This document shows positions 1 to 45,354 of a stretch of 45,354 nt of DNA, in pieces. The stretch is from Cellvibrio mixtus subsp. mixtus J3-8 (GTDB taxonomy: Bacteria > Pseudomonadota > Gammaproteobacteria > Pseudomonadales > Cellvibrionaceae). Location: NCBI RefSeq assembly GCF_000766945.1, contig NZ_KN266209.1, forward strand, positions 217,848 to 263,201, in the 5' to 3' direction. Positions within the stretch are counted from its first letter, which is position 1. Every line of letters begins with the position of its first letter. The position numbers and the translations under genes are program-made. Under the pieces are notes generated by a model, which saw only the letters and a program-made list of their open reading frames with translations, had not been told where the DNA came from and searched no databases.

Positions 1-14
1 ATGAGAGACAATCC

Positions 15-302
15 ATGAAAGCGACAATCATCATCGCCAGCCTCGGCCTGGCAGTTAGCGGCAACCTATTAGCGCATGAAGGCCACGACCATGGCCTGAG
101 CAAAGAAGAAACGGCGAAAATGGCCAAAGAGGGAAAACTTTGCGTGATAAATAATGAAGGCAGCTCACTCGGCGCCGTTGTAGAGAGGGATGGAAAGTTG
201 TTTCGCTGCGTAAAAGCCTATGGAAAAGATCTGCAAGCACAAACCGAACTGGTGTGGATTGAACTCAAGATACAAGATAAAGCACTGGTCACCGTACCTT
301 AA
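15..302 (+). CDS. small secreted protein, possibly DUF1496-like
   Basis: This 95-residue protein starts with a signal peptide (hydrophobic residues 4-19, likely cut after LLA at 20), so it is predicted to be periplasmic or secreted. The new N-terminus would carry a short His-rich stretch (HEGHDHG, 21-27). Two cysteines at 43 and 65 flank a Gly-rich segment and could form a disulfide. The cysteine spacing recalls the small DUF1496 family, but that is a tentative match and the function is unknown. The ATG at 15 overlaps a TGA at 16-18 in another frame (ATGA). The first bases of the window may therefore be the tail of an upstream, translationally coupled gene. Confidence 0.7.
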   Translation: MKATIIIASLGLAVSGNLLAHEGHDHGLSKEETAKMAKEGKLCVINNEGSSLGAVVERDGKLFRCVKAYGKDLQAQTELVWIELKIQDKALVTVP

Positions 303-311
303 TTGCCCGCA

Positions 312-345
312 AGCAAACCTGCGCTCAACAGCACGCAGGTTTGCT
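312..345. terminator. hairpin between convergent genes
   Basis: Perfect 12-bp inverted repeat, arms 312-323 (AGCAAACCTGCG) and 334-345, with a 10-nt loop. It lies between the stop of the small secreted protein and the stop of the convergent YbjQ-type gene. There is no clear T-tract on either side, so it may be a weak bidirectional terminator or an mRNA 3' stabiliser. Confidence 0.55.
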
Positions 346-353
346 ATCGCCAA

Positions 354-674
354 TCAACCTAACACTACCGCCGTCCCACTCGCGGATACCATCAACATAC
401 TGCCATTCTGGCCAACCACTTCGTAATCCAGATCTATTCCGACTACGGCATTTGCCCCCAATTCGCGCGCGCGATCCTGCAATTCCTGTAACGCAATTTC
501 GCGGGCTTTTTGTAATTCACGCTCGTAAGTACCGGAGCGACCACCCACCAGATCGCGAATACTGGCAAATAAATCCTTGAACACATTCGCACCCAAAATT
601 GCTTCGCCCGCAACAACACCACAATACACAGTGATATGTTTGCCTTCGACAGTCGGGGTGGTGGTCAGTAACAT
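354..674 (-). CDS. YbjQ/UPF0145 family protein (DUF74)
   Basis: A 106-residue cytoplasmic protein of the usual YbjQ size. The family pattern is clear: an N-terminal beta region with [12 protein letters not shown] near residues 24-35, a central basic helix, and the signature [12 protein letters not shown] near 73-84. YbjQ proteins form oligomeric rings. They are sometimes called heavy-metal-binding proteins, but no activity is well established. The ATG is preceded by a strong ribosome binding site (AAAGGAG). It lies 15 bp after hemW on the same strand, so it may be the last gene of an rdgB-hemW-ybjQ transcript. A secreted protein with a similar signature is at 23407-23847. Confidence 0.85.
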
Positions 675-689
675 AACAAACTCCTTTGA

Positions 690-1883
690 TTAGTCATCAT
701 TGTGGATAAATGCTTGCAAAACCCGATTTAAAAACCGGCGTCCCAATACCGTTGGCCTGATGTAACCATCGCAATGTTCCACCAGACCTTGTGCTTCAAG
801 GCGCGCCCAATTATCAGCAAGCATCGACCAATCCTGGCCCGTGCGCTGGTTGAAATACGTTATAGGAACACCTTCATGCAAACGCAAGGCATTCATCATG
901 AATTCCAATGGTAATGATTCCGGTGTTAATAAATCACTACCGCCACCGAATACATTTTGATGACCGTTTAGATTAGTGGAAATTTTTTGGCTATGCGCGG
1001 CATCCAGGTAATGTTTAGGCAGACGCGTTTTCCACAATCGCACTATTTTGTTTTCTGCTGGAAACGTAATTTTTCCATGTGCGCCTGCACCTATACCGAG
1101 ATAATCGCCAAACTCCCAATAATTAAGATTGTGCCGCGCGCGTTTTCCCGCGAGTGCGTAAGCAGATATTTCATATTGCTCGTAGCCGGCGCCGGCCAAA
1201 AGCGCTACACCGGCGTCCTGGATATCTGCCAGGATTTCTTCTTCCGGTAACACCGGTGGTGCGGAATAAAACGCTGTGTTTTGTTCGATAGTCAACTGAT
1301 ACCAGGATAAATGCTCGGGGCCGAGATCCATTGCTTGCTGCAAATCGGCTTTGGCATCATCAATAGATTGTTCAGGCAAACCGTGCATTAAATCCAGGTT
1401 GAGATTATCAAACCCTGCCGCGCGCGCTACACCTACTGCGCGCAACGCTTCATCGCGCGCATGCACACGGCCCAACAGTGTTAATTGCCGGTCATTAAAA
1501 CTCTGGATGCCGATAGAGAGACGATTCACACCGGCTGCGCGAAAACCGGAAAATTTTTCCTGTTCAAATGTTCCCGGATTGGCTTCCAGTGTTATTTCAA
1601 TATCGGGCTCGAAACCGATAATATTTTCCGCATCGTGCAGTATCTGGCCAATTGCTGTTGCCGATAACATACTCGGTGTGCCACCGCCAAAAAAAATGCT
1701 GGTGATCTTGCGCCCTTGCGCCAACACCTGGTCCTGCTGCAAATCAAAACGCAACGCCTTTACATAATCCGCTTCCGGAATATCGTTATCTGCCTGGTGC
1801 GAGTTAAAATCGCAATAAGGGCATTTGCGAATACACCAGGGCACATGCACATAGAGCGCTAGCGGTGGCAGTTGCAAGGACAT
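690..1883 (-). CDS. hemW: HemW, radical SAM heme chaperone
   Basis: A 397-residue radical SAM protein. The iron-sulfur ligands are in CIRKCPYC (Cys17, Cys21, Cys24), followed by the SAM-binding GGGTPS segment near residue 67. The YVHVPWC start and full length fit HemW, formerly called a HemN-like coproporphyrinogen III oxidase. HemW is now regarded as a heme-delivery chaperone rather than an oxidase. The ATG follows the rdgB stop by one base, so the two are translationally coupled. The rdgB-hemW pairing is conserved in Pseudomonas and relatives. Confidence 0.93.
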   Translation of the reverse strand: MSLQLPPLALYVHVPWCIRKCPYCDFNSHQADNDIPEADYVKALRFDLQQDQVLAQGRKITSIFFGGGTPSMLSATAIGQILHDAENIIGFEPDIEITLEANPGTFEQEKFSGFRAAGVNRLSIGIQSFNDRQLTLLGRVHARDEALRAVGVARAAGFDNLNLDLMHGLPEQSIDDAKADLQQAMDLGPEHLSWYQLTIEQNTAFYSAPPVLPEEEILADIQDAGVALLAGAGYEQYEISAYALAGKRARHNLNYWEFGDYLGIGAGAHGKITFPAENKIVRLWKTRLPKHYLDAAHSQKISTNLNGHQNVFGGGSDLLTPESLPLEFMMNALRLHEGVPITYFNQRTGQDWSMLADNWARLEAQGLVEHCDGYIRPTVLGRRFLNRVLQAFIHNDD

Positions 1884-1884
1884 A

Positions 1885-2484
1885 TTATTTACCCAACGCC
1901 GATAATTTTTGCAGCAATTCCTGCATCGCTTTGCCGCGATGGCTAATGCGATTTTTTTCTTCTTTGCTTAACTCTGCCGATGCGCAGTTGTGGGTTGGAA
2001 CAAAAAATAATGGATCGTAACCAAAACCGCCCTCACCTTGCGGCTCACTTAATATAATTCCTTCCCACACACCATGGCATAAAATCGGCGTCGGATCGTC
2101 CGCGTGACGCATAAACGCCAACACCGCGTGGTAACGAGCCGTGCGTTGCGCCGCTGGAATATCTTTTAATTCCAGCAATAATTTCCTGTTATTTTTTTCA
2201 TCGTTGGCATTTTCGCCAGCATAACGTGCCGAATAAATTCCGGGGCGACCATTCAATGCATCAACTTCGATACCGGAATCATCAGCCAATGCAGGCAACC
2301 CGGTTTTAGCGCAGGCATAACGTGCTTTAATGATGGCATTTTCAACAAAGGTTAAACCGGTTTCCTCGGCGTTTTCAGCAAAAAAATCCGATTGTGGTAG
2401 TACCTCAAAACCACAATCGCCGAGCAGTTCCTGAAATTCGCGCAGTTTTCCTTTATTACCACTGGCCAATACAATTTTTTTCAT
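1885..2484 (-). CDS. rdgB: RdgB/HAM1, XTP/dITP pyrophosphatase
   Basis: A 199-residue protein of the ITPase (HAM1/RdgB) family. It hydrolyses non-canonical purine nucleoside triphosphates such as dITP and XTP to monophosphates and so keeps them out of DNA. The N-terminal nucleotide-binding segment [11 protein letters not shown] is diagnostic. [12 protein letters not shown] and the GGFGYDPLF segment form the rest of the active site. I chose the ATG at 2484 ([10 protein letters not shown]), which matches the family N-terminus. A possible TTG start 15 bases upstream is less likely. A hairpin upstream separates it from the DUF4426 gene, so it probably has its own promoter. Confidence 0.93.
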
Positions 2485-2507
2485 TGATCGATCACTCAAT
2501 ATTTTTT

Positions 2508-2537
2508 ACAGAAACAAAAGGCGCCGTCAGGCGCCTC
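2508..2537 (-). terminator. rho-independent terminator after the DUF4426 gene
   Basis: Arms 2519-2525 and 2530-2536 form a perfect 7-bp GC-rich stem with a 4-nt loop. On the minus strand the stem is followed by TTTTGTTTCTG. It lies 29 bp after the DUF4426 stop and before rdgB, so it should end the metX-metW-DUF4426 transcript. Confidence 0.75.
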
Positions 2538-2564
2538 TCGCATTACATTCGCCTGTAAATTCAA

Positions 2565-3020
2565 TTATTCGGTATACAGGGTGCGATTAAACGTTACTGC
2601 CAATGGTTTGTTCTCACCTTCGATTACCTGCACATCAAAATGCAACAGTTCTTCGTTGTTAAATACAAACGGCGCGAGATAATAAGTCGCCTCGCCTTCT
2701 TTGATTTCAATAAAGGTTAAATCCTGGCTTTGCTGCATTAAATTTTTGGTTTTACCAATCACTTTTGCGGGCAAACCTAAACTGGTCTGGCCATTTTCTG
2801 TTTTGGTGAAACTGATGTTTAACAGCGCGCGATCTTTACCGCGCACCAATTTATAGGCTTCAGCTACTGGCGCGGGAATGTCTGTGCTGTGAAATACATT
2901 GTAATGTACCGTGTAATCGCCAAAACGTTGGGCGGTGTTAATTTCCTTTGGCTGGTCAACTTGTGCTTGTGCCGTCACTGCCAATAAAAACAATGCCAAC
3001 ATACTGATAATTGATTTCAT
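2565..3020 (-). CDS. DUF4426 domain secreted protein
   Basis: A 151-residue protein with an N-terminal signal peptide (hydrophobic 4-17, cut near AQA at 17-19), so probably periplasmic. The mature part carries the DUF4426 pattern, including a GDYTVHYNVFHST segment near 34-46 and repeated beta strands. The function is unknown. It lies between metW and rdgB, the same place as the P. aeruginosa homologue PA0388. A 165-bp gap upstream with no convincing promoter separates it from metW. The ATG is preceded by GGGTGAG. Confidence 0.85.
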   Translation of the reverse strand: MKSIISMLALFLLAVTAQAQVDQPKEINTAQRFGDYTVHYNVFHSTDIPAPVAEAYKLVRGKDRALLNISFTKTENGQTSLGLPAKVIGKTKNLMQQSQDLTFIEIKEGEATYYLAPFVFNNEELLHFDVQVIEGENKPLAVTFNRTLYTE

Positions 3021-3185
3021 ATCTCACCCGGGTTTAATAATTGTGGCTAATATCATCATGTTAAATAACTTCAGATTACACTGCTCGGCACTTCATTAGC
3101 GATAGGTAAAGATTTGCCAGAGCATTACTCGTCCAGTGAACATGTCCCATTTCCTATCAATCTATTCCTTTTATTATTCATTGTT

Positions 3186-3776
3186 CTACTTGCTGAGATG
3201 GTAAATTGCCGTTTCACCGAACAAATTGGGCATTAAATCTTTTAGGGTTTGCCCGGAAACTTCATTCACAACCTGACGGCTAATCACCTTGATATTGCGC
3301 TCGCGGCACAGCACTTCAAAATCCTTGAATGTACAAAAGTGAATATTGGGTGTGTTGTACCACTCGAACGGCAGCAAATCCGACACCGGCATGCGCCCGC
3401 GTGTGGCAAGATAAAACCGGGCTTTCCAATGACCGAAATTCGGAAATGTCACAATACATTCCTTGCCCACGCGCAACATTTCATCCAGCACCAAATGGGG
3501 GAAATGCAGCGTTTGCAATGCCTGGGTCATAATTACGGTATCAAAACTTTTATCGGCAAAATTGCCGAGGCCGCGATCCAGGTTTTGTTCGATAACATTC
3601 AAACCTTTATCAATACATAAATTAATTTGCGCGGCATCAATTTCCAAACCATAGCCCTGCACCTGTTTGTTATCGATCAAAAATTTTAACAAGGTGCCAT
3701 CACCGCAACCCAGATCGAGTACGCGACTGTTTTGTTTGATCCACGACTGGATTTCATTTAAGTCAATACGCATCAC
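3186..3776 (-). CDS. metW: MetW, methionine biosynthesis protein
   Basis: A 196-residue class I SAM-dependent methyltransferase fold with motif [13 protein letters not shown] near residues 19-30. MetW is the usual partner of MetX in proteobacteria that make methionine through acylated homoserine. It is needed for MetX activity or stability in several species, although its own reaction is not settled. The start codon overlaps the metX stop by 4 bp (ATGA), which indicates translational coupling. Confidence 0.93.
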
Positions 3777-4915
3777 ACACTCACTCCGGCCAGGTAGCGA
3801 CCAAAAACCTGCTGGTAGCGTTCATCCGGCAACAGAAATGCATCGTGGCCATGTTTGGATTCGATTTCCGCATAAGTCACCGCGCGATTTGCCCCCACTA
3901 ACGCATTAACTATTTCGTGCGAACGCTCGGGTGCAAAGCGCCAGTCGGTGCTGAAAGAAATGACTAAAAATTTTGCGGAGGCTTGCTTGAATGCATTAAC
4001 CGGATCGTCATTGTATTCGCGCGCAAGGTCAAAATAATCGAGCGCTTTGGTGATGCGAATGTAAGAATTTGCATCAAAGGTATTGGCGAAGCTGTCGCCC
4101 TGGTAGCGCAAATAACTTTCGATCTGGAATTCCACCGGCTCGTCATTGCCCAGTTCAAAACTGCCACGGCGTAAATCGCGACCAAACTTTTCACCCATCG
4201 CGAAATCGGACAAATAAGTAATGTGGCCAATCATGCGCGCAACTGCCAAACCATTTTTGGGAATGCTGTTGTGCGCGAGGTAGTCGCCATCAAAAAAGTT
4301 CGGGTCGCTGACAATCGCTTTGCGCGCTGCTTCATTGAACGCGATATTTTGCGCAGAAAGTTTCAATGCAGAAGCGATAACCACCGCGTGGCGAATGCGC
4401 TGTGGATAATCCAGCGCCCAGCGCATTACCTGCATGCCGCCGAGGCTGCCGCCAATAACGGCGGCCCAGGTTTCTATACCCAGCACATCGGCAAGGCGCG
4501 CCTGGCTCGCTACCCAGTCGCGCACGCGGACCATGGGAAAATCGGCGCCCCAGGGTTTGCCGGTGGCGGGGTTAATCGAACGCGGTCCGGTCGAGCCATG
4601 GCAACCGCCGAGGTTATTGAGCGATACCACAAAAAATTTATTGGTATCGATAGGCTTGCCGGGGCCGATATAGGCATCCCACCAGCCGGGGCGTTTATCG
4701 TCCAGGGTGTGATAGCCCGCCGCGTGATGGTGGCCGGACAGCGCGTGGCAAATCAATACTGCGTTGGATTTGGCCGCATTGAGCTGGCCATAGGTTTCAT
4801 ATACCAATTCGTATTCATCCAGCGTCCTGCCGCAGGCGAGCAATAATGGCTGGGTGAAATGGTGAGTCTGTGGCGTGACAAGACCCACTGAATCAGCGGG
4901 TATTTCGTTTGGCAT
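3773..4915 (-). CDS. metX: MetX, homoserine O-acyltransferase
   Basis: A 380-residue alpha/beta hydrolase-fold acyltransferase that activates homoserine for methionine synthesis. The nucleophile elbow is GGSLGGMQ (Ser near 155). The acid is in FSTDWRF and the histidine in KHGHDAFL near the C-terminus. [11 protein letters not shown] forms part of the oxyanion region. MetX proteins of Pseudomonas relatives often use succinyl-CoA, so the acyl donor cannot be assigned from annotation alone. It heads metX-metW. In Pseudomonas yggT lies close upstream; here the upstream neighbour is the pigment cluster. Confidence 0.93.
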
Positions 4916-4966
4916 GGCGATCTCTTATACCGCAACGACAGCGGCGTATTTTCAAATGGCGCCAGT

Positions 4967-4985
4967 CTAAAGAGACCAGCTTTAG
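4967..4985. repeat. inverted repeat upstream of metX
   Basis: CTAAAG (4967-4972) and CTTTAG (4980-4985) form a perfect 6-bp inverted repeat with a 7-nt spacer, about 50 bp upstream of the metX ATG. It could be an operator or leader hairpin for metX. I see no recognisable SAM riboswitch in the 120 bp between metX and the ketosynthase gene. Confidence 0.3.
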
Positions 4986-5035
4986 CCTGCAAGGTTAGTT
5001 CAAGTAGCGCCGGTTAGCGCGCGGGCCGGGCCGCT

Positions 5036-6268
5036 TCAGGCCGGCCAGCGTTTGAAGATCAGCGAGGTATTGATGCCACCGAAGGCAAAATTGTTACTCA
5101 TGATATAGGTGCAATCCAGTAACCGCCCTTCGCCCATGATGTAGTCCAGATCGCCGCATTGCGGGTCGGGCGTCTGCAAATTGAGGGTGGGCGCAAACCA
5201 GCCTTCATTCATCATCTGGATGCTGGCCCAGGCTTCAATCGCACCGCAGGCACCGAGTGTATGGCCAATGTTGCCCTTCAGGGTGCTGATGGGCACGGTT
5301 TGTTTGCCGAATAACGTTTCGGTGGCGATGGATTCGGCGATATCACCGCGATCCGTCGCCGTGCCGTGGGCGTTGATATAGCCGATATCGGACGGCTGCA
5401 ACCCGGCATCATCAAGCGCCATTTGCATGGCAATATTCATGGTCGCCGGGTCCGGCTGGGTCACGTGGCCGCCGTCCGAATTGGTGCCGAAGCCAATCAG
5501 TTCGGCATAGATTTTTGCACCGCGCGCCAACGCATGTTCCAGTTCTTCCAGGATCAGGGTGCCGGCGCCTTCGCCAATCACCAAACCATCGCGGCCGCTA
5601 TCAAACGGGCTGGGTGTGATGCTAGGGGTATCGTTACGGGTGCTGGTGGCATAGAGGGTATCGAATACCGCCGCTTCCGACGGGCACAGCTCCTCGGCAC
5701 CGCCGGCTACCATCAGAGTTTGTTTGCCGTATTTGATGGCTTCGTAGGCATAACCGATGCCCTGGCTGCCCGAGGTACATGCGGACGAGGTAGTAATGAT
5801 GCGGCCTTTCAAACCAAAAAACACACCGACATTTACCGGCGCTGTGTGGCCCATCATACGGATATAAGTAGTAGCGGTAGCACCGCCGATATCGCGCTTG
5901 TCGAGCATCACTGCAAAGTCGCGGGTGGCGTCAGTGCTGCCGGTCGATGAACCGTAGGCAACACCCATGGCGCCACTTTGGATCAGCGGATCATCCAGCA
6001 AACCGGCATCGGTCAACGCAAGTTCGGTCGCGCGGGTGGAAAGCAGCGAGACACGGCCCATGGAGCGGATTTTCTTGCGCGGGTAATGAGCGGGAACGAC
6101 GAAATCTTCAATCGGCCCGGCCAGGTTGGTATTCAAATCTTTATAGGTGGCCCAGTCTTCCAGGCGGCGAATCGCACTGGTGCCGGCTTTGAGTTTCGCA
6201 GCAAAGTCCGGCCAGTTATCCCCCAGGGCGGTCACCACTCCCATGCCTGTTACTACGACACGCTTCAT
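5036..6268 (-). CDS. apeR: beta-ketoacyl-ACP synthase, ApeR-like
   Basis: A 410-residue KAS II-type condensing enzyme with an intact catalytic triad: Cys164 in SSACTSGSQG, His301 in NAHGTATDRGD and His336 in KGNIGHTLGA. In the aryl polyene pathway, type II ketosynthases elongate the arylated starter with malonyl-ACP units. It lies directly downstream of the ketoreductase gene, with stop and start sharing a base (TGATG). The ketoreductase-ketosynthase order matches apeQ-apeR in known clusters. It is the last gene of the minus-strand arm. A GC-rich imperfect hairpin follows the stop, without a T-tract. Confidence 0.85.
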   Translation of the reverse strand: MKRVVVTGMGVVTALGDNWPDFAAKLKAGTSAIRRLEDWATYKDLNTNLAGPIEDFVVPAHYPRKKIRSMGRVSLLSTRATELALTDAGLLDDPLIQSGAMGVAYGSSTGSTDATRDFAVMLDKRDIGGATATTYIRMMGHTAPVNVGVFFGLKGRIITTSSACTSGSQGIGYAYEAIKYGKQTLMVAGGAEELCPSEAAVFDTLYATSTRNDTPSITPSPFDSGRDGLVIGEGAGTLILEELEHALARGAKIYAELIGFGTNSDGGHVTQPDPATMNIAMQMALDDAGLQPSDIGYINAHGTATDRGDIAESIATETLFGKQTVPISTLKGNIGHTLGACGAIEAWASIQMMNEGWFAPTLNLQTPDPQCGDLDYIMGEGRLLDCTYIMSNNFAFGGINTSLIFKRWPA

Positions 6269-6999
6269 CAGAACATACCGCCATTGACTGAAATAACCTG
6301 GCGGGTGATATAGCCCGCCGGTGCAGATAATAAATAGCTTACCAATGACGCCACCTCGTCCGGCTCGCCAGCGCGGCGCATCGGGATAAGCTTGAGCGCT
6401 TCTTCTATCGGCGCTTCGTCAATCATATCGGTGTTGATCAACCCCGGCGCGACGCAATTGACGGTGATATCGCGCTTCGCCAACTCTATCGCCAGCGCTT
6501 TGGTTGCACCGATAATCCCGGCTTTGGCCGCACTGTAATTGACTTGCCCGCGATTGCCCATAATCCCGGAGACCGACGCCAGGGTAACAATGCGGCCCGG
6601 TTTGCGGCGGCGCACCATCGGCATAATGACTGGGTTGAGGACGTTGTAAAACGCATCCAGGTTGGTGTGGATCACCGCATCCCAATCTTCACCGCTCATC
6701 GCGGGAAAGGCGTTATCGCGCGCGATACCGGCATTGCATACCACACCGTAGTAGGCGCCGTTGGTTTCCATATCGGCTTCGAGTAATTGTTTGGCCTGCT
6801 CGCGTTCGGCTACATCAAATTGCAGGATGCTGGCTTTACCGCCGCCCTGCTGGATAAGTTGCTGCACTGCCTCGGCTTGTTCGCGCTGGCGGCGGCAGTG
6901 GATCACGACTTCATAGCCATCGCGCGCCAGGTGCAGGGCGATGGCGCGGCCAATACCGCGGCTGGAACCGGTGACTAACACACGTTTATCGTTATTCAT
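6268..6999 (-). CDS. apeQ: 3-ketoacyl-ACP reductase, ApeQ/FabG-like
   Basis: A 243-residue classical short-chain dehydrogenase. The NADPH-binding TGSSRGIG is at 10-17 and CNAG at 88-91. The catalytic set is Ser142, Tyr155 and Lys159. It should reduce the 3-keto group after each condensation. I chose the internal ATG at 6999 because GGGGA precedes it at a good distance, and it overlaps the upstream dehydratase by 8 bp. An ATG at 7020 would add seven residues. Context separates it from housekeeping FabG: it sits between a pathway-specific dehydratase and ketosynthase. Confidence 0.88.
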   Translation of the reverse strand: MNNDKRVLVTGSSRGIGRAIALHLARDGYEVVIHCRRQREQAEAVQQLIQQGGGKASILQFDVAEREQAKQLLEADMETNGAYYGVVCNAGIARDNAFPAMSGEDWDAVIHTNLDAFYNVLNPVIMPMVRRRKPGRIVTLASVSGIMGNRGQVNYSAAKAGIIGATKALAIELAKRDITVNCVAPGLINTDMIDEAPIEEALKLIPMRRAGEPDEVASLVSYLLSAPAGYITRQVISVNGGMF

Positions 7000-7489
7000 T
7001 GTTATTTTCCCCAGTTGCATTCATTTGCGTAAATTGTGTCATAAGGGCATCGACATCCCTGGGTTGGATCGCTTTTATTTCGGCGTGGGCGACCAGTTCA
7101 TCGCCCGCATAAATTTCACATTTAAAGAGTACAAGGTTGGTTTCATCGCGGAGCAACTCACTTACCTTAACGCGCAATTCCTGTTCGGTAGGAAAGAAGG
7201 GTATTTCCGCATGGTAACGGCGGGTGCCCAACAAAAATCCCAGCGATACCGGCCGGCCCGCTTGCAGCGATTCAATTCCCGCGAGCGCACCGATGGCTTG
7301 TGCCATATATTCAATGCCAACCCAGGATGGAACCCTGCCTTCATCATCCATCAGCAATTGCGAATCATGCGGATCGACTATCGCTTCCAGCTCACCTTTA
7401 CCCCAGCTCGCCACCGCTTTCAGCAGCAACATCGGCGGCCGGTGGAGGAGCAAATCCTGCACAGATTCAAATAGCGGTGGCTGACTCAT
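6992..7489 (-). CDS. apeP: hot-dog 3-hydroxyacyl-ACP dehydratase, ApeP-like
   Basis: A 165-residue hot-dog protein of the ApeP type. The catalytic histidine is in LLHRPPMLLL (His16). The second active-site segment is WVGIEYMAQAIGA near 56-68, where the glutamate takes the acid role. It would remove water from 3-hydroxyacyl-ACP and build the conjugated double bonds. The gene lies 8 bp after the lipoprotein gene and overlaps the ketoreductase start. A shorter relative is at 22930-23355, at the far end of the cluster. Confidence 0.85.
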   Translation of the reverse strand: MSQPPLFESVQDLLLHRPPMLLLKAVASWGKGELEAIVDPHDSQLLMDDEGRVPSWVGIEYMAQAIGALAGIESLQAGRPVSLGFLLGTRRYHAEIPFFPTEQELRVKVSELLRDETNLVLFKCEIYAGDELVAHAEIKAIQPRDVDALMTQFTQMNATGENNNE

Positions 7490-7497
7490 AGACTGAC

Positions 7498-8082
7498 TTA
7501 ATTCAATGGCTGGCTATGGATAAGCAAGCGCAACTCACGGGTGTTATAGCTGAGGCTGCCCTGCCAGGGATTCGCCGTTGTTGACTGGTACTCAATGGAG
7601 GCGCGCAATATACCAGAAAAGCGCGCCTCACGACCCCCGTTGCCATCAACGAAATCCCAGCGCGGATTCGCCGCCTGCAAATCGTTTAGCGGCCAATAAC
7701 CGAGCTGCCAGGCCTGGATTAGTTCGGGCAATAATTGATTGGCCGGATGGGATTGCAAACGCTCCACACGCACCTGGCCATCTACCGCTTCCGCCGTTGC
7801 CAGGCGTTGCCCCAGATTGTTCAACATAATCCAGCGCCAGTAATGTGGGCCGCGTTCAACCACCACTTCCAACGCATAATTATCCGCACCCTGTTGCACC
7901 TGCCACTGCTGTTGGGCGACACGGACTTGCGGATCGCTGCTCGCCACCAATAGCGTAAAATCCTTGCTCTTGAGGTTATTGCTATTGAACAGGCTGCATC
8001 CACCCAGCGCGAAAAAAATCACTAGCAACAAAGCGCGTGTTACTGCGCCTGGAATTATTGTCGATATTTTTTTTCCATTCAT
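7498..8082 (-). CDS. DUF3261-type outer membrane lipoprotein
   Basis: A 194-residue lipoprotein. A basic N-terminus and hydrophobic segment end in the lipobox ALGGC, with the lipidated Cys near residue 28. The family occurs in aryl polyene clusters next to the exporter (apeN position) and is presumed to help place the pigment in the outer membrane. The function is inferred from context. The ATG overlaps the exporter stop by 4 bp (ATGA). Longer in-frame starts were rejected because they would bury the signal peptide. Confidence 0.8.
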   Translation of the reverse strand: MNGKKISTIIPGAVTRALLLVIFFALGGCSLFNSNNLKSKDFTLLVASSDPQVRVAQQQWQVQQGADNYALEVVVERGPHYWRWIMLNNLGQRLATAEAVDGQVRVERLQSHPANQLLPELIQAWQLGYWPLNDLQAANPRWDFVDGNGGREARFSGILRASIEYQSTTANPWQGSLSYNTRELRLLIHSQPLN

Positions 8083-10490
8083 GTCTGTGTACTCGCCGTT
8101 GTTGCTGGACCCGGTGTGCGCAATTGCCCGGCAACCGGTGCATACAACCAATTAAAACAACAGCCCAAAAATAACGTGATGCCAAATGCGCTCACCATCG
8201 GCGTTGAACTCAGCGCTAGCAACCCGAACGATAAACTACTGGACACCGCCGATAAAAAAATCGCGCGCTGCGTAACCGGGTCTTGCGGGCCTTGCGTATA
8301 GGAAAAAATACCGTAGTCCATGCCCAAACCAAGAATCAGGTAGCAACCAAACAAGTGGAACAAATTAATCGCAACGCCGCTGAGCGTTAACAACGCCAAT
8401 GTAGTCACCGTTGCAATGAGCGGCACCAGGATTAATAACAGCGCGCGTTTGCGCCGGAAATAAATCCACAGCAACGGCAAAATAGCGACGTATGCCAGCA
8501 GCAATAATACCGCTGCCGAATTCATTAATTGATGCAACAACTGCGACATACCGGCAACGCGATCAATCCAGATAATCGAATGATTATTTGCCGCTGCCGC
8601 CAACGCCGTTACATCAACCACACCGCGCAAACCGATAATGCTTACCTGCTTGCCATTCAATTCACCCAACCACAATAAACCCTGGTCGGGACGCGCTACT
8701 TGCAACCACTCATCAACTAACAAATGCTGCGACTGTGCGGCAACAAATCCGCTTTGCGCTTGCGCAACGGCTTGGGCATCAAACCCGGCGGACTGCATAA
8801 ATTGATCAACCAATCCATTCGCGCTGTAAAGTTGTTGCGCCATTAACGCGTAATTCGCATGCTGCTGTTGCAGCGATGGAACGATTGCACTGGTGGCGAT
8901 ATAACCGCTAAACGCGCCTGCATTCACTAATGCATCCAAATGCTCGCGGCGGAAGCGTTCTTCCAATTGCAATAATTCTTCTGCGCTTTCGGCGCGCAAC
9001 AAAAAATATTGATTCGGGGAAACCCCCTGCAAGGCACTGTGCAAACGCTGCTCGGATGCCATTAATTGTGCGGAAGGTTTGTAGAGTGTGCGCACATCGC
9101 TGCTGCGGCTGGCCACTACACTACCGGCGATAATGACTAACGCTATTGCGCTGAAAATAAAATACTGCGGCAAACCGCGCATGCGCTGCCAGAAAAACCA
9201 GGCGGCTGCCGCGCAACGATCAATAATAGCAGACGGTACGGGTAACGGTTGGCGCACCAGGAGTGGATAAATCACCACCAGAAATAACCAGGCACCGCAC
9301 AAACCGATCACCGAAAATAATGCAATTTGTTGCAAACCCGGCAAGGGTGTCGGCAGCAAACTGCTATAGCCCAGTACCGAGGCAATCAAACTTAAACTCA
9401 ACGCTGGCAATAAAATTTCCAGCACACGTTTGCCGCGATCCTGTAAATCCGGCATGCGCAGTGACAAATCCTGGTACTTGCATAAATAGTGCAGCGAATA
9501 ATCCACGGCGACGCCAATCAAACTCGCGCCGAATACCAGCGTCATCAAATGGATTTTGCCAAATAAAAAATGATTGATAACCAGCGCAACCCCACAGCCA
9601 TATGCCACAGATACCAAACTTAGCAATAAAGGTTTGATGCGGCGAAATGCCAATAGAAATAACAGCAGCACGCCCAGACTGGAACCACCACCGATAATAC
9701 TCATTTCACGTTGCGCATTTGCCGAGGCTTCTGCTGCATGGAATACCGCACCGGACACCAATATCTGCGCGGTTTGCGTGTGCGGATTTATTGCCAGTTG
9801 CGTACGCAATTCCTGCAACCAGGAATTCATCTGCGCCTGCAATTCCAGATTGAATGATTCGCCTTGTAAATCGAGTGCAAATAAAATCAAAAACCCCTCA
9901 TTAGTAGTCACTACCAAACGGTCATTGATCAATTCGCCCTTGATTGCCGGTTGCAATTGCTGCGCATACACCGGGGCAAGGCTGAGTGGATCTTGTAACG
10001 GTGACAGCGCGCTACCCCCTACATTAAAACCAAATAGCGCCGCTTGTGCCCGGGCTAATAATTCTTGCGGATTATTATTGATGAGTTGTTGCTGTGCCGG
10101 TGTTAATAGCTGGTAACGATAGCGCTGCAATAATTCATGTTGCTGCGCGGCAAGTTCCATCTGCGCATTCATCGCACTGGCTTTCAGGTGCGGATTAGCC
10201 GTTATCGCCGCCGACAAAATATCCGCAGCGGCGCTTGCTGTTTCTTTGGCAGGTGCTTGCGCAGCAACGAGGATTTTATTACCGAACTGGCGGTACACCC
10301 GGTCATTAACACTATTGACCAATTGGTTGTGGCTGTCTTTTGGAAACAGGCTTTGCAAATCAGTTTCCAACACAAAGCCGTGCTTGATGAGCGGATAACA
10401 CAATGCCAGAGCGATGAGCGAGACCAGTACTAATAGCCAGCTGAATAATTGTTGCCAGCGCGCCAGCGGTATTTTTATTGTTGTTAGCAT
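8079..10490 (-). CDS. MMPL/RND-family exporter, ApeM-like
   Basis: An 803-residue inner-membrane protein with the RND/MMPL layout. TM1 is near 17-35, followed by a large periplasmic domain (about 40-250), a block of five to six helices (about 265-420), a second TM near 445-460, a second periplasmic domain and a final helix block. A GASLIGVAVDYSLH segment in the first half and GLGMDYGIF in the second correspond to the MMPL transmembrane motifs. It should move the polyene or its lipid conjugate out of the inner membrane. Its neighbours, a LolA-like carrier and a lipoprotein, suggest one trans-envelope route. Confidence 0.87.
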   Translation of the reverse strand: MLTTIKIPLARWQQLFSWLLVLVSLIALALCYPLIKHGFVLETDLQSLFPKDSHNQLVNSVNDRVYRQFGNKILVAAQAPAKETASAAADILSAAITANPHLKASAMNAQMELAAQQHELLQRYRYQLLTPAQQQLINNNPQELLARAQAALFGFNVGGSALSPLQDPLSLAPVYAQQLQPAIKGELINDRLVVTTNEGFLILFALDLQGESFNLELQAQMNSWLQELRTQLAINPHTQTAQILVSGAVFHAAEASANAQREMSIIGGGSSLGVLLLFLLAFRRIKPLLLSLVSVAYGCGVALVINHFLFGKIHLMTLVFGASLIGVAVDYSLHYLCKYQDLSLRMPDLQDRGKRVLEILLPALSLSLIASVLGYSSLLPTPLPGLQQIALFSVIGLCGAWLFLVVIYPLLVRQPLPVPSAIIDRCAAAAWFFWQRMRGLPQYFIFSAIALVIIAGSVVASRSSDVRTLYKPSAQLMASEQRLHSALQGVSPNQYFLLRAESAEELLQLEERFRREHLDALVNAGAFSGYIATSAIVPSLQQQHANYALMAQQLYSANGLVDQFMQSAGFDAQAVAQAQSGFVAAQSQHLLVDEWLQVARPDQGLLWLGELNGKQVSIIGLRGVVDVTALAAAANNHSIIWIDRVAGMSQLLHQLMNSAAVLLLLAYVAILPLLWIYFRRKRALLLILVPLIATVTTLALLTLSGVAINLFHLFGCYLILGLGMDYGIFSYTQGPQDPVTQRAIFLSAVSSSLSFGLLALSSTPMVSAFGITLFLGCCFNWLYAPVAGQLRTPGPATTASTQT

Positions 10491-10516
10491 AAACCGGCTA
10501 CGTCGATGAAAGAGAA

Positions 10517-11185
10517 TTATTGGTTAGCAGCAAAAGCCGCGCAGCTATCTTGTGGTTGCAAATAAAACCAATGGCATTGCGCGCGCGAAGGTGCAGCGCT
10601 TTCCGTTTGGTTAGTAAATTCAATCGTTGTTTCATCACCATTCGCGGCGGTCACAACCAGCTTTTGTAAAAATTGGTCGCCATTCATCACCGCGTTGCGC
10701 ATATTTTTTTTAATCAAATCCAGGCGCGGTGTTAGCGTGAGTTGCCACTGGTTTTTGTCGAATACCCAATCGGCAATAAAGCGTTGCTGGATTAATTCAA
10801 TATCGGCACTGAAAAAAGCCAGCAAGGTTTTATTGACTTCGCGCTGGATCAATCCCGATTGCTCCGCCGCTACGCTGCCCGTGCCATTTTGTTGCCAGTT
10901 AATAATATCGGTGCCGGTAATGGTCAACGCATTGAAAAACGGTTTGTCGGTGGCGATGTATAAACCATGGTCGCGCCAGAAAATAAATGTGCCTTGCGCT
11001 TTAAGTGCGTAAGCCAAACCCTGCAATTTTTTTTGCTGGTTAAATCCGCCGTGCACTACCTGGATTTCACTCAGGCGTTTTACCACCTGATCAATCTGTT
11101 GTTGCGTATCGGCAAATACCGATGGCGTAAGTAACGCAACAAAAAGCAGCGCCATTAAACGAAGCATTAACACAGATTTTTTCAT
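10517..11185 (-). CDS. LolA-like periplasmic outer membrane lipoprotein carrier
   Basis: A 222-residue protein with a clear signal peptide (MKKS then hydrophobic to about 25, cut near VFA). The rest resembles the LolA fold: repeated amphipathic beta strands and a conserved Ile-Arg-like region. In pigment clusters such proteins (apeL position) are thought to carry lipidated product across the periplasm. I chose the ATG at 11185, which gives a proper signal peptide. A start at 11263 would add 26 residues and bury it. The gap to the thioesterase gene is 4 bp, so the two are coupled. Confidence 0.78.
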   Translation of the reverse strand: MKKSVLMLRLMALLFVALLTPSVFADTQQQIDQVVKRLSEIQVVHGGFNQQKKLQGLAYALKAQGTFIFWRDHGLYIATDKPFFNALTITGTDIINWQQNGTGSVAAEQSGLIQREVNKTLLAFFSADIELIQQRFIADWVFDKNQWQLTLTPRLDLIKKNMRNAVMNGDQFLQKLVVTAANGDETTIEFTNQTESAAPSRAQCHWFYLQPQDSCAAFAANQ

Positions 11186-11189
11186 CAGA

Positions 11190-11612
11190 TTAACCTGGCA
11201 AAGGGCCCCATGTGGTGATGAGTTTTTGTTGCAAGATGGCCGGCGATTCAAAACACATTTCATTTTTTGCCATATCGATCGCCACCTGGATGGTGTAGGC
11301 CTTGGTCAAGCGCTCACCGGTTTCCAGATCGCTGATGACATAATCCAGTTTTAGCCGGTACTCCCACTCGCGCAGTGAACATTGCACTCGCACACGCTGG
11401 CCAAATTGCAGCGATTTTATATATTTGATGCGCATATCAATGATTGGCCAGGAATAACCGGATGCCTGCATAGCCTGATAACTGTAACCGCATGCCTCCA
11501 GAAATTCACAGCGGGCAACTTCCAGGTATTTTACATAGTGCCCGTGCCATACCACGTGCATGGAATCCACATCGTGAAAGGGCACCAGAATATCGGTTGT
11601 GGTTGAAAACAT
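11190..11612 (-). CDS. 4HBT hot-dog acyl-CoA thioesterase, ApeK-like
   Basis: A 140-residue single hot-dog thioesterase of the 4-hydroxybenzoyl-CoA type. The active-site segment HDVDSMHVVWHGHYVKYLEVAR is near residues 13-34, and an Asp there is the likely catalytic residue. It may release stalled intermediates or the finished chain, or proofread the ACPs. The start at 11612 is the first ATG; a TTG nine bases upstream is possible. Neither has a good ribosome binding site. Confidence 0.82.
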   Translation of the reverse strand: MFSTTTDILVPFHDVDSMHVVWHGHYVKYLEVARCEFLEACGYSYQAMQASGYSWPIIDMRIKYIKSLQFGQRVRVQCSLREWEYRLKLDYVISDLETGERLTKAYTIQVAIDMAKNEMCFESPAILQQKLITTWGPLPG

Positions 11613-11645
11613 GGCAAACAAACCCGGGAAATAGTCAGTAAATAG

Positions 11646-12425
11646 CTACACGCGCTGCGTTTTGGAGCGGCGCGCGTTGGAAAAGTTGCGCCACACCAAC
11701 GCCGGAATACGCGGCAACATACCGAAAAACAAGCGCGTGTGCATCCAGCTGATGCGCACATTGTCTTTGATAATGTCGAAGTGCGAGGGAATGTCATCCT
11801 GGTACAAAATGCGGGTGGGAATATTTTCTACCGGCAGCCCCTGCCAATAGAGACGCACCAAAATATCGGTATCGAAATCCATGCGCGCGCCAATTTTGTT
11901 GCGCGCCAGCAATTGCATTGTGGGTGCTAACGGGTATAACCGGTAACCGCACATGGAATCTTTAATCGCGCGCGATAACGTGTTTATGCACACCCAGAAA
12001 TCCGTGAGTTTACGACCACTGCGACGCGACGGCGGCATGGCCGCATAGCTGCGCCAGCCACTGATGACCGCCAGCGGATTGCGTTGCGCGCTGGCGAGAA
12101 ATGCGGGCACATCATTTAAGTCGTGCTGTCCATCGGCATCCACTTGCAGCGCGTGGGTAAAACCCTTGCTATGTGCCAGTGTGAAACCGCGACAAACAGC
12201 AACACCTTTACCCGCGTTTTGCGCCAGGCGCAGTAATTCGACGCGCGGGTTTTCAGCGGCGATAACATCCAGCACCTGCGCGCAATGAGCCGCACTGCCG
12301 TCATCGACCAGAATACAGGGCAAACCAAAATCCAGCAGGCGTGCTACCAAACCTGCAATTTTATGGGGATGGTTGTAGACCGGAATCACCACACACGGCT
12401 TAAAAATGATTTCAGCGGAACTCAT
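11646..12425 (-). CDS. family 2 glycosyltransferase, ApeJ-like
   Basis: A 259-residue GT-A fold glycosyltransferase with PVYNHP at 15-20, the DDGS motif at 41-44 and the metal-binding DADG at 96-99. The sequence resembles dolichyl-phosphate mannose synthase-type enzymes without C-terminal membrane helices. In known clusters a glycosyltransferase at this place (apeJ) is sometimes fused to an acyltransferase; here it stands alone. It may add a sugar to the polyene or its lipid anchor. The ATG overlaps the upstream dehydratase stop by 4 bp. Confidence 0.83.
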   Translation of the reverse strand: MSSAEIIFKPCVVIPVYNHPHKIAGLVARLLDFGLPCILVDDGSAAHCAQVLDVIAAENPRVELLRLAQNAGKGVAVCRGFTLAHSKGFTHALQVDADGQHDLNDVPAFLASAQRNPLAVISGWRSYAAMPPSRRSGRKLTDFWVCINTLSRAIKDSMCGYRLYPLAPTMQLLARNKIGARMDFDTDILVRLYWQGLPVENIPTRILYQDDIPSHFDIIKDNVRISWMHTRLFFGMLPRIPALVWRNFSNARRSKTQRV

Positions 12426-12817
12426 GCCAACACCGGTTCCGTTGCGTAAACAAGCCGCCCCTGGGAGAAAAGCACTTCATTGCTGTCATCGGCATACCGA
12501 TAAAAACGGAAATCAACCGCGCCCTTGCGGCTGTCGTAACAGAGGTTTAATTGCAGCCGGGTATTGGGAATAATGGGACAGGTATATTTCAACCGTTCGA
12601 CGCGCAATACCGGTTCTTCAATTAATAAAAACTCGCGCGCATAGTGCACCGCCCAATCGAGCTGGACCACGCCGGGCAGTATCGGAAAATCGGGAAAGTG
12701 ACCGGCGAAACCAGCCAGGTCGGGGGCAACAAAAAGCCCGGCGTCGAGATGACCCTGGGCTATTTTGACATCGATCAGTGCCGGCCGCCGTGCCACTTCA
12801 GGGCCTGTGGCGACCAC
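12422..12817 (-). CDS. hot-dog dehydratase-like protein, ApeI/FabZ-like (copy 1)
   Basis: A 131-residue hot-dog protein. GHFPDFPILPG (His40) resembles the HFPG-x-P-x-x-PG active-site loop of FabZ. It may act as a 3-hydroxyacyl-ACP dehydratase. The only suitable start is GTG, 2 bp after the ACP stop, with CAGGG upstream. The upstream ACP and downstream glycosyltransferase are both coupled to it. A second ApeI-like protein is at 19732-20076; I cannot say which is the true apeI counterpart. Confidence 0.8.
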   Translation of the reverse strand: MVATGPEVARRPALIDVKIAQGHLDAGLFVAPDLAGFAGHFPDFPILPGVVQLDWAVHYAREFLLIEEPVLRVERLKYTCPIIPNTRLQLNLCYDSRKGAVDFRFYRYADDSNEVLFSQGRLVYATEPVLA

Positions 12818-12819
12818 GT

Positions 12820-13107
12820 TTAACCCTGGCTCGCTTCGGGCAGGGCGTCAACTTCTTCAGGGCGATTCAACAAATCGTAAACCGCGTCCACTACATCCTG
12901 CACCGTGCGCACTTGTTTAAAGTCGCTCGGCTGGATGCGACGGCCAGTAAATTCTTTGAGTTTTACAGTGAGATCTACAGCATCAATGCTATCGATATCC
13001 AGATCTTCATACAGATTGGCATCGGGGGAGATAGCGTCAGGGGCTATTTCAAATAAGGAAACGAGGGTTTCCTGCAGGAAACTGTATATTTTTTCTTTTG
13101 TGTACAT
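12820..13107 (-). CDS. acyl carrier protein (minus arm)
   Basis: A 95-residue acyl carrier protein with the phosphopantetheine site in DLDIDSIDAVDL (Ser40). It is one of two ACPs in the cluster and would carry the starter or the growing chain as a thioester. I chose the ATG at 13107 (MYTKEK) because GGAAGT precedes it at the right distance. An ATG twelve bases upstream (MEVTM) has no such site. A 159-bp gap separates it from the upstream methyltransferase gene. Confidence 0.9.
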   Translation of the reverse strand: MYTKEKIYSFLQETLVSLFEIAPDAISPDANLYEDLDIDSIDAVDLTVKLKEFTGRRIQPSDFKQVRTVQDVVDAVYDLLNRPEEVDALPEASQG

Positions 13108-13203
13108 AGTTACTTCCATCGGTGTTTATTCTGCGAAGACCCTTTGCTGCCAAACGCGACAGCGAAAGTATTTGTTTTGTTCCCCTCCAAAACATGTCGT
13201 GCA

Positions 13204-13231
13204 GTTTAACAGATGGTTTGCGAATGCCCAA
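13204..13231 (-). promoter_or_regulatory. possible sigma70-like promoter for the ACP-to-apeR arm
   Basis: On the minus strand TTGGGC (13231-13226) and TTAAAC (13209-13204) are 16 bp apart, about 95 bp upstream of the ACP start. The match is partial. It would give the eleven-gene arm a promoter after the methyltransferase gene. Confidence 0.25.
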
Positions 13232-13266
13232 CTTGGCCAGCGGGCCAAAACCGGAAATATCCTTGG

Positions 13267-14007
13267 TTATTCAGGCTTTTGCGCAACTATCAGGATTTCG
13301 GTGGGTTCGGTTATATCGCGGCCGATACCCAGCTTTTGGGCCATACCCAAACAGCGGCGCGACCACCAGGGGCGCGAGGTTTGCACATCATTTTCGGTGA
13401 AAACAAAACCGGCAGTGCGCAGTAAATCGATATAGCCCTGTGCATCTTTTTGCACCATCGCGGGATGGCGGAACAATAAACGCACGGGGATGGATTGAAT
13501 GAACGAGCGGCAGGATTCGCCCACAAGCAAAATTCCGCCCGGTGGTAGCAGGCGATAAAATTCGGCCAGGGTTTCCTGTTGCTGGCTGCTATGGTGCAGA
13601 AGTTGATGGCACAGAATCAGGTCGAAGGATTCAGCGGGAAAGATAGATTCTGATGCGTTGCCATGGATGGCCGTTGTCGGAGTCACCAGTTCAGTGGCTG
13701 CCCCTTTCGCTTTGCGTATTTGTTCGCCGTCGATATCAATACCGGTAATTGTCGCCGGTTGAAAATGTTGCTCTAGCAAACCAAACGCCATGCCTTGCCC
13801 GCAACCGGCATCCAACACTCGCGGCTGGGCCGGCAAGCGCCCGGCGAGCAAGCCTTTGAAGTCGATAATCGCTTGGGACAACACATAGCGATACCAGGTG
13901 TGGGTGCTCAAAAACCAGCGCCCGAAACGGGTTTCGCGCACCCAGACAGCTTTTTGGCGGGAAGCAGTGGTAGCTGCACTGGCGACGGCAGGTTTGTTTG
14001 CGGACAT
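13267..14007 (-). CDS. class I SAM-dependent methyltransferase
   Basis: A 246-residue Rossmann-fold methyltransferase. The SAM-binding motif I VLDAGCGQG is at 64-72, an acidic GIDID follows near 90, and a CHQLLHH segment lies near 133. It is the first gene of the minus-strand arm and may methylate the aryl ring or its hydroxyl group. Methylated aryl heads are known in aryl polyenes, but the target here is an inference. It is divergent from the membrane protein gene at 14077, with 69 bp between them. Confidence 0.78.
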   Translation of the reverse strand: MSANKPAVASAATTASRQKAVWVRETRFGRWFLSTHTWYRYVLSQAIIDFKGLLAGRLPAQPRVLDAGCGQGMAFGLLEQHFQPATITGIDIDGEQIRKAKGAATELVTPTTAIHGNASESIFPAESFDLILCHQLLHHSSQQQETLAEFYRLLPPGGILLVGESCRSFIQSIPVRLLFRHPAMVQKDAQGYIDLLRTAGFVFTENDVQTSRPWWSRRCLGMAQKLGIGRDITEPTEILIVAQKPE

Positions 14008-14040
14008 AAGGATTGCACAACTCGAATAGACAATCAGGGG

Positions 14041-14061
14041 CGCCAGAGCCTATAGCTGGCG
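14041..14061. repeat. inverted repeat in a divergent intergenic region
   Basis: CGCCAG (14041-14046) and CTGGCG (14056-14061) are perfect inverted arms around a 9-nt spacer. They lie between the divergent methyltransferase and membrane protein genes. It could be an operator for both directions. Confidence 0.3.
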
Positions 14062-14076
14062 GCGGCATGATAATCT

Positions 14077-14676
14077 ATGGACGCTCATTATGACCAGAAA
14101 TCCTCCGGTTGCGGATCAACCTCTCGTATGAAAACCATTTTGGACCGCTGCATAGAATCCCTCGCGCTGATGACGTTTTTGATTTACCTCCAGGTTGGCA
14201 ATATGGCGACAAGGGCCGATTGGTTATTGCCTTATTTGCTCGCCAGCGGCATTGGCCTGGGCGCCACGGTTTATATCTTGCGCCGTGGAATCCTGCTCAA
14301 TCGCCTGTTACTGGGTGTGACCCTTTATTTCTGCAGCGGCTTGTTGGGTTTATTGGTTGAGTGGGATTGGTTAAACGATCTTTATGGCACGTTGGGTGCC
14401 GTGGCGATGTTGGGGTGGATATTCCTGACCGGTGTATTCACCGGCGGATTGAGTCCTTACGGATTTTTAGGTGTGAGATCGCCGGGTTATTTTTCTATTG
14501 TCCAAAGCTCGGGTTTGCTGCTAATCGCCTGTGCAATCGCCACGGTCACTGCCTGGTATTTCATGCACAACAAATTACTGGGCGAATGGGTGCCGTTTAT
14601 TTTTCTCTTTTCGATGCGCAGCCTGTTGTTGCAACTGCACCGGAGGCTGCTCAGGACTTCTGCAGCTGCCGGGTAA
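14077..14676 (+). CDS. multi-pass membrane protein, unknown function
   Basis: A 199-residue protein with about five predicted transmembrane segments: near 26-40, 49-66, 74-92, 104-122 and 141-160. I do not recognise a family. It lies alone on the plus strand in the middle of the pigment cluster, divergent from one methyltransferase and overlapping the 3' end of the convergent acyltransferase by 26 bp. The true start may be the ATG at 14128 (MKTILDR). Neither start has a clear ribosome binding site. A role in pigment membrane handling is only a guess. Confidence 0.6.
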   Translation: MDAHYDQKSSGCGSTSRMKTILDRCIESLALMTFLIYLQVGNMATRADWLLPYLLASGIGLGATVYILRRGILLNRLLLGVTLYFCSGLLGLLVEWDWLNDLYGTLGAVAMLGWIFLTGVFTGGLSPYGFLGVRSPGYFSIVQSSGLLLIACAIATVTAWYFMHNKLLGEWVPFIFLFSMRSLLLQLHRRLLRTSAAAG

Positions 14677-15454
14677 AATAGGCTACCAATTCACGCGTTA
14701 GCTGGCGCGCCGCCATGCTTTGCAGGGTGCCTTCCGGCATAAAACGGGCAGTGTCAAACGCGGGCATCACACTGATGGTGTAATGCGGCGGCTGGGCGCT
14801 GATCTCATACCAATGCTGGTTTTTCAATAAGGTCACCGGCTCACAGCGAATCACTACCGGCGTAATGGCGATACCTGCACTCAAGGCTACGTTGGAGGGA
14901 CCGCGATGAAATGACAGCGGCTGATCCGGTTTTGTGCGCGTCCCTTCGGGAAAGATAATCAGCGATTGGCCACTGTTTAGCGTTTCCAGGCAGCGATTGA
15001 ACAATGCCGGGTCGCTATTGCTGATGTAATCGGCCGAGCGCACCGCCATGGCGGTAAAGGGATTACGCCACAAGCTGCCTTTTACTACACAGCTGGCATC
15101 GGTTAAACCCATTAAAAACACCACATCCAGCAGCGACGGATGATTGGCGATAATCAGTTGGCCGGGCTTGCGCAGTTGGTCGATCTGGTGGAATTCATAG
15201 CTAAGCAAACCCAGCCAGCGCAAGATGCGCACATAATTGCGAAATACCCAGGCATTGACCTTGCGTGTGTAACGCGCACGCCATGCGGGCTTGAAGGGGA
15301 TGAAATAGAGCGCCGGAAATACGGTCAGCGACAGGAAGGAGCCGCCCAATCCAAAAAGCGCAAACCCGAAGCCGGTCGCCGGAACACGCCAACAACGCGA
15401 TAAACGCGCCCTTTGCCACCATCCACCTGGGGCCATCACGGGTAGAGATTCCAT
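14651..15454 (-). CDS. PlsC-like 1-acyl-glycerol-3-phosphate acyltransferase family protein
   Basis: A 267-residue membrane-anchored acyltransferase. The catalytic NHPSLLD (His105 to Asp110, HX4D) and FPEGTRT (168-174) are both present. A hydrophobic helix near 29-52 anchors it. In xanthomonadin clusters an acyltransferase of this kind may attach the polyene chain to a glycerol or lysophospholipid acceptor. It overlaps the chorismatase stop by 19 bp. An alternative ATG at 15436 would give a TGATG junction; GGAG before 15454 favours the longer form. Confidence 0.83.
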   Translation of the reverse strand: MESLPVMAPGGWWQRARLSRCWRVPATGFGFALFGLGGSFLSLTVFPALYFIPFKPAWRARYTRKVNAWVFRNYVRILRWLGLLSYEFHQIDQLRKPGQLIIANHPSLLDVVFLMGLTDASCVVKGSLWRNPFTAMAVRSADYISNSDPALFNRCLETLNSGQSLIIFPEGTRTKPDQPLSFHRGPSNVALSAGIAITPVVIRCEPVTLLKNQHWYEISAQPPHYTISVMPAFDTARFMPEGTLQSMAARQLTRELVAYFTRQLQKS

Positions 15455-16419
15455 ATTCCGTCGATCTCCAGCAACAAATCTGCACGGCAGATATCAGCCG
15501 CAACATACACCGCCGGAACATCTGGATAAGCCGCTTCTACCCGCCGCTGGATTACCTCAAAGTCTGCGGGATGGCGCACATACACCTTCAGCACTTCCGC
15601 CGTTAATTCAGGCAAGGTGCCGTTTACGCCGAGGGTACTGGTAGCCACATGGGCCAACAATAAATCCAGGTTTTCCAGGGTGACATCAATCTGCGCATCC
15701 AGCTCGTAGGGATGCAAGGTTTGGTAGCCCACGACACTGGCGGTCCCGGATACAAACAACTTGGCCGTTTGCCCGGGCAGCGCAAGCAAACTGGCGCGCG
15801 CAAATGACGGGCTGCGCGGACCGTATTCAGCAGGATAGTGGTAGGCACTGGCCTGGCGCGGGTTTTCAAAATGGCGCGGAGCCACTTTGCTCGCCAATGC
15901 ATACACCAGCACATCACCGCCGGCATGCCCCAATGCACAAGCCGATGGATATTGGCTTTCCTCAATCCCGCTCGCGGCAAAGGCATCAAAGCGCCCCAGG
16001 CAGAACTGGCGATAACGTTCCAGCCCTGCTTCCTCACCATTGATATCGGCAAAGTAATTCCAGACGCGCACCAAATGCGGATAACCACGCATCGTCAATT
16101 GCCCGAGCAACTCGCGATAAAGGCGTTCACTCGCCGCTACCAACCCATCCTCATCCGCTTCATTGGCCCATAAGGCGACCAGCAAATAATCACCGTTTTC
16201 CGCCCAATAGGAATTCACACCGTAGCCGGCCGTGATTTCACCGGCAGGCGCGATCATCAATTCGCCGCGAATATCGCCGGCCAACGGCAATAGGCCGGTA
16301 CTGATATAACCGGCCGCACCCGCGTTGGCGCAGGTGCTATCAAAACGAAAATTCGCCAGTTGCGGCGCCCTTCTGGCGTTGTCATCAACCGCAACGTAAT
16401 ACTGACTGCTCAATCCCAC
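15436..16419 (-). CDS. chorismatase, FkbO/Hyg5/XanB2 family
   Basis: A 327-residue protein of the chorismatase family, which cuts pyruvate from chorismate. Xanthomonas XanB2 makes 3- and 4-hydroxybenzoate for xanthomonadin and ubiquinone; Hyg5 makes 3-hydroxybenzoate; FkbO makes a dihydroxycyclohexadiene acid. Visible signatures are RVWNYFADIN (118-127), YRQFCLGRFDAF (136-147), SPSFARAS (203-210) and LFVSGTASVVG (221-231). The start is GTG with AGGGTGG upstream. An in-frame TGA lies 30 bases before it, so no longer form is possible. It should supply the aromatic starter; the exact isomer cannot be told by eye. Confidence 0.87.
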   Translation of the reverse strand: MGLSSQYYVAVDDNARRAPQLANFRFDSTCANAGAAGYISTGLLPLAGDIRGELMIAPAGEITAGYGVNSYWAENGDYLLVALWANEADEDGLVAASERLYRELLGQLTMRGYPHLVRVWNYFADINGEEAGLERYRQFCLGRFDAFAASGIEESQYPSACALGHAGGDVLVYALASKVAPRHFENPRQASAYHYPAEYGPRSPSFARASLLALPGQTAKLFVSGTASVVGYQTLHPYELDAQIDVTLENLDLLLAHVATSTLGVNGTLPELTAEVLKVYVRHPADFEVIQRRVEAAYPDVPAVYVAADICRADLLLEIDGIWNLYP

Positions 16420-16592
16420 CGGGGTACCACCCTGTCCATCAACCCAATTTCAAACATTGGTTACCGAAGATTTATACGCCATAACCGTTTTTCAATGCCG
16501 CGGATTATAGGAGGAAATATTGCACCTGTTCCACGCATGTTCTGCTTTTGTTGCCAACACTTGGGCACGGTTTTACCAAAAGTAACGCTGCC

Positions 16593-16621
16593 TTGCGCCA
16601 GTGCAACGGCTCCCGTAAAGT
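16593..16621 (+). promoter_or_regulatory. possible sigma70-like promoter for the plus-strand arm
   Basis: TTGCGC (16593-16598) and TAAAGT (16616-16621) are 17 bp apart, 31 bp upstream of the UbiE-like gene. The match is moderate. The 233-bp gap between the divergent chorismatase and UbiE-like genes is the natural place for promoters in both directions. Confidence 0.35.
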
Positions 16622-16652
16622 ACGCGCTTATTTTTTAGGGATCACGCGCCAA

Positions 16653-17414
16653 ATGACCATTAACGAACAGAATCGTTTAGCTCCACACCCGGTATTGCCA
16701 GATTATTACGGCAAAGCTGAAGACAGACGCAGCCGTGTTGATGAGATGTTTGACTCATCTGCCGAGCACTACGACTGGATTACCGATGTGATGAGTTTTG
16801 GTTCTGGCCGTATGTATCGCCGCCAGGCGCTGTTGCGCGCTGGCGTGAAAGCGGGTGACAAGGTGCTGGACGTGGGTGCCGGTACCGGTGTGGTGTCCTT
16901 TTTGGCCCAGCAAATTGTCGGTGAAGAAGGTTTGGTAGTTGCACTTGATCCCAGCAAGGGCATGCTCGGCCAAGCCGTAAAACTGGGCGTTGAAAATGTG
17001 TCTATGGGGTTGGGTGAGGCGTTGCCGTTCCCCGATGATACCTTCGATTACCTGACCATGGGTTTTGCCCTGCGCCATGTGGCTGACCTCGGCGCGGCCT
17101 TTGCCGAATACCAGCGCGTACTGAAACCCGGCGGCAAGATTTTGCTACTGGAAATCACCCGCCCTGAAGGCAAGCTGGCGACCGCGTTCCTGAAGTTTTA
17201 CCTCAAAATTATCATCCCTAACCTCGCCAAAATTTTCCGTCGCAGCGCCGACAGTAAAGTGTTGATGCGCTACTACTGGGACACCATCGAACAATGTGTT
17301 CCACCGGCCACTATCGTTGATGCATTGAAAGCGACTGGCCTGGAGCAGAGCAAGCGCGCCGTAGTATTGAGCATTTTCAGCGAATACACGGGCATCAAAC
17401 CCAAACGTTCCTGA
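16653..17414 (+). CDS. UbiE/COQ5-family methyltransferase, pathway paralogue
   Basis: A 253-residue methyltransferase closely patterned on UbiE: VDEMFDSSAEHYD (29-41), MSFGSGRMYRRQ (47-58), SAM motif VLDVGAGTG (71-79), then a RVLKPGGKILLLE segment near 160. UbiE C-methylates the quinone ring. The cluster position suggests a paralogue that methylates the hydroxybenzoate-derived head group instead. Its place outside any ubi operon supports this, but true UbiE is not excluded. The ATG at 16653 gives the family length; starts further upstream lack family sequence. Confidence 0.82.
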   Translation: MTINEQNRLAPHPVLPDYYGKAEDRRSRVDEMFDSSAEHYDWITDVMSFGSGRMYRRQALLRAGVKAGDKVLDVGAGTGVVSFLAQQIVGEEGLVVALDPSKGMLGQAVKLGVENVSMGLGEALPFPDDTFDYLTMGFALRHVADLGAAFAEYQRVLKPGGKILLLEITRPEGKLATAFLKFYLKIIIPNLAKIFRRSADSKVLMRYYWDTIEQCVPPATIVDALKATGLEQSKRAVVLSIFSEYTGIKPKRS

Positions 17415-17468
17415 TCCGGATTACCCAGACGATTAATCGGAAAGCGCAGCATTAAAGGTATAGGTGGT

Positions 17469-17747
17469 ATGAGTTTACAAACACAAGCAGAGCAGGAATT
17501 GGCCAAAGTACTGGTGGCAGCGCTGGACCTGGAAGACCTGGAGCCGGGCGAAATCAATCCGGAAGCGCCATTATTCGACCCCGGCCACAGCGAGAGTTTG
17601 GGGCTGGATTCAATCGATGCACTGGAAATTTCATTGGCCATCGCCAAGCACTATAAAGTGCAACTCAAAGCCGATGACGAAAACAATAAAGCGATTTTCC
17701 ACAGCCTGCGTTCGCTCAGCAATTACATAAATTCGCAACGTGCTTAA
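17469..17747 (+). CDS. acyl carrier protein (plus arm)
   Basis: A 92-residue acyl carrier protein with the phosphopantetheine site LGLDSIDALEIS (Ser48). It is the second ACP of the cluster, and corresponds to apeE/apeF-type carriers; which role each ACP has cannot be told here. It opens a tightly packed series of genes that overlap one another down to 23355. The downstream membrane protein gene begins 8 bp before its stop. Confidence 0.9.
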   Translation: MSLQTQAEQELAKVLVAALDLEDLEPGEINPEAPLFDPGHSESLGLDSIDALEISLAIAKHYKVQLKADDENNKAIFHSLRSLSNYINSQRA

Positions 17748-18348
17748 CCGCATACTTGCCATCGCACTGGTAGTGGCTTACCCGCTACTGGTGCATGTCT
17801 CCCTGGTGTTTGCCATACCGCAATTGATGTTTATCGCCCCGCTGGTATTCCTGACCGGGGCGTTCTGGTACGGATTGATCGCTCGCCACTTACTCGCCTG
17901 GACCTTATTCATAGCGTCTTGCGTGGCTATTTTGGTAGTGGAATACCTGGGCCTGACGCTCTATTTGCTGTACTTGCCACCGATCCTGTTGCCGTTGCTG
18001 TTTCTGGTTATTTTTGGCCGCACGTTGCTCGGCGGACGCGAGCCGTTAATCACTGCCATCGGTGAAGCCGCGCGCGGGCCTTTATCGGTTGCGATGCGCC
18101 GCTATACGCGCCGGCTTACGCTGCTGTGGTGCCTGGTATTCGCTACTATGGTGATCTGGTCAGCGATATTGCCCTGGCTGGAGCGACCGGAACTCTGGTC
18201 ATGGTTTACCAATGTGATTAATTACGGCGTTGTGGGCGCGCTATTTATAGGCGAATTTATACTGCGCAAAAAACTCTTCCCGACCCATAACCACCCCGAT
18301 TTTTTTGAGTACCTGCGCATTATCGCCCGCGCCAGGATTCACCGGTAA
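17740..18348 (+). CDS. COG4648-type membrane protein of aryl polyene clusters
   Basis: A 202-residue integral membrane protein with about five hydrophobic helices: near 4-20, 22-38, 45-62, 66-86 and 130-146, with a last one near 158-172. It resembles COG4648-type predicted membrane proteins found beside ACP and AMP-ligase genes in APE clusters (possibly the apeG position). Its function is unknown. The start is GTG at 17740, inside the end of the ACP gene. Confidence 0.7.
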   Translation: MLNRILAIALVVAYPLLVHVSLVFAIPQLMFIAPLVFLTGAFWYGLIARHLLAWTLFIASCVAILVVEYLGLTLYLLYLPPILLPLLFLVIFGRTLLGGREPLITAIGEAARGPLSVAMRRYTRRLTLLWCLVFATMVIWSAILPWLERPELWSWFTNVINYGVVGALFIGEFILRKKLFPTHNHPDFFEYLRIIARARIHR

Positions 18349-18359
18349 AGTGCGCCGCC

Positions 18360-19745
18360 ATGCAAGCGTCCAGCCCGTTAGTTGCCAGCCTTCCCGCCTT
18401 ATCGATTAATGCACCGGTTGCCTTGATCTACCCGTTTGTAGCGCAGCAAACCCTGGTTATCCATAAAGGCCGGGCAATCACCCAGGCGGAATTTTTGCGC
18501 GACCTTGAATGGATTGCCAGCCGCTTACCGGCGGGCGGTTTCGCGCTCAACCTGTGTGAAGATCGCTACTATTTTTTATTGGGTTTCTGCGCGCTGCTGG
18601 TGAAAGGGGCGATCAATTTATTGCCTCCCAACCGCCAGGCGCTGGCGTTAACCGAACTGGCGCAGGATTATCCCGATTGTTATTGCGTGTTCGATAAGGC
18701 GCAGGACTGCGATCTCCCCGCGATTAACCTTGTCGATTTGCTAAAGGAAAATCGCGCCCCTGAACCAGGCACCCCCACCCTGCCGATGATTCCCGCGCAG
18801 CAGGTTGCCGCTATCGCCTTTACCTCCGGTAGTACCGGCAAACCCAAAGCCAATGCCAAAAGCTGGGGCACACTCGCCGCGACAGCGCGCATGCTCGGCC
18901 AGCGCTTGAGCGCCGACCTGGTGATGCCGATCATTGTGGGAACCGTGCCGCCGCAGCATATGTACGGGTTGGAAACGACTTTATTTATGCCGCTGCAAGC
19001 CGGCACCATCATGCACAGCGATAAACCGTTTTATCCCGCTGATGTGCAACAACTGCTAACGCAACTGCCGGCACCCATCATCCTGGTAACGACGCCAATT
19101 CACTTGCGCGCACTGGTCAATGCCGGCTTACCCATGCCCGCCGTGGCCGGCATTATTTCTGCGACCGCGCCGCTGGATCAGGCCCTGGCGCAATCTGCCG
19201 AAGCCTGCTTCAGCACTTCACTGTGGGAAATTTATGGCTGCACCGAAGCGGGCAGCATGGCCACGCGCCGCTCCACCCAAACCGCAGAATGGCAATTGCT
19301 ACAAGATTTCCAGCTGACCCTGGACGACATAGGGGCTATCGCACGCGCGCCACACTTGCTGGAAGACGCCCCGATCCAGGACCAATTAACCTTACTCGAC
19401 ACCGAACGCTTTTTGTTGCAAGGGCGCAATGCCGACATGATTAATGTGGCCGGCAAACGCGCCTCATTGGCGAACCTGACTTTGCAGTTGCTGCGTGTTG
19501 ATGGCGTAAAAGACGGGGTGATTTTCTTGCCACCGCAATCCACTCAAGCCGAAGTTCGTCCGGTCGCGATGGTGGTGAGTGATCGCCCGGAAAAAGAAAT
19601 CCTCGCTGCGTTGGCCTTACGGATAGATGCTACCTTTTTACCGCGCCCGTTGCGCAAAGTCGCCAGCTTGCCGCGCAATGAAACCGGCAAGCTGACTGCC
19701 GCCGCCTTGCACCAGCTCTGGAGCCAGATTAATGACCAGCGCTAA
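18360..19745 (+). CDS. apeH: AMP-dependent acyl-ACP/CoA ligase, ApeH-like
   Basis: A 461-residue adenylate-forming enzyme. Core motifs are TSGSTGKPK (155-163, phosphate loop), YGCTE (292-296) and the C-terminal RNETGKLT with the catalytic lysine. It is shorter than most acyl-CoA ligases, as is usual for ApeH. ApeH-type ligases activate 4-hydroxybenzoate and load it on an ACP. The nearby chorismatase supplies a fitting substrate. The gene is followed with a 14-bp overlap by the next dehydratase. Confidence 0.87.
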   Translation: MQASSPLVASLPALSINAPVALIYPFVAQQTLVIHKGRAITQAEFLRDLEWIASRLPAGGFALNLCEDRYYFLLGFCALLVKGAINLLPPNRQALALTELAQDYPDCYCVFDKAQDCDLPAINLVDLLKENRAPEPGTPTLPMIPAQQVAAIAFTSGSTGKPKANAKSWGTLAATARMLGQRLSADLVMPIIVGTVPPQHMYGLETTLFMPLQAGTIMHSDKPFYPADVQQLLTQLPAPIILVTTPIHLRALVNAGLPMPAVAGIISATAPLDQALAQSAEACFSTSLWEIYGCTEAGSMATRRSTQTAEWQLLQDFQLTLDDIGAIARAPHLLEDAPIQDQLTLLDTERFLLQGRNADMINVAGKRASLANLTLQLLRVDGVKDGVIFLPPQSTQAEVRPVAMVVSDRPEKEILAALALRIDATFLPRPLRKVASLPRNETGKLTAAALHQLWSQINDQR

Positions 19746-20076
19746 TACGCCTAATGAATTGCATCTGCAGGTTCCACTCGAACATCGCAGCTTCCCCGAT
19801 CACTTTCCCGGCGCACCACTAGTGCCAGGCGCGCTGCTATTGAAATGGATTCTGGCGTTGCTCGCTGGCCAGCAACATCGGCACATCCGCTATATCAAGC
19901 AGGTTAAATTCCTGGCGCCAGTACAACCGGGGGATCAGGTGCGGCTGTGCCTGATTGCCGGCAAACAGAGCCATCAATTAGGTATTGATGCCTATGTCGA
20001 TGAAACCCTGGTGCTTAAAGGGCAATTTGAAAGTCATGCGGAAACGACTTCCGTCACTGGAAAATCCCATGACTGA
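19732..20076 (+). CDS. apeI: hot-dog dehydratase-like protein, ApeI-like (copy 2)
   Basis: A 114-residue single hot-dog protein. DHFPGAPLVPG (His24) matches the FabZ/ApeI active-site loop. It lies directly behind the AMP ligase gene, which is the apeH-apeI order of known clusters. It overlaps the ligase by 14 bp and the next acyltransferase by 8 bp. In the aryl polyene pathway ApeI and ApeP are both dehydratases and are not fully interchangeable. A related protein is at 12422-12817. Confidence 0.82.
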   Translation: MTSANTPNELHLQVPLEHRSFPDHFPGAPLVPGALLLKWILALLAGQQHRHIRYIKQVKFLAPVQPGDQVRLCLIAGKQSHQLGIDAYVDETLVLKGQFESHAETTSVTGKSHD

Positions 20077-20998
20077 ACCCACCGCCGCCAAGCAATGGCA
20101 AACGCAGCAGGAGCGCGGCACGCCGTTTTTGATGAACTTGTTGACCTGGGTCGCATTGCATTTGGGGCGACGGGTTATCTTTAGCTGGTTGTGGGTGATC
20201 GTATTTTATTATTTTCTGGTAGCGCGCAGCCCGCGTCGTGCCTCGCGCCATTTTTTGCGGCGCGCTCTGGAACGTGCGCCAACAGGATGGGAGATTTATC
20301 GCCACCTGCTAACCTTTGCGCAAGTGGCGATGGACCGGATCTATTTTTTGTCCGGACAGGAGCACAAGTTCGATGTGCATATCCACGGCAACGAGATATT
20401 CACCCATTATAAAAATCGCGGCTGTTTTTTAGTGACCGCCCATATCGGCAGCTTTGATGCCTTGCGCGTAATGGGGATGGGCAGACGCAGCGATGCACTG
20501 CCGATCCGCATCCTGCTCGATGTGGAGCATAACGCCAATATTATGCAATTGATCAACAAGCTGGACCCACAGCTCGCTGCCGGTGTCATAAACGCACGTA
20601 CACCCGCCCCGGAGCTGGCGTTGATCCTGAGCGAAGCCATTGAGCAGGGCCATTTGGTGGGCGTGATGGCGGATCGTTGCGCCCAGGGCGAACGCAGTGC
20701 CAGCCTGGAGTTCCTGGGGAGTCACGCCCAATTCCCTACCGGCGTCTGGCAAATGGCCAGCCTGCTTAAAGCGCCGGTGATTAGCTGTTTTGGGGTTTTT
20801 TCGGGTGCGAACCGCTATGACTTGCACTTTGAACTGATCAGCGAACAACTGGGCACCAGCCGCCAGGAGCGCGCACAAGCGATCAGCAATGGCATGGCCA
20901 AATACGCCAGCAGCTTGCAAGAACTGGTGCGCAAGCACCCTTACAACTGGTTTAACTTTTATGATTTTTGGCAAGATGATTCCGCTCCACATCACTAA
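20069..20998 (+). CDS. LpxL/HtrB-like lipid A-type acyltransferase
   Basis: A 309-residue membrane-bound acyltransferase of the LpxL/LpxM family. The HX4D motif is AHIGSFD (His125, Asp130) and an N-terminal hydrophobic helix lies near 36-52. It lacks a lipid A biosynthesis context and sits between pathway dehydratase and ketosynthase genes, so it probably transfers the polyene chain or a fatty acyl group to a lipid acceptor. The ATG at 20069 overlaps the dehydratase by 8 bp. A longer start at 19985 would overlap the whole end of that gene. Confidence 0.83.
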   Translation: MTEPTAAKQWQTQQERGTPFLMNLLTWVALHLGRRVIFSWLWVIVFYYFLVARSPRRASRHFLRRALERAPTGWEIYRHLLTFAQVAMDRIYFLSGQEHKFDVHIHGNEIFTHYKNRGCFLVTAHIGSFDALRVMGMGRRSDALPIRILLDVEHNANIMQLINKLDPQLAAGVINARTPAPELALILSEAIEQGHLVGVMADRCAQGERSASLEFLGSHAQFPTGVWQMASLLKAPVISCFGVFSGANRYDLHFELISEQLGTSRQERAQAISNGMAKYASSLQELVRKHPYNWFNFYDFWQDDSAPHH

Positions 20999-22145
20999 TT
21001 ACACCTACACCACCTGCCTGGGGGCAGGGCGTCAGGCGAATTGGGATGCGCTCCGTGCGGGTGTTTCAGGGCTCAAGCCGTGTGATTTTTTCCAGATTAC
21101 CGACCTCACCACCTGGATTGGTGAAGTTGCCGGGTTAGACCTCATACTGCCGCAGCATGTGCAGGATTTCGATTGCCGCAATAATCGCCTCGCCTGGCTC
21201 GCCTTGCAGCAAGATGATTTTTTCACTGCCGCGACCACCGCCGTCGCCCGCTACGGCGCCCCACGCGTGGGCGTGTTCATCGGCACCAGCACCTCCGGCA
21301 TCCATCAAACCGAACTCGCATATTTCGAAAACCATGGCTCGCTCCCGGAGTGGTATAACTACCGCACGACCCACAATGTGTCCTCCGTCGCTGCGTTCGT
21401 GCAACAAGCACTGGGCACCAGCGGGCCGATGATGGCGATTTCCACCGCTTGCTCCTCCAGCGCCAAGGTATTTGCCGCAGCGCAACGCGCGATTAACGCT
21501 GGCTTGTGCGATGCCGCGATTGTCGGCGGTGTCGATAGCTTGTGCCTGACCACACTCTACGGTTTCCATTCCCTGCAACTGGTATCACCAGACAAATGCA
21601 AGCCCTTTGATCGCCAGCGCAGCGGTATTTCTATCGGCGAAGCCGGTGGTTTTGCACTGCTGGAAAAAAGCGACAGCGCCGGTTTGTACTTGCTCGGCTA
21701 TGGCGAAAGTGGCGATGCCTATCACATGTCTTCACCCCATCCTGAAGGCGAAGGCGCGCAGCTCGCGATGGCAGCGGCATTGCACAAAGCGGGATTGGAG
21801 GCTGGCGCTATCGACTACATCAACCTGCACGGCACCGGCACCCAGGCCAATGACAATGCCGAAGCCAAAGCCGTACAAAAACTGTTTGGCTCCACCACAC
21901 CCGCCAGCTCTACCAAAGGCTGGACCGGTCACACCCTGGGTGCCGCTGGCATCGTGGAAGCCTGTATCGGGCTGGATGCGATAACCCACGATTACCTGCC
22001 ACAAAACCTGCATTTGCAGGAGCCGGACGAGGATATGTCCATCGCCCTGCTGAAAAATCCCCGGGCACAGCCGGTGACGCGAGTGCTTAGCAATTCATTT
22101 GGTTTTGGCGGCAGCAATTGCAGCCTGATTTTGGGGAGCCTCTGA
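20976..22145 (+). CDS. apeO: beta-ketoacyl-ACP synthase, ApeO-like
   Basis: A 389-residue KAS I/II-type ketosynthase with a complete triad: Cys159 in ISTACSSSAKV, His285 in NLHGTGTQ and His319 in TGHTLGAAG. The GTSTSGI stretch near 103-109 and the TKGWTGHT region are typical of ApeO. ApeO acts with the chain-length-factor-like ApeC to extend the polyene; the next gene supplies that partner, joined by TGATG. The ATG at 20976 lies inside the acyltransferase gene, giving a 23-bp overlap. Confidence 0.88.
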   Translation: MIPLHITNYTYTTCLGAGRQANWDALRAGVSGLKPCDFFQITDLTTWIGEVAGLDLILPQHVQDFDCRNNRLAWLALQQDDFFTAATTAVARYGAPRVGVFIGTSTSGIHQTELAYFENHGSLPEWYNYRTTHNVSSVAAFVQQALGTSGPMMAISTACSSSAKVFAAAQRAINAGLCDAAIVGGVDSLCLTTLYGFHSLQLVSPDKCKPFDRQRSGISIGEAGGFALLEKSDSAGLYLLGYGESGDAYHMSSPHPEGEGAQLAMAAALHKAGLEAGAIDYINLHGTGTQANDNAEAKAVQKLFGSTTPASSTKGWTGHTLGAAGIVEACIGLDAITHDYLPQNLHLQEPDEDMSIALLKNPRAQPVTRVLSNSFGFGGSNCSLILGSL

Positions 22146-22936
22146 TGCTGACCTGTTATCTCAATGCTATTGGCCTGGCAGCGCCCGGATTGCCCGACTG
22201 GCAGCGCAGCCGCGCCGTCCTGCAAGGTTCTGCGCCTTATGTGCCGGTAGCCCTGGCAAAATACAAACCGGAATTGCTGCCACCCAACGAGCGCCGCCGC
22301 GCCACCGAGTTGGTGCGCATGGCGTTCCGGGTCTGTGAAGATTTGATGGCTTCCAGCACGATTCCCATGGCGGACTGCGCCAGTGTATTTGCGTCTTCCG
22401 GCGGGGATTACCCGATCATCGACCAGATTTGTCGCTCGCTGTGCGAACCGGAACGGTTGGTATCGCCCACCCAGTTCCACAATTCGGTACACAATTCCGC
22501 CGCCGGTTACTGGAGTATCGCAACCGGCAGCCGCCAGCCATCGACCAGCCTCTCCGCCTATGACGACAGTTTTGTCGCCGGTTTGCTGGAAGCTATGTGT
22601 TTGTGCGAGCAGGAACAATTACCGACGCTACTCACTGTCTATGACATCCAGCCACCCTACCCACTGGGCGACAAACGCCATATCCCGGTGGAGTTCGGCG
22701 TAGCTTTACTGCTCACACCACAACCCGGAGCGCAAAACCTTGCGCGCTTGCAGCTACATCCAAACGCCCACGAAGACGCAAGCGCAGCGCAGCCGGCATT
22801 GGAGCAACTGCGCCTTGCCAATCCCGCTGCACGCAGCTTGCCCTTGCTGGAGTTAATCGCCCGGGGCAAGGCTGGCAAGGTGATATTTACCAGCGCCAGC
22901 CAGCCACCGGTGCAATTACAGGTAGAACCATGTTGA
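22145..22936 (+). CDS. apeC: ketosynthase-like chain length factor, ApeC-like
   Basis: A 263-residue protein of the short ketoacyl-synthase-like family (Ketoacyl-synt_2 type) that pairs with ApeO. It is far shorter than a true ketosynthase. The region that would hold the nucleophilic cysteine reads FHNSVHNSAAGYW (111-123), with no cysteine, so it is probably a non-catalytic partner. Its start shares a base with the apeO stop (TGATG), as expected for two subunits made in equal amounts. Confidence 0.85.
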   Translation: MLTCYLNAIGLAAPGLPDWQRSRAVLQGSAPYVPVALAKYKPELLPPNERRRATELVRMAFRVCEDLMASSTIPMADCASVFASSGGDYPIIDQICRSLCEPERLVSPTQFHNSVHNSAAGYWSIATGSRQPSTSLSAYDDSFVAGLLEAMCLCEQEQLPTLLTVYDIQPPYPLGDKRHIPVEFGVALLLTPQPGAQNLARLQLHPNAHEDASAAQPALEQLRLANPAARSLPLLELIARGKAGKVIFTSASQPPVQLQVEPC

Positions 22937-23355
22937 TGGATCGCGCCCGTATTGTCACGCTGATTCCCCATGGCGATTCCATGTGCATGCTCGATGAAAT
23001 CATCCGCTGGGATGAAACCCGCATCCATGGCCGCAGTCACAACCTCGCCGCCAGCACCAATCCCCTGTTCGAAGATGGCCAGCTTGATAGCGTGTTATTG
23101 ATTGAATACGGCGCTCAGGCAGCGGCAGTACATGCGGCACTTTTGCACTCCAAACTGGGAGAAAGCCGTCCGGCTTACATAGGGGCCGTTAAGGATGTTG
23201 AGTTATTCACAGCGATGGCAGACAATTCCACCGCTTTGGATTTGTACCTGGAATGTTTGCTAAGCAGCAGCCAGGGTGCAATTTATGAACTGGTGGCACA
23301 GCAAGCTGACAAATTGCTGTTGCGCGGACGCCTGATTTTAAGCCAGCCCGGCTAA
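22930..23355 (+). CDS. short ApeP-like hot-dog dehydratase
   Basis: A 141-residue hot-dog protein related to the protein at 6992-7489. The active-site histidine is in IPHGDSMCMLD (His14), and IEYGAQAAAVHAA near 56-68 supplies the second half of the site. It is 24 residues shorter than its relative. It overlaps the apeC stop by 7 bp and is the last gene of the plus-strand arm. It may be the main dehydratase partner of apeO/apeC, or be specific for another chain length. An ATG at 22936 is an alternative start. Confidence 0.8.
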   Translation: MLMDRARIVTLIPHGDSMCMLDEIIRWDETRIHGRSHNLAASTNPLFEDGQLDSVLLIEYGAQAAAVHAALLHSKLGESRPAYIGAVKDVELFTAMADNSTALDLYLECLLSSSQGAIYELVAQQADKLLLRGRLILSQPG

Positions 23356-23406
23356 CAGGCACGGACACCTGATCTGTTCTGTTTACTTACTACCAAGGAA
23401 TCCAGT

Positions 23407-23847
23407 ATGAATTTTATTACCCGCAGCATCGCCCTGATCGCCCTTACCAGTTGCGCAACCAGTGCCCTGGCACGCGATGATATTAAAGAGTTTTCCATCG
23501 CGGATGCGCTGGCGACAGAACAGGCGAAAAGTATCCTTGGCGATGACATCAAATTTTATTTTGGTGAGCAGGCCCACGGGGCAATTGCTAAAAATATCGT
23601 CCAGGTTGGCACCAATAAAAAGACCAATGGCGTGGGTAAAACTGATCGCCAGGCGTGCGAGTGGGCATTCCTGTCGGCGATGAAATCCCTGCGTGAGCGC
23701 GCCCAGCGCGAAGGCGCCAATGCCGTGGTAAATATCCGCTCCAACTACCGTAATGTCACCAGCACCAGCACTGAAACCTTCAAGTGCGGCTCCGGTGCAA
23801 TCATGTCCGGCGTAGCCCTGTTGGGCGATGTTGTTGTCATCAAATAA
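23407..23847 (+). CDS. secreted YbjQ-like protein of unknown function
   Basis: A 146-residue protein with a signal peptide (hydrophobic 8-21, cut near ALA at 20-22), so probably periplasmic. The C-terminal half has [14 protein letters not shown] near 100-113, similar to the [12 protein letters not shown] signature of YbjQ proteins, then a [19 protein letters not shown] end. Related proteins are often labelled excinuclease ATPase subunit, which cannot be right: there is no ATPase motif. Two mature cysteines (near 80 and 127) might form a disulfide. AAGGA precedes the ATG. It follows the pigment cluster by 51 bp and may be co-transcribed. Confidence 0.75.
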
Positions 23848-23854
23848 TTACCCT

Positions 23855-23872
23855 CGGGCCCAAGCGGGCCCG
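23855..23872 (+). terminator. GC-rich hairpin after the secreted YbjQ-like gene
   Basis: CGGGCCC (23855-23861) and GGGCCCG (23866-23872) form a 7-bp stem with an AAGC loop, 7 bp after the stop. The following GCATTTCC is only slightly T-rich. It may end or attenuate the plus-strand transcript before the Trm112-like gene. Confidence 0.45.
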
Positions 23873-23896
23873 GCATTTCCTGTAGTTGAGGTTTCC

Positions 23897-24076
23897 ATGC
23901 TCAATCAAAAACTGCTCGCGATCCTTGTCTGTCCGGTCAGCAAAGCACCGCTTGAATATCGCCCGGAACAACAGGAATTGGTGTGCAAAGCCAGCGGCCT
24001 TGCCTATCCGGTTCGCGATGGTATTCCGGTGATGCTGGAGTATGAAGCGCGCGCCCTGTCTGCCGACGAGCGCTAA
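23897..24076 (+). CDS. Trm112/YcaR family small protein (UPF0434)
   Basis: A 59-residue protein of the Trm112/YcaR family. [14 protein letters not shown] near 5-18 and [21 protein letters not shown] near 31-51 are the two conserved halves. The first has only one of the two usual zinc-ligand cysteines. In Enterobacteria the gene sits between lpxK and kdsB; here it stands apart from both. The start at 23897 is set by GAGG seven bases upstream. The function is unknown; eukaryotic Trm112 activates methyltransferases. Confidence 0.85.
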
Positions 24077-24112
24077 TCGCGTCGAAGGAAAAACTTACCG
24101 CTCAACGATGAT

Positions 24113-24131
24113 GCGCGGCTAATTGCCGCGC
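24113..24131. terminator. hairpin between convergent Trm112-like and dynamin-like genes
   Basis: GCGCGGC (24113-24119) and GCCGCGC (24125-24131) form a perfect 7-bp stem with a TAATT loop. It contains the TAG stop of the dynamin-like gene and lies downstream of the Trm112-like gene. There is no T-tract. It could serve both strands as a weak terminator. Confidence 0.4.
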
Positions 24132-26140
24132 GATGATTGCCTGCCCTGCCGGATCGATACAACCTGTGCACTTGCCGGAGCTGTTCCGGCCAACTCCCCT
24201 GCCATTGCTTCCTGCTCCAGCGGCGAACTTAAGATTTCGCGATAGAGCGGTTCAATATTGCCCAATGCGGTTTGCAATTGATAAAGGTTGGTTTGCAGCA
24301 TTTCCAATTGCTCGGCGTGACTGTTGCGCTGGGTTTGCAACTGCGTCAGGCGCAGCATGTGGTGTTCAAGCAATTGTTTCTGGTACTGGTTCTGGTGGAA
24401 CAACGGCGCCAGCGCCTCCTGCATCCACTGGTTAATGTGCTGGTTTATCTCCAGGTACACATTGCGCACTTCCTGCACCAGCGTGTTAATAAACCGGCTA
24501 ATCAGTGCACCTTTGTGCGTGAGCACCGCGCTCAGGGACTTACGGAAATCATCAGCACGGCGGTGCAGTTGACGCAATTGGCGCCGTTGCTTCTGGATCT
24601 TCAACAGATGGCGCATCATCAGGTGATCGTCACTCAACGCTTGCTCGGGCCGCTCATAAATGGATGCCATAACGCGATTGCAGCGTTCGATCTCGCGTTC
24701 AAGGTGGGTAATGCTGCTATCCACATCATCAAAGAATTTCCCGATCGCGCGCGCCAAACCCACCGTCGTCCAGCTCTGCGCCAGGCTGCGGTGCGCCTCG
24801 GCAATTTGCTGTTCCAACTGCGCCATACTCACCGGCGCGAGAAGCGGTAATTTTTGCGATTCCAGCAGCCGCTGGCTGGTACGTAGCGATAATGCTTGCT
24901 TGTGATATTCGTGATGGGCGCGGCGGATGGTATCGCGCAGTTCCTGCAGTTTTGCCGCAGCACCTTCCGGCGCGGTCGCACGCAATTCGCCGAGTTCATG
25001 TTCCGCTTCAGCGATACGCCGGATCAAACTATTGCGCGCCGTTAAAATCATTTCGTAACTATCGCCAATCAACCGATGACCAACAATTTGCTGTTGGTTG
25101 CGCACCACAATTTCCGCCAGCATACGCTCCAGTTGCGGAAAATTACTGCGCGCGAGTTGTGCCTGGTTGCGCCCGACTTTGCCCAACAACCCCTGCTTGG
25201 CCGACAGCGCCACCACGTGCGCAGGTGATAAATCCAGCTGCCGCGATGTGAGCTGGCGCAGACCGTTGATGTTGGCTTCAATTTCCTGGGCAGGGGTCAA
25301 ATCGTCCCAGAGGCTGTCGATCTTATTCAATAAGGCGATAACCGCCGTACAATTTTCCTCGCGCAAGGTCTGGATATGTTCGCGCCAGATATCCATGTCA
25401 CTCGCCGTCACCCCCGCATCGGCCGAGAGCAAAAATAAAATCGCCTGGGCATCCGGCAAGGTTTTCAGGGTGAGTTCAGGTTCGTTACCCAAGGCGTTCA
25501 GGCCGGGGGTATCCACGATACGCAGCCCTTGTCTTAATAACGGATGATCCAGGCTGATGAGCGCATGGCGCCAGGCGGGAACGGACACCAAGCCCAGTTC
25601 GTCGCGCTCACCTAATTCAGTTTCAGAAAAACCCAATTTAAGCGCATCGGCAATACTGACTTTTTTACTGGCAGATACCTGGTTGATCGCGGCGCGGGTT
25701 TGCTCGTGATCGGTTGCATCAAAATGGATAGTCACCCAGTTTTGCGGGATACGTTTAAAACTTTGCAAGCTGGTATTGGTACGGCGGGTTTCGATGGGCA
25801 GCAAACGCACACAATTCGCAGGCTGGTTTACATCCCAGAAAATTTCCGTGGGGCACATGGTCGTGCGGCCCGGTTGTGATGGCAGCAAACGGCGACCGCC
25901 GCCGGTATACAACAACGCATTGATCAGTTCGGTTTTACCGCGTGAAAACTCTCCCACACAGGCGATGGTAAAACTTTCGCCACGCAATAACTGGCGCGCG
26001 CGCTGTAAGGTTTTGCCCATGGGCACCGCAAATACACCGTGGTGATCGAGCCAATGCTCAAAACGCTGAAGCCGCTCATCCAGCTGGCGTTTCCAACGGT
26101 TGTAATGGGTCATCTGGCGATGCAAGGATCTCACGTCCAT
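24119..26140 (-). CDS. dynamin-like GTPase
   Basis: A 673-residue large GTPase. P-loop GEFSRGKT (63-70), switch residue Thr in a GRTTMCPTE segment (91-99), DTPG (210-213) and NKID (272-275) are all present, so the GTPase domain is intact. The rest (about 360-650) is predicted to be long alpha-helical coiled coil with many Gln, Leu and Arg, as in bacterial dynamin-like proteins that bind or remodel membranes. No transmembrane segment is obvious. It is a single gene, convergent with the Trm112-like gene. Its substrate membrane and role are unknown. Confidence 0.85.
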   Translation of the reverse strand: MDVRSLHRQMTHYNRWKRQLDERLQRFEHWLDHHGVFAVPMGKTLQRARQLLRGESFTIACVGEFSRGKTELINALLYTGGGRRLLPSQPGRTTMCPTEIFWDVNQPANCVRLLPIETRRTNTSLQSFKRIPQNWVTIHFDATDHEQTRAAINQVSASKKVSIADALKLGFSETELGERDELGLVSVPAWRHALISLDHPLLRQGLRIVDTPGLNALGNEPELTLKTLPDAQAILFLLSADAGVTASDMDIWREHIQTLREENCTAVIALLNKIDSLWDDLTPAQEIEANINGLRQLTSRQLDLSPAHVVALSAKQGLLGKVGRNQAQLARSNFPQLERMLAEIVVRNQQQIVGHRLIGDSYEMILTARNSLIRRIAEAEHELGELRATAPEGAAAKLQELRDTIRRAHHEYHKQALSLRTSQRLLESQKLPLLAPVSMAQLEQQIAEAHRSLAQSWTTVGLARAIGKFFDDVDSSITHLEREIERCNRVMASIYERPEQALSDDHLMMRHLLKIQKQRRQLRQLHRRADDFRKSLSAVLTHKGALISRFINTLVQEVRNVYLEINQHINQWMQEALAPLFHQNQYQKQLLEHHMLRLTQLQTQRNSHAEQLEMLQTNLYQLQTALGNIEPLYREILSSPLEQEAMAGELAGTAPASAQVVSIRQGRQSSRGN

Positions 26141-26382
26141 AGTGGTTCACTCATTATTTTGTTGTGTAATAGCTGACCGAAATAACCAGTAGTGAGGAAA
26201 TTCTATTTTTAGTTTTTTTGCATTAAAGCTGAAAAACATGCCATTGACCAGATCTTGAGCAGCGAGCGGTTACTTCAAGCGGTTAAAAGGTGGGTAATTG
26301 CTACTTTATGCAACATTTAACGCCATAGGGCGTGAACGTGGCGGGACTGGACATCCCGCCGGAAGGAAACCTACCTACACGA
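26141..26382. other. intergenic region with tandem hairpins
   Basis: This 242-bp stretch holds the upstream region of the dynamin-like gene and the downstream region of the PQQ-type lipoprotein gene, both on the minus strand. GGCGGGA (26340-26346) and TCCCGCC (26354-26360) form a stem 22 bp after the lipoprotein stop. ACGCC and GGCGT near 26317-26332 form a second weaker stem. They may be a terminator for the lipoprotein gene. The AT-rich stretch 26195-26230 may hold the dynamin gene promoter, but no clear -35/-10 pair is visible. Confidence 0.4.
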
Positions 26383-27609
26383 TTAGAAAGCGGGAAAAGC
26401 GTAAAAATAGCCGTCATCACTGCCGATATAAACACTTTCGCCGTCCACTACAGGGCTGGCAAAAAAGTTTTTCCCACTCAGGGTCCATAACACCTTGCCC
26501 GCCTTGGTAACGGCGCTAACCCTGCCACTACCCGGTGTTGCATAAGAGTCACCGGCGCTAATGTAGGAAACATCGCCATGGAATACCGGTTTGGCAAATA
26601 CGTTTCCGCCGGTACCGATTTCCCACGCCAGTGCTCCGGAAACAAGATTGATCGCCTGGTATTTCTTATCGTCCGAGCTGCCAATATAAGCAATCCCATC
26701 AAGGATCACCGGATCGCCTGTTACCCAATCCGGCCCGTGCGCAATATTCCAGCGATCTGCGCCAGTGCTTGCATCCAGCCCGAACACACGTGCATCACGC
26801 GAACCAACTACCAGCGTGTTATCCGCGACCGCCGGTGATGTAGGGTTATTAAATTGGCGACTCCAAAGTTGTTTTCCGGCTGCGATATCAAGCGCGTGAA
26901 CAGCAGAATCAGAACTGACAAACAATGTGCCGTTTACTAATGCCGGACGAGTATGCACTGCACTCTTGATATCAATGCTCCAGACCTCCGCGCCGGTAGC
27001 ATGTGCCAGGCCATACACCTTGCCGGAACTGGTACCGATATAAATCCGATCATCCACCGCTATCGCCGACGCCAGGTGATGCCCCCATGGACGCAGATAC
27101 TCGCTACCCACTGTTTTACTCCATACCTGTGTTCCTGACCGGGCATCCAGCGCCATGATTTTGCCGCTGTAATTCAGGAAAATGACTTTACCATCTATCA
27201 GTAACAAATGGCTGCTGATAGCACCGCCGGTATCCACACGCCACTGTTCACTGCCATTATCCCGACTCAATGCGTACAGTGTCCCACTGTCAGTACCAAA
27301 AATAACTGCATCGCTACTAATGACTGCCGTAGAACGCACTTTCGCTTTGGTATCAAACGACCAACGCGCATGAGTCAGGTTGCGATTAGCGGGCAAACCG
27401 ACACTGGATGATGATGACGATAATAACGAAGAAGAGGATGGCAACGATGTTGATGTCGCTGTACTCGAAGAGACAACCACCGTTGAACTTGCAAGCGTAC
27501 CAGACGACGCAGCAGATGAAGCTGGTGCAGAACCCCCCCCACCACTACCGCCACATGCGGTTAGAAATCCAAACATACCCAGGCAAATTAAATTTTTATA
27601 AAACCCCAT
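26383..27609 (-). CDS. PQQ-like beta-propeller lipoprotein with poly-serine linker
   Basis: A 408-residue lipoprotein. The signal peptide ends in the lipobox LTAC (Cys19), followed by a Gly/Ser stretch and a linker rich in Ser, Thr and Val to about residue 72. From about 80 to 405 seven or so WD/PQQ-like repeats follow; typical pieces are YALSRDNGSEQWRVDTG, MALDARSGTQVWSK and VYGLAHATGAEVWS. This is the BamB/quinoprotein propeller fold. BamB lacks the poly-serine linker, so it is more likely a surface or periplasmic scaffold of unknown partner. Poly-serine linkers are frequent in Cellvibrio and Saccharophagus exported proteins. Confidence 0.83.
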   Translation of the reverse strand: MGFYKNLICLGMFGFLTACGGSGGGGSAPASSAASSGTLASSTVVVSSSTATSTSLPSSSSLLSSSSSSVGLPANRNLTHARWSFDTKAKVRSTAVISSDAVIFGTDSGTLYALSRDNGSEQWRVDTGGAISSHLLLIDGKVIFLNYSGKIMALDARSGTQVWSKTVGSEYLRPWGHHLASAIAVDDRIYIGTSSGKVYGLAHATGAEVWSIDIKSAVHTRPALVNGTLFVSSDSAVHALDIAAGKQLWSRQFNNPTSPAVADNTLVVGSRDARVFGLDASTGADRWNIAHGPDWVTGDPVILDGIAYIGSSDDKKYQAINLVSGALAWEIGTGGNVFAKPVFHGDVSYISAGDSYATPGSGRVSAVTKAGKVLWTLSGKNFFASPVVDGESVYIGSDDGYFYAFPAF

Positions 27610-27848
27610 CGTGCTTCTCCAGCAAATTTATCGTTAATGTAAAACCATCGGCCAATGTTGGCTTATGGCGACGATAAGATTGCAGGGGCGAAAAAAGCCT
27701 GAAGAAAAACTAAAGAATGCTTAAGGATGTTTGAAAAAGGCACCTACCAAAAATCGTACCTGCCTATTTTGATAGCGGATTAATAAAACCAGGTTTTAAT
27801 GCTCGCCATACATGTCGTAATTTCGGTGCTGGCGATTTGATTTTCACT

Positions 27849-27873
27849 GGCAGGGAGAATTAACTTCCCTGCC
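27849..27873. repeat. hairpin downstream of yggT
   Basis: GGCAGGGA (27849-27856) and TCCCTGCC (27866-27873) are perfect 8-bp inverted arms with a 9-nt spacer, 26 bp after the yggT stop. No T-tract follows on either strand. It may stabilise or end the yggS-proC-yggT transcript. Nothing else is clear in 27610-27898. Confidence 0.4.
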
Positions 27874-27898
27874 GGCAAATATGGATTGGAAAACCGGA

Positions 27899-28492
27899 TT
27901 ACCAGTAACCCAGGGTCACGGAAGGATTCACATTGAGGAACATCGCAAAACGCAGGATTAACATATCCACTACTTTTAAACCGAGCAAAATAATAATCGG
28001 GGATATATCAATTACTCCACCTAAAGGTGGCAATACTTTGCGAATCGGTGCGGCAAGTGGATTAATAATCTGGTTTGCCAACACCAACAATGGGTGATGA
28101 CTAAACGGCGCAATAAAGCTACCGATAATACTGATGATCATGCACCAGAAAAAAATGCTGGAGATAATCGTCAGCGTTCCAACAAAACCCCAGGCAATTA
28201 AAATTAACGGATTGGCTAATAATTCTGTCATGCCAACCACCACAGCCAAAATCATACTGGCAACCAACTGCACCAACACAATCAGTACCACGGATGCCAT
28301 ATCAATCCCTAATACACCGGGAATTATTTTGCGCAGTGGTTTTAACAAAGGCATGGTGACTTTAACAATCGCCTGTGAAACAGGGTTATAAAAATCTGCA
28401 CGCACTACTTGTAGCAGAAACCGCAAAATAACAATCACCAGAAACAGCGACATCAAGCTATATACAATCAAATGTAAAATATTGGAAATCAT
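27899..28492 (-). CDS. yggT: YggT family membrane protein
   Basis: A 197-residue inner-membrane protein with the duplicated YggT layout: paired hydrophobic helices at about 6-28 and 65-90, and again at about 105-125 and 165-185. Each half carries a conserved NPVSQ/NPLAAPIRKVLPPLGG-type segment. The role is not settled; it has been linked to osmotic or potassium handling and to cell-division-related functions in other bacteria. It lies downstream of proC on the minus strand. In Pseudomonas metX would follow shortly; here the next genes downstream belong to another region. Confidence 0.88.
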   Translation of the reverse strand: MISNILHLIVYSLMSLFLVIVILRFLLQVVRADFYNPVSQAIVKVTMPLLKPLRKIIPGVLGIDMASVVLIVLVQLVASMILAVVVGMTELLANPLILIAWGFVGTLTIISSIFFWCMIISIIGSFIAPFSHHPLLVLANQIINPLAAPIRKVLPPLGGVIDISPIIILLGLKVVDMLILRFAMFLNVNPSVTLGYW

Positions 28493-28525
28493 GAAATTCT
28501 CCGGTGACCCATAATATTGTAAAAA

Positions 28526-29347
28526 TTATTTGCCCAATAATTCCGATAATTCAACAGCGCGATTGGAGCACGCCGTCATTGCGTTTAATACGGTTAGGCG
28601 CAATTGTTCCTGCTCAAATGTATTAATTGCCTGTTCCGTTGTGCCTTTGGGTGAAGTCACGCGGCGACGCAATTCCGCCACAGCGCACTCACTGCTCTTG
28701 GCGAGCATAGCTGCACCCAGCGCAGTTTGCAGGGTTAATTCCGCTGCGCACTCGCGACTCAAGCCAAGTTTTTCACCGGCATCAATCATGGCTTCCATCA
28801 GCAAAAAGAAATATGCCGGCCCCGAACCCGACACTGCCGTCACTGCATTTAATAGATGCTCCTGGTCCAGCCACTGCACAATTCCCACTGCCCCCAGGAT
28901 CGCATTCGCCGTGGATTTTTGTACATCACTCACGCGTGCATTGGCAAATAATCCGCTCGCACCCGCGCGCAATTGCGACGGCGTATTTGGCATACAACGC
29001 ACAATTGCCTGATCATCACCCAACCAATTCGCCAGGCTTTCTGTGGTGATGCCAGCGGCAACCGAAATAATCAACGGTTTGTGCGCAAGTGCAGCGCGCA
29101 ACGCCAGGCTCACGTCTTTTAATAATTGCGGTTTTACCGACAACACAATGACATCCGCTTTTTTCGCGGCGGCGTTATTGTCCGTGGTAATTGCTATCGC
29201 AAATTCCTGTTTCACTTTTTCCAGGGTTTCTGCGCGCGGGCCCGCCGCAACAATATCGCTAGCGCTGTAACCTTCCGCCAACAAACCACCGATAATCGCC
29301 CTGGCCATATTGCCAGCGCCGATAAATGCAATTTTGGATGTACTCAC
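28526..29347 (-). CDS. proC: ProC, pyrroline-5-carboxylate reductase
   Basis: A 273-residue enzyme for the last step of proline synthesis, NAD(P)H-dependent reduction of pyrroline-5-carboxylate. The nucleotide-binding IAFIGAGNMARAIIGG is at the N-terminus. The C-terminal dimer domain has AVSGSGPAYFFLLMEAM near 170 and LRRRVTSPKGTTEQAI near 228. The start is GTG, with AAGGA at a good distance upstream. The yggS gene ends 57 bp upstream on the same strand. Confidence 0.93.
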   Translation of the reverse strand: MSTSKIAFIGAGNMARAIIGGLLAEGYSASDIVAAGPRAETLEKVKQEFAIAITTDNNAAAKKADVIVLSVKPQLLKDVSLALRAALAHKPLIISVAAGITTESLANWLGDDQAIVRCMPNTPSQLRAGASGLFANARVSDVQKSTANAILGAVGIVQWLDQEHLLNAVTAVSGSGPAYFFLLMEAMIDAGEKLGLSRECAAELTLQTALGAAMLAKSSECAVAELRRRVTSPKGTTEQAINTFEQEQLRLTVLNAMTACSNRAVELSELLGK

Positions 29348-29404
29348 AATAAATCCTTAATGATTAAACGATCATTTCAAACGCAGAATTTCAACGTCAG
29401 GCGT

Positions 29405-30091
29405 TCAAGCGCGCGTTCCAAAAATATCCGTGCCGACACGCACAAAAGTCGCGCCTTCAGCGATGGCGGATTCCAGGTCGCCCGACATTCCCATCGATAA
29501 AGTATCCATTTTGAAACCTTGCAGATTTAACACTTGCAATGCCGAACGCAATTTGGCGAAAGCTTTGCGTTGTTGTGCCGGATCACCGGTCGCTGCGGGA
29601 ATTGCCATCAAGCCACGCAACGCCAGCCGGGTCAGCGGTGCGAACGCTGTAATCAATGCCGGCAATTCTGCCAGACTCACGCCGGACTTGGTGGTTTCAT
29701 CATCAATATTTACCTGCACACAAATATTGAGCGGGGGAAGATGCGCCGGGCGCTGGTCATTTAAACGCTGGGCAATTTTCAACCGATCCACCGAATGCAC
29801 CCAGCTAAAATGTTCGGCAATAGCACGGGTTTTGTTGGACTGGATGGGGCCAATAAAATGCCATTCAAGTTCGGGCAGGTGTTGCAGGGCGATTTGCTTT
29901 TCCAGCGCCTCTTGCAGGTAGTTTTCGCCGAAGCGGCGCTGGCCGCTGGCATAGGCGGCGGCAATGGCTGCCGCAGGCTGGGTTTTGCTAACCGCGATTA
30001 ACTGCACAGTTTGCGGATCTCGTCCGGCAGCGGTGGCAGCTTGATGAATTCGTGCGGTGACTTTCGCGAGCTTGTCGTCTATCTTGTGCAT
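29405..30091 (-). CDS. yggS: YggS/PROSC family PLP homeostasis protein
   Basis: A 228-residue pyridoxal-phosphate-binding protein with a single TIM-barrel domain. The PLP lysine is in LIAVSKTQP (near 38). Other family segments are FGENYLQEA, HFIGPIQSNK, CVQVNIDDE and the C-terminal SMGMSGDLESAI. It controls the free PLP pool and has no known catalysis. The ATG at 30091 aligns with the family N-terminus. An ATG at 30112 would add seven residues and is possible; neither has a strong ribosome binding site. Divergent from pilT. Confidence 0.9.
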   Translation of the reverse strand: MHKIDDKLAKVTARIHQAATAAGRDPQTVQLIAVSKTQPAAAIAAAYASGQRRFGENYLQEALEKQIALQHLPELEWHFIGPIQSNKTRAIAEHFSWVHSVDRLKIAQRLNDQRPAHLPPLNICVQVNIDDETTKSGVSLAELPALITAFAPLTRLALRGLMAIPAATGDPAQQRKAFAKLRSALQVLNLQGFKMDTLSMGMSGDLESAIAEGATFVRVGTDIFGTRA

Positions 30092-30119
30092 ATCCAGTTT
30101 GTATTGACTCATCACATAA

Positions 30120-30134
30120 ATCGGCCTGGCCGAT
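30120..30134. promoter_or_regulatory. 15-bp perfect palindrome between yggS and pilT
   Basis: ATCGGCC (30120-30126), a central T and GGCCGAT (30128-30134) make a perfect palindrome. It lies 21 bp before the pilT start and 28 bp before the chosen yggS start. Its place suggests an operator for one or both genes. No binding protein can be named. Confidence 0.35.
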
Positions 30135-30155
30135 GTATAACAAAAGGTTGCCCTG

Positions 30156-31190
30156 ATGGATATCACCGAACTCCTGGCATTTAGCGCCAAACAAGGCGCA
30201 TCTGACTTGCACCTCTCGGCAGGTTTGCCGCCGATGATCCGCGTGGATGGCGATGTGCGTCGTATTAACCTGCCGCCCATGGAGCACAAGCAGGTTCACG
30301 GCTTGATCTACGACATTATGAATGACAAGCAGCGCAAGGACTACGAAGAATTCCTGGAAACCGACTTTTCGTTTGAAGTTCCGGGCGTCGCCCGCTTCCG
30401 CGTAAACGCCTTTAACCAAAACCGCGGCGCCGGCGCGGTATTCCGGACCATTCCTTCCAAGGTTCTGACCATGGAAGAATTGGGGATGGGCAACGTATTC
30501 CGCGATATCTGCGCGGTACCGCGCGGCTTGGTGCTGGTAACCGGTCCGACCGGTTCGGGTAAATCCACCACCCTCGCAGCCATGATCGACTACATCAACG
30601 ACAATAAATACGAACACGTATTAACCATCGAAGACCCGATTGAATTCGTACACGAATCCAAAAAGTGCCTGGTCAACCAGCGTGAAGTACACCGCGACAC
30701 CCACGGTTTTAACGAAGCCCTTCGCTCTGCACTCCGTGAAGACCCGGACATTATCCTGGTAGGTGAGATGCGCGACCTGGAAACCATTCGCCTCGCCTTG
30801 ACCGCCGCCGAAACCGGCCACCTGGTATTTGGTACGCTGCACACCACTTCCGCCGCAAAAACCATTGACCGTATCGTGGACGTGTTCCCGGCCAATGAAA
30901 AATCCATGGTGCGTTCAATGCTGTCAGAATCACTGCAAGCAGTAATCTCGCAAACCTTGATGAAGAAAAACGGCGGTGGCCGCGTCGCTGCACACGAAAT
31001 CATGCGCGGGACTTCAGCGATTCGTAACCTGATCCGCGAAGATAAAGTTGCGCAAATGTATTCCGCAATCCAAACCGGTGCCTCGTTGGGTATGCAGACT
31101 ATGGACCAGTGCCTGGCAGATTTGGTATCGCGCCGGATTGTCAGCCGCGAGGCAGCCAAAGCCAAAGCCAAATTCCCGGAAAACTTCTAA
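30156..31190 (+). CDS. pilT: PilT, type IV pilus retraction ATPase
   Basis: A 344-residue hexameric ATPase that powers retraction of type IV pili and so twitching motility. Walker A is GPTGSGKST (130-138), the Asp box LTIEDPIEF follows near 161, Walker B is LVGEMRDLETI near 206, and the His box GTLHTTSAAKTIDR is near 226. The C-terminal AIRNLIRE motif, needed for retraction, is intact near 288. pilU follows after 106 bp. The usual pilT-pilU pair is complete. Confidence 0.96.
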   Translation: MDITELLAFSAKQGASDLHLSAGLPPMIRVDGDVRRINLPPMEHKQVHGLIYDIMNDKQRKDYEEFLETDFSFEVPGVARFRVNAFNQNRGAGAVFRTIPSKVLTMEELGMGNVFRDICAVPRGLVLVTGPTGSGKSTTLAAMIDYINDNKYEHVLTIEDPIEFVHESKKCLVNQREVHRDTHGFNEALRSALREDPDIILVGEMRDLETIRLALTAAETGHLVFGTLHTTSAAKTIDRIVDVFPANEKSMVRSMLSESLQAVISQTLMKKNGGGRVAAHEIMRGTSAIRNLIREDKVAQMYSAIQTGASLGMQTMDQCLADLVSRRIVSREAAKAKAKFPENF

Positions 31191-31296
31191 CAGAAAATCT
31201 TTTGGATTTAACGGGAAATAGTTTATTCATTACGTTTTCCAGTTTTTATTTTCATCTCAGTCACACGTATTTCAATAATTTTTCAGGTGGTTTGTT

Positions 31297-32442
31297 ATGG
31301 ATTTTGATCGTTTATTAACGTTGATGGTTGAAAAAGGCGCGTCGGATTTATTTATCACCGCCGGCGTACCGCCTTCGATCAAAGTCCACGGCAAAATTGT
31401 ACCCGTGACCGCTACACCGCTCGCCCCGGAGAAAGCGCGTGAACTGGTGCTGAGCGTGATGAATGAAAAACAGCGCATTGAATTTTTGGAAAATAAAGAA
31501 CTTAACTTTGCGGTAAGCGCACGCGGTATCGGGCGCTTTCGCGCCAGCGCTTTTTATCAACGCAACCTTGCTGGCATGGTGCTGCGCCGTATCGAAACCA
31601 AAATTCCGCAAATTGATGAATTGGGTTTACCGGAAATTGTAAAAGAATTGGCGATGACCAAACGCGGCCTGATTATTTTTGTGGGCGCCACCGGCACAGG
31701 TAAATCCACGTCGCTCGCCTCAATGATTGGCCACCGCAACCAAAACAGTAAAGGCCATATTATTTCTATCGAAGATCCGATTGAATTTATCCACCAGCAT
31801 CAAGGTTGCATTATCACCCAGCGCGAAGTGGGAATTGACACCGATTCGTTTGAAGTTGCGTTGAAAAATACCTTGCGCCAGGCACCTGATGTAATCCTGA
31901 TTGGCGAGGTGCGTTCACGCGAAACCATGGATCATGCGATTGCCTTCGCCGAAACCGGCCATTTGTGTTTGTGTACACTCCACGCCAACAACGCCAACCA
32001 GGCGCTGGACCGTATCATTCACTTTTTCCCGGCCGATCGCCATCGCCAATTGTGGATGGATTTGTCGTTAAACCTGAAGGCAATCGTCGCACAGCAATTA
32101 ATTCCCACTCCCGATGGTAATGGCCGCCGTGCGTGTCTGGAAATTATGATTAATACACCACTCGCACAAGATCTGATTCGCAAAGGCGAAGTGTCGGATT
32201 TGAAAGAGTTGATGAAACGATCAACCGAATTGGGCATGCAGACATTCGACCAGGCATTGTATGCACTGTACGACAACGGTGAGATTACCTATGAAGATGC
32301 ATTACTGCATGCGGACTCGCCCAACGATTTGCGCCTGATGATCAAACTCGGCTCCGAAACCGATGCAAATTATTTATCACATGCAGCGGATAGTTTGTCG
32401 ATCCAAAGTGATGAGCATAATAATCGGGGAAAAATGTTTTAA
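31297..32442 (+). CDS. pilU: PilU, accessory retraction ATPase
   Basis: A 381-residue PilT paralogue that supports PilT-dependent retraction. Walker A is GATGTGKST near 134-142, the Asp box ISIEDPIEF follows, then LIGEVRSRETM and the His box CTLHANNANQALDR. The C-terminal LIRKGEV replaces the strict PilT AIRNLIRE motif, as expected for PilU. The extra C-terminal tail (about 345-381) is hydrophilic. A strong bidirectional terminator follows the stop. Confidence 0.95.
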   Translation: MDFDRLLTLMVEKGASDLFITAGVPPSIKVHGKIVPVTATPLAPEKARELVLSVMNEKQRIEFLENKELNFAVSARGIGRFRASAFYQRNLAGMVLRRIETKIPQIDELGLPEIVKELAMTKRGLIIFVGATGTGKSTSLASMIGHRNQNSKGHIISIEDPIEFIHQHQGCIITQREVGIDTDSFEVALKNTLRQAPDVILIGEVRSRETMDHAIAFAETGHLCLCTLHANNANQALDRIIHFFPADRHRQLWMDLSLNLKAIVAQQLIPTPDGNGRRACLEIMINTPLAQDLIRKGEVSDLKELMKRSTELGMQTFDQALYALYDNGEITYEDALLHADSPNDLRLMIKLGSETDANYLSHAADSLSIQSDEHNNRGKMF

Positions 32443-32466
32443 TTTCTGTTTGAAAAAAGCCTGAAT

Positions 32467-32495
32467 AAAAATGCCAGACAATGTCTGGCATTTTT
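32467..32495. terminator. bidirectional terminator between pilU and ruvX
   Basis: ATGCCAGAC (32471-32479) and GTCTGGCAT (32483-32491) form a 9-bp stem with a 3-nt loop. A-rich bases on the left and T-rich bases on the right extend it to about 12 bp, giving T-tracts on both strands. It lies between the convergent pilU and ruvX genes. Confidence 0.88.
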
Positions 32496-32511
32496 ATTTG
32501 CACCCTATTTT

Positions 32512-32925
32512 TTAGTTACGCTCAAACCAGCTTTCAAGGATTAAACGCGCAGCTATCGAATCAACCGGGTTGTTTTTGTAATCGCGCGAGCCGCCGCGTT
32601 TCATTATTTCCCCCTTGGCTTCAAAGCTGGTAAGGCGTTCATCTACCAATTCTATTTTTACTCCGAAACGCCCGTGTAACCGGTTGGCAAATTTTCGTGC
32701 ACGTGCACTTAATTCGCTTTCAGTATCATCCATATTCAGCGGCAAGCCGACCAATACCAAATCCGGCTTCCATTCCGTTAATATTTTTTCGATGTGGGTC
32801 CAATCGGGAACACCATCTTTTGCTTTTAACGGCGCAAGCGAATTCGCAGAACAGGTGATAGTTTGACCGGAAGCAACACCAATATTCCTGGTGCCGTAAT
32901 CGAAGGCGAGCAGAGTTTTAATCAT
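32512..32925 (-). CDS. ruvX: RuvX/YqgF, putative Holliday junction resolvase
   Basis: A 137-residue RNase H-fold protein of the YqgF family. [15 protein letters not shown] at 7-21 supplies the first catalytic Asp. LVGLPLNMD and [11 protein letters not shown] give the later acidic residues. In E. coli YqgF acts in pre-16S rRNA 5' end processing; a Holliday junction role is inferred from the fold. It lies 47 bp after yqgE on the same strand, the conserved yqgE-yqgF pair. Confidence 0.93.
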
Positions 32926-32972
32926 GGGAATTACTAGCGCAGAAAATCAGCCGGACCAACAGGATGCGTTAG

Positions 32973-33566
32973 CTAGGCGTGGCCGGCAGTTAATGGAATC
33001 AGATTGACATCAATGCCCAACGCCTGGGCTGCGGCAGTCCATCGTTGTTCAAAAGGTGTGTTAAAAATAATTTCTTTATCGGCAGGGACTGTCAACCAGG
33101 AGTTCGCGGCAATTTCCGCTTCCAGTTGGCCCTCGCCCCAACCGGCATAACCCAATGTAATCAAGCACTGTTTTGGCCCCTTACCTTCTGCAAGGGCCGC
33201 AATAATATCGCGCGAAGCAGTGAGGCTGATATCGGGGGAAACCTCAAGCGTGGACTGCCATTTGGTTTCGTTGGAGTGCAGCACGAAACCGCGCTCAGGT
33301 TGGACAGGGCCACCACTCATGACAATTTGCTCACCTTGATCCGCTACGTCATTCAAATCCATTTGCGCGAAGATCTCTTTAAGTAGCATCGGCGTCGCCG
33401 TATTAATCACTACACCCATAGCACCTTTATCGCTGTGTTCGCAGATATAGGTCACCGTGTGCGCAAAAGACGAATCGTTTAAACCCGGCATCGCAATCAA
33501 AAAGTGATTGCGCAAGCTGCCCGGCGTGAGTTCATCGTAATCAGTAAAAGTATTTTTTTGCATCAT
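32973..33566 (-). CDS. yqgE: YqgE/AlgH family protein
   Basis: A 197-residue protein of the UPF0301 (YqgE/AlgH) family. Typical segments are LRNHFLIAMPGLNDSSF (18-34), ICEHSDKGAMGVVIN (41-55), SGGPVQPERGFVLH (84-97) and LITLGYAGWGEGQLEAEI. AlgH of Pseudomonas was linked to alginate regulation, but the biochemical role is unknown. Two ATG codons in tandem (33566 and 33563) can start it. Its position before ruvX is conserved. Confidence 0.93.
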   Translation of the reverse strand: MMQKNTFTDYDELTPGSLRNHFLIAMPGLNDSSFAHTVTYICEHSDKGAMGVVINTATPMLLKEIFAQMDLNDVADQGEQIVMSGGPVQPERGFVLHSNETKWQSTLEVSPDISLTASRDIIAALAEGKGPKQCLITLGYAGWGEGQLEAEIAANSWLTVPADKEIIFNTPFEQRWTAAAQALGIDVNLIPLTAGHA

Positions 33567-33626
33567 GGATTCAGTATGAGGCCAATCCCCGCTAAAACAA
33601 GCCGGGCAGGTAAATTTATTCCAACG

Positions 33627-34547
33627 CTAATTTGCCGAAGTGGTAATCGATGTGTTCGCGCCGGTGATTTCAAAGCGCCAGGTACGAATAATCTGCAAGC
33701 GGTCAGCTTGTTTACGAATTTCAGGGGGAAAACTGGAAAAAGGGGCCGATAAACGCACTATCTGGCGTGCGGCATCGTCCAATAACCGTTGGCCGGAAGA
33801 CTGCAATACTTTGATTTCATAGATGGTGCCATCCGGGTTAATCATGACCGAGAGCCGCAGATTACCGGTGATATGGCGATTCAGCGCTTCAGGGGGATAA
33901 TTCTTATTCCCTACATTTTCGATCTTCACACTCCAGTCATTCAGGTATTTGGCATCAAACGAGGCCTTGGTGGATACCGATGTAAGGGTGCGCACACGCG
34001 GACGCTTGGCATATTCCTGGCGCTGTTTATCGAGCTTGGCCTGAAGGCTGGCGATTTCACTCGATACCATTAGCTGATCTTTTTCATTGCCGTCCATTTG
34101 CTCCCGCTGTTCCTGCTCATTGGGATTTAGCTTGAACTGGGTTTTGCGTTCCGATGCTGCGCGGGTACTCAATAATTGCTGATCGCGGACTTTTGGGGTC
34201 GATGCAGCTTGCTGTTGCAATGGGCTAACTTCGCGCACCTGGGTATCGGCAAATTGTGCCTGGCGCTCAGTCGTTATTTGCTTGGCCTCATCCAGGGTGC
34301 CGCTGCCTTCCTGGTTATGCTGAGCCAAAAAATCAGCCTCTTTGGGTTCGCGCAGGGATTTATGGGTAGCCAGTGTGATTTCGATGGTTTGCGAAGTATT
34401 TTTATGTTCGGGCATTTTGAACCCGATACCCAACAACACAAAAGCATGCAGGACAATCGCCACAAAAAAGGTGAAGCTCAGGCGATCACCGGTGTCTACC
34501 GGCGGGATGTCGAATGCTGGTTCTTCCAGGGCAACCGCCTGATTCAT
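33627..34547 (-). CDS. TonB family energy transducer
   Basis: A 306-residue TonB-like protein. A transmembrane helix at about 23-41 anchors it, followed by a periplasmic, Gln- and Lys-rich helical region (100-200) and a C-terminal TonB domain (about 205-300) with YPPEALNRHITGNLRL and LLDDAARQIVRLSAPFSSFP. It lacks the long Pro-rich spacer of classical TonB. The homologue at this place in P. aeruginosa (TonB3) is needed for twitching, which suits the neighbouring pil genes. The ATG at 34547 was chosen; a TTG six bases upstream is possible. Confidence 0.88.
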   Translation of the reverse strand: MNQAVALEEPAFDIPPVDTGDRLSFTFFVAIVLHAFVLLGIGFKMPEHKNTSQTIEITLATHKSLREPKEADFLAQHNQEGSGTLDEAKQITTERQAQFADTQVREVSPLQQQAASTPKVRDQQLLSTRAASERKTQFKLNPNEQEQREQMDGNEKDQLMVSSEIASLQAKLDKQRQEYAKRPRVRTLTSVSTKASFDAKYLNDWSVKIENVGNKNYPPEALNRHITGNLRLSVMINPDGTIYEIKVLQSSGQRLLDDAARQIVRLSAPFSSFPPEIRKQADRLQIIRTWRFEITGANTSITTSAN

Positions 34548-34565
34548 CTGCAATAACCCACTTGA

Positions 34566-35519
34566 TTAACGGGACGCCAATTTACGCTCAATGGCGTCAA
34601 TTAGCCGTGACCCAATTCCGGTGTTGTAGGCTTTATCGATTTCGCGCGCGCAGGTTGGACTGGTGACATTAATTTCGGTCAGGTATTCACCGATCACATC
34701 CAGCCCGACGAACATCAAACCTTTGGCCTTCAAGGTCGGCGCAACTTGTTCCACAATCCAGTAATCCTTATCCGTCAACGGCTGCGCTACTCCGGTACCG
34801 CCCGCCGCCAGGTTGCCACGTGTCTCTCCCTTCGCCGGAATCCGCGCCAGGCAATAAGGCACCGCTTCCCCATCTACCACCAGAATGCGCTTGTCACCCT
34901 CGCTGATGGCAGGGATATAGCGCTGCGCCATAATCAGCTGCTGGCCAAATTCAGTGAGGGTTTCCAGGATGACCCCGACGTTGGGGTCGTCGTGGCGGCA
35001 GCGAAAAATACGGCTGCCACCCATACCATCAAGCGGCTTAAAAATCACATCGCCATGCTGGTGATGGAACTCGCGCAGGCGCAGCATATCGCGGCTCACC
35101 AATACTGGCGGACAGCATTGGGGAAATTGGGTGGCAAATATCTTCTCGTTGCAATCGCGCAGGCTGCGGGGATCGTTAACTACCAACGCCCCCTGTTGCT
35201 GGGCCGCTTCCAATATATAAGTGCTATAGATGTACTCGTTATCGAACGGCGGGTCCTTACGCATCAGGATCACGTCGAGCTCACCGAGCTTTTTATCTTC
35301 ATGCAAACCTAACTCGAACCAGCTGTCGCCATTGTCGGCCACGAATAAATTGCGAGTATTGGCGCGAGCTTCACCTTGCAACAGATATAAATCCTTTTGT
35401 TCCATGTAATGCAAATCCCAGCCGCGTTCCTGCGCTGCCAATAGCAAGGCTAACGTGGTGTCTTTGTAGAATTTGATATCTGCGATGGGGTCCATCACCA
35501 CGCCGAGAGAGATAGCCAT
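34566..35519 (-). CDS. gshB: GshB, glutathione synthetase
   Basis: A 317-residue ATP-grasp enzyme joining gamma-glutamylcysteine and glycine to make glutathione. Visible features are VVMDPIADIKFYKDT near the N-terminus, LMRKDPPFDNEYIY near 85-98, the ATP-grasp FKPLDGMGGSRIF near 160-172, RYIPAISEGDKRILV near 200 and the C-terminal GLDVIGEYLTEINVTSP. All are typical for the bacterial enzyme. The tonB gene starts 18 bp after it. Divergent from pilG, as in Pseudomonas. Confidence 0.95.
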   Translation of the reverse strand: MAISLGVVMDPIADIKFYKDTTLALLLAAQERGWDLHYMEQKDLYLLQGEARANTRNLFVADNGDSWFELGLHEDKKLGELDVILMRKDPPFDNEYIYSTYILEAAQQQGALVVNDPRSLRDCNEKIFATQFPQCCPPVLVSRDMLRLREFHHQHGDVIFKPLDGMGGSRIFRCRHDDPNVGVILETLTEFGQQLIMAQRYIPAISEGDKRILVVDGEAVPYCLARIPAKGETRGNLAAGGTGVAQPLTDKDYWIVEQVAPTLKAKGLMFVGLDVIGEYLTEINVTSPTCAREIDKAYNTGIGSRLIDAIERKLASR

Positions 35520-35872
35520 AGAATTTACTCTAATAAGTAATACAATTTATGTATTATTAAGTCGCTTAAAAAATTGCCGGACCGGCAAGGGCGGGCTAAA
35601 GTTAAGTCCTCAGGACAATTAAAGCAAGGTTATTGAGCTGCAATATTTGCGCACTAAAAGCTATAAAAACGGAATAGATTACTCATATATTCAAACAGTT
35701 ATGGCATAACCCTAAAAACTGTGTTAAAAGTTTGCTTTTCAAAGATGGCGTTATTTTGACACTACTTTGGATGAAGGATTTAGTCGCGCGTCCCTGGCTC
35801 CAAATTAACAATATCAACCGATCAACGCGTATTTCTGGCAACTACGGCAATAACAAAAGGCAAGGTCAGAGT
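35520..35872. promoter_or_regulatory. gshB-pilG divergent intergenic region with three palindromes
   Basis: This 353-bp region has no supported gene. It holds the promoters of gshB (minus) and the pilG operon (plus), but no -35/-10 pair stands out. Three symmetric elements are visible: TAATAC/GTATTA arms (35538-35543 and 35551-35556) next to gshB; a perfect 15-bp palindrome TTGCCGG-A-CCGGCAA (35574-35588); and a perfect 13-bp palindrome GTTATG-G-CATAAC (35698-35710). Any could be an operator. An ATG at 35732 in frame with pilG would extend into this region but lacks family sequence. Confidence 0.5.
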
Positions 35873-36268
35873 ATGGAAGTAACTTACGAAAGCCTCAAAG
35901 TGATGGTTATAGACGACAGCAAAACCATCCGTCGCACGGCTGAAACACTGCTCAAAAAAGCGGGTTGCATGGTGATTACCGCCACCGATGGCTTTGATGC
36001 CCTGGCAAAAATCGCCGATACCCGCCCCGATATTATTTTTGTAGACATAATGATGCCGCGCCTCGACGGCTATCAAACCTGTGCCCTGATCAAAAATAAT
36101 AGCGAATTCAAGACCACCCCGGTCATCATGTTATCCAGTAAAGACGGCCTGTTCGATAAAGCCAAAGGGCGTATTGTCGGCTCCGATCAATACCTCACCA
36201 AACCTTTCAGCAAAAGCGAGCTGCTCGGCGCGATTGAAGCGCACGTCAAGCATTTGAAAGCTTCTTGA
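35873..36268 (+). CDS. pilG: PilG, response regulator of the Pil-Chp system
   Basis: A 131-residue single-domain CheY-like receiver. Acidic pocket Asp14 and Asp15, phosphoacceptor Asp58 in FVDIMMPRLDG, Ser88/Ser89 and Lys110 are all present. PilG is phosphorylated by the ChpA kinase and promotes pilus extension and cAMP signalling in P. aeruginosa. The ATG at 35873 gives the family length (135 in P. aeruginosa); 47 in-frame codons upstream have no receiver sequence. First gene of the pilGHIJK-chpA operon. Confidence 0.95.
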   Translation: MEVTYESLKVMVIDDSKTIRRTAETLLKKAGCMVITATDGFDALAKIADTRPDIIFVDIMMPRLDGYQTCALIKNNSEFKTTPVIMLSSKDGLFDKAKGRIVGSDQYLTKPFSKSELLGAIEAHVKHLKAS

Positions 36269-36304
36269 CCCTGACGGGCGTTATTGGTTTTTAGTGCTTT
36301 AGGT

Positions 36305-36321
36305 AGCAGGTGGGACCTGCT
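36305..36321 (+). repeat. intercistronic hairpin between pilG and pilH
   Basis: AGCAGGT (36305-36311) and ACCTGCT (36315-36321) form a perfect 7-bp stem with a GGG loop in the 135-bp gap. No T-tract follows. It may attenuate read-through or protect the pilG mRNA end. Confidence 0.4.
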
Positions 36322-36403
36322 GATCGCCTGGATCAACTTCCAAAGGACTGTTTAATATTCGCCGCACTCCTCGCGGAACATTTATTCGTTTTTTGGAGCA
36401 ATT

Positions 36404-36766
36404 ATGGCCCGAGTATTGATTATTGATGACTCACCTACGGAAACCTACAAACTCACCAGCATGCTCGAGAAAAACGGCCATGTGGTGATCACTGCCGATA
36501 ATGGTGAGGCTGGTATTGCGCTGGCTCAAAAAGAGCTGCCCGATGTTGTTTTAATGGATGTGGTAATGCCCGGTTTGAATGGTTTCCAGGCGACGCGCCA
36601 GTTGACCAAAGCACCGGAAACAGCCCACATTCCCGTGATCATTGTGACTACCAAGGATCAACAAACTGACCGTGTTTGGGGCATGCGTCAGGGCGCCAAG
36701 GCTTATCTGTCCAAGCCCATTACCCAGGAAGTGCTGATGGCAGCGATGGCGGAAGTATTGCGCTAG
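36404..36766 (+). CDS. pilH: PilH, response regulator of the Pil-Chp system
   Basis: A 120-residue single-domain receiver. Asp8, Asp9 and phosphoacceptor Asp52 (LMDVVMPGLNG) are present, with Thr at VTTKD (near 86) and a conserved Lys near 104. In P. aeruginosa PilH opposes PilG and may act as a phosphate sink. GGAG precedes the ATG by seven bases. It is separated from pilI by 143 bp. Confidence 0.95.
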   Translation: MARVLIIDDSPTETYKLTSMLEKNGHVVITADNGEAGIALAQKELPDVVLMDVVMPGLNGFQATRQLTKAPETAHIPVIIVTTKDQQTDRVWGMRQGAKAYLSKPITQEVLMAAMAEVLR

Positions 36767-36909
36767 ACCGGACTCAACCCGTAAACGTACTACCAGGGAT
36801 ATCGACGAAAGCGCTCAGAAGCTAATCGGGCAAAAATAACAAGCATCAATACCGACCATCTGGTTAATTCCAGCCACAAAGTTGATGCAATAAAGTTACG
36901 GACAGAGCT

Positions 36910-37452
36910 ATGTCAGAACCACAGGCTGCTTTTCAGGCCTTACTCACATTGGCGCAACGCAGTCGCGCGGCCGCAAAGGGTTTGCCTGCCCAGGCAGACA
37001 TTCGGCCCCATTGGAGCGGTATCGGTTTTTCGTTAATGGGCAGTTATTTTGTAGCGCCCATCGGTGAAGTTTCGGAGATGCTCGAAGTTCCCAACCACAC
37101 CCATTTGCCCGGCGTCCAACCCTGGGTAAAAGGCGTAGCCAATGTGCGCGGGCGATTACTGCCCCTGTTTGATCTCGCCATGTTTTTTGGTGATCGCCTG
37201 ACTGGCACGCGCAAACATCGCCGCGTACTAATTCTTGAAACCGAAACCCTGTATTCCGGCCTCATCGTGGATCAGGTCTTTGGTATGCAACATTTTCCCA
37301 TGGATGAATACAGCGATCAGGCAGGAACCATCGCAACCAGTATTTTGCCCTTCGTTACCGGCAGTTATCCCCAGGGTGGAGAGCGTTGGTCGCTGTTTCG
37401 ACCGGCATTGCTGGCCGAAGACCCGCGCTTTACCAATGCGGCAAAATCCTAG
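36910..37452 (+). CDS. pilI: PilI, CheW-like adaptor
   Basis: A 180-residue CheW-domain protein that links the PilJ chemoreceptor to the ChpA kinase. The CheW core covers about 35-165. FVAPIGEVSEMLEVPNHTHLPGVQPWVKGVANVRGRLLPLFDL is the typical first half and LILETETLYSGLIVDQVFG the second. The N-terminal 30 residues are helical and outside the domain. Confidence 0.94.
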   Translation: MSEPQAAFQALLTLAQRSRAAAKGLPAQADIRPHWSGIGFSLMGSYFVAPIGEVSEMLEVPNHTHLPGVQPWVKGVANVRGRLLPLFDLAMFFGDRLTGTRKHRRVLILETETLYSGLIVDQVFGMQHFPMDEYSDQAGTIATSILPFVTGSYPQGGERWSLFRPALLAEDPRFTNAAKS

Positions 37453-37623
37453 GAAGCGATAACACTGGATAGAAAAAACGCTGTACGTAAATACCGTAAG
37501 TCAAACAGAGTGAGAAACCAATCAACGCTTTTTGGATGAGCTAGCCGTAATAACAGCCGCAACCAACAAAAAGTGCAGTGGGACAGAAAAAATAAAACCG
37601 AACGCTGGTGTAGGAGTGCTTAG

Positions 37624-39777
37624 ATGAAAACTGATTCAAAGATTGCCGCTTTCCGGGCAAAACCGACGATAGTGGTCGCCTCGGTTGCGCTGATAGCGTC
37701 ATTTGTCGCTGCGATAATTTTTCTCTTCCTGATCGACCAGGGAAAAACCAACGACCAGCGCTACCTGCAACAAGCCGCTGACTTGCGTGCACAGGCTTAC
37801 CGTTTAACCTCGTTAGCGCGCGACGCTACATCCGGTAACGAAAAAGCCTTTGCCGAGTTGACCGGCGTAGTCCAAAGCATGGACGGTACCTGGAACATGT
37901 TGCGCACCAGCGATGACAGCACCAAGTCCGCACTGGCGGCAGAATTCAAAGCGTATGGCGATATTTGGGACCGTGCGAAAGCCAACGCCCAGGACATCGT
38001 GAACAACAAAGACGTCATTGTATCGCTCAATAACGTTGGCAAAACCCTGAATGAGAACCTGCCATCATTGCAAACCGAACATAACGATATCGTAGATATC
38101 CTTATGGAATCCGATGCACCGACTGACCAATCCATCCAGGCACAGCTACTTTCCTGGCGGGTAGAACGTATCGGTCGTAACATCGATAAAATGCTGCGCG
38201 GCGACGCCGATGCCAGCACCGCAGCCGACCAGTTTAACCGTGACGCCAACTTCTACGCCCGCGTATTGACCGCCATGAAAGAAGGCGACCCGGCACTGCG
38301 AATTACCCGTGTATCCGACTCGCAGGCGCGCGCCAGCCTGGAAAAAATTACCCAATTGTTTGCGAGCGTGAACAAATCAATCCAGGAAATGGTAAACGGT
38401 TCTACTACCCTGTTCCGCGCCCGTCAGGCATCTGACGCCCTGTTGAGCGACAACCCGCAATTATTGCAAGCACTGGCCACCATTTCCGACCGCATCGCGG
38501 TACAAGCCGACACCCGCCCGATCAACAACAAAGTTGTATTTGTACTGGCTGCCATTGCGCTGATTTCACTGTTCTATATCGGTTTCAACCAATACATGGG
38601 CGCACGTAAACGCGCAGACGAAACTGCTGACACCAACGAACGTAACCAGACGGCGATTTTGCGTCTCCTCGATGAACTGGCCGACCTCGCGGACGGTGAC
38701 CTGACCACTACCGCCACCGTAACCGAGGACTTCACCGGTGCGATTGCTGACTCTATCAACTTCACCATTGACCAGCTGCGTATCCTGGTAGCGCGAATCA
38801 ACGAAACCGCAGTAAACGTATCAGCCGCGGCACAGGAAACCCAGCAAACGGCATTGCACCTCGCTGAAGCATCTGAACACCAGGCGCAAGAAATCGCCGG
38901 TGCATCGGCCGCGGTAAACGAAATGGCGGTCACCATTGACCAGGTATCTGCGAACGCCGCCGAATCGGCTGCGGTAGCGGAACGCGCGGTATCGATCGCG
39001 GGCAACGGTGCGAAAGTGGTACAGAACACTATCCACGGGATGGATACCATCCGTGAGCAGATCCAGGACACCTCCAAACGTATTAAACGCCTCGGTGAAT
39101 CGTCACAGGAGATCGGTGATATCGTAAGTTTGATTAACGACATTGCCGACCAAACCAACATCCTCGCACTTAACGCTGCGATCCAGGCATCGATGGCCGG
39201 TGACGCAGGCCGCGGCTTCGCGGTGGTAGCGGACGAAGTTCAACGCCTTGCGGAACGTTCCGCAGCAGCAACCAAGCAGATCGAAGCGCTGGTAAAAACG
39301 ATCCAGAACGATACCAACGAAGCGGTAATTTCGATGGAACAAACCACCTCTGAAGTGGTGCGCGGTGCGCGCCTCGCACAGGATGCGGGTGTGGCACTGG
39401 AAGAAATTGAAAACGTATCGTCAAGCCTCGCGGAATTGATCCAGAACATTTCGAACGCCGCGCGCCAACAGGCATCGTCTGCGGGTCACATCTCCAACAC
39501 GATGAATGTTATTCAAGAGATTACTACCCAAACTTCTGCCGGTACTTCTGCCACGGCGCAGTCGATTGGTAACCTCGCTGAAATGGCACTCGACCTGCGT
39601 GAATCCGTAGCCGGTTTCAAACTGCCGGAAGAAGATATGTCGGAAGGCCGGGCCAACGCCGCGCGCCATGCCATGGCTACACCCGCCATGGATTTTGACA
39701 GCGCGACTGAAGTTATCGACCTGGATGACGAATTACTGCCGGACGACGACGTCTTCGGGCATCCCTCAAAAGCTTGA
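37624..39777 (+). CDS. pilJ: PilJ, methyl-accepting chemotaxis protein
   Basis: A 717-residue chemoreceptor of the twitching pathway. TM1 is near 16-39 and TM2 near 305-323; the periplasmic part between them holds PilJ_N-type helical repeats. A HAMP-like linker follows (about 325-385), then the signalling domain with the conserved hairpin near 500-545 ([20 protein letters not shown] and [18 protein letters not shown]). An acidic C-terminal tail follows. AGGAG precedes the ATG. A hairpin lies behind the stop. Confidence 0.95.
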
Positions 39778-39783
39778 TAAATA

Positions 39784-39808
39784 ATGCCGCCAGCGCCCCT
39801 GGCGGCAT
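39784..39808 (+). terminator. strong intercistronic hairpin between pilJ and pilK
   Basis: ATGCCGCCAG (39784-39793) and CTGGCGGCAT (39799-39808) form a perfect 10-bp stem with a 5-nt loop, directly after the pilJ stop. It has no T-tract, so it may reduce rather than stop read-through into pilK and chpA, or protect the abundant pilJ mRNA. Confidence 0.5.
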
Positions 39809-39857
39809 GCTGGTAACTGTCTGGCAAAAAAGCTGGTAGCGATACAAGTTAGTCACT

Positions 39858-40715
39858 ATGGCCTGGTCATTACGCACATTACCTACACTCTCCGAAGACC
39901 AGTTTCTCCAATGGGGCAAACTTTTGGAGGAGCGTACGGGCATACAACTGGTGTTCCAGCAGAAGGCCTGGCTTGAATCGCAGATCTATGCGCGCCTGCG
40001 CGATATGGGTTACAGCGATTACGACAGTTATTACTTGTTTGTCGCCGAGGAAAGCGTTGATTCAAAACTGGAATGGGCGCGCCTGGTAGATCGTATCGCG
40101 GTAAAAGAAACCAGCTTTTTCCGCCATCGCGAATCCATCGAATACGTGCGCAACTACCTCCAGCAAAAAATTAATAACCAGGCGCTGCACGACAGTTTTG
40201 ATGTGTGGAGCCTGGGGTGTGCGACCGGTGAAGAAGCCTATTCACTGGCAATGGTCGTTAACGATTGCTTTGAACTGGCGGCGATAAGCCCGTTTTATGG
40301 TATCACCGCCATGGATATCAGCCCCTCCGCGCTGGCCACCGGTCGCAAGGGGCGTTATGGCAAGCGTCGGGTTGAACAAGTGAAGCCGGACGAAGCCAGG
40401 CGCTACCTGCAGTTGTGTGCAGATGGCAGTTATGAAGTGGTAAACAAATTGCGTGATCGCGTGTGTTTTACCCAGAGCAACATTATCAATGCACGGCAAT
40501 TGCCGCAGGTCCAGGTCGATGTGATTTTCTGCCAAAACCTGCTGGTGTATTTCCGCCGCTGGCTGCGCCGCGATGTATTGAATGCTCTGGTCGACCGCCT
40601 CAAACCGGGTGGTTTATTGATTGTTGGCCTGGGTGAAGTCATGGATTGGGAGCACCCGGACATGCAGCGCACCAGTGATGACCAGGTGCAAGCCTATATT
40701 CGCCAGACACAGTAA
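39858..40715 (+). CDS. pilK: PilK, CheR-type chemoreceptor methyltransferase
   Basis: A 285-residue CheR-family protein glutamate methyltransferase acting on PilJ. The N-terminal helical CheR domain is at about 10-75. The SAM-binding part follows: VKETSFFRHRESIEYVR near 85-101, VWSLGCATGEEAYSLAM near 115-131, and FCQNLLVYFRRWLRRDVL near 225. No clear ribosome binding site is visible before the ATG, and it follows the hairpin behind pilJ by about 50 bp, so expression may be low compared with pilJ. Confidence 0.93.
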   Translation: MAWSLRTLPTLSEDQFLQWGKLLEERTGIQLVFQQKAWLESQIYARLRDMGYSDYDSYYLFVAEESVDSKLEWARLVDRIAVKETSFFRHRESIEYVRNYLQQKINNQALHDSFDVWSLGCATGEEAYSLAMVVNDCFELAAISPFYGITAMDISPSALATGRKGRYGKRRVEQVKPDEARRYLQLCADGSYEVVNKLRDRVCFTQSNIINARQLPQVQVDVIFCQNLLVYFRRWLRRDVLNALVDRLKPGGLLIVGLGEVMDWEHPDMQRTSDDQVQAYIRQTQ

Positions 40716-40784
40716 CAGCTAAAAAAACAACTACCAAAAATAGCAAAGTCGCATCGAGCGAAAATAAAGAGAGGATAGTTCTGC

Positions 40785-43700
40785 ATGGCAGACAATCGCA
40801 ATTTTGCCGCGTTGGATTGGTTGATCCATGAGATCAGCGAAACGCTTAAAGAAGCGCGCCAATCGCTCGAAAGTTACGTGGAAAATCCTAAAGATGCCGC
40901 GCGCATCCGCTTCTGCCTAACCCATATCCATCAGGTACACGGCAGTTTGCAAATGGTAGAGTTCTATGGCGCCGCCATGCTCGCCAGCGAAATGGAACAA
41001 TTAACCCAGGCGATGATTGCCAACACCGTCGCCAATGCCAGTGAAGCGCAAGAAGTATTGATGCGCGCGATTTTGCAATTCCCGTTGTACCTCGACCAGG
41101 TAAAAGCCACCCGTAAAGATAACCCGCTGATTGTGCTGCCGCTGCTCAATGACCTGCGCGCGGTGCGTGGCGAAAGCTTGCTGACTGACACCAAACTGTT
41201 TGTTCCCAATTTAACGCCCGCTAAAAAAGTGAGCGGCGCGCGCCTGCCAGTGACCAACGACAACGTACAATTCCAGGCGATGGTGCTCAAACTGCGCCAG
41301 ATGTACCAATATGCGGCATCCGGATTTATTCGCGGCGTAAACCCCGAAGAGAATCTGGCCTATCTGCAAAAAGCGTTTTCCCGCCTGCAAAAATTAACCC
41401 ATGGCACCGCGCGCTTTGCGCTCTGGGATATTTGCGTGGCGCTGGTGGAAGCGATTGAAATCGATGCAATTGAAATCAGCGTTGCGGTTAAGAATTTGCT
41501 GCGCCAACTGGATAAAGAAATCAAAGTGCTCGCTGTTCATGGCGTTAAAGCACTGAACAGCTTTACCAATGACGAATTGATCAAAAACCTGCTTTATTAC
41601 GTCGCCCGCGCGGGTAAACACGCCCCCGGCTTTCCACCCAATTCCCATTTGCAACGCATCTACGAAACCTACCATTTGGAAGAAGCGCTGCTGGAAGGTA
41701 AGGAAACCGGCGATGAAAGCCAGAATATGCTTTCCGTACCGGACGCCGACGCCATGCGCTCGGTGGTTGGCGCCCTGAAAGAAGAGCTGAACCTGATCAA
41801 AAACAGCCTGGACGTTTGCCTCGCCGGTGGCGATACCCAGGCGACGCTCAACGAGGCATTGCCAATTGTTAAGCGGGTTGCCGATACCCTGGCCGTATTG
41901 GGCCTGGGCGATTTGCGCAAACGCATCCTTGAACAAGGCGCGGCACTGGAGTTGGTGGTTGACTCCCACAGCCAACTGAACGATGAACAACTGCTCGCTA
42001 TTGCCAGCCAGATCATTTCCGTCGAAAACGCACTGGAAAGCCTGACCGAGCCCGGCGGCCAGGACCCGAAACACGCTGATGAAAGCGATATCACCCTGAC
42101 CCGCGCCAAAGAATCGGTGTTGCGGGAATCGCGCAATGGCCTGGAGCACGCCAAAGACGCCATCATCGAATACATTGCGTCCCAGTGGAATCGCCAGCAT
42201 TTGCAAAGCGTTCCCACAACCCTGCGCGAAATTCGCGGCGGCCTGGAAATCATGCCATTGCCCCGCCCGGCGCGTATTCTTGGTGCCTGCGCCCGGTTTA
42301 TCGAAGAGCAATTGCTGGAGCAGGAAAGCACGCCGCAATGGACCACCCTCGATACCCTGGCGGATGCGATTACCAGCGTTGAGTATTACCTGGAACGTTT
42401 AAGTAGCGGTGGCCGCAAAGATGAAAACGATTTGCTACTCAGTGTGGCCGAAGAAAGCGTAGCCAGCCTGGGTTATGGCGTTGCCAAAACCGGTAAACCC
42501 GATTCCACATCACAAACTGCTGCACCGGACACCGCTGTTGTTACTGCAGATAGCGGAACTACCGAAGAAGCGGAATTGGCAGCGGCGTACGGCAAGACAA
42601 TTTATACGGAACCGGCACCCACTACCGGGGAAGAAGCGTCTTCCCGACTGGAAGCCATTTACGCCCAGGCCGTACCCGAAATCGTTGGCGTTACTGCCGA
42701 TGACCGCATCGATGAACCTGGAACTGCGCTGGATGACGCAATTACACCAGTCGCTGAAGTACCTTCCACCATTGATCAGACCGAAGCGATTATTGCGGCA
42801 ACCGATGATAGCGAGCCCGATGTTGCTGCTGAAGAAGTGACCCTGATTGCAACTAATAATGCGCCGGTTATCCAACGCCAGAATAATGAAGATATCGACG
42901 ATGAAATCATTGAAATCTTCATTGAAGAAGCGGGCGAAGTAACCGAAACCATCGGTGAATACTTCCCGCGCTGGGCACAAAATTTTGAAGATAACAATTC
43001 CCTGATCGAATTCCGCCGCGCATTCCATACCTTGAAAGGTAGCGGACGCATGGTCGGCGCCAACGAAATTGGCGAGCTTGCCTGGTCGATTGAAAACATG
43101 CTCAACCGCGTAATCGACCACACCATAGTCGCGCAGGCGGTGCACGTACATATCATTGAAAACGTGCGTGGCTTGCTGCCGGACATGATCGCTGCCTTCC
43201 GCGATAACCAACCGAACCCGCACGCCGCATTGGCTGAAACCTACCGCCAACAGGCCCAATCGCTTTCACAAGGCGTTATTCCCGATGCGCTCCTGGCTGA
43301 ACTGGAAACAGCACCTGCAAGCCAGGCCAACGCCGCTGGCATAAGTGCGCAAATTGAAGAAGCTGCATTGGCCGAAGCACCGATTGACAGTGGAGATGAT
43401 GAAGCTGATTTATTGGAGCTGGAAGACGACGTTGTTAACGACGCCGACGCAACAGAAGCCGCCGATGACGATGAAATCATCAACCTTGAAGACGAAGCCA
43501 CAGCAACGGACAGCACCGAATCGGTTATTGAATTGGTTGAAGAGGCTGGTGCGGAGGAAATCGAGCTCAGCCAGGCATATAGCGAACACCAAAGCGCCCA
43601 TTTCAACTACAACGAATCGGTCGATGAAGACATCGATATCGATGATCCGGATGCCCAACTCTGGGACATCTTCGGTGCTGAAGCCATTTACCATTTGCAC

Positions 43701-45354
43701 ATCGTGCAGCAGTTTATCCAGCGGATGGAAGCGGAAGCGCCTATCTACGAACCGCCCAGCGAAGATATGCAGCGCGCCCTGCATACGTTAAAAGGCAGCG
43801 CGCACATGGCGGAAGTTACGCCAGTTGCCGAGCTGGCAACGCCACTTGAGCGTTTTGTTAAAGAGTTGCGTTCTTATCATGTGAATATCAACGACGATAT
43901 CCTCCAGTTGTTGCGCGATGCCGTCAGTTACACCCAAATTGCCCTGCATCAGATTGAATCGGGTGAAACGGTTGATATTCCACGTTTGAATCAATTCATT
44001 GCGCGGGTGCATGAGCTGCGTGAAATTCATATTGCACCATTGGTCAGCCTGCAAGAACTGGATGAAAGCGGCAAACGCCCGGTAGATCCGGAATTGCTGG
44101 CCATTTTTATGGCCGAGGAAATGAACCTGCTGCTGGATGCAGACCAGTTTATCGCCCAATGGCAGAACAACCCGCGTGACGCCACCCACCTGATACCGGT
44201 GATGGACGAATTGGGCAAGCTGACCCTGGCAGCAGCCCACGCATATTTGCCGGCAATGGCCGAACTTAGTGCCAAGTTGCACAATATCTATGAAGCTATC
44301 ATTGCCGACCAGTTACATTGCTCGCCCGCTATTTGCGACACCCTGAACAGCGCCCACACCGCCCTGCTCGATATGGTCGATGCCATCGCTGCCGGCCAGA
44401 ATTTAAATGGTATTCCCGACGCCATCAACGCATCCCTGGACGAGTTGCTCAGCAACGAAGTCGTCACTATCACCAGCCTGGCAAATGATCCAATACCGGT
44501 AATCAATGAAGAAATCCCGCTGGTTGACCAGGTCGTGGAAGAAAATCCACCTGGCGCCTTCAATAGCGAATTGGATGAATTGCCAACGTTGAACGTTGAC
44601 GCATTCGCTGAGGCCAGCTCAGCCGATGAGACGCTGGTACTCGACGAGGATGATGACGTAGCAGCCAGCGATATTGGTGAAACCATCGACTTAGATGAAG
44701 TGATTGAGCTGACCGATGAGGTTGAGCTTGAAACAACATCAAACAGCGATGCCGAAGCGATTGAAATCGTAGACCTGAGCGAGACCGTTGATCTTGGCGA
44801 CGCCGCCTTGGGAGAATCGATAGATTTCTCTGGAATTAGCCCTGCCGATGAAGCCATCGAGCTGGATCACCCCGCGGATACTGTTGAGCCCAATGATGAA
44901 GTTAGTGAAGTCATCGAACCGGGTTTTGCGCCAACATTGATGGATTACATTGCAGAGCCGGGTGAGGACATGGTCTTTGTCGAGACCATCGATCCGGACG
45001 AAGCCCTCGATCTGCCTGATGAGCCTGTGCTGCTTGATGACGCTATTGAACTCGCCGAATCCACTGGAGCCGAACCGGAACTCATCAATGTTGATGAAAT
45101 CGTTGAACGCCAATCTGTAGACTTCAGTGAAGCGGCAGAACTGGGCGAAGTGATCAATTTTGCCGGCGCATTCACGCCCGATGAAACGATCCACCTTGAT
45201 GAGCCTATAGAGCTCACCGAGCCCGTAGAGTTGAATGATATTGTCGAGTTGATCGACGAAGATGCCTACATCCTGGATGAGCAAATTCCGGAGCTGGTCA
45301 TCGAAGCCGAAGCCGAAGCCGAAGCCGAAGCCGAAGCCGAAGCCGAAGCCGAAG
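40785..45354 (+). CDS. chpA: ChpA, hybrid CheA-like histidine kinase (3' truncated)
   Basis: The reading frame is open from the ATG at 40785 (GAGAGGA upstream) to the end, at least 1523 codons. It is the multi-HPt kinase of the Pil-Chp system. The visible part is only the N-terminal phosphotransfer region. An HPt-like domain starts it (HIHQVHGSLQM near 47-57). Canonical HPt sites are His748 (FHTLKGSGRM) and His1000 (LHTLKGSAHM). Acidic linkers lie at about 510-705 and 880-960, and from about 1240 to the end. The CheA catalytic core, CheW and receiver domains would lie beyond the window. The last residues are Glu-Ala repeats. Confidence 0.93.
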   Translation, partial: MADNRNFAALDWLIHEISETLKEARQSLESYVENPKDAARIRFCLTHIHQVHGSLQMVEFYGAAMLASEMEQLTQAMIANTVANASEAQEVLMRAILQFPLYLDQVKATRKDNPLIVLPLLNDLRAVRGESLLTDTKLFVPNLTPAKKVSGARLPVTNDNVQFQAMVLKLRQMYQYAASGFIRGVNPEENLAYLQKAFSRLQKLTHGTARFALWDICVALVEAIEIDAIEISVAVKNLLRQLDKEIKVLAVHGVKALNSFTNDELIKNLLYYVARAGKHAPGFPPNSHLQRIYETYHLEEALLEGKETGDESQNMLSVPDADAMRSVVGALKEELNLIKNSLDVCLAGGDTQATLNEALPIVKRVADTLAVLGLGDLRKRILEQGAALELVVDSHSQLNDEQLLAIASQIISVENALESLTEPGGQDPKHADESDITLTRAKESVLRESRNGLEHAKDAIIEYIASQWNRQHLQSVPTTLREIRGGLEIMPLPRPARILGACARFIEEQLLEQESTPQWTTLDTLADAITSVEYYLERLSSGGRKDENDLLLSVAEESVASLGYGVAKTGKPDSTSQTAAPDTAVVTADSGTTEEAELAAAYGKTIYTEPAPTTGEEASSRLEAIYAQAVPEIVGVTADDRIDEPGTALDDAITPVAEVPSTIDQTEAIIAATDDSEPDVAAEEVTLIATNNAPVIQRQNNEDIDDEIIEIFIEEAGEVTETIGEYFPRWAQNFEDNNSLIEFRRAFHTLKGSGRMVGANEIGELAWSIENMLNRVIDHTIVAQAVHVHIIENVRGLLPDMIAAFRDNQPNPHAALAETYRQQAQSLSQGVIPDALLAELETAPASQANAAGISAQIEEAALAEAPIDSGDDEADLLELEDDVVNDADATEAADDDEIINLEDEATATDSTESVIELVEEAGAEEIELSQAYSEHQSAHFNYNESVDEDIDIDDPDAQLWDIFGAEAIYHLHIVQQFIQRMEAEAPIYEPPSEDMQRALHTLKGSAHMAEVTPVAELATPLERFVKELRSYHVNINDDILQLLRDAVSYTQIALHQIESGETVDIPRLNQFIARVHELREIHIAPLVSLQELDESGKRPVDPELLAIFMAEEMNLLLDADQFIAQWQNNPRDATHLIPVMDELGKLTLAAAHAYLPAMAELSAKLHNIYEAIIADQLHCSPAICDTLNSAHTALLDMVDAIAAGQNLNGIPDAINASLDELLSNEVVTITSLANDPIPVINEEIPLVDQVVEENPPGAFNSELDELPTLNVDAFAEASSADETLVLDEDDDVAASDIGETIDLDEVIELTDEVELETTSNSDAEAIEIVDLSETVDLGDAALGESIDFSGISPADEAIELDHPADTVEPNDEVSEVIEPGFAPTLMDYIAEPGEDMVFVETIDPDEALDLPDEPVLLDDAIELAESTGAEPELINVDEIVERQSVDFSEAAELGEVINFAGAFTPDETIHLDEPIELTEPVELNDIVELIDEDAYILDEQIPELVIEAEAEAEAEAEAEAEAE
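45303..45354 (+). repeat. GAAGCC hexanucleotide tandem repeat in chpA
   Basis: Eight full GAAGCC units and four further bases run to the last base of the window. In frame they encode alternating Glu-Ala. The unit is a multiple of three, so changes in copy number would alter linker length, not frame. The true copy number is unknown because the window ends inside it. Confidence 0.95.

What the first reader, a model, noticed from the sequence alone, without database searches (positions are those of the whole stretch)
5036..23355. Aryl polyene cluster with a built-in chorismatase
The cluster has APE-type condensing, reducing and export genes. It also encodes an FkbO/Hyg5/XanB2-family chorismatase at 15436-16419, beside the ApeH-like ligase arm. 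Most E. coli-type APE clusters rely on other sources of hydroxybenzoate, while XanB2 feeds the xanthomonadin pathway. This cluster therefore combines APE-type core genes with a xanthomonadin-type starter supply, so the pigment head group may differ from known APEs.
Basis: partly seen in the sequence, partly recalled or inferred. Interest (0 to 1): 0.75.

Follow-up and report, generated by a model that had tools for sequence, protein, structure and literature searches.

The report
Part-APE, part-xanthomonadin pigment gene cluster
A Cellvibrio-like bacterium carries a predicted yellow-pigment gene cluster whose two halves resemble two known pigment pathways, including an enzyme likely to make the pigment's own aromatic starting block; the parts are known, their combination is what is of interest.

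Summary
The chorismatase is real: minus strand, 15436-16419 (PF21168, E 1.1e-32; best solved relatives are chorismatases). It is the first gene of the minus-strand arm. A chorismatase in an aryl polyene cluster is not new: XanB2, Lysobacter ORF5 and ArcB are published. What stands out is the whole cluster. The minus arm (5036-15454) scores closest to E. coli-type APE loci; most of the plus arm (17469-23355: carrier protein, ligase, acyltransferase, KS, CLF, dehydratase-like) scores closest to xanthomonadin-type loci. So the starter-loading and chain-building module, not only the starter supply, looks xanthomonadin-type. Trees support this in part: four of six clade tests reject the contrary placement, KS and ligase do not. 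The arrangement recurs: in 144 genomes of the family, all 25 with this CLF type carry a chorismatase, against 1 of 48 (unlinked) with the other CLF type. Predicted: chorismate to 3-hydroxybenzoate (perhaps also 4-), loaded, built into a polyene, methylated, anchored and exported by APE-type genes. The product is untested; residue 173 differs from the Hyg5 signature. Verdict: new variant of a known kind, moderate interest.

The parts
5036..6268 (-). ApeR-type ketosynthase (FabB/F-like)
   Evidence: PF00109/PF02801; NF006587 730.1 bits over cut-off 470; best solved relative 4ewg, E 5.5e-168, which PMC8358021 calls an ApeR homologue; next 7f27, E 8.6e-157 (that it is A. baumannii ApeR is recalled); 65% to E. 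coli APE vs 33% to xanthomonadin-type loci
6268..7020 (-). ApeQ-type ketoreductase (FabG2)
   Evidence: TIGR01831 403.6 bits over cut-off 338.85; 63% E. coli APE vs 46% xanthomonadin type
6992..7489 (-). ApeP-type dehydratase
   Evidence: PF22817 ApeP-like, E 1.1e-14
7498..8151 (-). ApeN-like DUF3261 protein
   Evidence: PF11659, E 1.8e-22; no BLAST match in either reference set, so placed by family and position only
8079..10490 (-). ApeM-like MMPL-type exporter
   Evidence: PF03176; position as in E. coli APE
10517..11263 (-). ApeL-like LolA protein
   Evidence: PF03548
11190..11621 (-). ApeK-like thioesterase
   Evidence: PF13279; 48% E. coli APE, no match in the xanthomonadin-type loci held
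11646..12425 (-). glycosyltransferase family 2, matches residues 5-257 of the 558-aa E. coli gene at the ApeJ position
   Evidence: PF00535; 56% E. coli APE vs 32% xanthomonadin type
12422..12817 (-). ApeI-type dehydratase
   Evidence: PF22818 ApeI-like, E 3e-17; PDB 3esi and 6qsr
12820..13119 (-). acyl carrier protein, APE type
   Evidence: PF00550; NF003757 123.2 bits over 65; 55% E. coli APE, no match in the xanthomonadin-type loci held
13267..14007 (-). SAM methyltransferase 1
   Evidence: PF08241; no match in E. coli APE, APE-type or xanthomonadin-type sets; assigned only in 3 close clusters
14077..14676 (+). small membrane-like protein, function unknown, inside the minus arm
   Evidence: no Pfam match; 61-68% identity in the closest clusters
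14651..15454 (-). ApeD-like lysophospholipid acyltransferase
   Evidence: PF01553; next to the chorismatase in 20 of 20 related loci
15436..16419 (-). chorismatase (FkbO/Hyg5 family, with the residue pattern common among proteobacterial copies)
   Evidence: PF21168; solved relatives; residues E334, C327, G240 kept, Ala at 173; tree
16548..17414 (+). UbiE-like methyltransferase 2 (start codon uncertain)
   Evidence: PF01209, E 1.6e-36; 206 and 288 bits in beta and other gamma chorismatase loci, none in the xanthomonadin-type set, 45 bits in the APE-type set
17469..17747 (+). acyl carrier protein, xanthomonadin type
   Evidence: PF00550; 58% xanthomonadin type vs 42% E. coli APE
17740..18348 (+). 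ApeG-position membrane protein
   Evidence: 76 bits xanthomonadin type vs 44 E. coli; no Pfam match
18360..19745 (+). hydroxybenzoate:ACP ligase (ApeH-like; the Xanthomonas name XanA2 is recalled)
   Evidence: PF00501; 42%/307 bits xanthomonadin type vs 27%/104 bits E. coli APE; tree
19732..20076 (+). small dehydratase-like protein
   Evidence: FabA-like 22.9 bits, just under its cut-off 23; 46 bits to each reference set, a tie; position as Lysobacter ORF8 (PMC3691225)
19985..20998 (+). LpxL-like acyltransferase, matches residues 234-550 of the E. coli gene at the ApeJ position
   Evidence: PF03279; 39% xanthomonadin type vs 28% E. coli APE
20889..22145 (+). ketosynthase of the KS-CLF pair (ApeO-like)
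   Evidence: NF006618 532.1 bits over 407; best solved relative 6qsp_A, the ApeO-ApeC of Xenorhabdus (PMC8358021); 55% xanthomonadin type vs 43% E. coli APE
22118..22936 (+). chain length factor (ApeC-like)
   Evidence: PF13723; PDB 7f28_A and 6qsp_B only; 120 bits xanthomonadin type vs 45 E. coli APE
22930..23355 (+). protein at the position of the Lysobacter ORF12 dehydratase; dehydratase by position only
   Evidence: 40%/101 bits xanthomonadin type, none in E. coli APE, 43 bits in the APE-type set; no Pfam match

Best explanation
The locus is a chimeric aryl polyene pathway. Its xanthomonadin-type half makes and loads the starter and builds the chain: the chorismatase splits chorismate to 3-hydroxybenzoate (perhaps with 4-hydroxybenzoate, as XanB2 and ArcB do); the plus-arm ligase activates it and loads it on the plus-arm ACP; the KS-CLF pair condenses it repeatedly with malonyl units, and the dehydratases complete the double bonds. 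Its APE-type half supplies the single ketoreductase (ApeQ), the helper ketosynthase ApeR, the ApeI/ApeP dehydratases, the second ACP, and the anchoring and export genes (ApeD, GT, ApeK, ApeL, ApeM, ApeN). One or both methyltransferases modify the ring. Expected product: a non-halogenated, probably methylated 3-hydroxyphenyl polyene on an APE-type lipid. Shown here: gene content, family membership, the closer kin of each arm, and co-occurrence. Inferred: every reaction, the ring position and the lipid.
For: Chorismatase family. Catalytic Glu334 and the Gly240/Cys327 pair are kept, where FkbO has Ala at both (role of Glu334 and the Gly/Gly/Cys signature from passages of PMC7170507). Split kinship: 10 minus-arm genes match at least one of the two reference sets besides the chorismatase, and 10 of 10 score higher with the APE-type set, also when E. 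coli alone is used; of 8 plus-arm genes from 17469 on, 7 score higher with the xanthomonadin-type set and 1 ties. The chorismatase matches the xanthomonadin-type set only; three genes match neither set. KR, GT, exporter, LolA, ligase and KS-CLF each occur once, so the arms complement each other. Clade tests: LpxL-like acyltransferase p 2.8e-5 and CLF p 0.028 reject joining the APE type; GT p 0.0073 and KR p 1e-4 reject joining the xanthomonadin type. Co-occurrence: 25 of 25 strong-CLF genomes carry a chorismatase, 24 of them on the same contig within about 15 kb by printed coordinates; 1 of 48 weak-CLF genomes does, unlinked. All 34 ligases of chorismatase-linked loci, the window's included, fall on one side of a branch (100*, length 1.65) and the 21 of APE-type loci on the other. 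Own genome has UbiC, so the pigment gene need not serve ubiquinone. Relatives: ArcB makes 3-HBA and ArcT activates it (PMC3949708, results part 1 and discussion).
Against: The first plus-strand gene, the UbiE-like methyltransferase, does not follow the split: none in the xanthomonadin-type set, 45 bits in the APE-type set, but 206 and 288 bits in beta and other gamma chorismatase loci. Two of six clade tests do not reject the contrary: ligase p 0.28, KS p 0.065; all six groups were named after trees had been looked at, which the test's own note warns of. Trees are quick ones with long branches. Gly173, part of the Hyg5 signature, is Ala here, so the product cannot be read off. Outside the family all chorismatase-linked loci were found through the chorismatase, so the ligase split is partly by selection, and Ralstonia has a pig-like cluster without xanB2 (PMC9542644 passages). 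The co-occurrence genomes are kin, so the Fisher p (1e-18) overstates independence. Reference sets differ in size (28 APE-type loci, 6 xanthomonadin-type). No chemistry.
Confidence: 0.7

Rival explanations
1. Ordinary xanthomonadin/arcuflavin-type cluster: simply a divergent member, with the APE-like genes being old shared parts and no mosaic history.
For: The clusters share most functions; KS and ligase tests are not decisive; KR of seven beta loci sits in one unresolved set with APE-type KR; ApeR-type KS was assigned in 2 beta loci, ApeK-type TE in 2 other gamma loci and ApeD-type acyltransferase in 10 beta loci.
Against: ApeK, APE-type ACP and ApeR were assigned in none of the xanthomonadin-type or Burkholderia loci held; GT and KR tests reject grouping with the xanthomonadin-type set.
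Confidence: 0.16
2. The chorismatase makes mainly 4-hydroxybenzoate, so the pigment is an ordinary 4-hydroxyphenyl APE with its own starter source.
For: Position 173 differs from the 3-HBA-forming Hyg5 type; XanB2 and ArcB form both acids (PMC3949708); four subfamilies are described (PMC7170507 passages).
Against: UbiC already supplies 4-HBA in this genome (by family); the ligase lies with chorismatase-linked ligases, away from APE-type ligases; in Azoarcus the fluorinated 3-hydroxy analogue was incorporated and the 4-hydroxy one was not (PMC3949708).
Confidence: 0.13
3. The chorismatase mainly feeds ubiquinone and sits in the cluster by chance, as XanB2 also serves ubiquinone.
For: 12 of the 25 chorismatase-cluster genomes show no PF04345 UbiC.
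Against: Own genome has UbiC; 29 of the 34 genomes without PF04345 match the related lyase family PF01947, leaving 2 of the 25 (G034, G056) with neither; the order chorismatase-acyltransferase is kept in 20 of 20 loci.
Confidence: 0.04

Closest known systems
Xanthomonadin cluster (Xanthomonas pig; Lysobacter enzymogenes ORF1-17)
   Same: In-cluster chorismatase, ligase, ACP, KS-CLF, dehydratase-like and LpxL-like acyltransferase genes, compared through three xanthomonadin-type loci and the published gene list (PMC3691225, section 6 and passages).
   Different: Two divergent arms instead of that succession; KR, GT, exporter and LolA are closer to APE type; ApeR, ApeK, a second ACP and ApeD are added; no halogenase among the 23 cluster genes.
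E. coli APE cluster (CFT073, c1186 onward)
   Same: Minus arm runs R-Q-P-N-M-L-K-GT-I-ACP-D in the same order (letters partly from PMC8253772 passages, partly by position).
   Different: The KS-CLF pair, ligase, membrane protein, one ACP and the acyltransferase half of ApeJ lie on the other strand and score closer to xanthomonadin type; chorismatase added, not annotated in E. coli APE, which takes 4-HBA from UbiC (PMC8253772 passages).
Arcuflavin clusters (Azoarcus BH72 arcA-X)
   Same: XanB2-type chorismatase ArcB and ligase ArcT feed the polyene; a methionine-derived methyl on the pigment (PMC3949708).
   Different: Azoarcus genes lie in two unlinked loci with a halogenase gene, and the pigment is esterified to a dialkylresorcinol; resorcinol genes were not sought here.
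Ralstonia solanacearum pig-like and ape clusters
   Same: Both pathway types in one organism (PMC9542644 passages).
   Different: Two separate clusters and no xanB2 there; here one locus with one copy of most functions.

Membership tests
FkbO/Hyg5/XanB2 chorismatase family | Family domain and similarity to solved members | tested here: met
   PF21168 E 1.1e-32; 5ag3 3.1e-49 and FkbO 4bps 4e-41. That 5ag3/5a3k are Hyg5 is recalled (record title: putative pteridine-dependent dioxygenase); its Glu334 agrees with what PMC7170507 says of Hyg5
FkbO/Hyg5/XanB2 chorismatase family | Catalytic Glu (Hyg5 E334) | tested here: met
   Glu in the window protein and in 101 of 103 rows, 2 being gaps; role from PMC7170507
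CH-II (Hyg5) subfamily | Gly173, Gly240, Cys327 together (mapped from Nat-hyg5 G164/G231/C318 by a constant offset of nine) | tested here: not met
   Gly240 and Cys327 present, 173 is Ala; TIGR04444 under cut-off
CH-III (XanB2) subfamily | Groups with XanB2/ArcB | tested here: inconclusive
   Lies in a set of 89 of 98 rows with enzymes from Arenimonas, Azoarcus and Dechloromonas records, apart from Hyg5 and FkbO (support 89); no named XanB2 or ArcB sequence was at hand
CH-III (XanB2) subfamily | Makes 3-HBA and 4-HBA | not testable with these tools
   needs an enzyme assay
E. coli-type APE cluster | ApeR, ApeQ, ApeK, ApeI, ApeP, APE ACP, ApeD, ApeL-N | tested here: met
   ApeN by Pfam and position only
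E. coli-type APE cluster | APE-type ligase and KS-CLF | tested here: inconclusive
   present, but closer to xanthomonadin type in score; CLF test rejects APE grouping at p 0.028, KS 0.065 and ligase 0.28 do not
Xanthomonadin cluster | In-cluster chorismatase with ligase and KS-CLF | tested here: met
   by sequence only
Xanthomonadin cluster | KR and GT of the same type and the ORF5-ORF17 succession | tested here: not met
Xanthomonadin cluster | Halogenase (absent in Lysobacter too) | tested here: not met
   none among the 23 cluster genes

The most novel reading that the evidence does not exclude
A third, recurrent aryl polyene architecture: in Cellvibrionaceae the starter-and-elongation module of an APE cluster has been exchanged for the xanthomonadin module, with the chorismatase at the seam, giving a 3-hydroxyphenyl polyene carried on APE-type lipid and export machinery. 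The KS and chorismatase trees leave open that this happened more than once (two arrangements).
Probability: 0.5. Interest if true: 0.55.

Novelty: new variant of a known kind. Interest (0 to 1): 0.45.

Why it matters
If true, aryl polyene pathways are modular: the part that picks the ring and builds the chain can be exchanged while the part that anchors and exports the pigment stays. That is testable in one organism, and it suggests a genome rule (ligase and CLF type, usually with a chorismatase; Ralstonia is an exception for the chorismatase) for predicting the pigment's ring from sequence.

Tried and rejected
Chance ORF: rejected. FkbO-type (non-aromatic product): the window has Gly240/Cys327, FkbO has Ala at both. 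Replacement of UbiC as the reason for the gene: one search showed an excess of genomes without PF04345 among chorismatase bearers (14 of 29 against 20 of 115, p 0.001), which looked like support, but the related lyase family PF01947 matches in 29 of those 34; dropped. A topological test for every plus-arm gene: ligase and KS tests did not reject. Carriage on a plasmid: 11 plasmid records match; in the five whose flanks I viewed (14 kb on each side once, 3 kb four times) no APE-type gene is annotated. Promoter and terminator scan: 12 promoter-like sites against 16.7 expected, 32 terminator-like against 26.4; no information. Plus-arm ancestry is not uniform: UbiE-like gene as told under evidence against.

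Literature: 'chorismatase' + 'aryl polyene' 0 papers; 'aryl polyene' + 'XanB2' 2; 'aryl polyene' + 'Cellvibrio' 8; 'aryl polyene' + '3-hydroxybenzo' 7; 'aryl polyene' + 'chorismat' 9; hybrid/mosaic search 3. I saw PMC3949708 (outline, results part 1 of 2, discussion), PMC3691225 (section 6 and passages), and passages of PMC8253772, PMC7170507, PMC8358021, PMC9542644, PMC9966250, PMC11839114, PMC9203511, PMC5536142; other papers as listings only. The library holds openly licensed papers, so absence there is weak.

Rows dropped: in the chorismatase tree 5 short rows (L038, L039, L065, L102, L119) and duplicates; in the KS test L157 and L161 (a wrong paralogue on a length-10 branch) and in the KR test L208; in single-gene trees rows shorter than 60% of the median. 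Of the 67 class genomes with the domain, 30 gave loci and neighbourhoods of 20 of these 30 were fetched; 12 of the 20 have four or more APE-type neighbours. The profiles used there were trained partly on chorismatase loci.

Full report
What is there. The window lies in a 5.18 Mb genome. The nearest named relatives are Cellvibrio sp. OA-2007 and a Cellvibrio MAG, each 70% identical in the chorismatase, with all 23 cluster genes matched in both. Contigs of two genomes listed as same genus have the exact lengths of these two records (404,899 and 74,337 bases), so the window's genus is taken as Cellvibrio, family Cellvibrionaceae. The cluster has two divergent arms. The minus arm, read from the seam outward, is chorismatase, ApeD-like acyltransferase, methyltransferase, ACP, ApeI, GT, ApeK, ApeL, ApeM, ApeN, ApeP, ApeQ, ApeR; one small plus-strand gene of unknown function sits inside it. 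The plus arm is UbiE-like methyltransferase, ACP, membrane protein, ligase, dehydratase-like, LpxL-like acyltransferase, KS, CLF, and a last gene called dehydratase-like by position. The Ape letters follow E. coli CFT073 (PMC8253772 passages) and PMC8358021 passages, some by position only.

The chorismatase. It belongs to the family. In Hyg5 numbering it keeps Glu334, Gly240 and Cys327 but has Ala at 173. In the alignment of 103 rows, 89 have Ala there, 11 Gly, 2 Val, 1 a gap; the Gly rows are Hyg5, FkbO, the five plasmid copies (Streptomyces twice, Pseudonocardia, Caballeronia, Aureibacter), the genome's own second copy with two kin, and L127, which lies in an APE-type neighbourhood and so breaks the pattern. 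Ala is thus the rule for proteobacterial copies, APE-linked or not. PMC7170507 names Gly164/Gly231/Cys318 of Nat-hyg5 as the CH-II signature; the mapping to 173/240/327 is mine, by a constant offset of nine, not checked on a Nat-hyg5 sequence. That Ala marks the XanB2 type is inference. In the tree the window falls with its Cellvibrio kin, inside a set of 89 of 98 rows apart from Hyg5 and FkbO (support 89). One row in that set, Aureibacter, has Gly173 and a very long branch.

Two arms, two kin groups. These last were recognised by succession: L186 runs chorismatase, ACP, membrane, DH, acyltransferase, LolA, exporter, DH-like, KR, GT, CLF, KS, the succession of functions given for Lysobacter ORF5-ORF17 (PMC3691225); strands were not compared. 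All 10 comparable minus-arm genes score higher with the APE type; of 8 plus-arm genes from 17469 on, 7 score higher with the xanthomonadin type and one ties. Examples in bits, E. coli against xanthomonadin type: ApeR 568 and 148; GT 282 and 85; ligase 104 and 307; KS 253 and 382. Exception: the UbiE-like gene (16548) matches no xanthomonadin-type locus, has a weak 45 bits in the APE-type set, and 206 and 288 bits in beta and other gamma chorismatase loci. ApeN, methyltransferase 1 and the small membrane gene match neither set. ApeR, ApeK and the APE ACP were assigned in no xanthomonadin-type or Burkholderia locus held, but ApeR type in 2 beta and ApeK type in 2 other gamma loci. Clade tests support the split for CLF, LpxL-like acyltransferase, GT and KR, and are inconclusive for KS (0.065) and ligase (0.28); the groups were named after trees had been seen. 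The ligase tree still separates all 34 chorismatase-linked from 21 unlinked ligases by one long branch.

How general. In 144 genomes of the family, the window's CLF finds 73 genomes, in two groups with a gap in score (116 bits and up: 25; 59 and down: 48). The domain PF21168 is in 29 of 144. All 25 of the first group have it; of the 48, only G013, whose copy is of the second type. G010, G036 and G178 have the domain but no CLF match. By coordinates 24 of 25 have both on one contig; G040 has them on two. Of the 40 loci fetched, 20 of 20 chorismatase loci show chorismatase then acyltransferase, and 0 of 20 of the other kind have a chorismatase hit. These genomes are kin, so the numbers are not independent events. 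Farther off, 67 of 369 class genomes have the domain, and 12 of 20 neighbourhoods examined have four or more APE-type genes. Copies with no APE-type neighbour found exist too, for example in three Arenimonas loci and on Caballeronia plasmid pNK83.

Mechanism. Best reading: chorismate to 3-HBA by the chorismatase; loading by the plus-arm ligase; elongation by KS-CLF with the ApeQ reductase and dehydratases; ApeR as a helper, as in A. baumannii (PMC8358021 passages); methylation; anchoring and export by APE-type genes. All steps are inferred from relatives: ArcB and ArcT assays (PMC3949708), and about 90% pigment loss on deleting the Lysobacter chorismatase gene ORF5 (PMC3691225 passage; the outcome of 3-HBA feeding was cut off in what I saw). 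The E. coli pathway instead is predicted to take 4-HBA from UbiC (PMC8253772 passages). This genome has UbiC elsewhere.

Known or new. An in-cluster chorismatase is known. One locus that joins an APE-type arm with a xanthomonadin-type arm did not turn up in my literature searches, which cover openly licensed papers only and of which I opened few. A Cellvibrio aryl polyene cluster has been reported among tomato-root QTL contigs (PMC9203511 passages), and yellow pigment varies among Cellvibrio strains (PMC5536142 table passage); neither describes this architecture in the passages I saw. I file it as a new variant of a known kind.

Noticed in passing
L003:8561-9595 (-), genome G000:C1 about 290.6-291.6 kb: A second chorismatase of the same genome, with Gly173, beside an NRPS frame of at least 2113 aa, an AMP-ligase with carrier domain, a methyltransferase and a carbamoyltransferase; close copies in 2 other genomes (G010, G013) of the 144. 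Possibly a starter or cap for an unknown peptide product.
   Followed up: partly
family survey: 34 of 144 genomes lack a PF04345 (UbiC) match; 29 of these match PF01947 instead, suggesting divergence or exchange of the 4-HBA-forming lyase by lineage. In many UbiC-bearing genomes the PF01947 match is the UbiC locus itself, so the two profiles overlap.
   Followed up: partly
window 13267-14007 and 14077-14676: Methyltransferase 1 and the small opposite-strand membrane-like gene were both assigned only in the same 3 close clusters (L134, L137, L138), as if a recent insert in the minus arm.
   Followed up: no
L133, L139, L140, L142, L144, L145, L147, L151, L152: A second arrangement of chorismatase-bearing clusters in the same family, without a UbiE-like match; its KS groups with the xanthomonadin-type loci (support 97) rather than with the window's KS.
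   Followed up: partly
L103, L104, L110, L113, L119, L127: Chorismatase domains in open frames of 459-827 aa in several class genomes; whether fusions or merely long open frames was not decided.
   Followed up: no
window 24119-26140: Dynamin-like GTPase (PF00350) just downstream of the cluster, after a YbjQ-like small protein at 23407-23847.
   Followed up: no
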